From contig OY754464.1 of the NCBI GenBank assembly GCA_963575645.1, forward strand, positions 8,804,001 to 8,868,000: a stretch of DNA of 64,000 nt, in the 5' to 3' direction. The DNA is from Xanthostigma xanthostigma. Lineage: Eukaryota > Arthropoda > Insecta > Raphidioptera > Raphidiidae. Position numbers and translations under genes: made by a program. Of the stretch, positions 1 through 64,000 are shown piece after piece (position 1 is the stretch's first letter; each line of letters opens with the position of its first letter). Under the pieces are notes generated by a model. The model was not told the DNA's origin, made no database searches, and was given only the letters and a program-made list of their open reading frames with translations.

Positions 1-894
1 CTTACGCATATTTTGATATTTTTTCCAATTTAATTAGGAGAGTTTTAATCAATAAAAAAAAATTATTAAACCTTAGCACTATTCGATTATGGACTTTTAT
101 TCTTGAACATTTTAACTATTTCAACTGAATTTTCAACTTTTTAATGATCTAATTTTAATTTTTATTACTTCTAATTTCCTTTTTTAATTATTTACTGCAA
201 AAAATATGTAAAATACAGATATTTACATAAATTTATTTTTTCTAGCCTAACTTTGTACAAAAAATTCAAAAGTTAGTAAAATACTGAAATAATTAATTAA
301 TATTAAAAAAAATATTTATTTATGCCTTTATGACAATAATTTATTGGTTCATCGACTTATAACCTTTTGTAAAAATTTATTATGGGAAAGTTCCCATTTA
401 GAATTCAACTTATTTTTGATTGGGACTGTAACGCATCAACCTCCTTAATATCAAAAACTGACAAATATTTGAAATGGCATCCGTTTTTGAACAAATGCAA
501 TCTTTTATTTTAATACAGAACATACGCAATCTTTAAATGTCAATAACACACTGTGTAACAGAAAAGGATAACGATCCGAGTGCGCCATGTATTAGGCAAA
601 ATCGAATTTACATACAGTGTTTCTTTCTGCTTTTTTATTTATAAAAAAACTATTTTCGCGAATTCTGTTATACGAAATCTATGTAAAATGTTCTCCTCTT
701 TCGTTTAAGACAGGTTTCGAACCGATCTGATTTAAATTGAGTGAATTATAAGCGAAAAACTTTTTTGTTTTCAATTTGCTTTTCTCTGGGACCAAAATTC
801 AAAAATCCGACTCCGTTAGGATCTGTCCCATGCCCTATATTATAAGTGTGCCAAATTTCAACTTTGTATGTCTACGGACAGACATACAATAGGT
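1..894. other. AT-rich sequence, no gene recognised
   Basis: No long open frame and no recognised protein motif on either strand. The part near 780-890 (a sentence-like run ending in GACAGACATACAATAGG) reads like the edge of a degraded dispersed repeat, but no second copy was found in this window. Confidence 0.5.
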
Positions 895-1397
895 AATAGG
901 TCATATGCATGATTTTTTTAATATTTTTAATAGATTATTTAGTCAACCATAATACGGAAAAAAATTGATAATCATTTAAAAATGTAATATTATCATAAGA
1001 AAAAAAATATTAAATTCCACATTCAAAAATAGACAGTTTAAACAATCGGCCATGTTCGCGGGCTTATGTGACGTCATGATATACGATGCATGCCAACCTT
1101 GATGTCAAATTGTCAATGTTTTAAATGAAGTTTATTTGTTGTTTTCTCTAAATACTGACATAATCTTACTGTGAGACGACACAGTCGTCATGAAAACTGT
1201 TGTTGATATATACTCTGACGTCACGATGCGTTTTGAAAATTCGAAAGTAGCGCTTATTTTCTACATTTCTTTTTTATTATTTGTATTTTTTTCAGTGTTT
1301 AGATTAATAAAATAACCATTACGTTATGATCAAGAACTAAAATATATTTCGAAATAAAAATTTTAACCAATTTGGAGTTTTATGCATATGACCTATT
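895..1397. mobile_element. Short TIR element, about 500 bp
   Basis: The two ends carry a 16-base inverted repeat, AATAGGTCATATGCAT at 895-910 and its complement at 1382-1397. The interior holds several TGACGTCA-like motifs but no coding potential. This is the size and form of a non-autonomous DNA transposon. The family is not recognised and no target duplication is clear. Confidence 0.5.
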
Positions 1398-2006
1398 ATA
1401 TATGTAAATTATTCATTACGTTTTTTTCTTACACTTTTTTCTTACGATTTTTTTTCTATCCCTCTCCATTCATATCTATAACGTCCCATAAGGAACTTCG
1501 TTCCAAATAATTGTTCGCTTAAAAAAATGAAAATTTTCATTTAGGATACGACTATTATGCAACCGGTTTACAATAGATTGAGGTAATTAAGAAAGAAAAA
1601 TATGTCATATAATTAATATAAAATCGAGAAATTTGCAAAGGCGAGGATTGAAGCACTACAAGAATTAGCGAACATCGCCGTACTGCCGCTGGGCCAAAGC
1701 GCCTCTTTCAGTGTTTTACAAATACTATCGACCCTAAAATATGGGTTCCCCATCTAGTTAGTAATTACGGAATTTTTCATCGTAGTAAGCGAATTACTTT
1801 AAAATCCAATCGAAAATTATACACAGTCACTTGCAACGGCCTTATTGAGAAATCTCTCGGAGGAAATTGGAAAACTGTGTTTCGTCTGTCAATAAATCCA
1901 AGGCGCGAGCTGCATAGCATCTCTCACACAGTTCTTTTTGTCTTGTCAACGAAGAAGAAATAAATAGCTTTACAATTTTAACACTATATATTTATTACTT
2001 TTTACA
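1398..2006. other. AT-rich spacer
   Basis: No gene, RNA or clear repeat seen. It is an AT-rich stretch between two TIR elements. Confidence 0.4.
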
Positions 2007-2008
2007 TA

Positions 2009-2796
2009 CAGTGTAAACTCTATATATAGCGACACTCAAGGGACTGCGCACTTTGTAGCGTTATTGAGAGTTGTCGTTAAACGGAGAGAAAAAAATATAA
2101 TCCATAAATATTTTCTTACTATATTATGTATTTACTCGTAATATATAAAATTTACAACTGACCAACAAACATTCAGTTAAGCTAAAAATATGAAAGATAA
2201 TCCCAACAATACAGCTGTAAAAGTAACGAGAAATTGTGTACCCGTATGTATTTGTTACTTAAAGAACCATTACCCGTTACTTTCGTATCGTTACGTTACT
2301 CGTTACTTATCATACGACATACAATCGTGTACTAACAACATCAAGCATGTACCATCGCATCGAGGCGCGTCGCATACGTGATACTATATGACTTCGTTCG
2401 TATAACCGCATCAAACGAGTCGAACTGTCATGGATACGACAAATGCGAGTAACGAAATGAATTTGTAAGTAACAATTCGTTACTTCGAGTCAGACGATGT
2501 ACCCGTTACTCGGTAACGAATACATACGGTTTGTTACAGTTCTACCCAACAAACAAAAGAACGAATTTCTTAGAATCTTCAGTACGCATGATGCCGACAA
2601 CAAAGCAACAAAATAACAAACAAGTACTGTTTTTTTATTAATAATAACGTATTGTTGACGTTATGTGGAGTGGGTGTGTCGTTATTTAGAGTGTATCATC
2701 ATATGAGCAATAAGGTAAACCAACTAACGTTAAGTAATTTCAGCGTTTTAAGGAGTTTGTCGTTATATCGAGTGACGTTAAATGGAGTTTACACTG
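2009..2796. mobile_element. Tc1/mariner (pogo-like) non-autonomous element, split by a hAT MITE
   Basis: The ends are a perfect 12-base inverted repeat, CAGTGTAAACTC at 2009-2020 and its complement at 2785-2796, each flanked by TA (2007-2008 and 2797-2798). The next 50 bases on both sides are rich in GTCGTTA and GTTTA motifs and resemble each other more loosely. TA duplications and a CAGT start fit the Tc1/mariner superfamily, pogo branch. Removing the nested element at 2210-2544 and its duplicated 8 bases leaves about 445 bp. No transposase is left. A fragment resembling its right end lies at 53750-53812. Confidence 0.7.
2210..2544 (-). mobile_element. hAT-type MITE with perfect 8-bp target duplication (copy 1)
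   Basis: The ends read TACAGCTGTAA and TTACAGTTCTA, an imperfect inverted repeat. The flanks are the perfect 8-base duplication CCCAACAA at 2202-2209 and 2545-2552. The interior is rich in GTTAC and GTAAC repeats (an iteron-like pattern). A second copy in the opposite orientation lies at 22034-22374. Eight-base duplications and ends of the form YARNG fit the hAT superfamily. It sits inside the pogo-like element 2009-2796, so it inserted later. Confidence 0.85.
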
Positions 2797-2798
2797 TA

Positions 2799-3102
2799 TT
2801 TAAAATTCTACGACAGTATTTCAATATATCAAGTTGTTTCGATGCCGTTTCTGTATGTGTTTGTAATTTATGGGTACATTTATTCGACAAAAAAACGAAC
2901 CGTTAAATCTTAAGACTGCAATTAACAATGTATTAGCGAAATACTATACCTAGTATAATAGAAGACAGCGATTAACACGTTCACTATCGCGACTACTTGT
3001 TAATTCGTAGTTGGCCATCTCAACCTGTCTACTGACTACAAATTATCTTGTACTGGCAACCCGGTCTGACTTCACCCGGATTTGTAGATTTCTTATTAAA
3101 GA
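2799..3102. other. Spacer without recognised features
   Basis: Nothing recognised. It lies between the pogo-like element and the first Penelope-derived repeat. Confidence 0.4.
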
Positions 3103-3115
3103 TAGACACATTAAT

Positions 3116-3430
3116 CAAATCTTTGAATAACGTCTGAATAGAACTCTTCAAATAAATAAAATTATCGACCAATTTTTTCAGACTATATTATATTATATTG
3201 ACAAAAATTATAAAATTATAATTCAATTGATGACGTTTAGGTCCGGATTTGGACCTTCTTCAGAAATGATACAAAATGTAAAAATTAATTAGTATCTACT
3301 TATTTTCTAATAGAATTAAGTTTGAATTTTTAATTATCGAAATATTAATCTATTGAATTACGAGTATAATTTTTTAATTTTTGTCAATATATAGTCTGAA
3401 AAAATTGGTCGATAATTTTATTTATTTGAA
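3116..3430. mobile_element. Penelope-derived inverted repeat, 13-bp target duplication (copy 1)
   Basis: The left end runs TCAAATCTTTGAATAACGTC and the right end is its near complement through the motif GTCTGAAAAAATTGGTCG, so the element folds back on itself. The perfect 13-base duplication TAGACACATTAAT flanks it at 3103-3115 and 3431-3443. Inside, on the minus strand, is a degenerate hammerhead-like core: CTGAAGA is kept but the conserved GAAA has become TAAA. The family is assigned to Penelope-like elements because the larger copy at 51583-52689 carries a GIY-YIG coding remnant between the same ends. Confidence 0.75.
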
Positions 3431-3443
3431 TAGACACATTAAT

Positions 3444-3902
3444 TTAGAAGCGAAAATGGGGCAAACATTTTTTTTCTATTTTTTATATATTTTTCAATAT
3501 TTTCGTGTTTTTTAGTTAATCATATAAAAAATAGAAAAACAAATTTTTAGCCCTATTTTCACCTCTAAATTAAAATTAGAAATATTGGTGGTAGAGTTCC
3601 GGGGGATGGGACTTTTTTGTTGGAAATTTCCCGCTCTTTCAGAATCTTTCTTGTAATTTCAGGTATCTGCAATAGTTTTTGAGATATTCGCAAAAAACCA
3701 AACCCCCTTTTTTTTACTAAAATGTTTACAACTTTTGAAATTTTTCGTCCCCCACTTCAATTCTGTCAAAAACTTTCTAGATGTCGTTCCGAATCGAATG
3801 AAACCATGGTCATAATTTTCGGTGAAGGACTGGAATTCATCAAAAAGGGACATGTGACCTAGACTAAATGGGGATTTACCCCCTACATCCAAACTTACAA
3901 AC
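3444..3902. other. Spacer between two Penelope-derived repeats
   Basis: The sequence contains an imperfect inverted repeat around 3445-3580 (CTATTTTTTATAT and its complement) and a stretch with the motif GATATTCGCAAAAAACC common in insect repeats. A 97-codon frame on the minus strand (3659-3952) has no recognised similarity and overlaps the next element, so I do not call it a gene. Confidence 0.4.
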
Positions 3903-3915
3903 TTTACCTCTTTAT

Positions 3916-4189
3916 TAAAATCTTTGATTAACGTCTGATTAGAATTCTTCAATAAATAAAATTATCTACCTTTTTTTCAGACGAAATATATTAACAAAAA
4001 ATAATAACTAATACATTGACGTTTCGGTCCGGATTTGGATCTTCTTCAGAACTGATTATTAAATTATTATTTTTATATTTTTTAGATCAGTTTTTAAGAA
4101 GCTCCAAATCCGGACCGAAACGTCAATGTATTAATTATTATTTTTTGTTAATATATTTTGTCTGAAAAATTGGTCGATAATTTTATTTA
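3916..4189. mobile_element. Penelope-derived inverted repeat, 13-bp target duplication (copy 2)
   Basis: Near-perfect foldback whose arms each contain the 3' end of the family. The perfect 13-base duplication TTTACCTCTTTAT lies at 3903-3915 and 4190-4202. The left arm, read on the minus strand, keeps an intact hammerhead-like core. The right arm has a damaged one (TTAAGA in place of CTGAAGA). The paired inverted ends match the inverted terminal arrangement known for Penelope-like elements. Confidence 0.8.
4010..4060 (-). ncRNA. Hammerhead-ribozyme-like motif in Penelope-derived repeat
   Basis: Read on the minus strand: CTGAAGA (4043-4049), a stem II of about five pairs closing GATCC against GGACC, then GAAAC (4021-4025) followed by GTC. 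This fits the hammerhead core CUGANGA, stem II, GAAA, with a two-pair palindromic stem III (ACGT) and a GUC cleavage triplet. Stem I pairs weakly (TT against AA, then internal mismatches). Minimal type I hammerheads of this form are known from Penelope-like elements and are thought to act as dimers. Activity here is unproven. Confidence 0.6.
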
Positions 4190-4202
4190 TTTACCTCTTT
4201 AT

Positions 4203-4599
4203 AATATTAATATATAGACAAACAATGATCTAATAAATTATTTGCAGAAAACAATTTGGACGAAGTATTGTACTACACCCGACAGGTGGTCCAGTAGACC
4301 GTCTCGCGTCTGCAATATTCTAGCGGTTCACCTTAATTAATGGCCGCTTATACCATTATACGTAATGTATATAATATGGAACAAGCGTATTTTTCTCGGC
4401 TGCATATTTTACAACTTTATTGTGTAAAAAGTTTAGAAGTTATAAATGCCCGCATTAAAAATAAAGAACCTTTTTGTGACTCGAAAACAACTCAAAATAA
4501 AAGAGGTGTTCACAGACATTTGCTTTTTGTATACAAACTACATTACTATATATTTTGTATATAGTTACAGAATATAGACGATTCTTAATTGCTCTACTT
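4203..4599. other. Spacer without recognised features
   Basis: A 74-codon frame (4340-4564) lacks any motif I recognise. Nothing else stands out. Confidence 0.4.
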
Positions 4600-4797
4600 C
4601 AGGGGTCGGCAACCTGCGGCTCGCTGCTCTTTTGATGTAAAGCTGCGGCTCTCCAGTTCCATACGCAAAAAATAGTTATTTTATTATATAAACCCTTCAA
4701 AATCGTCCAATCGATCCATGATTGAGCACCATGTCTATCGCCCAGCCATTTGCACTCGCGTCTCACCCGCACCGATCCCGTCGTCACGTGTCGTCCT
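4600..4797 (+). mobile_element. hAT element end fragment
   Basis: It begins CAGGGGTCGGCAACCTGCGG, the terminal sequence of a widespread animal hAT family (the GCGGCTC repeat follows twice). The matching right end is missing, and a Helitron-like element starts just downstream. Only a truncated end is supported. Confidence 0.55.
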
Positions 4798-4806
4798 CGG
4801 ATATAA

Positions 4807-5192
4807 TCCCTATATTATTAAACGAGCTAATCTTGTATCTACCTATGTACCTATGTCCCTAAATATTTTCTCGAAAACGGCCCTAACGATTTAGATGAAA
4901 TTTACTGAAAAGGGATTTTGTCGGGCAAAAAATCGTTTTAGCTAGGTCTCATCTCTCGAAAAAATTGTTTTCTTACAAATTTTATCATTATAAAAATCAA
5001 TTTTTTGACGTATGAAAATACTTAAATATTGTAAGTAGGTTTTGGAATTTTATACAAACAATGAAACAATTGTTTTCAAAATATTATGACAGTTAATCTT
5101 TAATTACTATCCAAGTGAGACTTAAAATAAATACGTATTTGAATATCAGTATTTTATTTAACTTTCCGAGCAAAGCTCGGTCACCCAGCTAC
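4807..5192 (+). mobile_element. Non-autonomous Helitron-like element
   Basis: The 3' part carries the hairpin CCGAGCAAAGCTCGG (5166-5180) followed by TCACCCAGCTAC, resembling a Helitron end (hairpin about 10 bases before CTRR, here CTAC). The 5' start near TCCCTATATTATTAAACGAG is inferred. The middle (4870-5150) is repeated in inverted orientation at 41930-42185. Confidence 0.6.
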
Positions 5193-5449
5193 TATATATT
5201 ATGCTTATAGGTATAAGCAAATACTACAATCCGCGAATTTTTGGGATGCTTTTTCGATTCGTGCTATCATTTCTTCACATGTGTTAACCAGGCTTGTGAA
5301 TTAATTAAATTTAAAAAACTTAATTAAACCTTGGACAACTATTTGTCTCTTATTTTTGAGTTTTGATAAAAAAAGTTACCCAAAATATTTGTTCGTCTAT
5401 TTTATTTCTAAAAGCTGTTAAAAAAGAAGAATCAACTTAAAAATCATTC

Positions 5450-5867
5450 TGTAGGTATATATAAAAAACTTGTGTCACGATGTTCGTCCGCGCTAATCTC
5501 CGAAACCGTTGAACCGATTTTAATGAAATTTTGTAAAGTGTGTTGTTTGGTCCAACTGCGAGACTATAGGATAGTTTTTATTATATTTTGTACAAAATAC
5601 GGCGTTTTGTAAATAAAACTATTTTAGTAACACGTAGCGACATCTCATAGACTTTACTCAAAGCTATTAGTTCAGAAGCAAACAAAAAAAACTGTTTTAG
5701 TACCAAGTAGCGACATCTGATATAGTTCGCTCAAAACTATTAGTTCAGAAGCAATTCTGGTAGAATTTGCTCAAAGCTATTAGTTCGGACGCCGGACCGC
5801 AAACTAAATAAGTACATTTTGCAGAATTATTTCAATCGCACTCGGGTGAAACCGGGACGGTCGCTAG
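5450..5867 (+). mobile_element. Non-autonomous Helitron, family 2
   Basis: It starts near TATATATAAAAAACTTGTGT and ends with the hairpin CTCGGGTGAAACCGGG then ACGGTCGCTAG (CTAG at 5864-5867) followed by T, as expected for a Helitron 3' end in an A/T target. Inside, a unit with TAGCGACATCT and CTATTAGTTCAGAAGCA is repeated about three times between 5630 and 5795. Other copies: 16425-16660 (5' half) and 43845-44250 (opposite strand). Confidence 0.75.
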
Positions 5868-7090
5868 TTACGATATAAATTCAACAGTTCTTTTGGAAAT
5901 ATAAAATATATTTAAGGAATATTTGAGCAAACCTGTGTTGCATACAGACGCCATGTTTATACATAATGTAACACAATAACAATGGACTACCCTCTTCTGC
6001 ATTTATACAAATTCTAAACAATCCAACACAGATTATGCATATTTAAATGTGGCTGTCTGTTATTCACCACCGGCACCAGGACTCTACCCGCGCTGTGTAC
6101 ACTTTTCACCCCAATATATTCTGCATTGCGCGAGGGGAAAGTGACACAAACTTTGGGGGAAAATTATATAAAAACAGTTGGGAATGAATAGCTCTATTTT
6201 TATTATAATATCTTGCCAAATCTTTCATCATTTTCATTAGACGAGGATTTAGCATCAGCTTCGAAGGATTAATGGATTGTTGTAAAATACAATTAGAATT
6301 TAGAACAACTAAAAATAACACGTCTTTATATAGACCAGTACTGCAGTTAGCCCAAAATCAAGTGAAAAAAAGACAAAATTAATAACAGAAAACGAATTAT
6401 GAGGAAGGGAAGAAACTGCCGTCAGAAATACAGAAACCAAAAATTAAAATGCGTAGCTGTGGGGGGCGCGTTTTAGTGGTCAAACGCTGTTTTTCGTTAT
6501 TTCCGGCGAAAGTTGACCCCCCAATCGAAAAATGTTGTGTGGCAATGTTGTAGGTATTAAAGGGATCTACAACTTTTATAAATATAATTTTTTCACATAA
6601 CCTTAAAGATTCAGAGAAATATCGAAAAAACGTGTTTTTTGTTTTTAATTTTTTTCTCCTGCAAAAATGATTTTTTATTCATGAAATTTTCAGGAGACTT
6701 ACCTTTCTATGTCCCTAATAAGCTGTAATTTTTTCGAATAAAAAAATTAATTTGCCAATGCAATATTAACAAAAAACCAAAAAATTACCCCTAATTTTAA
6801 CCTAAAAAAGTAATGTAAAAATTTCAGATTTTCAAAAATCGTAGTATGGGGTTTTCTTCGTTAAAATGTCTACTTTCAGATGGTGTATTACATTTGTTAA
6901 TGTAACATTGAATTCCCCTTTTAGGAATGATTTTAATTGTACATTTTCATATATAATTGTTTATTGTTGTTTCAACAGGGCAAGCCCCATACAAAAATAT
7001 AAATTTGAAATATTTGTGTAGCTTAAAAAATATAATAAAAAAATTAAAATATAAGTAATTAAATAAGGAGTATTACAAAAATACTAAAAA
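5868..7090. other. Spacer, probably degraded repeats
   Basis: The stretch has no open frame with recognisable similarity. The part 6400-6860 has the sentence AGTTGACCCCCCAATCGAAA and long A and T runs typical of old insect repeats, but no second copy occurs in this window. Confidence 0.4.
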
Positions 7091-7590
7091 AATAATTGCC
7101 GAACAATATTGTACTTCCCGTTGACTCCAGAATCTTGAAATTTGGCAAGAAGCAATGTCTTATAGCACAAGTAAAGGGGAATTTTCAGTTACGTCACAAA
7201 AAAAATAATGTTTTTAAACCGCAACAACATGCTACGCACATACACAGTAACAGTTCTAATACAAAAACAAGCGTCCGCTACCGGTGCTATATACAGCACA
7301 ATTTGAGAACTCTCGCATACAACACGGTACGACAACTAAGCTATCATATACAGCCACGAGGCACAATACAGTTCAGTAGTCCATCTGAACTCATTGAAAC
7401 TACACGCTTAGTTGGCAAACTGACCGCGACGTTTGTCGATGTATGGGGGCAACAGTTTTCCGACGGCTAAGCGGGAAAAATCTTCGAGACTCGATTCACG
7501 TGATGGCCGAACTATTTACATACACACTAGTTTGTACGGAACCCTCGGTGCGCGAGTCCGACTCGCACTTGGACGCGGTTTCTCATTTTA
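7091..7590 (+). mobile_element. Dispersed repeat Q, 3' part (copy 1)
   Basis: It holds the family's characteristic segments: ATCTTGAAATTTGGCAAGAA, CTCGCATACAACACGGTAC, TTTTCCGACGGCTAAGCG, and the terminal GTGCGCGAGTCCGACTCGCA. The same order occurs at 50010-50322 and, on the other strand, at 9617-9980. A 124-codon frame at 7096-7470 falls wholly inside the repeat and is not supported as a gene. This family is abundant in moths and butterflies from memory. Its class is not decided here. Confidence 0.7.
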
Positions 7591-7684
7591 AGCTTATTCA
7601 AAAAAGTAAACACTATATAGACACTTCCTAAAGCCCTATGGACACTGCAACTTTAAGTTACTAGCAGCGCCACTTAAGTGACTA

Positions 7685-7865
7685 TTCTAGCAACTAGTAA
7701 ATCTTCTCAGTTATAGATGTCCGCGTCAACAAAAGCCACACACAGCAAGCGTTACGCGCTGTCATCTATAACGGAATTCTAGTAACTAAATTTCGCCCTG
7801 TTATCTAGATGTCGCCTTCAACTAAAGCCACACAAACGTAACGTCCTCCCATAAAAGTGTCGCGC
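7685..7865. repeat. Two diverged tandem units of about 95 bp
   Basis: Two neighbouring blocks share CTAGNAACTA, TATAGATGTC or TCTAGATGTC, CAACNAAAGCCACACA and a CGTTACG or CGTAACG run. The spacing suggests an old tandem duplication. Confidence 0.45.
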
Positions 7866-8059
7866 TAATTGCGCGGTTTTATCATACATTTAATAACCTC
7901 TATATTGCTAGTGGCTGTAAGTGGAAGCGGGGTCCATGAAGTGAGTCAGCAAATGACTGTTTCTATTTCTTTCTTTTTACTTGACCCGTTGTGCGCAAGT
8001 GTCGCGTCTGTAGTGGGGCAATTAGCAAGTGGAATAGAGCAAGCCACCTCCCTTTCACA

Positions 8060-8304
8060 GCAAACTGACGCGCATCAATTCACGGACATGCGCATGAGAC
8101 TCAGAGAAGTGAAACAGACGTACCCTAGCACTGGCTATGCCAAGTTGGGTAGGTTAATTCCAAAGAAACTTTATTTTATTTTGTACCTTGAATGTAAAAC
8201 TATTATTGGAATAAATTATTTCTATTTCCAATGTCTGCACCGTAGTGTTTAAGTCTTTCTCCCGATTTTCGCTAGCAATATAGAGGGTATTAAATATACT
8301 ATTG
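8060..8304 (-). repeat. Stray inverted unit of the 145-bp satellite, split by an insertion
   Basis: Segments 8060-8122 (GCAAACTGACGCGCATC onward) and 8236-8304 (CGTAGTGTTTAAGTCTTTCT onward) are the reverse complement of one unit of the tandem array at 28667-29400. About 110 bases at 8123-8235 interrupt the unit. A 127-codon frame across this region (7869-8252) is a by-product. Confidence 0.7.
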
Positions 8305-8350
8305 TTTTACTCCTAACCAAATGCGCCATTAGATGTTTGACATAAAAAAA

Positions 8351-8720
8351 AGACGGGTTGCACTCCGGGAGTGCCGGCAGAAGTGAAAACTTGAATATTA
8401 ACGTTTATGTTAAACGACCAAAGCGCAGAAAAGTTTGAACTAATAACTTCCAAGAAATTCCGTCTGATGTCGCCAAAACACAACTTATAGTGTAGTTAAA
8501 AACCATTCGATTGCATAGACAAGTCCCAAAAAAAATATATAGGTACCTTGCACATTAATACAATGGATTTCATTTAGGGCATGTCACAAAAGTTTTCGTC
8601 TTACGAATTTTGTCTTACGCATTTTCGATCAGGTCACGTGTCCTGACGCGAGTTTAACATTTTTTACCCATTACAAAAAAAGTGTACAACGCCGCTAAAG
8701 AAGTTTTCACTTCAAAAAAA
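8351..8720. mobile_element. MITE with GAAGTGAAAACTT ends
   Basis: The left end reads TGCACTCCGGGAGTGCCGGC then AGAAGTGAAAACTTG. The right end has AAGTTTTCACTTC. The short shared inverted motif and the left-end sequence resemble a non-autonomous repeat I associate with moth genomes. The exact ends are not fixed. Confidence 0.5.
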
Positions 8721-9616
8721 TGGAGTCACCTCTACCCCACAGTTATGACACAACGGCATTATTATAATATAGCCGAGGTGTAGCGTTGTCTTTGGCCGTC
8801 GTCGCCTGCCGGACAAAGTCCTCTGCAATACCCGGTGACAGCAGCGACGTGTTGCGGTAAATCTCTCTACTACAGCGGTCACTATACCGCAATACGAATC
8901 AGCGCGGTTTGTGTGGTTTACCACCACTAACTGGTAGCCAGTTCATGTTCCACACTTTTTTTACATACTTTCTCTAAGCCCAACATTAAAATATGGTAAA
9001 CATATTCCAACGGAGTTTCGACCAAAACACGCAGTGCAAAAATCATGTTTATCTTAAAAGGTTGCGAGTGACCTCGAAAACTTAGACCTAAACAATTTGT
9101 AAATAATTTCTTTACTGAAAAAATCATTACAAAGGTGGTAATTATATACAATACATGTAGGTACAACATAAATCACGAAAATTGTACAATAGTTATTAAT
9201 ATTTTAAAGCTAGTATTAGACAATAATTTATGTGTCTTAAAATAGAAATAATAATCAATTGACAATAATTTATTTAAAAAAAATATTTTCTCTGTTTTAC
9301 ACCCGTATAAATGATTATCAAATATTTAATAACAAATTATTATCGACTAAAAGCAGATTAATTCTGAAAACCATGATTTTATCAGAACAACGACGATATT
9401 TCCAATTAATCTGCCTCCTCCCTAGGGGACTGTGTCAAAGTTTAGTAAAATACCACCGCGCGAGTGCAATTTGAAGATTTTCTCATAACTGTTATTAAAA
9501 AAAACAATTGGCGAATTTGCAGATTGCCGCTGTTTTTTAGTCGGCTTACGTTGCAAAATTGATTGATTCAAATTAAAAATATTCTGTGCGCCAATTTCGC
9601 ACACCAATAGAGATAC
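8721..9616. other. Spacer without recognised features
   Basis: Short overlapping frames on both strands (71, 80, 71 and 77 codons) lack motifs. No repeat partner in this window was found. Confidence 0.4.
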
Positions 9617-9980
9617 AAAAAAAAACCCGGCCAAGTGCGAGTCGGACTCACGCACCGAGGGTTCCGTACAAACTTACGTATATATAAATTGTTCGTCCAT
9701 CACAGGAATCGAGTCTCGAAGCTTTTTTCCCGCTTAGCCGTTGGAAAAATGTTGTCCCCATACATCGGCAAACGTCGCGGTCAGTTTGCCAACTAAGCGT
9801 GTAGTTGCCATGAGTTCAGATGAACTACTAAACTGTACTGTATATCTAAATGTCGTGCCGTGTTGTATGCGAGAGTTCTCATATTGTGCTGTACAAAACG
9901 CACCGGTAGCGGACGTATGTTTTGTGTACGTGTGTGGCACGTTGTGGCCGTTTAAAAACATTTTTTTGTGTGATGTAACT

Positions 9981-11567
9981 GGGCCATAGCGGAATAAGCA
10001 TGGGTAAGGTGCCCCCGCACGGATTGGGTTAGTTTTTTTTTCATTTATAGCGATTGATAAATGAATAAGATTTGGAAAATTTCAGCCCTAAAAAATCAAC
10101 CCCTGGGGAGTGAGAATTAATTTTCGAAAAATCATAAAAAAAATCATAACTTTTGAATAGCTGAACTGATTTTGATGAAAATTTAATATGATTTAGATAT
10201 TACTACAGCGCATCTTAAGAAAAATTATCAGCTCGAAAAAAAATATATAACCTAAAAAAAAAAAAAAATTCAGTTTTTATTTTTTTTTTTAATTATTTGC
10301 AATTTTGGTACAATCACCAAAATTTTTGTAAACATTTCTGAAACTACTCTACGTAACGCATAATTTTTTCATAGCGAGATTCCGGGTGCGTCATGGTTAA
10401 AAAAATAAAAAAGTTTGAAAATATTTTTTTTTTATATGTTATGATCATGGTACAATTATAACAATTTTTGACGTGATAACGTCTTATAAATTGATGAAAC
10501 ACCAGCTGCACGCACCAAAAAGTGTAACGTTCCGAAAAGTGTAACGTTCCGATTGATGAAACACCAGCTGCACGCACGAAAAAGTGTAACGTTCTGAAAA
10601 GTGTAACGTTCCGCCTGACCCTGTGCGTGCAAGCAAGAGCGCAGTAATGTATTATTAAATATGATATTCGAGCGGAATACGTTATCACGTAAAACTATCG
10701 TCCGTAAACCGACTTTACAGACAACCAATTTTTTTGTAGGTTCGGGAATCTTTTTAACATAACATATTATTTTTTTCGGAATTTAAAAACACTAAAATGA
10801 CTAATAGCAGTTAATTCGCCTCTTTTACTTTTTTTTCCTTCAACTCATTCGTTGTTTCAGTTCTGTTCTTTAGACCTGAAGCGAATACGAATAGAATAAT
10901 CACTAGTATCAGAAAGAAGTAATAAGAAAGTTTTTGTACATAACATTATCAGTTCATGCATGTTAAAAAGAAGCTATAAAAAATATTTTCAAACATTTTT
11001 ATTTTTTTGACCATGACGCACCCGGAAACTCGTTATGAAAAAATTATATGTTATGTTAAACAGATTCCCGAACCTACAAAAAAATTGTTGTAATTGTATC
11101 ATGATCATAACCTATAAAAAAAAATATTTTCAAACTTTTTTATTTTTTTGACCATGACGCACCCTGAAACTCGTTATGAAAAAATTATATGTTACGTAGA
11201 GTAGTTTCATAAATTTTTACAAAAATTTTGGTGATTGTACCAAAATCGCAAATAATTAAAAAAAAAATTAAAAACTTAAATTATTTTTTTTTTGAGGTTA
11301 TATATTTTTTTTCGAGCTGATAATTTTTCTTATGATGCGCTGTAGTAATATCTAAATCATATTAAATTTTCATCGAAATCAGTTCAGCTATTCAAAAGTT
11401 ATGATTTTTTTATGATTTTTCGAAAATTAATTCTCACTCGCCAGGGGTTGATTTTTTAGGGCTGAAATTTTCCAAATCTTAATCATTTATCAATCGCTAT
11501 AAATGAAAAAAAAAACTAACCCAATCCGTGCGGGGGCATCTTACCCATACTTATTCCGCTATGGCCG
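9981..11567. repeat. 1.6-kb imperfect palindrome
   Basis: The arms of roughly 500 bp can be followed through TCGCTATAAATGAAAAAAA, GGGGTTGATTTTTTAGGGC, ATCAGTTCAGCTATTCAAAA and GTTTCAGAAATGTTTACAAA-like blocks. The centre includes ordinary AT-rich sequence (10740-10960). The arm difference created by the insertion at 10470 shows that the inverted duplication is older than that insertion. Confidence 0.75.
10470..10730 (+). mobile_element. Poly-T-targeting element, family T (copy 1)
   Basis: It starts GACGTGATAACGTC and ends CTTTACAGACAACCAA, with T runs on both sides. The uninterrupted site survives in the other palindrome arm near 11080 as CAACAATTTTTTTGTAGG, so the insertion duplicated about five T. 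Subterminal motifs GTGATAACG and CGTTATCAC are inverted copies. Inside, a 60-base unit with GATGAAACACCAGCTGCACG is present twice in tandem (about 10494-10615). The family has no coding sequence and no class that I recognise. Confidence 0.75.
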
Positions 11568-11976
11568 GGTTTTAGCATTTTTCCCTCTACTTGTGCTATA
11601 AGACATTGCTTCTTGCCAAATTTCATGATTCTAGATCAACGGGAAGTACCCTGTAGGTGTTGATTCCCAAGAGTCTTGACAGACAGACGGACAACAAAGT
11701 TATCCTATAAGGGTTCCTTTTGAGGTACGGAACCCTAAAAATAATAAAATCGTACAATAACTCTATTCTAGCAATCGAGAGATAATGTTTTTAATCACAC
11801 ATTTGATCAGTATCAAATAACAGTGCAAAGAAAGTTCTCAAATTTAGTTATATTTTCTCAGATAAATATTTTAATATTTTTTTCACTGCGTGACAGTTTA
11901 CAGAAAAATTGAATAAGTTTTTTAATGTTTTTTTATAATAAAATATTTAAAATTAAACAAACTCATAATAATAATC

Positions 11977-12577
11977 ATATATATTAATACGTTAAGGTTA
12001 AAGATGTTTGCTCCCCTTTTTAGAAAAAACCACACAATTTCTCCTCTGCATAAATTATATATCGTTTTACAGATAAAATTGCATGCTCTACTGACATCGA
12101 CAACTAAAAAATTTATTATTGCTTTTGTTTTTGTAAATTAATTAATTAACAGCAACGCTGAACAACGTCTGCCATCTGACGGCTTTAATTTTGAAACAAC
12201 GTCAACACTTCGATCTGTCATCTGACCTTCATATTGTAATACAACAGACACAATACGGCATACTGCCATCTGACGGTTTTAATTTTGAAACAGCGAGCAA
12301 CGCTGAACAACGTCACAGCAATGCTGCATGATGCCATCTGACGGCTTAGCTCAACGCTTTTGCTACTTGCGCCTCTATATGACAATTTTAGTAAAATATT
12401 TCTTCGATCTGTCATCTGAGCTTCATATTGTAATACAACAAAAAGAAGAACGTTATAAGCAGTGTGCAAAATTAGAAATGAATTGAATACCTGCAATCAT
12501 ATTTAAAAAATAATTTGTTAAGTGATAATAATATACTTATTTAGTGCGAATAATTCGCACAGGTCACACTAGTGATC
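11977..12577 (-). repeat. Dispersed repeat P (copy 1)
   Basis: About 600 bp that reappears inverted at 57013-57615. It contains repeated modules such as GCCATCTGACGGC and TTCGATCTGTCATCTGA, and near its inner end the 17-base palindrome GTGCGAATAATTCGCAC. A 92-codon frame on the minus strand (12218-12496) has an 86-codon counterpart in the other copy with nearly the same residues. The frame may just reflect recent shared ancestry. No family or target duplication is recognised. Confidence 0.65.
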
Positions 12578-12618
12578 ATGTATATTGTTAGAACAATTTA
12601 CCACCATTTGACCAGCTT

Positions 12619-12661
12619 GTGGCCCTGAAGATGGAAACAAATTTTTCGAAACGTTGGTCAC
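12619..12661 (+). ncRNA. Hammerhead-ribozyme-like motif, solitary
   Basis: GTGGCC (12619-12624) can pair with GGTCAC (12656-12661) as a six-pair stem I. CTGAAGA follows at 12625-12631, then a stem II of five pairs (GGAAA against TTTTC), GAAA at 12648-12651 and the palindromic stem III ACGT, with GTT as cleavage triplet. All invariant core positions of CUGANGA and GAAA are present. The surroundings (about 12585-12720) look like a Penelope-like element tail, but the coding part is missing. Cleavage is untested. Confidence 0.6.
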
Positions 12662-12720
12662 TAGCGTAACATTGGTAAAGCTTATTTAAGATCCTCAACC
12701 AAAACCTTCCCTCATCGTAA

Positions 12721-13135
12721 AAACTCTATCGCTTATATATTCTTGAATGTTGGACACTATTTAACTACATACATCAAAGGTTAATAACTAAAAGAGATAA
12801 GTCAAAGTAAACTTGGGTAATGAGATACTTTATTGTGGACAGAATGAGCATTAAAATAAAAGAAAGAAATGTCAAGAAGGAGAACAGTGAATAGCTCTAA
12901 ACTCTAAAGCATCATTTAAATTTGATTTAGAAGAAAGACAATTGAAATAAAGCAAATAGAGATTATTTCACGGATAGGAAGAGTCAAAACGACTTAAAAC
13001 GGGTTCAGAATACGTTTTACTGAAAACAAAACGTAATAAAGTAGAGACTAAGCTACTCTACAATCAAACAGGTATGCTCAACGTCGTAAACAATTACGTC
13101 ACAGGACGACATATTTTTATCAAGTCTTCTTGTTT
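12721..13135. other. Spacer without recognised features
   Basis: AT-rich, purine-rich on the plus strand near 12840-12970. No gene or repeat identified. Confidence 0.4.
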
Positions 13136-13140
13136 AAAAA

Positions 13141-13700
13141 AAAAGCGAGTGTGCTTTAGAGCACACGACTGAAGTAAAACTTCTTCCTGCCATAATTATT
13201 TTAAATATATTTATTAAGAATAATGCGTAAATACCTCAAATTTGCTTATGTTAAATTCATAAAGAACAATAATATCGGTTCGTCTCAAAGTTTATCGAAC
13301 ACAATATAACCTCACTCTGTAGTACATATCTACAAAATATAATTTTTGATTAATTAATAGGTAAAATATCTATATATATTTATTATAATACATTTAAAAG
13401 TATTTATTAACTAACCTACATTATTTCCCGTTACAAAATGCAGCAAAATTCGATGAAATGTATTTTTGATACAAAAAAAAACAGTTATTTTCATTTTAAA
13501 CGTCAAATAGTTGATATTATGCTCCGTCTTTGTCGCACTCACTAACTTATATCTCCCTCTCAACTTAATGCTCCGTCTTTGTCGCACTCACTAACTTATA
13601 TCTCCCTCTCAACTCCGATGATGCACTTCCGTAAACAATTTCGTCAGGCATTTACCAGCTTACTCCCCAAGTCAAGAAGTCAAGAAGTTTTACTTCAAAA
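13141..13700. mobile_element. Repeat with AAGTAAAACTTC ends (copy 1)
   Basis: The left end reads GAGTGTGCTTTAGAGCACAC then GACTGAAGTAAAACTTC. The right end contains CAGCTTACTCCCCAAGTCAA then GAAGTTTTACTTC, an inverted match to the left. Related sequence lies at 47566-47920, and a right-end fragment at 36530-36595. No coding sequence is visible. The ends suggest a non-autonomous DNA element. Confidence 0.6.
13519..13614. repeat. Perfect 49-bp tandem duplication
   Basis: The unit starting ATGCTCCGTCTTTGTCGCAC occurs at 13519-13567 and again at 13568-13614 without a mismatch, which marks it as recent. It lies within the repeat 13141-13700. Confidence 0.9.
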
Positions 13701-14141
13701 ATATTTACATCTTCAGGATTAAATCAAAGTCTTGAAGATGAGACAAAACATTAGCGCACTTATAATTATAACATTTTATGGTCTAAAGTCTAAACTAAAT
13801 GAATTATACTTACTCCACCTATAATCCGACGTATACGGTTATCAGTCCGGCACTTGCTGTCATTGGGCACTATACATAAATGTCAATGCGGATAATAAAT
13901 AACATGTCATTTCGGAACAAAGTAGAAAACTATTAACATGTGTATTGTGTACACATTTACCATAAAAATAAAAAAGATTTGAAAAAAATTACACGCACAG
14001 AAGCGGGGTTATATTCATTAATTAATTATTTAAGAGTTAACGTGTTTGTATTTACGTTACCTGTTATAAACGGGTTCATAGATGACGCTTCGGTACGGTT
14101 AATTTGACTGACGCACATGACAGGTCTCGTGCAGGAACAGC
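13701..14141. other. Spacer without recognised features
   Basis: No gene or repeat partner was recognised. Confidence 0.4.
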
Positions 14142-14577
14142 ACTAATAATAATAATGCGTTTAACGTCCGTTTCTCGACTTTATGTCATAACAGACGCCA
14201 TTCGCACCGTTACTATTTTCCATCCACCGTACACTTCTCGTTATTTTCTACATTTTTAAACTTCCACCTAATTAATAGCAATGGGCTAATGAAGGAATTT
14301 TAGGACATTAGGATAAGGTAAGTAAATTTTGAACATAGGAGTTTGACAGGTAATCAGCCATGGTCTTGAATAAGGAACCATCTCGATATTTATCTGGAAT
14401 TATTGAGGGAAACCATGGAAAACCTCGACAAGATGGCCGGTACAGGAATTACCATTTCTCGGCGAGAGGCAGCAGAAAAAACTCCCAGCCACATCTGTCC
14501 CGCCGGGATTCGAACCCGGTACCTCCCGAATGCGAGTCTAGTGCTCTCACCACTACGCCATTCCGTTATATATGGCT
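14142..14577 (-). mobile_element. tRNA-headed SINE, full-length copy
   Basis: On the minus strand the element starts with a tRNA-like head (14500-14575): A-box-like TGGCGTAGTGGTGAGAGC, then GGTACCGGGTTCGAATCCCG with a perfect B box. A body of about 330 bp follows, then a tail of TTA repeats (at 14142-14158 on the plus strand as AATAATAAT). The head, body and simple-repeat tail are the hallmarks of a SINE. Related copies: 19687-19757, 20467-20597 and 25114-25443. Frames of 112 and 60 codons in the region are by-products. Confidence 0.8.
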
Positions 14578-15338
14578 ATTTCTGACACGACTTCAAATAC
14601 ACATAGTGTGTGGCCCGAGCGAATCCGGGTGCTTTCAAATTTCTGAAGATTGTGAAAAAAAAAAATTAAACAAAATCGTGTTTTTTCGTGTAGCCTAACC
14701 TATATTATCTCCTAAGCGTTTAGCATATTATAGTGCTATAACGAGCAAAGCTATAGAGCTACAGGGGAAAACAAGTGACACTCTATTATAACGTACAATA
14801 AAACAAAGGAACATCATAACGACAAAAGTGACATATTCCAAGTTTAACAATGACGCTATTTTGGGAACAAGTGACCTAACCTATAGACGGCAAGAAAAAC
14901 GCATTTAGTTCGCCAACATCATCTACATACTATAAAGAGCGGAGCTATAGTAGCACCGAGCTATAGAAGAAAACAAGTGACACTTTATTATACGTACAAT
15001 AAAACAAAGGAATTCATCATGACAGATGTGATCCCTTCCGACGCCCAAGTATAATACTACAGCTCTCGTTATGTTCTCAAAGTTGGCAGGCTTGGTTGGC
15101 TGGCCGTGTTTTCAAACTGTTGGGTTGGCATAATATCTGAACCGGAATTGTTTCGCCAACGATACTAGATAAATACATTCTATAGTCAAAGATCGCATTA
15201 CGTGTTGTAGAGCTGCATTTCGTCACAGCGCATAAGTATTTTATAAAATGTCGATTTGGTTTATTAGCGTTTAATTTCAGAGAACTAATTCCATTGAGGA
15301 AAGAATAAATACGACACCTTCGTCTGTTATTTCATGAT
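14578..15338. repeat. Spacer with two diverged direct repeats
   Basis: A block with CTATAGAGCTACAGGGGAAA, ACAAGTGACACTCTATTATA and ACGTACAATAAAACAAAGGA (about 14735-14830) recurs at 14930-15030, so an old tandem duplication with a period near 190 bp is likely. No coding sequence. Confidence 0.55.
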
Positions 15339-15971
15339 AATCTATACTAATATATAAAGCTAAAGAGTTTGTTTATGATATATTTTACATATTATAGTAT
15401 GGTATGGTTGTCCGGTGTCTGTAAATAGAGTAACGGACTACAAAATCCACATACTGTGAGAGTTGTTTTTTTCATGAATTATACAGACGTTAGTTTAATT
15501 AATTTAAATAAATAAAATCGTAACTTAGACTGCAATTAAACAGTTTTAAAGATTCCTAGAGCGAATTTTCAGTTTTAATCATTTTTTTCTGTTTATATTT
15601 TTTTGTACCTATCTTCTATCTATACTAATATATAAAGCTGAAGAGTTTGTTTGTTTGTTTGGTTGGTTGAACGCGCCTATCTCAGGAACTACTGGTTCGA
15701 ATTCAAACAATTTTTTTTGTTGGATCGTCCATTTATCGAGGAATGCTATAGGCTATATAATATCACGCTACGACCAATAGGAGCGGAACATCAATGAAAA
15801 ATGTAACTCAAAATTTGTCCGTCCGACAAAAACTTTTGAACGGTAACTCCGATCATCATGAAATTTGGACACAACATTCATCTCGGTAAACTAAGATGAA
15901 CGTGCGTACTCATGTTCCTCCCCACCATTAATTTTTTTGCGCCCGGATGAAACTGGGCGGGACCGCTATAG
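15339..15971 (+). mobile_element. Composite Helitron (outer segment plus family 1 element)
   Basis: The first segment begins TCTATACTAATATATAAAGC at 15343. A second start of the same sequence lies at 15619, and the unit ends with GCCCGGATGAAACTGGGC then GGGACCGCTATAG near 15971. The same two-part arrangement recurs at 33248-34536, so the pair moves or was duplicated together. The start with TC, the hairpin and the CTA-type end fit Helitrons. No Rep or helicase sequence is present. Confidence 0.75.
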
Positions 15972-15978
15972 TCTTTAT

Positions 15979-16424
15979 AGGGTGACTGGTAATTGCTCGT
16001 ATTCCTCTCGGGAGAAGAAACTATGACTAATTTGGAATGATTTAACCTCCATCTCTTGGCGGTCGAAAATGCGTCAAATTTTTTTTATGATAATAATACT
16101 TCTGTGAAGAATTTTTATTTCATTTTTCTTATTTATTGTTTTAACACACAACATAAAATCTAACAGTAAATTTCGTGGTTTTTAGTTTTAGGACGGTTGG
16201 ACAATTAGTAATCTATCAGACCATGGAAAAATTCAAGCCAAAAAGTGAGAATATTTTTTTAAAACTTTTTAACTCCCAAAATTCGGATTTTTGTAAAAAG
16301 AAAACCTAAGTAGATTTTCTCGAAAATGACGCATTTCCGACCCCCAAATGATAGAGGTTAAATTATTCCCAATTAGTCATAGTTTCTTCTCCCGAGCGGA
16401 ATACGAACAATTACCGATCACCTG
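15979..16424. mobile_element. Foldback element with 75-bp inverted ends
   Basis: GGGTGACTGGTAATTGCTCG at the left pairs with CGAACAATTACCGATCACC at the right, and the match continues through GAGAAGAAACTATGACTAAT. The interior is unique in this window. It lies exactly between two Helitron segments. Class not decided. Confidence 0.7.
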
Positions 16425-16660
16425 TATATAAAAATCTCGTGTCACGATGTTCGTCCACGCTAATCTCCGAAACCACTGAACCGATTTTAATGACATTTTG
16501 TGAATGTGTTTTGCTTGGTTCAACTTACGCTATAGGAGAGTTTTTATTAAATAGTTTGTACAAAAATACGGTGTTTTATGAAAAAACTGTTTTAGTAACA
16601 TGTAGCGACAATTCATAGAATTTACTCAAAGCTATTAGTTCAGAAGCAAACAATATTGCT
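16425..16660 (+). mobile_element. Helitron family 2, 5' fragment
   Basis: It starts TATATAAAAATCTCGTGTCA and follows the copy at 5450 up to the motif GCTATTAGTTCAGAAGCAAA, then stops. The 3' hairpin end is missing. Confidence 0.65.
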
Positions 16661-17264
16661 ATAAAAGCGGGTGTTATAGTTTTTTTAACTATACTTTTAA
16701 TTTATATAAATTTCTTACATAAACAGGAACTTATCTGAAGGTTTTTAGGTTATAATAACAGAGAATTAGTCTAAATCGAAAAGTGTTTTAGCGTCTACAG
16801 TTAATCCACAATGTGTACAGCTAATATGGTTAAAAGGCAATATATTTTTATTTAATGTGATTTTTGGAGTCTCCGTTCTTGTTTGTAGAAAATAAAAGTA
16901 TTTTCCGACTTCCATTTCGCTTTCGTTTAGTTCTGTTCTCATTTGTTTCGTTGTAAATGGAATGCGATAAATTAAATGAGGTTATAATAATGTATTGCAT
17001 AATTCTGTTGTTGTGTTTCCAATTTAGATTATAATCACTTAAATAAACTACACAATAAATTTAAAGAATGTTAATTACATTCGTTTAAACACGATAATTA
17101 AACTACATTTTTTTGTAATAAAGACATTATGCTTGGTTAAACAACAGATTGTTGTCAAAAAACCTGAATCGACAATCTCCTTGTAGAGGGACAATTTTTT
17201 TCGATGTTTTTAAGCAAAAAAGTTAAAATGAACATGTGTCTAAAATTGTATTATTATTAACCAA
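16661..17264. other. Spacer without recognised features
   Basis: AT-rich. No gene or repeat partner recognised. Confidence 0.4.
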
Positions 17265-17524
17265 ATTATTATTGTTTAACGAGGTGTTTATAATATTAAG
17301 GTAGCTGGCATTCACTTAGAAAACCCATGTTTTTCGCACGGCCAGCTGTGCTCACGTGTATCGAATCCATAAAATCTTTGTTTTTGCAAAAGACGGTAAA
17401 ACAAAAAAAAACATTGTTTATAGGGCCGTCGTAAATTTGTCTTGCTTGAAATTGTGAATTTTTAATCAATTATATCAATTGTACACACTGATTCTACGCG
17501 AACGAAGTCACGGGTAAAAGCTAG
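17265..17524 (+). pseudogene. Helitron 3' end with helicase C-terminal remnant
   Basis: The plus strand around 17335-17370 encodes HGQL followed by CSRVSNP and a stop. This is the tail of the conserved Helitron helicase motif HGQLYVACSRV with eight bases lost. The same sequence, less damaged, is on the minus strand at 60226-60436. The element ends with CGCGAACGAAGTCACGGG then TAAAAGCTAG at 17521-17524 followed by T. That is a Helitron 3' terminus in an A/T site. Only the last 260 bp remain, with several stops. It may be the source of, or derived from, the same family as the 60 kb copy. Confidence 0.75.
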
Positions 17525-18491
17525 TACAGAAGTATAAGGACCTTCGTAAATAAATTATTCAAAATATTTAATGGAGGAAAATATTTTAACAAAATAAGCA
17601 TAACGGGAAAAACATCTTATTGAAATAAATTGCTGTAATTTAATTCTAAACAAATTTCAAATAAGATAACATTTTATTTATTTTTATTTATAAAAGTTAC
17701 AAGATAAGATGCACTAAGGCACTTATATCCTTACGAAACATATTCAAATGAAATTAATGTATATAAAATAGCTTCGTTTCGTACGTCCAAATTGATTGAA
17801 GCTGCCCCTACACCACCGTATACCCGTTACCTACACCATCAAAGATTCCATCGAATTAAAGAATTTATTCAAAAAAAGATTTTCTGTTTTGTTAACATTT
17901 CTCATATATATTTACAGCAAATAAGCCATTAAACATTAAACGGACATTTATTTTTAACTACTTACTAAAAAAGGTTATCAACTAGACATGTGGATATATA
18001 TGTTTTATGTTTGTTCAGCAATAACTTCTCGAGAGGTTAACCGATTTAAAAATTTTCAACGCCATTTTGTTCAGAATGTTTACGAAATGTTCCAGTATAA
18101 TTTTCGTTAAAATCGGTTAAGTCGTTTTTTACTAACCTACACAAAAAGGAGGTTATTATGTATTTTACCTCATATTTCCAGCATTTGTGCACCTATTTTT
18201 ATTATTGTTTTTTTCTATTTAGAAGAGAATAGCTTCAGGGTGGTCCCATATCAATTTTACTTCAGTAGTTTTCTTCTAGTTTAGTAATAAATTAAATATA
18301 ATGGAAGAAGGCGATTAAAAAACTTTTTGAAAAATTTAACCTCCTTGAAAAAAGCTACTAAAATGCATCGATTTCAAAGTTTACTATTTTACGCTTTTTA
18401 ATAAAGGGAGTTTCAATTTTTCGTTTAGTTTTTTTTTTAATTGAAATCAATTTCGTTATTGTTTTTTTCATAATTTATATTAAAAAGCACA
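17525..18491. other. Spacer without recognised features
   Basis: No coding motif. Nothing with a second copy in the window was identified. Confidence 0.4.
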
Positions 18492-18948
18492 TAGAGTGCC
18501 CGTCGGCAAAAATTTTACTGAGAAATACTCTCCCCAAACTTTATATATGGCTTCATTAGGCCTAGTCTGACACCTATTTCCTCTATGACTTTTTTTGATT
18601 TTGGGGCGTTTTCCCTCCAAGTTTTCCGAAACATGTCGTTTTGACGACATGTAAAAATTTATAGATACTGTTTGTTTTTTTAATTGGATAGCTTAAAAAC
18701 TTCAACCAAAACGCTAAAATAATGTTCTCTGACAAGTAACATGAACCATTTAAAATGTCTGACACCTCGAATATGTCGAAATGTTCGAGGTGTCAGACAT
18801 TTTAAATGGTTCATGTTATTTAGAGGGAGAACGCCCCAAAATCAAAAAAAGTCATAGAGGAAATAGGTGTCAGACTAGGCCTAATGAAGCCATATACAAA
18901 GTTTGGGGAGAGTATTTGTCAGTAAAATTTTTGCCGACGGGCACTCTA
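18492..18948. mobile_element. 457-bp foldback MITE with TA flanks
   Basis: Almost the whole element is an inverted repeat. TAGAGTGCCCGTCGGCAAAA at the left mirrors TTTTGCCGACGGGCACTCTA at the right, and the arms meet near 18780 around CGAGGTGTCAGACATTTTAA. The left arm has about 80 extra bases (18630-18710). TA at both edges suggests a Tc1/mariner-type target. Minor frames of 60 and 62 codons are mirror images of each other. Confidence 0.8.
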
Positions 18949-19291
18949 ACTAATATACCTTGTTCATAATTAGATATTAACAAAGAATAAATTATTTCTG
19001 TCCTAAATAATTTCAATGTAGTCCGGCCCTGCACAATCAAAGCACACCATATTGTTTGACAAGTAGTGATTTCTCAAAGACAAGGAAACACAATATAATT
19101 ATTATTGCTACTCCATCACAGTTACAATACTAACTAACTTTAAATAGAACTTCTTATAGGCCCCAACAGACTCTTAGACAGGGGACGTGTTCATCCACTG
19201 CGCCCCAATAACGACTCGTCACTAGCGGCACATGAAACAGTGCCTTAAAAATTACAGGCTGAAATTTTGACTGTCTGATCGAATAGAGTAA

Positions 19292-19555
19292 AAAAAAAAA
19301 TTGGTTGTCTGAAAAGTCGGTTTACGGACGATAGTTTTACGTGATAACGTCATAAAGAAACATTGATGAACTCTTTGACTTCACGCGAGAAGAGAGAGAA
19401 ATGCGTAGATACAAGCCGACGCTTGGGCCGATCGTGCCTCTCTATCGCTTATACCGCGCTCTCGCTTGCACGCTCAGGCTCAGGCGGAACGTGACACTTT
19501 TTCGTGCGTGCAGCCGGTGTTTCATCAATTTATAAGACGTCATCACGTCAAAAAT
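19292..19555 (-). mobile_element. Poly-T-targeting element, family T (copy 2)
   Basis: Read on the minus strand it starts GACGTGATGACGTC and ends with CGGTTTACGGACG-complementary sequence and CAACCAA. On the plus strand TTGGTTGTCTGAAAAGTCGG is at 19300 and ATCACGTCAAAAA at 19545. The A run at one end and T run at the other again match a homopolymer target. Confidence 0.75.
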
Positions 19556-19686
19556 ATGTTTGTATTCCAAAATGACGACATTTGATAACATTTTGAACCA
19601 GAAACATGTCCGAAACGTCTTTCTCCTTCTTTCCATCGATTCTGATAAAATTTTGAAGGCAGGTGTTTTATGTGAACCTCCATACA

Positions 19687-19757
19687 ACTGTGTTGTGCTC
19701 AAAATTTGCCTACCTTATCCTAATTTCCTAAAAATTCCTTCATTCGCCCATTGCTAT
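19687..19757 (+). mobile_element. SINE body fragment
   Basis: The segment with CTCAAAATTTGCCTACCTTA and TTCATTCGCCCATTGCTATT is the complement of 25255-25312 in the SINE with target duplication. Head and tail are missing. Confidence 0.65.
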
Positions 19758-20058
19758 TAACTGCATAATCTTTTCAGCATTGACTTTATGTCTTCTAACT
19801 ACGGGATTAATTCACCTATGAACAGGATTACTAAGCTTTATAATGATATCACTATGAAAAATAATGATATTGACATATTCAATATGTCTTATTTTACTTT
19901 TAAAAAGAGCTCATCAAATACTCTTTCTATCACTTCATAAGTTGGCTGGCTATTCTTATTCTTATACTTTATTTTCTTTTGTATTTATTCTGAATATTGC
20001 ATTTTTTTTCTTTTTAATTCTTTATTGTACACAGAACACATAGGTACATGTTTTTTCT

Positions 20059-20340
20059 TCAATAAATAAAATTATCGACCAATTTTTCAGACAATATATT
20101 AACAAAAAATATCAATAATACATTACAGAACGGATCTAAAAATATAAAAAAATAATTAATAATTAGTTAACTAATTATTAATTATTTTTTTATATTTTTA
20201 GATCCGTTCTGAAGAAGATCCAAATCCGGATCGAAACGTTTAATGTATTATTGATATTTTTTGTTAATATATTGTCTGAAAAATTGGTCGATAATTTTAT
20301 TTATTGAAGAGTTCTAATCAGACGTTAATCAAAGATTTGA
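20059..20340. mobile_element. Penelope-derived inverted repeat, 13-bp target duplication (copy 3)
   Basis: The arms meet near 20170 at an AATTAGTTAACTAATT palindrome. The right end is the family 3' end: GTCTGAAAAATTGGTCGATA to AATCAAAGATTTGA. The duplication ACATGTTTTTTCT is perfect at 20046-20058 and 20341-20353. The right arm carries a hammerhead-like core. The left arm has lost the core but keeps sequence on both sides of it. Confidence 0.85.
20201..20250 (+). ncRNA. Hammerhead-ribozyme-like motif in Penelope-derived repeat
   Basis: CTGAAGA (20209-20215), stem II GATCC against GGATC, then GAAACGTT (20233-20240). The core CUGANGA and GAAA are intact and stem II pairs perfectly. One extra T after the ACGT stem III and poor stem I pairing suggest reduced or no activity. 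Confidence 0.55.
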
Positions 20341-20466
20341 ACATGTTTTTTCTGTCTGTTTCTTACAATGTAATAATCTGACAACTGACTATTTTTTTTC
20401 TGTATTAAGAGATGTCATTTATCCGGACCTAGAGTCTGTTTGGCACCCATCTTTAAATAAATAAAT

Positions 20467-20597
20467 AAAGTTGAAGATTAAAAATTGTAGAAAATAACGG
20501 GAAGTGTCATAAAAAAAATAGTAAAGGTGCGAATGGCGTCTCTGATAACATAAAGTCGAGAAACGGACGTTAAACGCATTATTATTATTATTATTAT
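20467..20597 (+). mobile_element. SINE 3' fragment with ATT-repeat tail
   Basis: AAAATTGTAGAAAATAACGG, GTGCGAATGGCGTCT and AAAGTCGAGAAACGGACG run into GTTAAACGC and a tail of ATT repeats (20579-20597). It matches the 3' part of the SINE at 14142-14577 on the opposite strand. It is truncated at the 5' side, as is common for retroposed copies. Confidence 0.7.
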
Positions 20598-21774
20598 TTT
20601 GAAAAAATATATCAAAAAGTTTTTCGATATTCACAATTTTTAGTTTTCAAAAGCAGCAATCTACTATTGACCGAAAGAATACTATATACGAAACTTTAAA
20701 TTGATGCGTGTACGACACGCACTTGGCCTGTTTTATTAATGCGTTTGACGAGTCGATAATGATAATTCGTATTACAATACACGCTAGTCTATTGTCATGC
20801 TAAATATGTTATATATATTATTTTCACTATTCAGTCCGGAAGAGAGAAAGTACTTGAGGCCTACAGAGTCACTTCACATCACCGCTCGACGCGTTATGTG
20901 TGAATGTGTGTGTTTAGTTGCAGGGTTGCCAACACAGAAACAACCCACCCTCTACATAACCTCACATTCGCGTTGGTATGAGAAAACAATTGCCAGACAC
21001 ACTCGGAGACTAAATATAGTTTTTCGTGAAAGTGCTCTTCACGGTGCCTTTCATTTTGTTTATATGAACAATCAGGGGTGCCAACGGAATCAAACCATCA
21101 TCGAAATACAAAATAGTAGTAGATTGTACACAAAAGTTTAGGAAAAATTAAAAATAGTATATTGTGCGACTAGTGAGAGAAGGAGAAAATTCCATGAGCG
21201 TGAAATTTGCCGCACGAGCGTAGCGAGTGCGGTAACTCGCGAGTGGAATATTCTCCTTCGATCAATGGTCACACAATATGCACACAAGATGGCCCTGACT
21301 TTCGCTGAATTGCGATGTGCGATGCTGTTTTCATATATACAAATCGCTACCGCGTTCCTATTGGTCCAGAAACTATGCAGTAATATATTATCGTACAGTT
21401 TCGGCTCATTATTAGCACTCTACGCGTCAACATGAAGTAATTTATTATTTCTCCCGAATTTAGCAGGGCCCCGAAATTATATATTACTCAAGCGTGTTGA
21501 ATAAAGATCTTTATATATCTATCTATCATGTCGTAATGGATTATTATACACGCGCCGAAGCAAATGGCATTTTTTACACCAGTGTCGCCAACACAAGCAT
21601 TTTTTCCCCAAACAGTGATCTCAAAAGCCCCTAAAATCAAAACAAAAACTCCTAAATTGAAATCTTATAAAGAGTATGTTCCGAAATATATCCCAGTACA
21701 CTGGCCAGTGCTAATGACGTCATGAATTCGACGCCATAGTTGTACTGGTGAGACAGATGTGACGTAGCATAAAT
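20598..21774. other. Spacer with short repeats, no gene recognised
   Basis: A 114-codon frame at 20797-21141 shows no motif and an unremarkable composition, so it is not called. Around 21200 an imperfect inverted motif GCCGCACGAGCG and GCGAGTGCGG appears. Confidence 0.4.
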
Positions 21775-21945
21775 ACTTAACCAGAGCAATAGGAGCGGAA
21801 CATCAATAAAAAATGTAACTCAAAATTTGCCCGTCCGACAAAAACTTTTGAACGGTAACTCCGATCATCATGAAAGTTGCACACAACATTCATCTCTGTA
21901 AACTAAGATGAACGAGCGTACTCATGTACTCATAAAATAATTGAT
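21775..21945 (+). mobile_element. Helitron family 1 internal fragment
   Basis: AATAGGAGCGGAACATCAAT and GAACGGTAACTCCGATCATC follow the order seen at 15775-15915. Both ends are missing. Confidence 0.7.
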
Positions 21946-22033
21946 TTTCAACTCATTTTCAAAAGTGTAATTATATAATCCGAATCTAAATTCACCACCA
22001 AACCAAACCAACGTGTGTTCTGCAACCCAGCAC

Positions 22034-22374
22034 TAGAGCTGTAACAAACCGTATGTATTCGTTCTGAGTAACGGGTACATCGTCTGACTCGAAGTAACGA
22101 ATCGTTACTTACAAATTCATTTCGTTACTCGCATCTGTCATATTCATTGCAATTCGACTAGTCTGATGCGGTTATACGTTATACGACCGAAGACATACCG
22201 TATCACGTATGCGACGCGCCTCGATGCGATGGTACATGCTTGATGCTGTTAGTACACGATTGTATGTCGTATGAAAAGTAACGAGTAGCGTAACGATAAG
22301 AAAGTAACGGGTACTGGTTCTTTAAGTAACGAATACATACGGGTACACAATTTCTTGTTACTTTTACAGCTCTA
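22034..22374 (+). mobile_element. hAT-type MITE with perfect 8-bp target duplication (copy 2)
   Basis: The ends TAGAGCTGTAA and TTACAGCTCTA are inverted. The perfect 8-base duplication CCCAGCAC is at 22026-22033 and 22375-22382. The sequence is the reverse complement of the MITE at 2210-2544. The duplication is similar to the one there (CCCAACAA), pointing to target preference. An 87-codon frame on the minus strand spans it and is not a gene. Confidence 0.9.
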
Positions 22375-22382
22375 CCCAGCAC

Positions 22383-22859
22383 TAGTGAACCCTGGACGTA
22401 CCCACACACACGAGTGCATGAATTCGCTCTTCGTGAATATTCAACCCGTTCTATTCGTACACACATTCTACATCCCGGGGCTCTCCTCTACATCCTAGAG
22501 CTACGTCCCACTGCGTGAGGAATTAATGCCTATTGCCTCTCTGTGTGTGTGGATAGTGACTTTCAGGATCTAGTGTTTGCTGATTACGTATCAACTGTAG
22601 AAACACTAAGAAGTCACCAAATATAAAAAAAAAGCTCGGGTCGCAGTGCCAAACCTTGCCGACAATATAGTGTATTTGCTTTTATAGGCAGTGTGGTTCT
22701 ATTGTATGAACTTAACTTTGTTTTTGGACAAAATAAAAAAATACTCCTTAATACACCCCTTAAAACAACATTTTTTTTTACTTAATTTCAATAGTACATA
22801 TCAATTCAACATCTGCGCCAAATTATATACACCCTTCAGTATGTAAATCCATATCAGTA
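22383..22859. other. Spacer without recognised features
   Basis: A more GC-balanced patch up to 22560, then AT-rich sequence. No gene recognised. Confidence 0.4.
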
Positions 22860-23260
22860 AACTAGTGTTTTCATAAAACGGTGTTTTTTATATAATGATG
22901 GTATACTTTTCATAACGGCTTATTATTCTATTTATTTTTTCAAGAAAGTTTTCTTAAAAAATTTTTTTCTAAACTTTATAGTTTCGGAAATATTTTGAAA
23001 ATAAAAAAAAAGTCACCACTCTTTTGTTTTATGGATCTGTCAGAAATAAACTAGTTAGGCATGCTTTGATTAATTTTTACATGACGTGAACATACTATTG
23101 TGTAGGTAACCATGGCAACGAATAGCAAATATCATATTGAATACTAGCCATTACCCGCGTCACCTCACACGATATCAGAAATTTTATTTTCTTTATTATA
23201 ATCAAATGTCAACATTTTTGAAGTTGGAATTGTCCCGTCGCCCAATTGGCTGGAATTTTT
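22860..23260 (+). repeat. Dispersed repeat X (copy 1)
   Basis: Its left part (ATGGTATACTTTTCATAACG, CTAAACTTTATAGTTTCGGA, ATCTGTCAGAAATAAACTAG) recurs inverted at 59170-59410. Its right part (ATTTTTACATGACGTGAACA, AACGAATAGCAAATATCATA, TCCCGTCGCCCAATTGG) recurs inverted at 41265-42545, where it is interrupted by other elements. This copy shows the uninterrupted order. Class unknown. Confidence 0.65.
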
Positions 23261-23290
23261 TATTCGGGTTTAACAAAAAAGCATAAAGTT

Positions 23291-23795
23291 CATGTTTCTA
23301 CATTTATGTAACAGATGATAATACGCCATGCAAGGACACTAAGTTCACTACAATACCTATATTATACGTCCTATATGTAAGATATTTACATAGATTTAAT
23401 TGCTATATATATTTAATACAACAGAGTAGACCGTGGAGTCAACTTTTAACTTGTAAAATGGTTGGCACTTATGAGCTGAAACGGATTAATATTAATGATT
23501 TAATTTAGCTCCGAACAGAATAATGTATATTCTCGTACTTTATTATAACTAATTAACAAGCACTGGTAAAAACATACCTTCAGTGCTTTTTTTTACATAA
23601 ATATAACAATTATTAATTATGCGTTTTCACAAAATAATTAAAATTTAAAACCATTCCGAATATAAAATGAGGTATGGAGACTACATGAGTATTATTTTAT
23701 TTTAATTTTTTTTGCGATTTTGCTGTAAATGTAATAAATGCTTTTTTTTTAATTTCTAACAGTTTATGATTTTTAAGAATATCTAAATATGTACA
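23291..23795. other. Spacer without recognised features
   Basis: AT-rich with no recognised content. Confidence 0.4.
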
Positions 23796-24277
23796 GGATG
23801 TCCCACGACATGACTGCCATAGCCTGGGACTGTATTGCTGGGGTGATTTCAAGTCAAAAATGTCTAATGAACATATACCCGGAACGCTATCCTAACTGAA
23901 CTAGAAGCATTTAAAATTTTAGATAAGTAGTAGTAGGAATTCCCTACTAATTTAAAAACCATTTAAAAAGAAATCACTTTATTGAATTAGTTGCTCAAAA
24001 TGTCCACCCAGCTGCTGTATACATCTTAGAATTGAAGTGGTAGCTCTGCGAAGAGTTTCAGGATCAGCACGAATAAATACTAATAGTGATTCACAGCCAC
24101 CTGGTCTTTTTAATAATAACAAAACCAACAACCGAACCTAATACCTGCATTAGTTACTTATACTTACTAATTAGGATAGCGTTCTGGGTATATGTTCATT
24201 AGACATTTTTGACTTGAAATCACCGCAGCAACACAGTCTCAGGCTATGGCAGTCATGTCTTGGGACACCCTGTATGT
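23796..24277. mobile_element. Tc1/mariner-type deletion derivative with TA flanks
   Basis: CAGGATGTCCCACGACATGA at the left mirrors CATGTCTTGGGACACCCTG at the right. The match continues for over 100 bases (ACTGCCATAGCCTGGGACTG and TGTCTAATGAACATATACCC with their complements). Both edges are flanked by TA. The middle holds the end of a transposase gene on the minus strand, so this is an internally deleted copy. Confidence 0.8.
23979..24107 (-). pseudogene. Mariner-like transposase, C-terminal remnant
   Basis: The minus strand keeps an open frame of about 42 codons that ends in TAA at 23979-23981. It reads ...RADPETLRRATTSILRC and ends GGHFEQLIQ. Transposases of the insect Tc1/mariner group with a DUF4817-type N-terminus end in a helix followed by G-x-HFE-x-L, and this matches. 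The catalytic part is missing. It lies between the inverted ends of 23796-24277. The assignment is from memory of the family and rests on a short segment. Confidence 0.6.
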
Positions 24278-25096
24278 AAGAAATCACGAAATAATTATCC
24301 CAGCGTATCATTTCACCTGTAAATAAATACGACTTTTTACCTTAGGTGTAGAATACGTTTTTGAAAAAAATTTTTATCAGTTAAATTTGATTAAACAACT
24401 ATAAAATATACTTATTTTCAATATAAAGATTTATAAGCCTCATTAATTCACGTTTTATATACTCCAAAACTGCACACCTATATATTATCGGTAAGTATTT
24501 AAAAAAAGACGAGCGCTTCTCTCTGATATTGGATGTTGTCATCACTATATACTAATATACGGAATACTATAGGTTCATTTAGGTATGTATACTACTAATG
24601 CCCATATTCACCGAACACTATTACCTAAAGATAGAAGTTACTAATCTGGAACAAATTTATTCGTTAGAATAAAATTTACTTTCAATTCACCAAGCAAAAT
24701 AATAGGTAGCAAAATTAATTATAAAGAATATACACTGCACTATACTCCTTGCTCTTTTTGTTGAATATGTTGGCGTTCCCTCAAAAATCCGACCGATAGC
24801 GTTAGTGAAAAAATAATGTTTTATCCTAAGCCGATTGCACAAAAAACGTCCATACATACACTTCACAAAAGGTTAATAACCAACACATAAATAAATTCAC
24901 AACAGCAACTGTAGATATAATACTCCACGTTTATAGGTTAGGTATTTTGATCTATATGGCGGCCATTATTATTTTATCTGGCGAATAAATATTTATACCC
25001 TGGAAGTAAGACAGACTATTTACACCAGCAGTAAACATTATTAAGGTTGGTGAATTGAATTATCACTAGGTATTATTCGAAGGAAGAACAAATGAA
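24278..25096. other. Spacer without recognised features
   Basis: AT-rich sequence, no frames or repeats of note. Confidence 0.4.
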
Positions 25097-25113
25097 CCGA
25101 ATAAATAAATAAT

Positions 25114-25443
25114 AATAATAATAATGCGTTTATGTCCGTTTCTCGACTTTATGTCATAACAGACGCCATTCGCACCATTACTATTGTTTTTTCTACCACA
25201 CTTCCCGTTTTTTTCTACAATTTTTAAACTTCAACTTAATTAATTAGCAATGGGCGAATGAAGGATTTTTTAGGAAATTAGGATAAGGTAGGCAAATTTT
25301 GAGCATATAGGAGTTCGACAGATAATCGGCCATGGTCTTGAATAAGGAACCATCTCGATATTTATCTGGAATTATTGAGGAAAACCATGGAAAATCTCAA
25401 CAAGATGGCCGGTACAGGAATTACCCTTTCTCGGCGAGAGGCT
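25114..25443 (-). mobile_element. SINE, 5'-truncated, with 17-bp target duplication
   Basis: On the minus strand the copy starts inside the SINE body and runs to the TTA-repeat tail (25114-25124). The perfect 17-base duplication CCGAATAAATAAATAAT flanks it at 25097-25113 and 25444-25460. The tRNA head seen at 14500-14575 is missing, as expected of incomplete reverse transcription. A 17-base duplication is typical of LINE-driven retroposition. Confidence 0.9.
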
Positions 25444-25460
25444 CCGAATAAATAAATAAT

Positions 25461-26002
25461 TACGTTCATAAGTTTTTGGTACCCAATGAATAAAACTAAA
25501 TCTCATCCACAAGAACATGACGGAGGGTCACGTGATCGCGAACAAAAAAAAATCAAGTTGCCGACAAGAGTGACATCGCGGGTAAACGACCATTTCTATA
25601 TTGCGTATTTTCACGACCTACTTAAATCACACCACCACGAAAGTATTTTTCCCTGTTTATCATATTCCGATATACGTACCGTCGACCATGCGGCAGCAAC
25701 TCCATTATAATAATATGCTTATGTGACGTCTACATACGAGTGGTAGACGCGCTAACGTTCATAAAACATTCATCTTGCTAAAAAACACATGTCAAACCTG
25801 AACAAGACAAAAAAAAAACGAGATAACACAGAAAAACGATCAGATGTATGCGAGGAAAAATTACGTTATGTGAATATTGCCCCGGCGACCGATCTCTAGT
25901 CTCCCTTTCGACGGCAAATCACTCAAGTTTTTGACAAATGCCAGAACACGTTCTGAATATCATGTAGACTTTTAATAATAATAATATAATCTATACTAAT
26001 AT
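25461..26002. other. Spacer without recognised features
   Basis: A 74-codon frame at 25486-25710 is rich in His, Lys and Asp without any recognisable motif. Not called. Confidence 0.4.
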
Positions 26003-26577
26003 TATCTATACTAATATATAAAGCTAAAGAGTTTGTTTGTTTGAACGCGGTAATCTCAGGAACTACTGGTTCAAATTGAAAAAAATTATCGAGGAAGGCT
26101 ATAGGCTATATAAAATTAGGCTACGACCTTTAGGAGCGGAGCATTAATGAAAAATGTTGCAAAATGTATCTCAAAAGTAAGCTTCTATTCAGGTGAAATG
26201 CACTAACTAAATATACAACGCCGGCTAGCGCAATCGGTAGAGCACACGGCTGTCAATACCAGGGTCGTGGGTTCGAGGCCCACGTTGAGGGAATATATTT
26301 TAATTTTTTTTTTAATTTCTACATTGCTTTCTTCTAAGGCTTACATTTAAATTTATTATAATTTTATTTAATTAATTAAAAAAAAATATTAGTTGAAAAA
26401 AGTATAAATTTAATACTGCTTTTTATCGACAAAAAATTTTGAACGGTAACTCCGATCATCATTTAATTTGGACACAACATTCATCTCGGTAAACTAAGAT
26501 GAATGTGTGTACTCATGTCCCTTCCTTCCCCATTCATTCTTTTGCACCCGGGTGAAACCGGGCGGGACCGCTATAAT
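26003..26577 (+). mobile_element. Helitron family 1, split by a tRNA-like insertion
   Basis: It starts TCTATACTAATATATAAAGC, passes through AATCTCAGGAACTACTGGTT and GGAGCGGAGCATTAATGAAA, and resumes after the insertion with GAACGGTAACTCCGATCATC. It ends in the hairpin CCCGGGTGAAACCGGG and CGGGACCGCTATA. The inserted block is about 26218-26425. Confidence 0.75.
26220..26291 (+). pseudogene. tRNA-like sequence (tRNA-Lys-related), probably a SINE head
   Basis: GGCTAGCGCAATCGGTAGAGC matches the D-arm and A box, and GTCGTGGGTTCGAGGCCCAC the T-arm and B box. The order fits insect tRNA-Lys. The anticodon arm does not pair and the acceptor ends do not match, so it is not functional. An AT-rich body of about 130 bp follows (to about 26425), suggesting a short tRNA-derived retroposon inserted into the Helitron. 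Confidence 0.65.
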
Positions 26578-26730
26578 ATATAAAGCTGAAGAGATTGTTT
26601 GTTTGTTTGTTTGAACGTTATTGAGGAAGGCTATAGGCTATATAATATCACGCAACAACCAATAGGAGCGGAGCATTAATGAAAAATGTTGCATAATGTA
26701 TCTCAAAAATAAGCTTCTATTCAGGTAAAT
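26578..26730 (+). mobile_element. Helitron family 1, 5' fragment
   Basis: ATATATAAAGCTGAAGAG then GTTTGTTTGTTTGAACG, AAGGCTATAGGCTATATAAT and GGAGCGGAGCATTAATGAAA are the start of the family. It sits head-to-tail behind the previous copy and lacks a 3' end. Confidence 0.7.
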
Positions 26731-27587
26731 ATACCAATGTTAGCGTTGTTTTTTCTATAAAAGTCACCGTTAACGAGATTTTTGTGAAAACCCGTTTTTT
26801 TGTGAACCTCTCATACCGCGTAACATTTTTAGCGGTATATGTATTCGTGAAGACTATTGGTATATTGTTTAGAGCCACGAAAGGAAGGTTGTTGCAAAAA
26901 TTCAACTTTCCCCCAATTTTTCCGCTGCGAAATAAATCTATTCCCTGTATTATAATTTATAAGTGTTCCTTTTAATCACGCAGTAATAGGTTAACGTTGT
27001 GGTGTGTTGGTTAAATAATTCATTTAACAAAAAGTGTACACCAATTACAGGATAATTAGAAGTATAATTATTATACTCGAAATTAAGTATCCGCACTATA
27101 AAAAAATAATGACCATACTAAATGATGCACAGAAACAATTAAGCAAAGTCAATTTTTCGTAACAGTTTTTAAATAGGTTTACATAAACGAGAAAAAACAT
27201 CAATACATTTATACGAAACGCTTATTAATTATTTAAAGTTCTTTTTATCACCTCGTTGGTGGGTATACTTTAAATTACTGGCATCATATGAAAGCCATAT
27301 TAAGACTTCAATGTTAGTTTAAACTAATTACACTGACCCTGGCAAAATTTATGTGGGACTACCCTGAAGACATGCTCTATTAAAATTATAGAGCAAGAAT
27401 CATGACTGGCGGAGATATAACTCTTATTCTTATTCAAAAACATTTTCCTTTTTTGAAGTCTATTACACGTCATGGCTATTCAGGTACTAAAAGAATGCGC
27501 GTCTTGATCCTCCGACAAAATATCCACGACAAAATAGCCTCCGACTTGACTAAATATCTCACGGGCAAAATATCGCTCGACATAAAA
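26731..27587. other. Spacer without recognised features
   Basis: No coding motif on either strand. Two overlapping frames of about 62 codons near 26717-26975 are antisense to each other. Confidence 0.4.
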
Positions 27588-27939
27588 ACAATTACGGGGT
27601 CGTGTCGATGCGATGGCGATTTTTTTGCGCAGTGAAAAGGGGAAGGCGCTTGAGAGGGGTTCTTTAAAAAACAGTTACGGGGTCGTGTCGATGCGATGGC
27701 GTTTTTTTTTGCGCAGTGAAAAGGAGAAAACGTTTGGGGAAAGTTGTTAAAAAAAAAAACAATTACGGGATCGTGTCGATGCGATGGCGTTTTTGCGCAG
27801 TGAAAAGGTAGGACGCTTGAGGGGAGTTCTTCAAAAAACAATCACGGGGTCGTGTCGATGCGATAGCGTTTTTTTTTGCGCAGTGAAAAGGGGAAGGCGT
27901 TTGGGGGAAGTTCTTTAAAAACAATTACGGGGTCGTGTA
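27588..27939 (+). repeat. Minisatellite, about 83-bp unit, four copies and a part
   Basis: Units begin at 27588, 27671, 27759, 27838 and 27921 with ACAATTACGGGGTCGTGTCG (small variations), giving periods of 83, 88, 79 and 83. Most of the length variation lies in A and T runs within the unit. A 121-codon minus-strand frame through the array is repetitive and not a gene. Confidence 0.9.
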
Positions 27940-28064
27940 TACAAAGTGAGATAGTAATAATAGTAATTCTACACCAGTTTTGCTAATAAGATATTTTGTC
28001 GGAGGATTAAAACGCGCTGAATCACCAAAAGAAGCGATCCTGGTAACGCGCTCAAGGTTCTTTC

Positions 28065-28135
<71 letters not shown>

Positions 28136-28666
28136 GTTTTTATTTCTTTTGTTTTCATTAAGTATAGTACAATATATAACTTGAAATATATAATATGCTC
28201 ATCATTTTTCGTTTTTTAACTTTCTGCAACCGAAGCTCGCCGACAAAGTCTATATCCATAACGAACACGTAAGCAAAATTTAGTTTTCATCACAGACTCG
28301 TATATTTCGGCACACACACACACACACCAACGCGCACACACACGCACACACACACGTACACGTACACACACAGAGAGGAGAGTATAGAGATCAGCAGCGC
28401 GCGTACGTACAACCGCAAAGTCAATGTCAAATATGCCAATCGTATTTTTATATGATTTTCTTTCTGGCAGCACCTTTGACATTCTTCACATACGGCTCTA
28501 GGCGATGCGGCAGCACAACACCGCCGGTGCAGCGCCTCTTCAGTCTCTTTATTTAACCAACGCTTTGTGCTCATCTCTATCATATTCAAAGCAGACGCCA
28601 TGTTTCGCTTCGCTCGAATAGTGACTACTCGGCACCGCACGCGCTATGCTTGGCTTGTGCAAACTA
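27940..28666. repeat. Region with two microsatellites
   Basis: An (AAT)n microsatellite lies at about 28067-28138, interrupted once by GGT. An imperfect (CA)n tract with ACACGCACACACACACGTAC-like variants lies at about 28312-28372. Frames of 77, 88 and 116 codons here are built from these tracts. No gene is supported. Confidence 0.85.
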
Positions 28667-29400
28667 CATACAACCATATATTTAATACCCTCTATATTAT
28701 GGTAGCAAAGATCGGGAGAAAGACTTAAACACTACGATGCAAACATTTATCCGTCTGTCTCACTTATTATACTCTGAGTGTCATGCGCATGTTCGTGGAT
28801 GGATGCGTGTCAGTTTGCACCATATATTTAATCCCCTCTATATTGGTAACAAAGATCGGGAGAAAGACTTAATCACTACGATGCACACATTTATACGTCT
28901 GTCTCACTTATTATACTCTAAGTGTCATGCGCATGTTCGTGAATGGATGCGTGTCAGTTTGCACCATATATTTAATACCCTCTATATTATGGTAGCAAAG
29001 ATCGGGAGAAAGACTTAAACACTACGATGCAAAAATTTATACGCCTGTCTCACTTATTATACTCTGAGTGTCATGCGCATGTTCGTGGATGGATGCGTGT
29101 CAGTTTGCACCATATATTTAATCCCCTCTATATTGGTAACAAAGATCGGGAGAAAGACTTAAACACTACGATGCAAACATTTATACGTCTGTCTCACTTA
29201 TTTATACTCTGGGTGTCATGCGCATGTTCGTGAATGGATGCGTGTCAGTTTGCACCATATATTTAATACCCTCTATATTATGGTAGCAAAGATCGGGAGA
29301 AAGACTTAAACACTACGATGCACACATTTATACGTCTGTCTCACTTACTATACTCTGAGTGTCATGCGCATATTCGTGAATGGATGCGTGTCAGTTTGCA
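28667..29400 (+). repeat. 145-bp satellite array, five units alternating between two variants
   Basis: GATCGGGAGAAAGACTTAAN recurs with GGG at 28714, 28858, 29004, 29148 and 29295, so periods are 144, 146, 144 and 147. Units alternate: one variant has TATTATGGTAGCAAAG after AATACCC, the other TATTGGTAACAAAG after AATCCCC. This suggests amplification as a dimer of about 290 bp. Each unit also holds CATGCGCATGTTCGTG. Open frames of 93 and 68 codons in the array are repetitive. A stray inverted unit is at 8060-8304. Confidence 0.9.
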
Positions 29401-29404
29401 CATG

Positions 29405-29493
29405 GAACTAAGCTGTGAAAGTTGTAGACGAAACGTCAGATAGAAATACCAATGGACCACGGCATACAAGCATGGAAACCAAGAAGATTTGAA
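29405..29493 (+). mobile_element. Penelope-like 3' tail fragment
   Basis: GTTGTAGACGAAACGTCAG, AATACCAATGGACCACGGCA and ACCAAGAAGATTTGA match the tail behind the Penelope coding end at 62590-62667. The stem II partner of the hammerhead is cut off at the junction with the satellite array. Confidence 0.7.
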
Positions 29494-29495
29494 TA

Positions 29496-30048
29496 ATTAT
29501 CTGGTTCGCTGGAACACTGTATACGTGAAAACATCAACGGTCTCGCGTGAATAGTTTTTCCACACGTTCAAGGACTTGTCGTATGCCGTATGCGTATATC
29601 GTCAACCTTAATCCAATCACGAGGCCGTCAGACCGACTTATCATTCCTGTTCACGACCTGGTCGCTTGCGTCGCCGCGTACTCACCGTATGGCCACGTTC
29701 ACACATCTTCACACACTGCTTACTAGAGATGCGCAATGGAGATGAGCATATGAGAAACGTAATATAGATGGCAGCAGATATATATAGCTGCCTAACTTAT
29801 GATTGGTTTTTTAAAGGAAAACGCGCTTTTTCCCTTCTGATGGCATTCTTTTTCGGTTTCAAATCCTTTGGAAATACGCAAAACCTTTATAATTTGAGCA
29901 TTAATAAACACAACACATCGGCATTGTCAATGATTTATTGTTTTAAAGAAACTTATTTTGTTCACAGTATTATGAATGGTTCACAAATCGAGGTGGTTAT
30001 ATAGGTGGCGCCTTTAGCGGCCAAGTTTGGCAGTGCCCATCCTCATTG
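29496..30048. other. Spacer without recognised features
   Basis: A 78-codon frame (29768-30004) has no motif. Nothing else recognised. Confidence 0.4.
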
Positions 30049-30370
30049 TAGTGATGTGTCGCTCCTGAGCAAATCGTTCATAATGAACGACTCCCTTCTC
30101 GGAGCGGAGAAGACTCACTCCGAGCGCCATTGCTCTGTGCTGAACTGTTCTGTACTGTTGCATTCGCACATTTACAGAGCGCACACAGCACAGGACACAG
30201 AGCCTAGTGAACTTTGCACGTACGGAGTTATCTTTGCTGAGTCATTTAATGTCGAATGACAACACTGTAAGTGTAATAGTACTAAGCTTACAGTGACTTA
30301 AACCATTCACATTGACGTCGTTGATAAAGATATACTATTGTAACAATAAACTTTAAGCTTTTATTATACT
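30049..30370 (+). mobile_element. hAT-like element, left part (copy 1)
   Basis: It starts TAGTGATGTGTCGCTCCTGA and shares GTACGGAGTTATCTTTGCTG and CATTCACATTGACGTCGTTG with 43225 and 55848. It loses similarity near 30370, so the right end is missing. Confidence 0.65.
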
Positions 30371-31390
30371 TACAAACTTTCTTTATATTATTATTATTAG
30401 ATATATAGTACAGATATATTTTTATTAAAAGAATGACGTAAATCATTTTTATTCAACTCATGCGCGTTATTCATGTTTTATCATGCCTAAAAACCGAACC
30501 CTAAATAGCCATTTACCGACTGGTGACAATTACTTGTCATAACTCAATGAAGATTCCTACTAGCTCGGCCATTGTGGAGTAATGAAAATAAACGTAACTA
30601 TTTTCTGAGTCGTAACGAAATAGTAGGTAACAACAACTCCGTTGTTACCCATTGAGGCTAAAATTGAGAGGCCGAATGTTTTCGACATGGAGTTTATTTA
30701 TAACCGGCTAACCTCAAACCAAAACATTGAATCGTGCTGTTTGGTGCTGTTAGTATTGACAGTTTTTTTTATACAGAAATAAATAGATATTTACAACATC
30801 TCATTATAATTAAAACATGAATAACGCGCAATTGTTGAATAAAATTATGGGCGCAACTTGTAGGCTAAGTCATGACCTGTCAGCGCGATGAATGACTTAG
30901 ACTACTAGTTACGCCAATAACTATTGTGGTTCCCAAGTTTTGAGGTAACATACAGAACACAGCTTCTTTGAGACAATAATATAGATTATAAGTTCAGTGT
31001 TTGCATCTCTACTGCTCGTCTTTGTTATAATTCTCACCATCGACCATTCGCCATTTTCCCCGTCTACCAGAGCTCAACAAACGTTCATGCGAAGATTAGA
31101 ATATTATATTAACTTTAAACGACTGACTACACATAAATAAGTACTTGCTGTTTGCCAACGTGCTCTTTCTATAACGGATTAGAAATTGGCATTATAAATA
31201 ATTATCCGCGTACTGCTTTCTATACCCTTATATCCACCATACGCCTATACTTTTACAGTGAATCACAAAAGACAGTGTGCGTAGCAAATTTCGTTAGATA
31301 AAAAGTCAGATTATTTTAATATTGGAATTTCATTAGTTTTATTTTTTTACAGCTTATATTTTTATTATTTCATGCAACTACAGTAAAGAG
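30371..31390. other. Spacer with a loose inverted repeat
   Basis: ATGCGCGTTATTCATGTTTT near 30460 has a complement, AACATGAATAACGCGCAATT, near 30815. This suggests a degraded TIR element of about 400 bp. No coding content. Confidence 0.4.
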
Positions 31391-31679
31391 CAGTACATGA
31401 ATGTTACAAAGTCCACATACTGCGAGAGTTCTTTTTTTAATGGATTATATAGAAGTTATAGTGCGAGATCCGGTATTAGAAATTTATACCCTCATCTGTT
31501 ATTAATTGATGATCAGATCAGAGATTCCCAGACTTTTTTTCTCATAGACCACTTTCAAAATTTAGCTGGTTCCGGTGGACCCCCTGCAACTACATTTCTG
31601 CCATATTCCCAAAACTCGACAAAAAATGTGACGATTAGATCTAACTATAGAAATTATCGTTGCAGCTGAGTTCCAACCA

Positions 31680-31883
31680 CGAATGGAAAGTTTTCTAAAT
31701 GAAATAAGTGAGAATTGATTGGTTAATTAATTAATCAATTGATTGTGCTGTGAGTGGATGTCAAAAAAGTAAAGTTGGCCAACCAAAAAAGTGATTCCAT
31801 CCAACTTTACTTTTTTGACATCCACTCAAAGAACAAGGAACCAATCAATTCTCACTTATTTCATTTAGAAAACTTCCCATTCG
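31680..31883. repeat. Palindrome nested in the 1.1-kb element
   Basis: GAATGGAAAGTTTTCTAAAT and its near complement ATTTAGAAAACTTCCCATTC form the ends. The inner part GGATGTCAAAAAAGTAAAGT also has its complement. Confidence 0.8.
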
Positions 31884-32087
31884 GAGTGGTAAAAATTATC
31901 TGCCTACATTGATAGGTAAAGTCAAGCCAACATTTTTTTAGTTCTTCACTATCGAAAGCAGATAAATTTTCGTGGACCCCGCTTACGAATTATGAACTCC
32001 CATTTTTTTGTCACGCCATCGTAGACCCCCGTCGAGTCTCCCGTGAACCCCTGGGAGTCTACCTGGTCCACTTTGGGAACTAAGGCG

Positions 32088-32520
32088 TTAGATAATATAT
32101 ACATTGATAAATCGCACATGGGTTGCCTAGCTATATCGCGTATAGGTACTGACGCTGTTAAATTAAATAAATTCTAATTAACTTTTTTGGATCAAATTCT
32201 CCGATATTTTAATCATGAAAATTAAGCCTAAAATGAGAGAACATGACGCAAATCAAATGTTAACAAAACGAATAAACTCAAAGTAGTACACAGAACACAA
32301 CTATTTACAAGGTATGTTTATGTAGATGATTTATATTTATGTATAGAATCAATGAGATATTCCAATGCCTTGTGTCATATTCTCTCATTTTAGGTTCAAT
32401 TTTTATGATTGACAAATCGGGAAATTTGATCCAAAAAAGTTAATTAGAATTTATTTAGTTTAACAACATCGGCACGCGATTTAGCTAGGCAATTTATCAA
32501 TGTATATATTATCTAACATA
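32088..32520. repeat. Second palindrome nested in the 1.1-kb element
   Basis: TTAGATAATATATACATTGA at the left mirrors TCAATGTATATATTATCTAA at the right, and TTAACTTTTTTGGATCAAAT mirrors its complement further in. Confidence 0.8.
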
Positions 32521-32690
32521 TGATCTTTGTCATCATCAAATAACAGATGAGGGTATATACTTCTAATACGGGATCTTAGACTATTAGTTGAATGATTACA
32601 ATTAAATAAAATCGTAACTTAGTTTGTAATTGTATAGTTTTAAAAATTACTAGAGCCAATTGTCACTTTTCGTAGGTACTTATAAAAAAA

Positions 32691-33247
32691 TTAAACCTAA
32701 CAATATTGTTTATGTATATTATGTAAAAATTGAAGATGGTTAAGCAGAACAACCATTGGCTGGACTTCGCCAAAATAAAGAATCTATTCTATTCTATTCT
32801 ATATGTATTGTTTACATGTTTTACTTCAATCGCGCGTATAGATTGCATGCACACTTTTTTAGACTCACTGTGTATTAAAAAAATTGCACGTAGCTTGGTT
32901 GCCATACTCGTTTGTTTGCAAGTCATAACTTATAAATGTCCTTCATATTGTATGATAACACATTGTCATTCAGTGACCTGTACAAACTACATTGCATACA
33001 TCCATTTTACAATTGTTAAATTGCATGAATACTGCGCAAATAACTTCAACTTGCACTATTTACCGTACTTTGTCTCATAATGTTCTGTGTGTAGTGCTGT
33101 TTACTGTACTCCTGTTTCTGCACAGACTTTGAATAATGAACTCGTTCTTTCATCGGTAAAACTTAACTATGATATTTACACCGTTTTTTGAAAAGTGTTT
33201 TTAATGAATCCTAAAGTCATAAAGAAGCACTACAATTTTTATGATAA
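32691..33247. other. Spacer without recognised features
   Basis: A 116-codon frame (32730-33080) is Cys and Tyr rich, lacks a motif and has no context that supports a gene. Confidence 0.4.
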
Positions 33248-34536
33248 TCTATACTAATACTAGCGGCCTTGTACGTGCTTCGCTACGTATAAAGTGAAAT
33301 AATAAAAAAATTTAATTGGAACATCAAATTCATTTATTCAAAGAAAAAATTATTTTATTAATTGCTAGCTATTTTAAAATATACATGTGCGTATATGTGT
33401 GTATGGAAATATATATGACTGCATACGTCAATATATATAAAACTATCATTAAATAATTTATTTTTAAATCGAGTGCTTCCATCTGTTACAAAAGAATAAA
33501 ACACCCGTATGCACACAATATGTTTTTTTCAAATAAAGAAGCACACATACATACATGTAATTCACTTCAACACTGTATACTTTGTTACAGTCTTACCTCG
33601 CGGGGCTGCTCTGGGGAAGCTTCGCTTCCCTTTGTGGAGCCTACGTCAACACTGAAAAAGTTTCAATTTGACAGCACAGTCCCCATCCGAAAAAAGTTTC
33701 AATTTGACAGCAAAATTCCCATTAACAAAATGATCCGCCATTTATTGAATTCATTTGTTACAAAAAATGTGATAAATGAAGAACCGCTCGACCGATTTTG
33801 TGCAAACTTCACATAAACCATCTACTAAATAGTCCGAACAAAGCCTAAAAATTTGGTTTGGATATGTGAGCCCGTTCTTGAGTTATAAAATTACAACGAA
33901 AAGTGGGATTGATTTTTATATATATAGATATGAAGCTGAAGAGTTTGTTTATAATATATTTTACATAATATAATACCGTACGGATGTCCATGTCTGTATA
34001 TATAGTAACCGATTACAAAATCTACATACTGTGAGAGTTATTTCTTTAATGAATTATACAGACGTTAGCTCAATTATTTCAAATAAATAAAATCGCAACT
34101 TAGTATGTAAATGAACAGTTTTAAAGATTCCTAGAGCGAATTTTCAGTTTTCATCACTTTTTTCTGTTTATATTTTTTTGTACCTATCTTCTATCTATAT
34201 ACTAATATATAAAGCTTTGTTTGTTTGCTAGGTTGGTTGAACGCGCTAATCTCAGGATCTACTAGTTAGAATTGAATTTTTTGTTTGTTGGTAGGTCCAT
34301 TTATCGAGGAAAGCTATAGACTATATAATATCACGCTACGACCAATAATAGCGGAGCATTAATGAAAAATGTAACTCAAAATTTGTCCGTCCGACAAAAA
34401 CTTTTGAATGGTAACTCCGATCATCATGAAATTTGGACACAACATTAATCTCGGTAAACTAAGATGAACGTACGAACTTATGTGCCTCCCCTCATTCGTT
34501 CTTTTGCACCCGGGTGAAACCGGTCGTGACCGCTTG
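33248..34536 (+). mobile_element. Composite Helitron containing another Helitron
   Basis: The start TCTATACTAATA (33248-33259) continues after the inserted element at 33929 with TATGAAGCTGAAGAGTTTGT. The outer segment matches 15340-15610. The inner family 1 element starts at about 34194 and ends with the hairpin ACCCGGGTGAAACCGG and CGTGACCGCTTG near 34536 (CTTG in place of CTAG). Confidence 0.75.
33260..33928 (-). mobile_element. Helitron family 3, inserted between A and T of another Helitron
   Basis: Read on the minus strand it begins TCTATATATATAAAAATCAA and ends ACGTAGCGAAGCACGTACAA followed by GGCCGCTAG. The base before is A (33259) and the base after is T (33929), the A/T target of Helitrons, and no target bases are duplicated. 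A truncated copy of its 3' end is at 58204-58320. A 98-codon frame at 33520-33816 is not supported. Confidence 0.8.
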
Positions 34537-35723
34537 TATTTTATAACCGAATTGTGCCATAAAAACGACTTGTCATTATGCTAATTTTCGCGCAAAAACG
34601 ACTTGTGACGTCACTATGATTATAAATAATAACGATAGTACACAGTAACCATATAACACTGTACAATTAAATATATTTAATTAGTAAAACTTTATTTATT
34701 TATTAACCGTATTTATCCTAGGTAGATTAGTACTTTCTGCTTTTACGAAACCGTCTTTCATGATGCGAAAGCAATAAAATACGGGATAGAAGTCTCTAAA
34801 CGTGATAATAACTTGAAATAACTTCAAAATAACACACAGCACAACATAAACGTTGCTGGTTTACAGACGAAGTGACATCACGCCAGAATCCAACATGGCG
34901 AACAGCGTTTTAGACTTTTGAAGAACAGATGAAAAAATACAATTCTTAAAATTGAATTATAAAATTTATAGTGCCCCCTTTACCCCCCATATCTACGCCC
35001 TTGATTGCTTCCGTCCGGAAAAAGAAGTCTGACTTCAAAAATGATAAAGAAGGCTTAGTCTTTTTTGCAACAATTTACCTTTTTCCAAACAAAAAGCCTA
35101 TTCGTAATGTAAACATTTCTGTCAATTCAATTATGTTGTAATTTAACAAAATTTATCGAATTACTTAGACAGAATTTTCTTTTTCAATAAAAAGGTGTAA
35201 AACGTATCTTTTGATGTAACTTTTAACACCTATTCATTACCTATATTCAATAAAAATACACCCAGAACCCGCCTTGCGTCAAATTGATTTCAAAAAACAT
35301 TTCCGGACTATCGTTTTTATTCTATTCTTACGTTCGTTTTTTTCACAATTCTAAAATAAAAAGCGTAATTTCTCCAGTAAAATTTTAAATGAGGTAAAAA
35401 AGAAACGGTTTTGTAACTCCAAAATATATAGTTTATTTCAAATAAAACTTTGCTAAAAAAATCATAATTTAAAACGAGGTTGCGGATAATCTGGGGTTGA
35501 CTGTAAACAGTATAAGATTGATTTGTAAATATTTTTTGTATATATACGGTTTTTATCAACTTCTCAATCAGGAAATCGGAGACTCGCATTTTGAATGCGA
35601 GAGAAGCTATTAGAGAATTCACTGGCAAAGCTTATATGGCACAAGTTACAACGACGCATAACTCGATCTGACGCACGAACTTAATACGTATACAGTGTGT
35701 AACATAAATATACTACAAACATT
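34537..35723. other. Spacer without recognised features
   Basis: A 103-codon minus-strand frame (35317-35628) lacks motifs. No repeat partners identified. Confidence 0.4.
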
Positions 35724-35725
35724 TT

Positions 35726-36372
35726 TGACGTGATAAAGTCTTATAAATTGATGAAACACCGCCAGCACACACGAAAAAGAGTAACGTTCCGCAAGCGAGA
35801 GCGCGATATAAGCGATAGAGATGTACGATCGGCCCAAGTGTCGGCTTGTGCGCATTTCTCCCTCTTCTCGCGTGACGTCAGAGAGTAGTGTGCGTTCAAT
35901 ATTTGTTTCGGCTGTTCCAGCGAAAGCTACATCTGACAGATGGCCTTTGTTTTATAAACCGTGGAAATTAAGACTTAAAATCAAGATATCTAATAAAAAT
36001 GTCATAAATTATCGAATTTTTAAAGCAATTTTTCAGATAATACATCGTTATTTGTCAATTGATAGTTTGTACACAAACGCAGCTATATTTTGTATCAAAA
36101 ACAAATCTTGGGAGATATCTGCATTTCATAACAGCAGATAAATTATACGGTTTGTTAACAAATATATAATATATATACATTCTTTTAAATGTCTTTTATA
36201 ATTGCTTAAAAATATGTATTTTGCTTTGGTTGATCAAATTATTATTAGTCGGTAAAAAAATAGTTTGACAGCTACTAAAATTTAGGTTATGTATTATTAA
36301 ATATGATATTCGAGCGGAATACGTTATCACGTAAAACTATCGTCCGTAAACCGACTTTACAGACAACCAATT
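35726..36372 (+). mobile_element. Poly-T-targeting element, family T, long form (copy 3)
   Basis: It starts GACGTGATAAAGTCTTATAA after ATTTTT and ends GACTTTACAGACAACCAA before a T run. It includes CATCTGACAGATGGCC and TTTGGTTGATCAAATTATTA blocks shared with 46710-47138, plus about 200 bases not found there (35945-36140). A 106-codon frame at 35821-36141 falls across both and is not supported. Confidence 0.75.
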
Positions 36373-36594
36373 TTTTTTCTATTTTATTATCTCTACGAAA
36401 TGTAACGTTCGTATGTTCAAAATCTCAAATCTCCGAAAGTTCTTCACCGATTGTGTTGAAATTTTGAAAAAAATATGGTTTGAAACGATATTTGTTTTCA
36501 AACTGTGTATACAATATTTAACGTAGTTTCTTTTTTGAAGTAAAACTAATTCTTTAAGCACGCTTGACTTGGGGAGTAAGCTGGTGAATGCGTG
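36373..36594. repeat. Spacer with right-end fragment of the AAGTAAAACTTC repeat
   Basis: GAAGTAAAACTAATTC then GCTTGACTTGGGGAGTAAGC at about 36536-36585 is the reverse of the right end at 13660-13700 and 47870-47920. Confidence 0.6.
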
Positions 36595-37340
36595 ACGAGA
36601 GATTTAAAATTAACGACGCCATAACTCGAAAATTACAATAGCTACAGACTTCTAGATAGGCTCATTCGATTAAGCATGATTTTTTGCATACCATATATTC
36701 TATAAATTTCCGATCGATAATGCACTTTATTTAAAATTAAAAAATAATCGTCGGCCCCCCCTGTAAAAATTTTCAAAATCGAAGTCTCCTAGAACGGGTT
36801 GATATTAAGGTTACCCGGTAGATTTTGACACGCAGCTCTGTATCTTGTCTAATTTCAGAGATAATCGAGTTTGAAATTTTCAAACTTTCTAATGCTCATA
36901 ACTCCGAAACTAGAAGAGATACAGTTCTGCGCTTGTGCTCATTCGATTCAGCGGACTTTTTTCTATAAGGTCACGTAAATTCAGGCATATCCGTGACACT
37001 TTTATTTTTTTCAAAAAATTGAAGTTTTTCGATATTTTTGCAAATCGGCGACTTTTTGAGGCACTATGAGCCTTCCGATAGGTTAATATTAAGCACACTT
37101 ATGGAAAAAATCACGCTGTATCCAATGAGACCACCCGCAACTCTGTATCTCTTTTGGTTTAGGAGTTACACGCGTTTTTATAAATTTTTCTTGGAAAAAT
37201 TAAAAACACTATAACTACAATAGCTACAGACTTCTAGATAGGCTCATTCGATTCAGCATGATTTTTTGCATAGGACCAAGTCATTTTCAACCATATATTC
37301 TATAAATTTCCGGTCGATACTGCACTTTATTTTAGTTTGG
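36595..37340. repeat. Unassigned repeat with direct terminal blocks
   Basis: AATAGCTACAGACTTCTAGA and TAGGCTCATTCGATTNAGCA at 36638-36690 recur at 37217-37270, both followed by ATATTCTATAAATTTCC. Between the blocks are many cases of CATAACTCCGAAAC-like phrases. Class unknown, no coding frame beyond 62 codons. Confidence 0.55.
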
Positions 37341-37354
37341 CTCTGTGTTTATAT

Positions 37355-37520
37355 TTGAATTGTCACTGCGCACGCATCAGATCTATCCACAAATCAAACT
37401 TGAAAAATAGTCTCGTGTGAAGCGAGCACTTAACAGCAATCAAGAAAACCAGCGCTGGAAAACTAGTAGGCAAATCTAGCAAGGAATCTAGCAGCGTTTC
37501 TAGCCTCGTGTAACACGAGC
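37355..37520. repeat. Dispersed repeat R (copy 1)
   Basis: AGTCTCGTGTGAAGCGAGCA and CTAGTAGGCAAATCTAGCAA appear in inverted orientation at 62100-62210. Confidence 0.55.
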
Positions 37521-37899
37521 TTTAGTTGACTGAGAGCACCCGCTATGCGTTTTGACGACAGTTAACGGCGTAGCATACATTGCATGGCGTGACACTGACA
37601 TATTAGCCTGACAGGTAGACTGCTAATAGGTGCTCGACTGTGCAGTCGAGTTTCTCGCTAACCGGGGCTTCTATACTCGCCACCCCCCGGATGACATGTC
37701 TTGCAGGGTTGTACACACACGTGTGACTACAATTCCTTTATTTCCCATTTCCTCATAATATAATATTTGTAAATGGGGATCGAAGAAATATTTTTAAAAA
37801 TTTCAATCGCCTTTTAAATATACGTGGTAAACAGCGAATAATTCGTATATCCTACTAGATACAACAAAAAGTTTGAGTAGTTTTTTGGTCAACTCGAGA
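37521..37899. other. Spacer without recognised features
   Basis: A GC-richer patch (37520-37700) contains the palindrome CTCGACTGTGCAGTCGAG. No gene recognised. Confidence 0.4.
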
Positions 37900-38175
37900 T
37901 TTGCTATCGGAAACTGCTGAGGAATATTTTTTTGTACTTCAAACTCAACCGGAAGTGTACATGCAACATTTTTTTACATTTTCGAAACCTCCATTTTTTT
38001 CCAATACATATTCATATTATATAAAATGTTCATAAGGTTACATAGGAAAATATTCAAGAAAAACGTAATTATTTTTCATAGCACTCCACACAGGTGTAAA
38101 TCATTAATAATTATTACTGTGTGTTTAATTAGTTCTCGAATATTTTCTTATGTATCCTTATGAAAATTAAAATTA
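37900..38175. repeat. Dispersed repeat S (copy 1)
   Basis: TTTTTTTGTACTTCAAACTC, ATAAGGTTACATAGGAAAAT and CTCGAATATTTTCTTATGTA follow the order at 39840-40160. Each copy is itself an imperfect inverted repeat around its middle. Confidence 0.55.
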
Positions 38176-39584
38176 TAAAGAAAAAAAAGTGATTTGGAAA
38201 AAGTAAAAATAAAATTTTGTCATTATAACCCAAATACTATTATTATATACTGAGCATAGGAATAAAATTGCAATCGTACCATTATGGTGCAAATATACAG
38301 TATGTAAACGCGTAAAGTGCACATAGGGAAATTAGCATTGGGAAAAAATACTTGGATCAGAGTTAGCCATGACTGCATTAATTGTTATTTCTATTGAATT
38401 ATCGTGGTAATCTTGAGGATTTCTATTTTATTTTGATTTATTTTTATTTTACTTGGCTTTTTTAATAATAAAAAGCTCTTATAAATTATTATTTTAATTT
38501 GTTTGTACAAAAATAAAACAAAAAAACAACTTCATCTGTTTGGAAACATTTCATTCAAAAATTTTCTGACTGGTATGACGTATGTGCGTTGGTAAATCAG
38601 TGACCCAATGTCTTTAGGTTCAACACGAATAGGAGGAGATATTTGATCTCGCACCATATTTAAGTATTTTTGGGAATTTAATGTCCCATTAATAAAAAAA
38701 GTCCGATTATGTTGTAATCATTTGAATATTTTCTTCGGTAGTATACACATTCATTTAAAGAATATTATCTGTTAAATTGAAAAACAAGATTTCAAGGCTC
38801 ACTCTCATCCAGTCATTTTTTCCCAATGTTTATTTCCCTACGTGTTTACATACTTCTGCAGTCTTACTTTAAGTGGTAAGAGAGCTCGTTGGTTCTGATT
38901 GGCTAACGCTATAGATAAAAACATAAAACTTCTGATAAAGAGAGATACACTATATGCTAATATATATTATAATATTTACTGTCGGAATAACCAAAGAATT
39001 ACTTCGGAAAAAGAGATATTTTTGATATGCTTTGTTGCCTTCGCTCACCACACATTGAGTAAATTATGTTATCACCGCCTGGCATGTTGTGTCACTATGT
39101 AACGATCTTGAAAAGCAGCTGACGTGACATTGCTACTTCGCATGAAGAATGGCCGCTATAGATACATTTTTATTGACAGCAATCTGGAACGCGTTTTGTA
39201 ACAGAAAACAGAAAGAAAATTCTCTTTAATAATTTTGTCACAAATTCTATTTCAAAACTGATAATTCTAAAATGAGCTTAAATGAAGTTCCCTAGGCAAA
39301 ACAAACACGAAGATATAATTTCAAAGGTATAAAACGTTTAGTGTACAAATCTGTTTCTGTTAAAGTTATGTAATTTCATCCCATTCTTGGATTTTCAGCG
39401 AACTTGCAGTATTGTCTTCACTTCAAAATAAGCGAAAATATCTAACTGCCAAGAACGTGCTAATAATATAATATTAAACTTTTTGAGGAAATCACATTTT
39501 GTTTAAACATCTTCATTCAAATTAACTTATATGTTTTACATTTTGTAATTAGTTATCTGATGAATTAGATCAGATTTGGAGCTT
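38176..39584. other. Spacer with short dispersed repeats
   Basis: TATACTGAGCATAGGAATAA (38245) and TTGCCTTCGCTCACCACACA (39035) both have relatives near 56640 and 56960, so the two regions share an old repeat. A 67-codon frame here is not supported. Confidence 0.45.
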
Positions 39585-39765
39585 CTTCATTATATATTTC
39601 TGAAGAAGGTCAAAATCCGCACCGAAACGTCATTTATTGAGATATTGAATTATAATTTTTTGTCAATATACAGTCTGAAAAAATTGGTTGATAATTTTAT
39701 TTATTTGAAGATTTCTATTCAGACGTGAATCTAAGATTTAGATTAGATTTTTTTAAAATTAGTTA
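39585..39765 (+). mobile_element. Penelope-derived 3' end with hammerhead-like core (copy 4)
   Basis: CTGAAGA at 39600-39606, then GAAACGTC at 39624-39631, TCAATATACAGTCTGAAAAA and the tail to CTAAGATTTA follow the family. The left arm is reduced to the fragment TTTGGAGCTTCTTCA. A target duplication is not clear. Confidence 0.65.
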
Positions 39766-39839
39766 TTAAATACAGTTAAACGAGCGAGTCAATTTTTACA
39801 ATATCGTTCGTCATTCATCGAAACTTAGGGAGGTATAAT

Positions 39840-40160
39840 TTTTTGTACTTCAGACTAAACCGGAAGAGTAGCTACCTGCATTTTTTTTTCAAATAACAAC
39901 ATATATTTTTTTTTATACATTTTCTAAGTCTCCATTTTTTGTCTATAAATTTATATAAAATTTTAATAAGGTTACATAAGAAAATATTCGAGAAAAACGT
40001 TATCAATTTATTAATTAAATACAACGTAATAATTATATAATTAACACGTGAGTGAAATGCTATGAAAATAAATCATTACTATGTATTTAATAAATAAATT
40101 GATTTTACTCGAATATTTTCTTATGTAACCTAATAAATTTTATATGAATTTATAGACAAA
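39840..40160. repeat. Dispersed repeat S (copy 2), palindromic
   Basis: TTTATATAAAATTTTAATAA and GGTTACATAAGAAAATATTC at the left are mirrored by GAATATTTTCTTATGTAACC and TAATAAATTTTATATGAATT at the right. Confidence 0.65.
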
Positions 40161-40203
40161 AACGGAGCTATCTAAAATAAAAAAAATATATTACCATGTA
40201 AGA

Positions 40204-40492
40204 CATAGTTTCTCAATCTTTTTACATCCGCGGACCACCAAAAAATCCAAAAATGTTTTGCGGACCATCAACATTGGAATAAAATAATAAAAATTTATAG
40301 AATTGATTTTTTATTCAAAACAATTAATTTTGCAACACCATATGCTTATATAACAGTATTTACGTACATTAAACAGACAGTAAAAAATATAGTTTAAAAA
40401 ACCATAAAATACAACATCTCAAAAATCTTCACGGACCACTCAAAAATCTACAGTTCAGCAATGGTCCGCGGACCACCGGTTGAGAAACTATG
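40204..40492. mobile_element. hAT MITE with degenerate 8-bp target duplication
   Basis: The ends CATAGTTTCTCAATC and GGTTGAGAAACTATG are inverted and lead into GTCCGCGGACCACC, a sequence typical of a widespread animal hAT family. The flanks ATGTAAGA and ATATAGGA agree at six of eight positions. No coding sequence. Confidence 0.75.
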
Positions 40493-41264
40493 ATATAGGA
40501 TACACGAATTGTTCACTGTGTAAGACACTGTATAGTGTATATGCTGTCTTTTATTTTTTTTAATAGCCAAAATAGTTTTGTTTTTTTACTGTACACATAA
40601 TATATTCGCTAGCATATATAGTTACGTACAATACGCGCCACGGATCTAAAAGGTTCGGAAGCTAGTCACAAACAGCGTCGCAAAGGCACATTTTAGAGCC
40701 GTTGAGACTCCCACCACCTCCCAGCTACCTGCACGGAACGTGCGCTCGTCGATGGTTGGCCGTGATCGCTCGTTGCCTTTGTCACTTGTCGCTTTCCTGC
40801 TTTAAAGTACAGTCGAGTACGCTATTGTTAAAGTTGTTATTGCTATGTTAGTTTTGTTGAGTTGCGAGTTTGTAGTTTTTCAACAGACTGTACAAGCGCA
40901 AACCCGCATTCGCATCTAACTTCCGAGCCTTGTAGATTCGTGGCGCGTATTGTACACGACTTTTTAACGTTGCATGGCGACGCAATAGCATACATTCATC
41001 CTTGACCATAACCTGACAAATTTCACATTTCGTAAGGAACACAAACACGCACCCCTTAACCCATCCTTGCCCACGTGAAGTTTTGTGTGATGTAATAATA
41101 CGAGCGTGTAATGATACTTGACATGCGTTTTTAAAGTCACATACTACAATTACATCTATTACCCACCCTTTCTAATGTACGTATGTAAATACACACATGA
41201 CTGAGTTTTTTTTTGTGTCCCCCGTACAGTTGTAAATGTTTTATTTTCCCACTTACAAATATAT
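40493..41264. other. GC-richer spacer with a 330-bp inverted-end element
   Basis: GTACAATACGCGCCACG at about 40627 has its complement ending near 40955, and the match extends to TTCGGAAG, giving an element of about 330 bp. A 66-codon minus-strand frame (40848-41048) crosses the right end and includes CEICQVMVKDE then LLRRH, faintly like a BED-type zinc finger. Not firm enough to call a gene. Confidence 0.45.
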
Positions 41265-42545
41265 TGAGAAATAATTGGGCGACGGGACCATTCCAACTTC
41301 AAAATATTGACATTTGATATATTATATTAAAGAAAATAAAAGGACTCCACACAAACCTTATATGGGATTTGGATCTCGGTTAAATTATTCGAAAATTGTT
41401 TTATTTTATAGTTTAAAGGTCACTAAGAAAAAGTGTCCATGGACGCATAGCCTAAAAACCAATATATTTTTAGCTACAGATATGTTTAGGGATATCCACT
41501 GAATTCACAATCTTAAAAAATTCTAAGCTCTAGAAATATGTTTTCGAGTGCGCTGAATCCGAATATGACATTATTATTTTATACAGGGTAACAACTTCCA
41601 ACATTTACATAGTTTTCGACTATTTTTCTATTTCTGAAAAAAAAGCACAAAATTCGAATATGGAACATGTTTGTGAATTCAATGGATATCCCTATATCTA
41701 AAATCTCGATAAACTAATATGTAGCTAAAAAAAATTGGTTGTCTGTAAACTCGGTTTACGGACGATAGTTTTACGTGATAACGTATTCCGTAATACATAA
41801 CCTAAATTTATATAATAATTATAATAATTCGAGTCTATGATATTGCATCTTTCGCTTTAAATTTAGGTTAATTTTATTTATTTAAATTACTCACCATATA
41901 ATATAATTGTTTTTTTTAACTTTCTTTCTTTCGTATTTATTTTAAGTCTCAAAGATTAGCTGTCATAATATTTATAAAACAATTGTTTCACTGTTTATAT
42001 AAAATTCCAAAACCTACTTACAATATTTAAGTATTTTCATACGTCAAAAAATTGATTTTTATAATGATAAAATTTGTAAGAAAACGATTTTTTTGAGAGA
42101 TGAGACCTAGCTAAAACGATTTTTTGCCCCCCAAAATCCCTTTTCAGTAAATTTCATCCAAATCGTTAGGGCCGTTTTCGAGAAAAGCACGCACAGGGTC
42201 AGGCGGAACGTTAGGAACGTTACACTTTTTCGTACATGCAGCCGGTGTTTTATCAATTTATAAGATTGGTGATTCATCAATTTATAAGACGTTATCACGT
42301 CAAAAGTAAAAATCTATTGGTTTTTAGGCTATGCGTCCATGGACACTTTTTCTTAGTGACCTTTAAACTATAAAATAAAACCATTTTCGATCAATTTAAC
42401 CGAGAACTAAATCCCATGAGGTATGTGCGGGGTCCTTTCTTTTAACGGTGACGCGGGTTACGGCTAGTATTAAATATTATGACATTTACTATTCGTTTGC
42501 ATGGTTATCTGTATAATATGTTATCACGTCATGTAAAAATTAATC
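41265..42545 (-). repeat. Dispersed repeat X (copy 2), interrupted by nested elements
   Basis: The left part CAATTGGGCGACGGGACCAT to TTAAAGAAAATAAAA and the right part GGTGACGCGGGTTACGGCTA to CACGTCATGTAAAAATTA together form the complement of 23060-23260. Between them lies about 1.1 kb of nested sequence. Its outer layer is an inverted repeat (AAACCAATATATTTTTAGC side at 41340-41480 against 42303-42440) and its core is a family T element with a second insertion. Confidence 0.65.
41734..42306 (-). mobile_element. Poly-T-targeting element, family T, interrupted (copy 4)
   Basis: TTGGTTGTCTGTAAACTCGG begins it and ACGTTATCACGTC followed by AAAA ends it on the plus strand. The middle (about 41930-42185) is a Helitron-like block matching 4870-5150 in inverted orientation. 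GATTCATCAATTTATAAGAC is partly duplicated near 42250-42290. Confidence 0.65.
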
Positions 42546-43224
42546 CGTTCAAAAATGGAAAGAACTAGTTTTGTCCAATTGAAAACGCGCCAAACTAGTT
42601 TTGCTCATTTTATAACACTCAATACCCGTTTAAAAGTAAGATTTCGGGTTTGGTAAATATTCGTTGGTCAAAACTAGTTTTGCGCATTTATTTCGGGTAT
42701 AGACCGTAATATCTATAACATAGAATCGACTATATAGAGTCAATGCTAGACTTCATGAGCTCCTCGTCCCTTGATCTCTAAACTATTATAATGAAAATCT
42801 GGCAATGCTATTCTAGGACCGCTGCTCTTCAGCTTCCCCAAAATAATCATTGTATATTGTTGCTGTTCTGCATGTAAATTATAAGTCATATCCCTTTGGT
42901 TGAGTTTCATCTAACTACAGTGTTGTTATCTGGTTTGGGTAGATATCTAGTAGTACCACCATAGCTTGGCAGGTAGTAAGCACGGTTGGAAAAGAGGTGG
43001 GTATCTCATGCGCCTATGTAATACAGAGCCATCTGTCGGTGACACACAAGTATAACTAACTGAAGCATTTTGACAACTTCATTTCTGAGTTTGTATATTA
43101 AACAACACTACTAGGTTGTTGTGTTGGAGACGAGGACGACTGTTGGGCGAAGCCTACAACAAGAGATAGGGAAAATTACTTACTGTACAGATGGCCCTCC
43201 GAAAACAGGTTTAACCGACGTAGC
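42546..43224. other. Spacer without recognised features
   Basis: AACTAGTTTTG occurs three times between 42566 and 42690. No gene recognised. Confidence 0.4.
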
Positions 43225-43705
43225 TAGTGATGTGTCGCTCCTGAGCGAGTCGTTCATAATGAACGACTCCTTTCTCGCTCATTTTTTGTGAATGACTCAC
43301 TTCGAGCGCCATTGCTCTGTGCTGAGCTATTCTGTACTGTTGTATTCGCACATTTACAGAGCGCACACAGCACAGGCCACAGAGGCACTAGTGAATTTTG
43401 CACGTACGGAGTTATCTTTGCTGAGTCATTTAATGTTGAATGACACACTGTAAGTGTAATGGTAGTACTAAGCTTAACAGTGACTTAAACAATTCACATT
43501 GACGTCGTTGATAACGATATAATATTGTAACAATAAACATTATTATTGTTAAGCTTTTATTACACTTTATAGTTTATCCGAAATGCGAATAATATAAGAT
43601 CATAACCATTAAAATGAGCTCAGAGCTGAGTGTGTATTGTGCTGTGCAATGCTTTGTGACTCCTGAGCATGGCATGATGACAGTTCACACCTCTGCAGAG
43701 CACTC
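43225..43705 (+). mobile_element. hAT-like element, left part (copy 2)
   Basis: It starts TAGTGATGTGTCGCTCCTGA and follows the copy at 55848 up to GATGACAGTTCACACCTCTG, then diverges. A 64-codon minus-strand frame is shared with 55877-56071, reflecting common origin. Confidence 0.65.
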
Positions 43706-43844
43706 AAAATGTTAGGTGCGGAAACACGAGCCGCCATGCTTGCCTATTGTGACGTCATTTTTGTAGTAAACAAACAAGTGAAAAAAATGCTCGGTGTCGT
43801 TTACACGAGGCACACGTGGTCCGTCCCGTGTATATGTAGGTATA

Positions 43845-44250
43845 CTAGCAGTCTGTCCCGGTTTCACCCGGGTGCGATAGATATAATTCTGCAAAATGTA
43901 TTTCGTTTACGGCCCGGCGCCTGAACTAATAGTTTTGAGCAAATTCTACCAGATTTGCTTCTGAACTAATAGCTTTGATCGAAATCTAACAGATGTCGCT
44001 ACTTGTTACTGAAACCGTTTTTTGTTTGCTTCTGAACTAGCTTTGAGTAAATTCTATAAATGTCGTTACATGTTACTGATACAGTTTTTTGAGAAAACAC
44101 CGCTATTTTGTAAAAAATATTTAATAAAAAACTATCCTATAGCGTAAGTTGCCCTAAGCAAGACACATTTACAAAATTTCATTAAAATTAGTTCAGTGGT
44201 TTCGGAGATTAGCGCGGCCAAAATTGTGACACGAGAATTTTATATATATA
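43845..44250 (-). mobile_element. Helitron family 2 (second full copy)
   Basis: The plus strand begins CTAGCAGTCTGTCCCGGTTT then CACCCGGGTG, the complement of the 3' hairpin end. The far side ends ACACGAGAATTTTATATATA, the complement of the 5' start. The flank before is A and the flank after is AT-rich, as expected. Confidence 0.75.
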
Positions 44251-44815
44251 CTACAAGTCTGACGTCACTAAGTATAGATCAAGTATCGATTAACAATTTC
44301 ATACCGAAATAAATTCAATACTGTTTTTGTTGTCAGTGCTCCGTTGTCTAATCATAATTTCAATAAACTTTTCATATAAACTCATAGAATCTCATAAAAT
44401 GTTCAATTTATTGTTATTGAAAATATAAAGAAAACAGATAATATAAAATTGCAATGGTTTATTTTAATAATTTTATTATTTGCTCCACAACAAATCACTT
44501 TTTATCCGCATTAGATTTATGTCGGCATTGGCGCCAACACTAGTTGCGTGGTCTGTAGAATTTATGATATCTTGACTACACCACCCACTGATGGTTATTA
44601 CAGTTATAGAGCAGTAGTTCCCAACAACTGTCTCTGTTTAGTAAGTTCATAACAATAGGGAATATTCAGAAGTTTCTTTTTTATTTAGAAAGAAAAATTA
44701 AGTGCTTCAGCTTATCACATAGTTTTTGAGTCTTTCCCATTGAGAGATTAAATAAACACGAAAAAAACGTTTATTTGTAGCCTTGAAACTATATTATGCA
44801 TCAGTAGAGTGATCA
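44251..44815. other. Spacer without recognised features
   Basis: No gene or repeat partner recognised. Confidence 0.4.
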
Positions 44816-45253
44816 TTACACCTATCCCCCGATTTACACGGTAGATACGATCCTGAGAAAAACGTGTAAATCGAAAATTAAAAATTTTCAAGTCAAAACC
44901 GTGTAAATCGAAAAGCTTGCAGAAAATGCATAATTTTGCTATTTAACAGTTGTGGTTTTTTTCAATATTTTTAGGTGTACACAAAAATAAAAATAAAATG
45001 CATTGACAGGTTAAAATATGTAATATATTACGGAAACATTTTAATTTTATGCGAAGAAATACAGACACAGTGTGCGTGTGCAGCAAGTCAGCACATAAGC
45101 TCGGGATTCCCCGTGAGATGTGTACACAGCGCACGTGTTCAATCACAGTAGCATTTAGTAGAGTGCGATAAAAACAAAAAAAAACTTATTTGGAAAACCG
45201 TGTAAAAGCGAAAACGTGTAAAACAAGTACCGTGTAAATCGGGGGATGGGTGT
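44816..45253. mobile_element. TIR element with CCCCCGATTTACACGGTA ends
   Basis: ACACCTATCCCCCGATTTAC at the left and GTAAATCGGGGGATGGGTGT at the right are inverted. CGTGTAAATCGAAAA and related phrases recur inside near both ends. A 67-codon frame inside lacks motifs. Class unknown. Confidence 0.7.
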
Positions 45254-45500
45254 ATTTTAATTATGACAGAGTCTCCAAGCACCTAAGTGGGGGACAATAG
45301 AAGACTTGAGCCACCCCTCCCCTCTAGCTTTTGGTGTAGTCATTTTTTTTAATGTAAATCAGTTACAAGATATAGAAATTTTTACTTTATCATATAAACA
45401 CAAGGTACTCATAGTACGAACATGATATGATAAGAAATCACCGGAAGAAATTTTCGTTTTAGCTTTTTCTGAAAATTACTGAGACTATGTTATAGCATTG

Positions 45501-46038
45501 ATTAAGGTAGTACGAGCCCCAAGGCAATTTTAAATAAAAGGCTTGATTTTTTTAATATGAAGTTGGACTAAGTATAAAACAGTTCTGAAAATTTTAGGGG
45601 GGGTTGCCCGGTTATTTAAATAAATAAATGACTTCAAAAGTAGGCATATTTAACATTGGCTTTATAGTAAATCGGTAGATGGATGATGTTTTCATTGATT
45701 TCTCCAAAACTAGTCGGTGGAAATTAAAAAAAAAACTATTTGAATTAAAGTTAAAACCTTAATAAATTAATGAAAACAAAAATAACGTTGTGCCCGACTA
45801 ATTAAAAAGATATTTAATTGTTTTAATTAAATATCTCTTTAATTAGTCGGGCACAACAGTTTTTTTTTGTTTTCAATAATTTATTATTATGTTTTAACTT
45901 TAATTTAAATAGTTTTTTTTTAATTTCCACCGACTAGTTTTGGAGAAATCAATGAAAACATATCATCCATCTACCGAAATATATAAAAAAAATCAAGGCT
46001 TTTATTTAAAGTTGCCTTGGTGCTCGTACTACCTTAAT
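45501..46038. mobile_element. 538-bp foldback element with TTAA at both edges
   Basis: ATTAAGGTAGTACGAGC at the left mirrors GCTCGTACTACCTTAAT at the right, and the arms are nearly complementary down to AAATATCTCTTTAATTAGTC around 45830. Half of it, including the centre, is repeated at 54433-54745. TTAA at each edge could be a 4-base duplication of the piggyBac type, but the ends do not resemble piggyBac. Confidence 0.7.
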
Positions 46039-46709
46039 TTATCTAAAAAAAAAATATTATTTAAAAACCCAATTATAACAGCGGGATATTGTGCAATATA
46101 CGGACAAATGACGTAAGATGACCTTTGAAGGACAAATAAAATCGCGATGTCAGTCACTAGATGGCCCTAATGGTTGCCAGCACAATTCACTCCGGAAACT
46201 CTACATATTCTATATTCAAAGATTAAAATAATATAACTTAAAATTATTGTCAACAGATGGCTGGTGCTACGCCATCCATTGACGTCCATAAAAAGTAGCC
46301 TCATTTTGGTTCCCTTGGTTATGAATCTTCCTATAATGTTTCAATCAATGGTACTAAATAGTACTAAAGAGTAATAATTATTTTGTATTGGTCAGTTGAA
46401 AATTCTGCATTAATGAAAAATAAAGAGCTATAAATTAAATTTTAATTCATAATATGAAATGTAGTTTTTACAAATCTCACAAGCATTTCTTGTAATATGA
46501 AATTATAATGGAATTTGTTTGAATCAGTATAATCCTTTTTTTCTTCGATTGAAACTTCACCGAAAAACGTAAGAGTATTTTTAGTACATTGAATATTTAC
46601 TAAAATGGGTAACAGCTTTGAAGAAAGTTGATATTTTTCCCAGTGCCCTCCCCACCTCTAAAATTAATTATATGGACGTCCTTGCCTCAAATGATGTATA
46701 AATAAATTA
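46039..46709. other. Spacer without recognised features
   Basis: No recognised content. Confidence 0.4.
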
Positions 46710-47134
46710 AAAAAAAATTGGTTGTCTGTAAACTCGGTTTACGGACGATAGTTTTACGTGATAACGTATTCCGCTCGAATATCATATTTATTAATACATA
46801 ACCTAAATTTTAGTAGCTGTCAAACTATATTTTTACCGACTAATAATTTGATCAACCAAAGCAAAATACATATTTTTAAGCAATTATTATAAAAGACATT
46901 TAAAAGAATGTATATATATTATATATTTGTTAACAACCCGTATAATTTATCTGGCCATCTGTCAGATGTAGCTTTCGCTGGAACAGCCGAAAAAAATGTT
47001 GAACGCACACTACTCTCTGACGTCACGCGAGAAGAGAGAGACTATCGCTTATATCGCGCTCTCGCTTGCGGAACGTTACTCTTTTTCGTGCGTGCAGCCG
47101 GTGTTTCATCAATTTATAAGACGTTATCACGTCA
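46710..47134 (-). mobile_element. Poly-T-targeting element, family T (copy 5)
   Basis: TTGGTTGTCTGTAAACTCGG near 46719 to ACGTTATCACGTC near 47134, with A runs on both sides of the plus strand. It follows the long form at 35726 but lacks its 200-base extra block. A 102-codon frame (46908-47216) spans its right end and is not a gene. Confidence 0.75.
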
Positions 47135-47142
47135 AAAATGTA

Positions 47143-47565
47143 CAAAGTTTGTAACTGCCCAATCTAAACCCGTGTCATCATTGTTATGTACATTTTTCCG
47201 ACAAAGTGTTATTTAAAAGTTACAAGATATCAATAAAGCATATCTATAAATAACAGTAGAGCGCCGAAATTGCAATATTACAAAACACGCACGTTGTGTA
47301 CATGTTTGTAGAAATAACGGATCCGTTTTTCATTTACTCTACAAGTCTCCAAGTTACATTTAGGAATATCATGTAGAAGGATAAGAACGCAGAAGTGTGT
47401 TTGTGTGTGTGTCATATACTAATAATTTTCGAGCCCCCGAGGAACACTCACGTTTTTTTGCCGGGCAATTCTCGATTGACGGGTGCCGTACATAAAGTCT
47501 ATGTGTTAACTAGGTTGTGCCTTTCCGTTTTTTAGATTCTTAAAAAAGCTGCTCGCCTTGCAAAA
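47143..47565. other. Spacer without recognised features
   Basis: No recognised content. Confidence 0.4.
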
Positions 47566-47920
47566 AAAAAACGAGTGTGCTTTAGACCACACGACTGAAG
47601 TAAAACTTCATCCTGCCATAATTTGTTATTCACAAAATATGAAGTTTAAAATTAATTTATGATTTTATTTTTAACTTAAACGTAGAATATGATGTATTGA
47701 ACAAAATATTAATTTATAAAATTGTTCAAGAACGAAATGAAATTACGAAATATTCAAGAAATCACCGTTCGCGTAACGCTAAATAATCAAGATATCACCG
47801 TTCGCGTCAACTTCCATTCGCCTCGCCCGATCACACTTTTCGTAAAAGCTCTCGTCACGCATTCACCAGCTTACTCCCCAAGTCAAGCGTGCGTAAAGAA
47901 GTTTTATTTCAAAAACACCA
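47566..47920. mobile_element. Repeat with AAGTAAAACTTC ends (copy 2)
   Basis: GAGTGTGCTTTAGACCACAC then GACTGAAGTAAAACTTC at the left, CAGCTTACTCCCCAAGTCAA and GAAGTTTTATTTC at the right. ATCACCGTTCGCGT is repeated twice inside (47760 and 47796). A 70-codon frame here is not supported. Confidence 0.65.
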
Positions 47921-48004
47921 ACAAAATTGTTTAGGTGCTACAAATTCATCTATACTAATTAGTAATTATGATGCTTTGATAAAGAAATTCTTCGTAGCAT
48001 AGGA

Positions 48005-48305
48005 TTAAATAAATATAGTTTAAAAAAAACTAAAAAACACGCTTTATATCGAACTAAAAAGTAAAAAATATTTTTTTAAAATAGGCTTAAAAAGCGTGGG
48101 GATATTTGTTCCACATTTTCGTACATCGAGCGCCCCACACTTTTTAAGCTTATTTTAAAAAAAATATTTTTTACTTTTTAGTTCGATATAAAGCGTGTTT
48201 TTTAGTTTTTTTTAACTAGGTATATTTATTTTTCACTTTTTAGTTTGATATAAAGCGTGTTTTTTAGTTTTTTTTAAACTATATTTATTTTCCACTTTTT
48301 AGTTC
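48005..48305. repeat. Palindrome with extra tandem arm
   Basis: AAAAAACACGCTTTATATCG (48030) is mirrored by CGATATAAAGCGTGTTTTTT near 48183, and the right arm is repeated once more in tandem near 48240-48290. The loop includes GTGGGGATATTTGTTCCAC. Confidence 0.75.
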
Positions 48306-48344
48306 GATTTATTGTAAAAAATTTGCCGAAAAAAAACTTTTTTT

Positions 48345-48440
48345 TTTCGACGTGGACGGGATTAGAACCCACGACCCATGATGCCGAGAGTTGACGTCAG
48401 CGAAGACCCGTGCCTTAGACCGCACGGCTACCAGTGTACT
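48345..48440 (-). pseudogene. tRNA-like sequence with long variable arm (Leu/Ser type)
   Basis: On the minus strand GGTAGCCGTGCGGTCTAAGG gives a D-arm and A box, and GTCGTGGGTTCTAATCCCG gives a T-arm with B box, which lacks the usual G of TTCGA. The distance between them suits a class II tRNA. The anticodon stem is unclear, so it is more likely a tRNA pseudogene or SINE head. A gene-finder score would decide. Confidence 0.55.
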
Positions 48441-49054
48441 TACTGTGCTGGCATATTATACCGCTATATAAACCACTTGCTGTAGTCCAAATGAAAATTA
48501 CAAACAAGCATACATACATACAAACTTACAAGTGAAGTTAATATAAAGCGTGTAAAAAGAAAAGCAATACCGGTCAATACCAAGACATCGGTTCAGGACA
48601 AATACGAATCAAAGATAGATGCAGCATTGCAGCCTCGAAGACTGCAGCTTTCTTGCCTTTCGCCTTTTGTAGAATATGAACTCTTCAGTTAATGCCGTAT
48701 CGTGTAGATCATATTTTGCGTAATACCGCGACGTCTTCACCTTGTGCGACGACGTCACGTCACGTGACCCGACATTCTAGCCTTAACACAACATGCACAG
48801 ATGTTTTTTACTGACCTCTGCGTTCTATATTATACGTATAATATATGCAAGGTTCAATATATTTTGCCTAAGTAGACAAGTATGCTTACAGTATTCTGTA
48901 TTATCCCGGCTCACAGCTCTAATCTTATATAGCATGCTACATGTTCGAAAAGTTATCTTTTTTTTATTAAATCTATAACTGTGGCTAGTCGGCAAAACCG
49001 CTTATGTCGAAATTTCCATAATCAATACTAGTGATATAACGAATGTCAATTTTC
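48441..49054. other. Spacer without recognised features
   Basis: No recognised content. Confidence 0.4.
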
Positions 49055-50322
49055 AGGGTTCCGTATCCGAAGGGTGCCCAACGGGACCCTATTACTAAGT
49101 CTCCGCTGTCCGTTCGTCTGTCTGTCAGCGGGCTGTATCTCATGAACCGTAATATAGGTTACCTATATATCCGCCATCTTGATTTTTCATTATTGGATGT
49201 AAAAATTCACACTCTGAAAATCTCAACTCTCTATACCTATAATAATTAATTATATATATATTATATTATATATATCCAATAATGAAAAATCAAGATGGCG
49301 GATTTCAAAATGGCCTCCATACTTGACTCTTCGTTAGCGATACTCGTGCAGTTATAAAAAACAAGGGCGCAGATAGGGGGAGGGTAAAGAGGGTAACTAC
49401 CCCTCCCTGGGACCATAATAATAATAAAAATAAAACTGAAAATAATAGGATTACCTGGCTAAAAAATAAAATTTAGTAATACCTCTTGACAAAACAATTA
49501 TAAAATTGGTTTGGGAATTTATATTTTTCTCTGTGAGTATTCTATTAATAAAACTTAAAAAAATATTGATTTATTTTGCTATACCTACCCCTTCTCCAGA
49601 AAAAAATATCTAAGCCCTTGATAAAAAACATTAAAGAATGTGACCGTCGATGTTGTAATAGTTTATTACGACATAAGCGCTTTTACCTTCTGCCCACGGA
49701 TATGTTCTAAGAGCCTTATTCATAAAAAAATGTTTTTGTTATCTACAATCTGAAGTTTGCGAAGCTGCGCGTAAGCCATAAGACCGTGTTACTATTTTTT
49801 TTATATTAATTAATTTTGAATAACAAAGGTTACCATCTCAAAATTTTTTGTTTCAAAAATAACTATTATTATTTCAGAAACTTAACACCGTTAAGGAATT
49901 TTAAACCGACGAACCCAAAACATTTGATAATTTTTTACGATTTTTCACACGATATGAATAAAACTAATATTTGAAGTCAAACTTCTTTATGCCGTGGTGG
50001 GAGTAATCCGCTGCCGATGCGTTTATACAGCACTATATGACAACTCTCGCATACAACACGGTACAACAACTAGGCTATCAGATATTGCCACGAGTTACAA
50101 TACAGTTTAGTAGTCCATCTGAACTCGTTGGAATTACACGCTTAGTTAGCAAACTGACCACGACGCTTGTCGATGTAAGGGGACAACAGTTTTCCGACGG
50201 CTAAGCGGTAAAAATATTCGAGACACGATTCCCGTGATTGACGAACTATTTACACACCTACAAGTGTTTACAGAACCCTCGGTGTGCGAGTCCGAGTCGC
50301 AGTTGGTCGGGTTTTTTTTAAT
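49055..50322 (+). mobile_element. Dispersed repeat Q, end-to-end copy (copy 3)
   Basis: The 5' side starts AGGGTTCCGTATCCGAAGGG, with CCTATTACTAAGTCTCCGCT and GGCTGTATCTCATGAACCGT. The 3' side ends CCCTCGGTGTGCGAGTCCGA and GGTCGGGTTTTTTT. In between lies a short inverted repeat (CATCTTGATTTTTCATTATT at 49171 with its complement near 49272) and AT-rich sequence. This copy shows that the two signature sequences are ends of one unit of about 1.3 kb. Confidence 0.7.
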
Positions 50323-50925
50323 AGTGTAATATTTTAATAAATATTATTTTTAATAAAGTTGCTTAGCATGAATTAACTCCTGTTCCATTTGCTTGTTAAT
50401 ACCATCCATCAAGCAAGCAATTTCCACGGCTTTGTCAAATTTTAGCGTCTTAACGTCTTCTAGAAACAGTTTGTTTCTGACTGGACCGCCTACAAAACCT
50501 GTTACAAATTTGTCTCTGAGAGCTGTGTCGAAATGATCTTGAAACTCGCAGTATATCGCCAATTACGAATTCTAGCTGCCCATTCACGGATAGATTCGGA
50601 TTCTTCTTTCGCTGCAGTGTAAAAATGTCACCTTTCTGCGAATCCAGAACGTACTGGTTTAAATTAAATCCTTATATAGCGTATCATCCGGTTCTTCAGG
50701 AAAAAAATAAATTTGTAGGTTTTTTCTTGAAGTGAGTTGAGCAAGATAGCTCTTTTAATCTGTGCTTCCACAATTTTATTTGAAACGAAGAATTGCTCGA
50801 GTTTTTTCTTATGAAAGGACCAGTAATTTTCATTATGATCAAATTTATCTACTGAACCAATTATTGCAGCCATTATTTTTATTAGTTTGCGTGAATCAAT
50901 CTCGTCGCCAGTGTAATATTTTAAT
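50320..50925 (-). pseudogene. LTR retrotransposon gag remnant between two LTR-end fragments
   Basis: On the minus strand an LTR-end-like sequence (ATATTTATTAAAATATTACA) is followed directly by CTGGCGACGAGATTGATTC. This is a primer-binding-site-like start for the Gypsy group. Two gag pieces follow: 50664-50873 (GSVDKFDHNENYWSF, then KKKLEQFFV) and 50350-50562 (LRDKFVTGFVGGPVRNKLF, then DKAVEIACLMDG). These phrases match the gag of insect Gypsy-type elements. The same LTR-end sequence recurs at about 50322-50345, so most of the element, including pol, was deleted between the gag and the second LTR. Frame breaks separate the gag pieces. Confidence 0.7.
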
Positions 50926-51569
50926 AAATATTATAAATTTTAATAAAGTTATTTTTTAACATAAAAATAATAATTTTGTATTGATCATATAAATGCTGGA
51001 AATACAATGAATTTATCTTTTACAAAAATGAATAATTTTACAATCTGAAGTAATTATCTAACTACCGAATCTATAGTACCTAATTATTATGTAAAGTTAG
51101 GTCTGTACAAAATACATTACAAATAGAATAACTTCTTCAGTGTCATTTCTAAAACAGACCTCAATTTTTTAACCAGTCTGTATATAAACACAAAAAGGGA
51201 TAAAGAGACAGACAGAAGACATTGTAAAGCAGTGTTAGTTTCATTGAAACATCGCCGACGGTTTTCAGATAGTGGAGTTTTAATCAACGTACTGCCAACA
51301 TACAGACGGACAGACAAACAGATGAAACTTTTTTAACGGATCAAGAGAGAGAGAAACTTGTGTGGGTGTCTAATGAGATTTTCAGTTGGATTAAATATAA
51401 AATGGAGCCCGGGGAGTAACGTCAACATTTGTCTTAACCCGTTACTGTTCAATTGCTTTCTTTTCAGTTTCGACTAAATGAAAAAAGTTACCGATTTCAT
51501 TATTTTTATAATATACCGAGTGGTGTTCATATAAACACGAATTTTACATCTGCTCCCCTGATTTTTAAA
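50926..51569. other. Spacer without recognised features
   Basis: A 66-codon frame on the minus strand is not supported. Probably includes LTR remains at its left side. Confidence 0.4.
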
Positions 51570-51754
51570 ACAAGTTAAATTAAATAAAATTATCGACCAA
51601 TTTTTCAGACAATATATCAACAAAAAATATAATTAATACATTAACGTTTCGATCCAAAAAATATAAAAAATAATTAATAATTAATTTCTAATTCGCTTTA
51701 TGTAAAATTCTTTCAAAATAATTAATTATTATCAAAATATTGAAAAAATAATAT

Positions 51755-52248
51755 TATACAGATTGTATCAAATCAAAACAGTCCATAGAACATTCTGTGT
51801 GTAAGACAGAGACGATATTATATAAAGCACTAAAGCAGTAAGTAAGAATGAGATAAATGATCGCTAATAGTTACTGTGGTTATACAATCTGATAGTATCG
51901 TCTTTGTTTTCTACAGTAAAAATCACAATTTTATCAAATGTCAGTATTCACTAATGAAATTATTGATAAAATGGCTATTTATACTGTTCGGGAAAAAATC
52001 CCAATAATTAAATGGTTTTATGGTGGTAATTCAACCGCCAACATAAAAAATTTATTTGTAGTTGTTTTAATTGATAAGTTGGTAAAAAGATTTACAGTGT
52101 ACGTAATTATTTATTTACGTAACTACAGTAACTATATTAGCGATCATTTATCTCATTCTTACTTACTGCTTTAGATCTTTATATATCGTCTCTGTCTTAC
52201 ACACAGAATGTCCTGTGGACCGTTTTGATTTGATACAATCTGTATATA
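51755..52248 (+). mobile_element. Mariner-type foldback inserted in the Penelope copy
   Basis: TATACAGATTGTATCAAATC at the left mirrors GATTTGATACAATCTGTATA at the right. The arms extend about 140 bases (TAAGAATGAGATAAATGATC and its complement). The ends start in TATA, so a TA target is possible. It contains the short transposase-like frame at 51938-52174. Confidence 0.7.
51938..52174 (+). CDS. Fragment resembling the N-terminus of a mariner-type transposase
   Basis: The 78-codon frame begins MSVFTNEIIDKMAIYTVREK and continues IPIIKWFYGGNSTANIKNLF. The phrase YTVREKIPIIKWFYGGNS is close to the first helix of DUF4817-type helix-turn-helix domains found at the start of insect mariner-like transposases. 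The remainder runs into the right inverted repeat and is not conserved, so only about 40 residues are informative. It sits between the inverted ends of 51755-52248, in keeping with a deletion derivative. It is not an intact gene. Confidence 0.5.
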   Translation: MSVFTNEIIDKMAIYTVREKIPIIKWFYGGNSTANIKNLFVVVLIDKLVKRFTVYVIIYLRNYSNYISDHLSHSYLLL

Positions 52249-52591
52249 TTACTTAAATTTTCCGTATCTAATTGAGCATTGAGAGAATTTTTATTTGATT
52301 TTATATGTAACATTTCCGAAATATTTATTTTAAAAAAATTAGTTTTATTATCTAAAATTTTTATATTATCCCAATTAATTTTGTGGTCAAGTTAAAATTT
52401 GTGTTTACCTAGTTATTACATTGTTTGTCAGGGATTAATTTATGATTATTTTGATGTTCTCTTATTCTTGTTTTAAGAGCTCTTTTTGTTTGACCAATAT
52501 AATTCTTATTACAATTTTCACAATTAATTTTATATACAACATTATGCTTTTGTAATTTATTAATTTTATCTTTTCCCTTTTTAATAATTTA
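52246..52591 (-). pseudogene. Penelope-like GIY-YIG endonuclease domain remnant
   Basis: The minus strand encodes about 115 residues, interrupted by a stop at 52409-52411 and a frameshift. The first part reads VYKINCENCNKNYIGQT, then KTRIREHQNNH. The variant V-Y-K-I with N-Y-I-G-Q-T is the GIY-YIG signature of Penelope elements, with C-x2-C in between. After the frameshift, INWDNIKILDNKT, then ISEMLHIKSNKNSLN, matches the C-terminal part, where E-M is the conserved glutamate helix. The reverse transcriptase is missing. Non-functional. Confidence 0.8.
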
Positions 52592-52702
52592 ATGTATTAA
52601 TTATATTTTTTGTTAATATATTGTCTGAAAAATTGGTCGATAATTTTATTTGTTGAAGAGTTCTAATCAGACGTTAACCAAAGATTTGAACAAGTTAAAT
52701 TA

Positions 52703-53560
52703 TTTACAGGAATCGGAAATGCATCTCAAATAATTCGCGGAAGGCGCTTATCGCTACTACAAGCATGTACCTACAGTATAGTGGTGAATTGATTGCATGT
52801 AAAACTAATTTTATATCTATAAATATTTTTGCTCCCCTGGTTTTTAAAAAAATATTTTTAACAAAAAAAATTGAACCGACTTCAAAATATGCACTAAAAA
52901 GTAAAAAATAATAATTATTGTTATTTTTGGAGTCGATGTCACATCGGAATTCGAAAGTAGCAATTTAAATCTTACATGTCTCTAGTTCTCGGAATAGATT
53001 CCATTTTGGCTGACACCGACTCCAAAAATAACAATAATTATTACTTTTTACTTTTTAGTGCATATTTTGAAGTCGGTTCAATTTTTTTTTGTTAAAAATA
53101 TTTTATTTTTCTCTTTTTAGTGTTAGATAAAGTATTGCAATGGGTAGGCCAAGTATGCGAAATTTGAGAGTTTCCCTCGATTTCTCCGGATTCCACCATC
53201 AGATCCTGACTTGGTTCCGATGGGACCACCTCTGAGGTGCACTGTTTCGAATAAAAAAATAAATTGAAAATCGGTCCATCATTGACGGAGAAATCGGTGA
53301 ACATACATAAAAAAAAAACAAAAAAAAATATAGGTACAGTCGAACATCCTCCTTTTTTGAAGTCGGTTTAACAAATTAAATTATTTACAAGAATCGGAAA
53401 TGCATCCCAAATAATTCGCGGAAGGCCTTTACCGCTACTAGAAGTATGTACAGAAGCATGTCTACGACGCACGCATCTTTGTGTCCAACAAAACGGGGAA
53501 CAATTTCTGTGAATACTTGATAATGACATAACATATTTCCATAATGACATAACATAACGC
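52703..53560. repeat. Palindrome flanked by direct repeats
   Basis: GAATCGGAAATGCATCTCAA (52712) recurs as GAATCGGAAATGCATCCCAA (53392), each followed by ATAATTCGCGGAAGGC. Between them, 52845-53104 is a palindrome: ATTGAACCGACTTCAAAATA mirrors TATTTTGAAGTCGGTTCAAT. Since GAAGTCGGTT occurs at the far end too (53360), a composite insertion is likely. Frames of 60-70 codons here are not supported. Confidence 0.6.
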
Positions 53561-53749
53561 CAGGACCGACTTTAAAGTTTCATAAAATTTAATAAAACTT
53601 TGAGAGCCCGTTTCTCTTTCATTTTAGAGTGTTGATAAAAAAAATATTTGTTCGTCTATTTGATTTCTACACGCTGTTAAAAAAAATAACTTAACAATCA
53701 TTCTGTATAGAGTGTTTCAATATATGTGTGACAATGTAAACAAAATAAA

Positions 53750-53812
53750 CTTTAGCAATGTCTACGTTTTAAGGAGTTAATCGTTAAATAGAAGTTCGCT
53801 ATATAGAGTTTA
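53750..53812 (+). mobile_element. Pogo-like right-end fragment
   Basis: TTTTAAGGAGTTAATCGTTA then TATATAGAGTTTA resemble the right end at 2745-2796. Confidence 0.5.
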
Positions 53813-54180
53813 AGCGGTACTCTCTAAAACTGAGATAGTGAAAAATGTCACTATTTGAAATAGTGACTTCTGATTCACTTCCGGAATAGTGAATTCAAGT
53901 AAAATTCACTGTCAGAATAGTGATTTTATACGTGTCGCTTGTGGCGCCTCCATACAGTTACTATAGATACTTATTAATTCATGTTGGCCGTTCTATAGCC
54001 AGTTCCTTGTAAATCGATAAACAATACAATTTATCAGGTAAGTTAATTAGATTATTTAAATTATATTTTCATAGATTCAGAGTACAGCATTGCGTGTATG
54101 CTATTGTTTTTTTACCGATTTTAAATTATAGTCAATGACATAGGATCATAACTAACAATGAATTAAGGTTATGTTTTTGA

Positions 54181-54430
54181 CGTGATAACGTCTTATAAAT
54201 TGATGAAACACCGGCTGCATGCACGAAAAAGTGTAACGTTCCGAAAAGTGTCACGTTCCGCCTGACCCTGTGCGTGCAAGCGAGAGCGCAGTATAAGCGA
54301 TAGAGAGTCGGTAAAAATATAGTTTAACAGCTACTAAAATTTAGGTTATGTATTATTAAATATGATATTTGAGCGGAATACGTTATCACGTAAAACTATC
54401 GTCCGTAAACCGACTTTACAGACAACCAAT
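54181..54430 (+). mobile_element. Poly-T-targeting element, family T (copy 6)
   Basis: GACGTGATAACGTCTTATAA after GTTTTT, ending GACTTTACAGACAACCAA before TTTTTA. It is joined directly to the truncated foldback at 54433. Confidence 0.75.
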
Positions 54431-54432
54431 TT

Positions 54433-54745
54433 TTATATGAAGTTGGACTAAGTCTAAACCAGTTCTGAAAATTTTAGGCGGGGTTGCCCGATTATTTAAA
54501 TAAATAAATGACTTCAAAAGTAGGCATATTTAACATTGGCTTTATAGTAAATCGGTAGATGGATGATATGTTTTCATTGATTTCTCCAAAACTAGTCGGA
54601 GAAAATTAAAAAAAAAACTATTTGAATTAAAGTTATAACCTTAATAAATTAATGAAAACAATAAAAAAACGTTGTGCCCGACTAATTAAAAAGATATTTA
54701 ATTGTTTTAATTAAATATCTCTTTAATTAGTCGGGCACAACAGTT
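54433..54745 (+). mobile_element. Half copy of the 538-bp foldback
   Basis: It follows 45540-45860 from ATATGAAGTTGGACTAAGT through the palindromic centre TTAATTGTTTTAATTAA, then stops after GTCGGGCACAACAGTTTTTT. Confidence 0.75.
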
Positions 54746-55139
54746 TTTTTGACGTTAATTCTGTAATTCTTTATTTTGTATTCAACTTTTAATCGACTTG
54801 TAAAAATGTAAAAGTTAATTGTACTAGTGAAAGTAATGTATGAATAAATATTTTAAAAATCTGTAATCAAAAAATTGTTGATGTCAGATGACATTTAATG
54901 GTCACTTATATAATGAGTGAATTTTTATATTCACTAATTCATATTGTGGGTATTCACTAATTCTGCGTGGTACGATTGTAGCAGTGATAAATAGTGAATA
55001 TGCACTTGTAACTAGTGAAAAATTACTGATTCATGTTTTGAGAGTCTGCATACCTCATACATCCTTCTCCTTATCTATTTCCTCAGGCTAATTGCAATAA
55101 GACGCACATTTGTAATTTAAAATTTAAAAAAATCAATAC

Positions 55140-55330
55140 TTGTAATTTTGATAGTTAAAAATTGTTTAAAACCAAAATATGAAGAAAACTGTGATTATTT
55201 TTTAATTTTTTAACTATGTACTTCATCATTTGACCACTATATAATCTCTGAAGATGGCAAAAAACTTTTTTGCCGAAACATTAGATATATATAAAAAGAA
55301 AAATATCAAAAGTACGGTATTTAATTAATC
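55140..55330 (+). mobile_element. Penelope-like tail fragment with hammerhead-like motif
   Basis: The ribozyme-like motif at 55238-55292 is flanked by AT-rich sequence with the same layout as the 12.6 kb fragment. No coding sequence remains. Confidence 0.5.
55238..55292 (+). ncRNA. Hammerhead-ribozyme-like motif with strong stems
   Basis: TATATAATCT before CTGAAGA (55248-55254) can pair with AGATATATATA after the core as stem I. Stem II is GGCAAAAAA against TTTTTTGCC, almost uninterrupted, then GAAAC at 55275-55279. All CUGANGA and GAAA positions are present. Stem III is reduced to one pair at most (ACAT), with ATT as a possible cleavage triplet, so activity is doubtful. Confidence 0.5.
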
Positions 55331-55847
55331 CATAAGCTACACTTTCCATCCAATCATTATCTATTTCCTCTTACTAGACGGTACAAAATAATGTAACGGG
55401 CGTTAAGCGGGGTGTTACTGTATAAATTGATTATTGTGATTTAACAATATCTGTAAACTTAAGAAGACATTGGTCCGTTCCCAGGTGCTTTATTGCACAA
55501 GTAATTAATGTAAAAGGTTCACACAAACGGAAATACAGCGCGTTTGTGTTTCTCTGCATAGCGCGACCGTATATACATGATGCTATCAAATCTAGCGAAG
55601 AGGGGAATCCCCCATGTATGTAAGCAGTCACCTAGATATACGTATATCTCGCCCAAAAAAAGATGTGAGAATTCCATTTCCATTTCAGTGATTGCATTGT
55701 GGAACACAGAGACGATCCCCGTTGCTCTTATACGCGTGTTTTGTTACAACGTAAAGCTCATCTCACACCAATCAAGTGGTAACTTTAAAATAAAGAAACA
55801 CTAAATTCTAACCTCCTTCTGAAGTACGGATAAGGACTAGAAGAGAC
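55331..55847. other. Spacer without recognised features
   Basis: Overlapping short frames on both strands (55431-55804) lack motifs. Confidence 0.4.
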
Positions 55848-56447
55848 TAGTGATGTGTCGCTCCTAAGCGAGTCGTTCATAATGAACGACTCCCTTCTCG
55901 GAGTGGATCGAGTCGCTCATTTTTTTGTGAATGACTCACTCCGAGCGCCATTGCTCTGTTCAGTACTGTTGCATTCGCACAGAGCGCACACAGCACAGGC
56001 CACAGAGACACTAGTAAACTTTGCACGTACGGAGTTATCTTTGCTGAGTCATTTAATGTTGAATGACACACTGTAAGTGTAATAGTACTAAGCTTAACAG
56101 TGACTTAAACCATTCACATTGACGTCGTTGACAAAGATATAATATTGTAACAATAAACATTATTATTGTTAAGCTTTTATTATACTTTATAGTTTATCCT
56201 AAATGCGAATAATATAAGATCAGAATCATATTAAAATGAGCTCAGAGCTGAGTGTGTATTGCGCTGTGCAATGCTACGTGACTCCTGAGCATGCATGATG
56301 ACAGTTCACACCTCTGCAGTCTGCACTCTTGTGTAGTGCGTACTGTCTAGTATCGCTCCTTTGAACGACTCCCTCTGAGCGACTCTTTTTAGTGAGCGGA
56401 GCGCACGGAGCCAGCTCCCAATAACGAGTCATGTTGACACATCACTA
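55848..56447 (+). mobile_element. hAT-like element with both ends (copy 3)
   Basis: TAGTGATGTGTC at the left and GACACATCACTA at the right are inverted. Copies at 30049 and 43225 lack the right end. GAGTCGTTCATAATGAACGA is a subterminal palindrome. Flanks GAAGAGAC and GAAGTCGA share only part of eight bases, so a target duplication is not proven. The 73- and 64-codon frames are antisense to each other and are by-products. Confidence 0.7.
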
Positions 56448-57012
56448 GAAGTCGATATAGACGGACAATCACAACCAATTTAAAAATCTAAAGCACGGTT
56501 CACATCAATCAAGGCGAAACTTTAAAATAACCAGGATAAATTGTAGAGTAGATAAGTTGAACTATCTAAGATTTTTATTGTTCTGCAGCTCTGCAGTGCT
56601 CATAGAGAAACTGTGTAGATTTCATATACTTTTATTCTATACTGAGCATAGGAATAAAATCGTAATCGAACCATTAGGGTGCAAACATATACTTCTGTCT
56701 TTTTTTAAGCCGTAAGCACTGGCGTATCCAGGAGGACAAAATAAGCACGTGGGATCCGGCTTAAGAAATTTCTAATTTGCCCCCTCCTGGGCCAAAAGCT
56801 GGGTGCGCCCATGTTAACGCCATAGAAAAAGACAAAGTTTTTGAAACAGAGATACTTTATTCAGAATGAATGCAAGTATACATCAACCAATCCTAACAAC
56901 GGAGAAATCAGGGAATTACATCGAAGAAAGAGACGCAGATATATTTTCGATACGCTGTGTTGCCTTCACTCACCGCACATTGAGTAGATAGACAATGATT
57001 CATATAGTAAAT
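56448..57012. other. Spacer with relics of a repeat shared with 38-39 kb
   Basis: TATACTGAGCATAGGAATAA near 56640 and TTGCCTTCACTCACCGCACA near 56965 match the 38-39 kb spacer. Confidence 0.45.
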
Positions 57013-57615
57013 TATTAAATACTAGAGTGACCTGTGCGAATTATTCGCACTAAATAAGTATAATAATTATCACTTTACAAAATTATTTTTTAAATATGAT
57101 TGCAGGTATTCAATTCGTTTCTAATTTTGCACACTGCTTATAACGTTCTTCTTTTTGTTGTATTACAATATAAAGCTCAGATGACAGATCGAAGAAATAT
57201 TTTACTAAAATTGTCATATAGAGGCGCAAGTAGCAAAAGCGTTGAGATAAGCCGTCAGATGGCATCATGCAGCATTGCTTTGACGTTGTTCAGCGTTGCT
57301 CGCTGTTTCAAAATTGAAGCCGTCAGACGGCAGTATGCAGTATTGTGTCTGTTGTATTAAAATATAAAGATCAGATGACAGATCGAAGTGTTGACGTTGT
57401 TTCAAAATTAAAGCCGTTAGATGGCAGACGTTGTTCAGCATTGCTGTTAATTAATTAATTTACAAAAACAAAAGCAATGATAAACTTTTTAGTTGTCGAT
57501 GTCAGTAGAGCAAGCAATTATCTGTAAAATGATATATAATTTATGTGGAGAACTTGTGTGGTTTTTTCTAAAAAGGGAGACAAACATCTTTAACCTTAGC
57601 GTATTAATATATATG
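57013..57615 (+). repeat. Dispersed repeat P (copy 2)
   Basis: Begins AGAGTGACCTGTGCGAATTA and runs to GCGTATTAATATATATGATG, the reverse complement of 11977-12577. The 17-base palindrome GTGCGAATTATTCGCAC and the 86-codon frame at 57100-57360 (with ASSKSVEISRQMASC) are shared with copy 1. The two copies face each other 44 kb apart. Confidence 0.65.
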
Positions 57616-58203
57616 ATGATATGGTAGATTTATTTATTATCCTCAATCATAAATTCAATAAAAAAGCGCGCTTTTTTATTGTAACAAGTGCTTCAGTACC
57701 AGCATACTTTCAGCCATTAATAAACTCGCTTACTGCAGATATAAAAAGTTACCCACTTGAACTGGTAATTGAATTTCTAGTTTATCTTGTAAATATAAAT
57801 CCGCGTATAGAAAATGCTTCGGCTCTGTTTTAAGCAGAATTCAAACATAACCTAAAAATAAAGGGGATGAGCATTTTTTCCGCGTTAATTTGCCTTGCTA
57901 TATATTTTTAAAAACATTATACCCGCTTTTTTCAATGTTTGTTTCACTTGTTAGATTTGTGAAATGTCTTTCAAAATAATGAAAATACAGAAAGAATTAT
58001 TTAAAAATTACAAATTCATCTCCTTAGAGGATAAACACAAAAAATTAAATGCGTTTTACTACCTTGCTTTTATAATAATTTTTTCCTACCTTTATATAGG
58101 TAGGTACTACAGTTGAAATTATTTAACGTCTTGCTTACCTGTAAAAAATAAAAAAAAAAATTAAAACACTACAATAATAATAAATCAGTAAATTTAAGTA
58201 GGT
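57616..58203. other. Spacer without recognised features
   Basis: A 70-codon frame (57621-57833) has no recognisable motif. Confidence 0.4.
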
Positions 58204-58320
58204 ACTAGCGGCCCTGTACGTGCTTCGCTACGTATAAAGTGAAATAATAAAACAATTTAATTGGAACATCTATCTATCTATTTTATTTATTTTAAAATAT
58301 ACATGGACGTATATGTGTGT
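58204..58320 (-). mobile_element. Helitron family 3, 3' fragment
   Basis: CTAGCGGCCCTGTACGTGCT then TCGCTACGTATAAAGTG is the complement of the family 3 end at 33260. It breaks off near 58320 at another Helitron. Confidence 0.7.
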
Positions 58321-58822
58321 ATGTCGAACACTCCGGCTGCGCCGTCGTGCCCGGTGCAAATGAACGAATGGGGAAGGAAGAAAAAAAATTTAGGGGTGGA
58401 CTACCCCTAACATTTAGGGGGATGAAAAATAGATGTTGGCGAAGTGACACCTGTAGACATCTGGCGGGGATAACTAATTAAATGACGATTGATCAGTTTT
58501 CGACCGGAGAGGAAAAATGATTAAATTACTAAAATGGCTATTAAAAAATAAGGGTTGATCGTAGAAGGGTGAAAATTGAGGATTGTATGTATTTTTGTAT
58601 GTTGTATCATAAAAAAATAGAAATTAAAAATTTTGTCTAAAAAATTAAAAAAAAAATTTAGGGGTGGACTACCCCTAACATTTAGGGGGATGAAAAATAG
58701 ATGTTGGTCGATTCTCATAGATACCGGATAAGCACAAAAAATTTCATCAAAATCGGTCAAGCCGTTTCGGAGGAGTATGGCAACGAAAACTGTGACACGA
58801 GAATTTTATATATTAGAAGATG
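58321..58822 (-). mobile_element. Non-autonomous Helitron-like repeat, family 4
   Basis: On the minus strand it begins near TATATAAAATTCTCGTGTCA and includes CCGAAACGGCTTGACCGATT, TTTAGGGGGATGAAAAATAG twice, and AAATTTAGGGGTGGACTACC twice. The start resembles Helitron family 2. I recall it as abundant in insect genomes. The 3' end is not seen. A 79-codon frame inside is not supported. Confidence 0.65.
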
Positions 58823-59149
58823 TACAGTAAAACCTCTTTAAAGACGTAGTCTTGTGTTCAGGGTCGTTTTCAACCCTTATTTCAGGATTTTTTTTTAACA
58901 ACAAAACAATGTACTTAGGTACAATCATTTCAATTTTGTTACATATTTTTACTGACATCGGAAACTAAGAAAAAAACATTTTTTTGCTTAATTTTACGCC
59001 ATTTTATAATTGTTTTTTAATCAAAAGTAGACAGCTTTAAATTGAGGTAGGTGGGTAGAGCGGGTGATAACGTCACTTGGAGTCATCTGAATTATAAAAA
59101 TTAAATTGATTATTGTTTCGTAGGCTTGTGACTCTATCCCGTACTAGAA
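58823..59149. other. Spacer with a pogo-like left-end fragment
   Basis: TACAGTAAAACCTCTTTAAA at 58824 resembles a pogo-type start flanked by TA. No right end was identified. Confidence 0.4.
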
Positions 59150-59410
59150 ATAAACATTTTTATTAATAAATAACAAAATGGCGGGCTTAAAAAAAAACAA
59201 CGAGAAAATCGTGATTTTCTCAAAGCATGCCGAACTAGGTTATTTCTGACAGATCAATAAAACAAAAGACCGGCTGATTCCTTTTTATTTTCAAAATATT
59301 TCTGAAACTATAAAGTTTAGAAAAAAAATGTTTAACGAAACTTTCTTGAAAAAATAAATAGAATAATAAGCCGTTATGAAAAGTATACCATTATTATATA
59401 AAAAAACACT
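59150..59410 (-). repeat. Dispersed repeat X (copy 3, partial)
   Basis: CAAAGCATGCCGAACTAGGT, ACTATAAAGTTTAGAAAAAA and CCGTTATGAAAAGTATACCA are the complement of 22890-23070. Confidence 0.65.
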
Positions 59411-60146
59411 ATTTTAGCATATATCTCTTCTGCGCATGCGCCGATTTTCCCCAAAAACAGCAGGACTCTTCATATTTGCATACCAAACATCCTCCCAAAA
59501 TTTGGTTTCAATCCGCTCATTCGTTTGATCTGTATCGTGTTCACAGACTACCAGACGCACAGAGTTTTTTCAAAAATATGTTTTTTGGATTCGGGGGGCC
59601 TCAAAACGGAAAGATATTGTAAAATTTTTGACCTAAACTAGTATCATTCCCCACTTGTGGGCTGGAATGGTAAAAGAAAACTTACAAGACGAGAATCACA
59701 AAATTTCTCGCCTTGAAATTCTAAACGAGAACGAGAAAATAGCTATTTCTCGTTGAGACGAAACAAAACAGCAACATTAATTTTTACTCTCCAGAGTCTA
59801 ATAATGTGTCAATTGTGATCTTTTCTCATCGCGTGAGATATGGGGCGATGTCAGTTTAAAATTTTCCTATATCTAAATAAAAGGGAGAATGGGGTTTTAA
59901 TGACCATTAAACTCGAGATGAAAAGATTGTCCCATTGTGTTCTCGGCAGCCGGTAGTCCTTAATGATACTCGAAACAAATTTAGATATTATCACTTGCCT
60001 CTCTCTCTATCTCTCTCATCAATCTGTTTAGTGTTCAAACAGGAAATCTAAGTAAACTATATATGTATATTGTACGACACTGTAAACACAGTAAACGTCC
60101 ATTTATGCGCTGCACGCAACATTAAACTCAACATCTACATTGTGTA
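59411..60146. other. Spacer without recognised features
   Basis: No recognised content. Confidence 0.4.
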
Positions 60147-60225
60147 CTAGCTTTTACCCCCGACTTCTTCCGCGTGGAACCAGTGTGTGCAATTGATTGC
60201 AAAATTCATAAATACAAGCAAGACT

Positions 60226-61393
60226 CTAATAAAACGGTCCTATAAACAATGTTTTTTGTTTTACCATCTTTTGCTGATTTTGTGAGTTCGATACACGAGA
60301 GCAAGCAACATACAGCTGGCCGTGCGAAAAAACGGTTTCTCTAAATGAATGCCAGCTGCCTTAATATTATAAACACCTCGTTAAACAATAAGTGTTTGCC
60401 CCTGGACTTTGTTTATAGTAATTCCAAAATCAGTTCTAAAGGCCCCCATACACCTCGTTCTTTTTTGGCAGTTTTAACCGCCGGGTAAAACTGTACGGTT
60501 AAACACGAACAACGGCCATCCCCATACACCTCGTTCTTTTATGGCAGTTTTAACCGCACGGGTAAAACTGTACGGTTAATTTAAACACGAACAACGGCCA
60601 TATCCACACAGAGGCGTAGTTTCGTTCAGTTTTTCTGAAGTCGTGACATCATTAATACGATCTGCTTTGATGGAAAATACAATAATATTGATATTATTTT
60701 ATGTTTAATAAACATTAATAAACAATATAATGCAAAAATAATTAATAAAATTGATTGATATTTGTCTAAATTAGAGTGTTTTATTTGACACCATTATTTT
60801 TTCCTCTAAATTAATCAATATGTTTATAGCAATTTTCATTTATTTTTGTCAAAATTGCTTAGCACTAAAACGGTTAAAATATAAATCAATACTCAAACTA
60901 ATTACAATCATTTAATTAATATGACTTATTTGCTGTACGTCGCACCACTGAATAAACACGTCGATTCTTATCGGAAAGCGCCACACATTACGATTTAAAA
61001 CGACAACCAGCAAACACGTCGTGTTTAAAATCAAGATTCGGCAGATAAAAAAACTGCCGTGTTTCATCGACAGTTTTTGCCCATACACTTCGGTTTTGAC
61101 CGACGTGTTTTATCGTGACGATGAAAACTGCCAAAAAAGAACGAGGTGTATAGGGGCCTTAATGGAAATTGTAATCTTTTTAATTGAAACGGCAAATTCG
61201 CTGGTGTAATTGCAATTCATGGTATTAAAACACTGTCTCCTTTAGATTTGCCACTAATTATAATAGCCCTAACAATATTTCGATCCAGATGAGAAACTTT
61301 TAAACGTGTCCCATTACACAATTTGGGCACATCAAGATTTCGTGTTAAAAGTACCGGAACACACACTTTTAACCTTAATTTATGAAAAGGCAT
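60226..61393 (-). pseudogene. Helitron helicase (Pif1-type), C-terminal half, interrupted
   Basis: Two stretches on the minus strand belong together. 61163-61393 reads MPFHKLRLKVCVPVLLTRNL, then PKLCNGTRLKVSHLDRNIV and LPFQLKRLQFPL. 60226-60436 reads FGITINKVQGQTLIV, GIHLEKPFF, and HGQLYVACSRVSNS. These are the closing motifs of the Pif1-like helicase of Rep-helicase proteins, which unwinds DNA during rolling-circle transposition. INKVQGQTL and the YVACSRV block are motifs V and VI in the usual spacing. Damage: a stop at 61217-61219, a one-base frameshift before HGQL, and the inserted element. The Rep nuclease part is not in the window. Confidence 0.85.
60440..61159. mobile_element. PIF/Harbinger-like MITE with TAA duplication inside the helicase
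   Basis: AGGCCCCCATACACCTCGTT at the left and AACGAGGTGTATAGGGGCCT at the right are inverted, extended by CTTTTTTGGCAGTTTT-type sequence. TAA flanks both sides (60437-60439 and 61160-61162), and the helicase reading resumes across it, which fixes the ends. The left 160 bp hold two tandem copies of a 76-88 bp unit (CATACACCTCGTTCTTTT onward). A 3-base TAA duplication fits PIF/Harbinger. No transposase. Confidence 0.8.
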
Positions 61394-61440
61394 TTAACCT
61401 ATTTAGTGGTTATTTTTGGGAAAAAAGGTAGTTTATGTCC

Positions 61441-62089
61441 TTCCTCAGAGAAACTATCACCATATCAAATTTCATCACAATTATTTATGAAGAATTTCTT
61501 TCTGTTAATCTAAGTTTTTCAATTTTATATAAAATAAAAAAAAAACGCAACGTCTGGCAACGCTGTAAATATGCAGTGCTATGTACTTCGTTCGTCTTGT
61601 CTGATAACTAAACGTTTACTATACAGTTACGACAGCAAACTTTTTGTACGACTAAATTTATAACAGAGTTAAATATCATGCCATTCGATCGCACGGCAAT
61701 AGATGTCAGACAACACAACGTGGCAGTGCGAGGCGCTAATAATATTGAAGCTAGTATTGCCAACTTAGTCGATTTCCACCTAGCAGCTATACTATTCAAC
61801 TTATTGCTGGTTAATTTTCTCGAAAAACCAAGAAATTTAATCGAATGCATTATTTATAGCAAATCAATGCCCAGTTAGAACTGATTCGTGCTGCTTTTAC
61901 AGGAGACAGACTAAATTTTAAAGGTGGGATTCCGATCAGGAATATAGAAAAAAAGTGAAGTTGAAGGGAATACAACCGCGGTACTAGTATAATGAAATTA
62001 GTTAACTCGCAAAAAGATGGCAGTAAATAATAAATAATAAGACGTTTTCTTTATTGCAATAAATTGTCCAAAAGGGAGTTTACCTAAAG
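61441..62089. other. Spacer without recognised features
   Basis: The overlapping frames at 61608-61850 (minus) and 61678-61878 (plus) are antisense to each other. The plus frame shows no motif. Not called. Confidence 0.4.
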
Positions 62090-62240
62090 GGCGCTGTTTA
62101 CAAGCCTGGATTACCGCTAGATTCCTTGCTAAATTTGACTACTAGTTTTTTAGCACTGGTTTCTCGATTGCTTTAATGTGCTCACTTTACACGAGACGTC
62201 TTCCCAAGCTTGTTTTGTATAGATAGGTTCGGTGTGCGAA
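62090..62240. repeat. Dispersed repeat R (copy 2)
   Basis: GATTCCTTGCTAAATTTGAC, GCACTGGTTTCTCGATTGCT and GTGCTCACTTTACACGAGAC are the complement of 37390-37500. Confidence 0.55.
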
Positions 62241-62250
62241 ACAAAAGTGA

Positions 62251-62547
62251 ACGTTTATTGTCTCTGAACAGAACACACACGCAGTAACCAAAGTTATAGA
62301 CAGAACATCGAGTTACTACCCGCGCATATACAGAGAGGTCATAGAAGTACACAAACACACAAATAATTTCAACCGCAAATATGAAGGTTTGAATCTAAGT
62401 AAAACTTGGACACCAGCACTGTGCAATACTAACCCACTGAATGGAACGACCAATCACAGAAGAGCATACTACGACCGAGTAGAGAACACGAGCACGCTGA
62501 CTATAAAAGACGGAAGTACCACACTTGTCGACACACTAGAAGCCTAG
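62251..62547 (+). pseudogene. Penelope-like protein, C-terminal remnant
   Basis: An open frame without a start codon runs 98 codons to TAG at 62545-62547. It reads SEQNTHAVTKVIDRTSSYYP, then RIYREVIEVHKHTNNFNRK and LSKTWTPALC. The phrase Y-x-R-I-x-R-E-x-I-E-x-x-K-H is the C-terminal helix of the GIY-YIG endonuclease in Penelope-like elements, with the catalytic glutamate in it. The N-terminal GIY-YIG part and reverse transcriptase are missing, because repeat R abuts upstream. Downstream lies the family tail with a hammerhead-like remnant (62574-62615) and ACCAAGAAGATTTGG. It is a different lineage from the 52 kb copy. Confidence 0.75.
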
Positions 62548-62559
62548 AAGGACACTTCG

Positions 62560-62672
62560 CCCGCTACCACATCGCCTTTGATAATGTCTACCGCAGTTGT
62601 AGACGAAACGTCAGGTATAGTAATACCAATGGACCACGACATACAAGTCCGGAAACCAAGAAGATTTGGACG
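62560..62672 (+). ncRNA. Degenerate hammerhead-like motif and Penelope tail
   Basis: A perfect six-pair stem II (GTCTAC against GTAGAC) is followed by GAAACGTC, with the ACGT stem III and GUC triplet. The CUGANGA part has decayed to TTGATAA. The tail AATACCAATGGACCACGACA is shared with 29420-29470. Confidence 0.5.
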
Positions 62673-62713
62673 CATCTTTTTGATTTATTTATCAAATTCT
62701 GGTGCCAGCAATA

Positions 62714-63444
62714 CAGGGTGTCCCATTAAGAATGGGACATAGAACAACCGCAGATTCTCCAATTCAAAATAAAGCGATTAAGCGAAATATGCTTAGATAA
62801 AATGTTACTCGCTCTACCAGTGGCGTACGGCAGGAGTAAGTAATGATTGTACCCCTTCTAAATGTTACGCCGCTGTCTAAATTTTAATTTTGACTATAAT
62901 TTTAATTTTTTTGATATTTTAAGTCATTGGTTTTCGAGATATTCGCAGTTAAAGATAGATAGACATGTACTTTTTATTTGTATTATTATTAATAGTATTC
63001 ATTTTTACAATTTTGTCTTAAAAAAACTGCGAATATCTCGAAAACCAATGACTTTACAACAAACTAACAAGTGTACATTATTGACTTAGAAAATATCAAA
63101 AAAATTAAAATTATAGTCAAAATTAAAATTTAGACAGCGGCGTAACATTTAGAAGGGGTACAAACATTACTTACTCCTGCCGTACGCCACTGGTAGAGCG
63201 TACTGAACTATTTTTTTTATTGTTAGGTGCATTTTATGATATTTAACAAGTGTGCCGATTTGAGTAAAATTATACAGTGTATTAAAAAAATTATGGACAT
63301 TAATAATTTTTCAGTTTTCAACTTCAACACCCCGTATTTCGGAAACGAGTAACATTTTATCTAAGCATATTTCGCTTAATCGTTTTATTTTGAATTGGAG
63401 AATCCGCGGTTGTTCTATGTCCCATTCTTAATGTGACACCCTGA
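62714..63444. mobile_element. 730-bp foldback element with CAGGGTGTCCCATT ends
   Basis: CAGGGTGTCCCATTAAGAAT at the left mirrors ATTCTTAATGTGACACCCTG at the right, and the arms continue for about 100 bases. An inner pair (CCAGTGGCGTACGGCAGGAG and its complement) and a third (CATTGGTTTTCGAGATATTC and its complement) follow. Only one side keeps a clear TA. Ends of this type occur in Tc1/mariner elements. A 75-codon frame inside is not supported. Confidence 0.75.
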
Positions 63445-64000
63445 TTATTTGATATTCGCTTTGACAGTTCCCGAGATATTAATTGTTAAAAGTGAACGAG
63501 TATTGTTTACGCAAAATAATCTATTTATAGTACTTCGAATTCAGTGTTACGGCGAAACAAGGAAAAGGTTAAGGAAATGCTTGAGTCGTCAGCGTAAGCG
63601 ACGCCTCAGCCCTCAGAGGCTGAGTTACTGAGACCGTCACACTTCACGAATTCTCCATTACCCAGAACGTGCAACAGTAAAAAGCAAGGACTGGAAAAAC
63701 ACAGAGGAGATAATGTAATGTCGCCGGCCGCCGTACGTTATAATAAAGAGAATAATACATATAAAAAACATCACCAGAAAAAAAAACATCTCCGTATCGT
63801 CTACTCTACTCTACGTAAGTATAATATACAAAGAGGTAAGAAGACAAAGGCGAGAACAAAACATTATTGCGCGCTCCCTGTTGGTACGACTATGGATTCT
63901 TCTAGCAACAACAACAATGGAAAACAGGTAGCCAGGAGAAACTTTTTAGAATTGCCTGGAGAAGCTAATATATGTAAAGGAAGGATCTAGGTGCTTCTAG
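63445..64000. other. Window end, no gene recognised
   Basis: A 90-codon frame (63718-63990) is rich in Lys, Asn and Ser and runs almost to the window edge. It shows no motif, but a gene entering from the right cannot be excluded. 63590-63635 has a GC-rich inverted motif (CCTCAGCCCTCAGAGGCTGAG). Confidence 0.35.

Follow-up and report, generated by a model that had tools for sequence, protein, structure and literature searches.

Flanking repeats point to a near-constant 13-base target duplication of a Penelope-type element in Xanthostigma xanthostigma

The window, i.e. the whole stretch of 64,000 nucleotides analyzed here (contig OY754464.1 of Xanthostigma xanthostigma, positions 8,804,001 to 8,868,000 of the forward strand), carries four copies of a Penelope-type element with flanking direct repeats as well as a fifth, older copy. 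As the initial annotation had proposed, three of these copies are short foldbacks without coding sequence, while the fourth is longer; the latter retains a remnant of a GIY-YIG coding region on the minus strand. The features are listed below in window coordinates; no strand is assigned to the target duplications.

3103..3115, copy 1, duplicated target on the left side (raw match spans 3102-3115)
3116..3430, minus strand, copy 1, short foldback with the tail at its left end, the element reading on the minus strand
3431..3443, copy 1, duplicated target on the right side (raw match spans 3430-3443)
3903..3915, copy 2, duplicated target on the left side (exactly 13 bases)
3916..4189, minus strand, copy 2, short foldback whose arms agree to 87% over a length of 239 bases
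4190..4202, copy 2, duplicated target on the right side (exactly 13 bases)
20046..20058, copy 3 (locus L026), duplicated target on the left side (exactly 13 bases)
20059..20340, plus strand, copy 3, short foldback, left end tail-less, right end tailed
20309..20340, plus strand, "tail" of copy 3 (GAGTTC..GATTTGA), which in locus L050 lies within the first part of the open frame
20341..20353, copy 3, duplicated target on the right side (exactly 13 bases)
39598..39745 (approximate), plus strand, fifth and older copy, truncated at its left end
51570..51582, copy 4, duplicated target on the left side (raw match spans 51569-51582)
51583..52689, plus strand, copy 4, longer, bounded by inverted pLTRs, with a tailed right end
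52412..52579, minus strand, GIY-YIG coding-region remnant within copy 4 (PF01541, E 2e-5, 25.3 bits, cut-off 22.6)
52690..52702, copy 4, duplicated target on the right side (raw match spans 52689-52702)

The raw flanking repeats of copies 1, 2, 3 and 4 measure 14, 13, 13 and 14 bases, respectively, and all of them are perfect. Such agreement is rarely produced by chance, as mispaired junctions, drawn at random from different copies, shared at least 11 bases in only 2 of 1260 cases. The presence of perfect repeats at these four copies, as reported in the initial annotation, is confirmed, but two of its further statements hold in part. Its length of exactly 13 bases applies to copies 2 and 3, whereas in copies 1 and 4 the exact match is 14 bases, so that 13 is only one possible register there; a raw length of 14 is expected where an adjacent base happens to match. 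Likewise, its score of four out of four is correct for the copies that it listed, but the flanks of the unlisted fifth copy (39598-39745) were checked and no clean repeat was found, which makes the tally four of five window copies.

The genome (623 Mb, 28 contigs) was searched with the tail-bearing end of the element, which yielded 489 candidates, the best 40 of which were scored; 1.5 kb on either side were examined for 30 ends, while a stretch of 9.9 kb was read for the remaining 10 ends as well as for seven of those 30. A second selection employed the GIY-YIG remnant of copy 4, and here 150 of 1569 candidates were scored. The 19 places chosen in this way comprised 17 pairs of sequence windows and two stretches, and 13 of them could be resolved; at L056/57, L064/65, L068/69, L074/75, L080/81 and L086/87 one or both ends lay outside the sequence examined. 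Among 52 tail-like ends, nine were without a left end and 10 had matches of no more than 7 bases, which were spurious, nested or unresolved and included L044. The selection was for tailed right ends, and the search for left ends extended only about 50 bases outward, so that copies carrying a tail at both ends or at neither end would be under-represented in the sample. One tailed left end was found, at L074, with its partner end outside the view. Loci L003, L011 and L024 had also been considered as single-armed copies, which was rejected because they share more sequence to the left; after leftward extension, L024 displayed a 16-base repeat.

All duplications were deduced from flanking direct repeats rather than from comparison with empty sites. 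Among the best 40 of the 489 tail-bearing ends, 32 had perfect direct repeats of 11-16 bases, with lengths of 13 (16 copies), 14 (10 copies), 15 (three copies) and 11, 12 and 16 (one copy each). One of the remaining eight showed a 15-base repeat with a single mismatch, and no flanking repeat was found at the other seven. In a chance control in which the match could lie anywhere within the 1.5 kb upstream at another locus, at least 11 bases were shared in 14 of 870 cases. The places chosen through the GIY-YIG remnant gave a similar picture, the 13 of 19 with both ends placed having raw repeats of 12 (one), 13 (five), 14 (six) and 15 bases (one).

The combined count comprises 47 copies with both junctions placed and matches of at least 9 bases. 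Raw repeats in this set are 13 bases long in 23 copies, 14 in 16, 15 in four, 12 in two, and 11 and 9 in one copy each; the copy with the raw length of 9 has a 15-base repeat that is broken by one mismatch. Outside this set are L012 (14 bases), L020 (14 bases), L024 (16 bases), L044 (15 bases, the repeat lying about 470 bases leftward of the inverted arm), one more copy at L035 (13 bases) and an older copy in L034 (10 bases). The raw lengths of 10 in the older L034 copy and of 16 in L024 are thus exceptions beyond the 47. Chance matching can only lengthen a raw repeat, and a fixed duplication is therefore expected to show its own length as the usual minimum, followed by a falling tail. Indeed, in the comparison of expected with seen lengths, which took 36 of 51 copies, a fixed duplication of 13 with chance extension (match probability 0.28) predicts 18.6, 10.5 and 4.4 copies at 13, 14 and 15 bases, and 19, 11 and 3 copies were seen. 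For the 47 copies, a fixed length of 13 gave a log-likelihood of -67.5; fixed lengths of 12 and 14 reached -88.4 and -165.6, respectively, and lengths distributed evenly over 8-18 bases reached -113.8. Narrow spreads centred on 12.6 or 13 fit slightly better (-64.5 and -65.4) than the strict value, so that some share of 12-base duplications is possible. The initial annotation had suggested plotting duplication length across genomic copies, with a sharp peak at 13 as support for its view, and such a peak was obtained, also in the GIY-YIG-based selection. Taken together, the flanking repeats argue that the target duplication of this Penelope-type element is near-constant at 13 bases.

A set length suggests that the enzyme cuts both strands at a set spacing and copies the RNA into both ends. 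The target-site table holds 42 of 43 copies with repeats of at least 13 bases, one flank being too short, and the 23 sites with a raw length of 13, whose register is unambiguous, were used for the tests. These sites are AT-rich and partly mirrored. An A is found at position -3 from the left edge in 19/23 sites, and T is found at the second and third base past the right edge (18/23 and 16/23) as well as at two positions inside the right edge (17/23 and 16/23). On the left side there is no standout A at position -2 (9/23) or at the two positions inside the edge (9/23 and 11/23). The mirror correlation was matched by 16 of 2000 column permutations. The base adjacent to each edge was excluded, being biased by the selection for raw 13, and the placement of all 42 sites was not used as evidence of symmetry because it had assumed symmetry.

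The two ends of the insertions begin at two internal places of the template, one with and one without the tail, and each start is fuzzy by some bases. At the 23 sites, the position of the right end shifts by a few bases about GATTTGA, and left arms begin 30-40 bases inside the tail end in 32/32 copies, in a sample in which tailed left arms would be under-seen by the pairing method. The start points are thus fuzzy, yet the spacing at the target is nearly constant. Arms were compared in 32 of the 33 measured copies, all of which are 1.3 kb or shorter. Measured from the tail end, their inner ends lie at 72 to 973 and at 83 to 788 bases, and the two inner ends of a copy are more than 5 bases apart in 28 of the 32. 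In 14/32 copies the arms adjoin each other, with an overlap between -1 and 6 bases, and in the other 18 they do not meet cleanly, with gaps of up to 946 bases or overlaps of 7-44 bases.

Two loci of the same genome, L050 and L051, have the same pLTR, tail-less inverted left end and tail as the foldbacks, and carry open frames of 837 and 813 amino acids, respectively; their raw repeats measure 14 and 13 bases. Neither frame gave a Pfam match for reverse transcriptase (RT) or GIY-YIG at E values up to 10. The L050 frame aligns, however, with that of another locus, L048, which matches both RVT_1 and GIY-YIG (29% identity over 771 amino acids, E 2e-70), and it is on this alignment and on the GIY-YIG remnant in the window that the assignment of the L050 and L051 frames to Penelope relies. 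As far as predicted proteins can tell, the element thus has the single frame with RT and C-terminal GIY-YIG that is characteristic of Penelope-like elements. It also has their pLTRs in direct or inverted arrangement with variable truncation, represented by the pLTRs of L050 and L051 and by the varied inverted arms of the 32 compared copies, and the optional tail of 30-40 bases at one end, which lies within the start of the frame. Rfam, applied to the window, L050 and L048 with E values of up to 10 allowed, gave no match to a hammerhead ribozyme, and the Rfam matches listed for these sequences all fall below gathering scores. By eye only, a hammerhead-like core (CTGAAGA...GAAAC) can be discerned.

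We consider it probable that all these copies are insertions of one endonuclease-bearing Penelope-like element, which arise through nicking by a dimer at positions 13 bases apart, double priming and joining of the cDNAs. According to this model, a dimer of the element's RT/GIY-YIG protein would nick both strands 13 bases apart. The break should leave 3' overhangs, as extension of both 3' ends together with duplication of the site requires that each 3' end lies beyond the duplicated bases. Each 3' end would then prime reverse transcription within the element RNA, with the tail site serving one of them and the tail-less site the other. Both cDNAs would stop at variable points before they are joined, which could yield the whole range from short foldbacks to full-length copies with an inverted pLTR, and fill-in of the overhangs would produce the constant duplication. 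One active site per strand in the dimer would explain both the constant spacing and the mirrored site. In a stricter version, about which we are evenly divided, double priming would be obligatory: a symmetric dimer would break both strands in concert at half sites resembling TTNN^NTT, leaving 3' overhangs of 13 bases, each overhang would prime from its own defined place of the RNA, and the inverted-pLTR architecture, the tail and the foldbacks would all result from this one reaction.

An alternative origin of the inversion is snap-back self-priming of a single cDNA, in which case the cut alone would set the duplication. The arms do consist of the same sequence in inverted order, and self-priming has been suggested for elements of Adineta (PMC3846280). 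However, by reasoning, a snap-back is expected to place the tail in the left arm, while the left arms of the compared copies all start inside the tail end, though in a sample with the bias against tailed left arms noted above; moreover, their starting point fits a second start site that is known in vitro (PMC11167929). We therefore regard self-priming as unlikely.

The initial annotation had taken the short foldbacks for a mobile non-autonomous class, i.e. a family that propagates itself with the enzymes of the element. All measured copies are indeed short, and retrozymes of animals may depend on Penelope elements (PMC8969392). A self-propagating family should share an inversion point, but the pairs of arm end points are distinct in 32/32 copies, as expected if each is made anew; a single couple, copy 2 of the window and L041, has end points within 5 bases of each other, and the comparison is restricted to these 32. 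Because every compared pair differs, the foldbacks look like separately made, truncated insertions, judged by their sequences, rather than a self-propagating class. Occasional re-use of a foldback RNA would still be conceivable, but the proposal as a whole appears improbable to us.

A further possibility is target-primed insertion as in LINEs, with loosely spaced second cuts, in which the four 13s of the window were a matter of luck. Penelope duplications of Adineta vaga are described as 8, 9 or 10 bases long or missing (PMC3846280), and lengths of 10 and 16 occur here in copies outside the 47. Yet, loosely spaced cuts do not agree with the sharp peak among 47 copies from two routes of selection, nor with a near-constant spacing that is kept despite wandering start points of the cDNAs, which makes this explanation very unlikely. 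Finally, a DNA transposon that has terminal inverted repeats and duplicates 13 bases of its target, which the foldback shape and constant duplication of a cut-and-paste element might bring to mind, is hardly credible, as the ends are unequal and wander by several bases, the arms vary, the ends belong to an element with reverse transcriptase, and neither exact symmetric termini nor a transposase partner were seen.

The preferred reading, double priming at a staggered break, addresses how Penelope elements cut and prime and from where their inverted repeats originate, in a field in which relatively little is known of transposition according to the abstract of PMC11167929. With a stagger that is nearly constant and a site that is partly mirrored, the reaction could be read from the footprint that it leaves in genomic copies, and exact predictions would follow for the existing in vitro system, namely spacing, polarity and two start sites on two strands. 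At the level of titles and the openings of abstracts, no report of a fixed duplication length in Penelope elements was found.

The same genome harbors a second Penelope family (L048 and L078/L079), which likewise has a frame with RVT_1 and GIY-YIG, inverted arms and ends of unequal length. It differs by its protein, with 29% identity, and by raw repeats of 15 and 16 bases in two copies, the third copy being without a placed repeat; with two copies placed, this family speaks neither for nor against 13 as a number of general validity. In twin priming of LINE-1, two primed cDNAs are joined in inverted order as well, and the inverted arm of L1 is primed at scattered internal places. Unlike in L1, both ends of the present element start at defined places. 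The Penelope families of Adineta vaga resemble it in the inverted pLTR, the optional tail, truncation and the presence of target duplications, but differ in the length of the latter (8, 9, 10 or none) and in that self-priming was proposed for the inverted arms (PMC3846280).

The closest parallel is provided by Poseidon/Penelope PAc of Anolis carolinensis, with which the element shares the RT/GIY-YIG frame, the pLTR, the tail, two internal starts and an AT-rich target (PMC11167929). A hammerhead motif is shown in PAc (PMC11167929), whereas Rfam finds none here. The Anolis protein, which is predicted to form a dimer, cuts and extends both strands, and in vitro two internal start sites and a 5'-ATT-3' cleavage motif have been determined (PMC11167929). 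The two ends described here fit these two start sites, and the T-T past the right edge agrees with part of the cleavage motif (PMC11167929). The main text on PAc gives no duplication length (PMC11167929), while the genomic footprints analyzed here indicate 13 bases and assign one of the two starts to each end. As concerns the enzyme, which is predicted from sequence in the present case, the result would thereby extend the in vitro work on the Anolis element.

The Penelope-derived copy at 51583..52689 (+) holds an inverted pair of about 139 bases, the arms of which (51746-51882 and 52120-52254) are 90.6% alike. By eye, the sequence of this pair recurs at L068, one of the places elsewhere in the host genome that hold Penelope copies or ends. 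The pair is probably a separate inverted-repeat element that was inserted into the Penelope sequence. Elsewhere in the window, a long palindrome at 18738-18817, which probably represents a small inverted-repeat element, and a long hairpin at 31756-31823 each gave a microRNA match below threshold. A tRNA-like stretch at 14503-14560 (-) scored 27.8 bits, just below the Rfam cut-off of 29, and is possibly a tRNA-derived SINE head or a tRNA fragment.

Among the genomic copies, the right end of L024/L034 carries GATTTGAAAGATTT preceding the flanking direct repeat, of which the exact match (most often 13) measures 16; at this end the start site seems to have undergone a second round of copying. The two ends L028/L029 (G000:C9:32222201 and 32220077), spaced 2.1 kb apart, share an identical right flank, probably reflecting a local duplication later than the insertion. 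At L082/L083 (G000:C13:1041100-1044400) the insertion is contained in a host repeat, and 203 bases of flank recur on the far side of the element.
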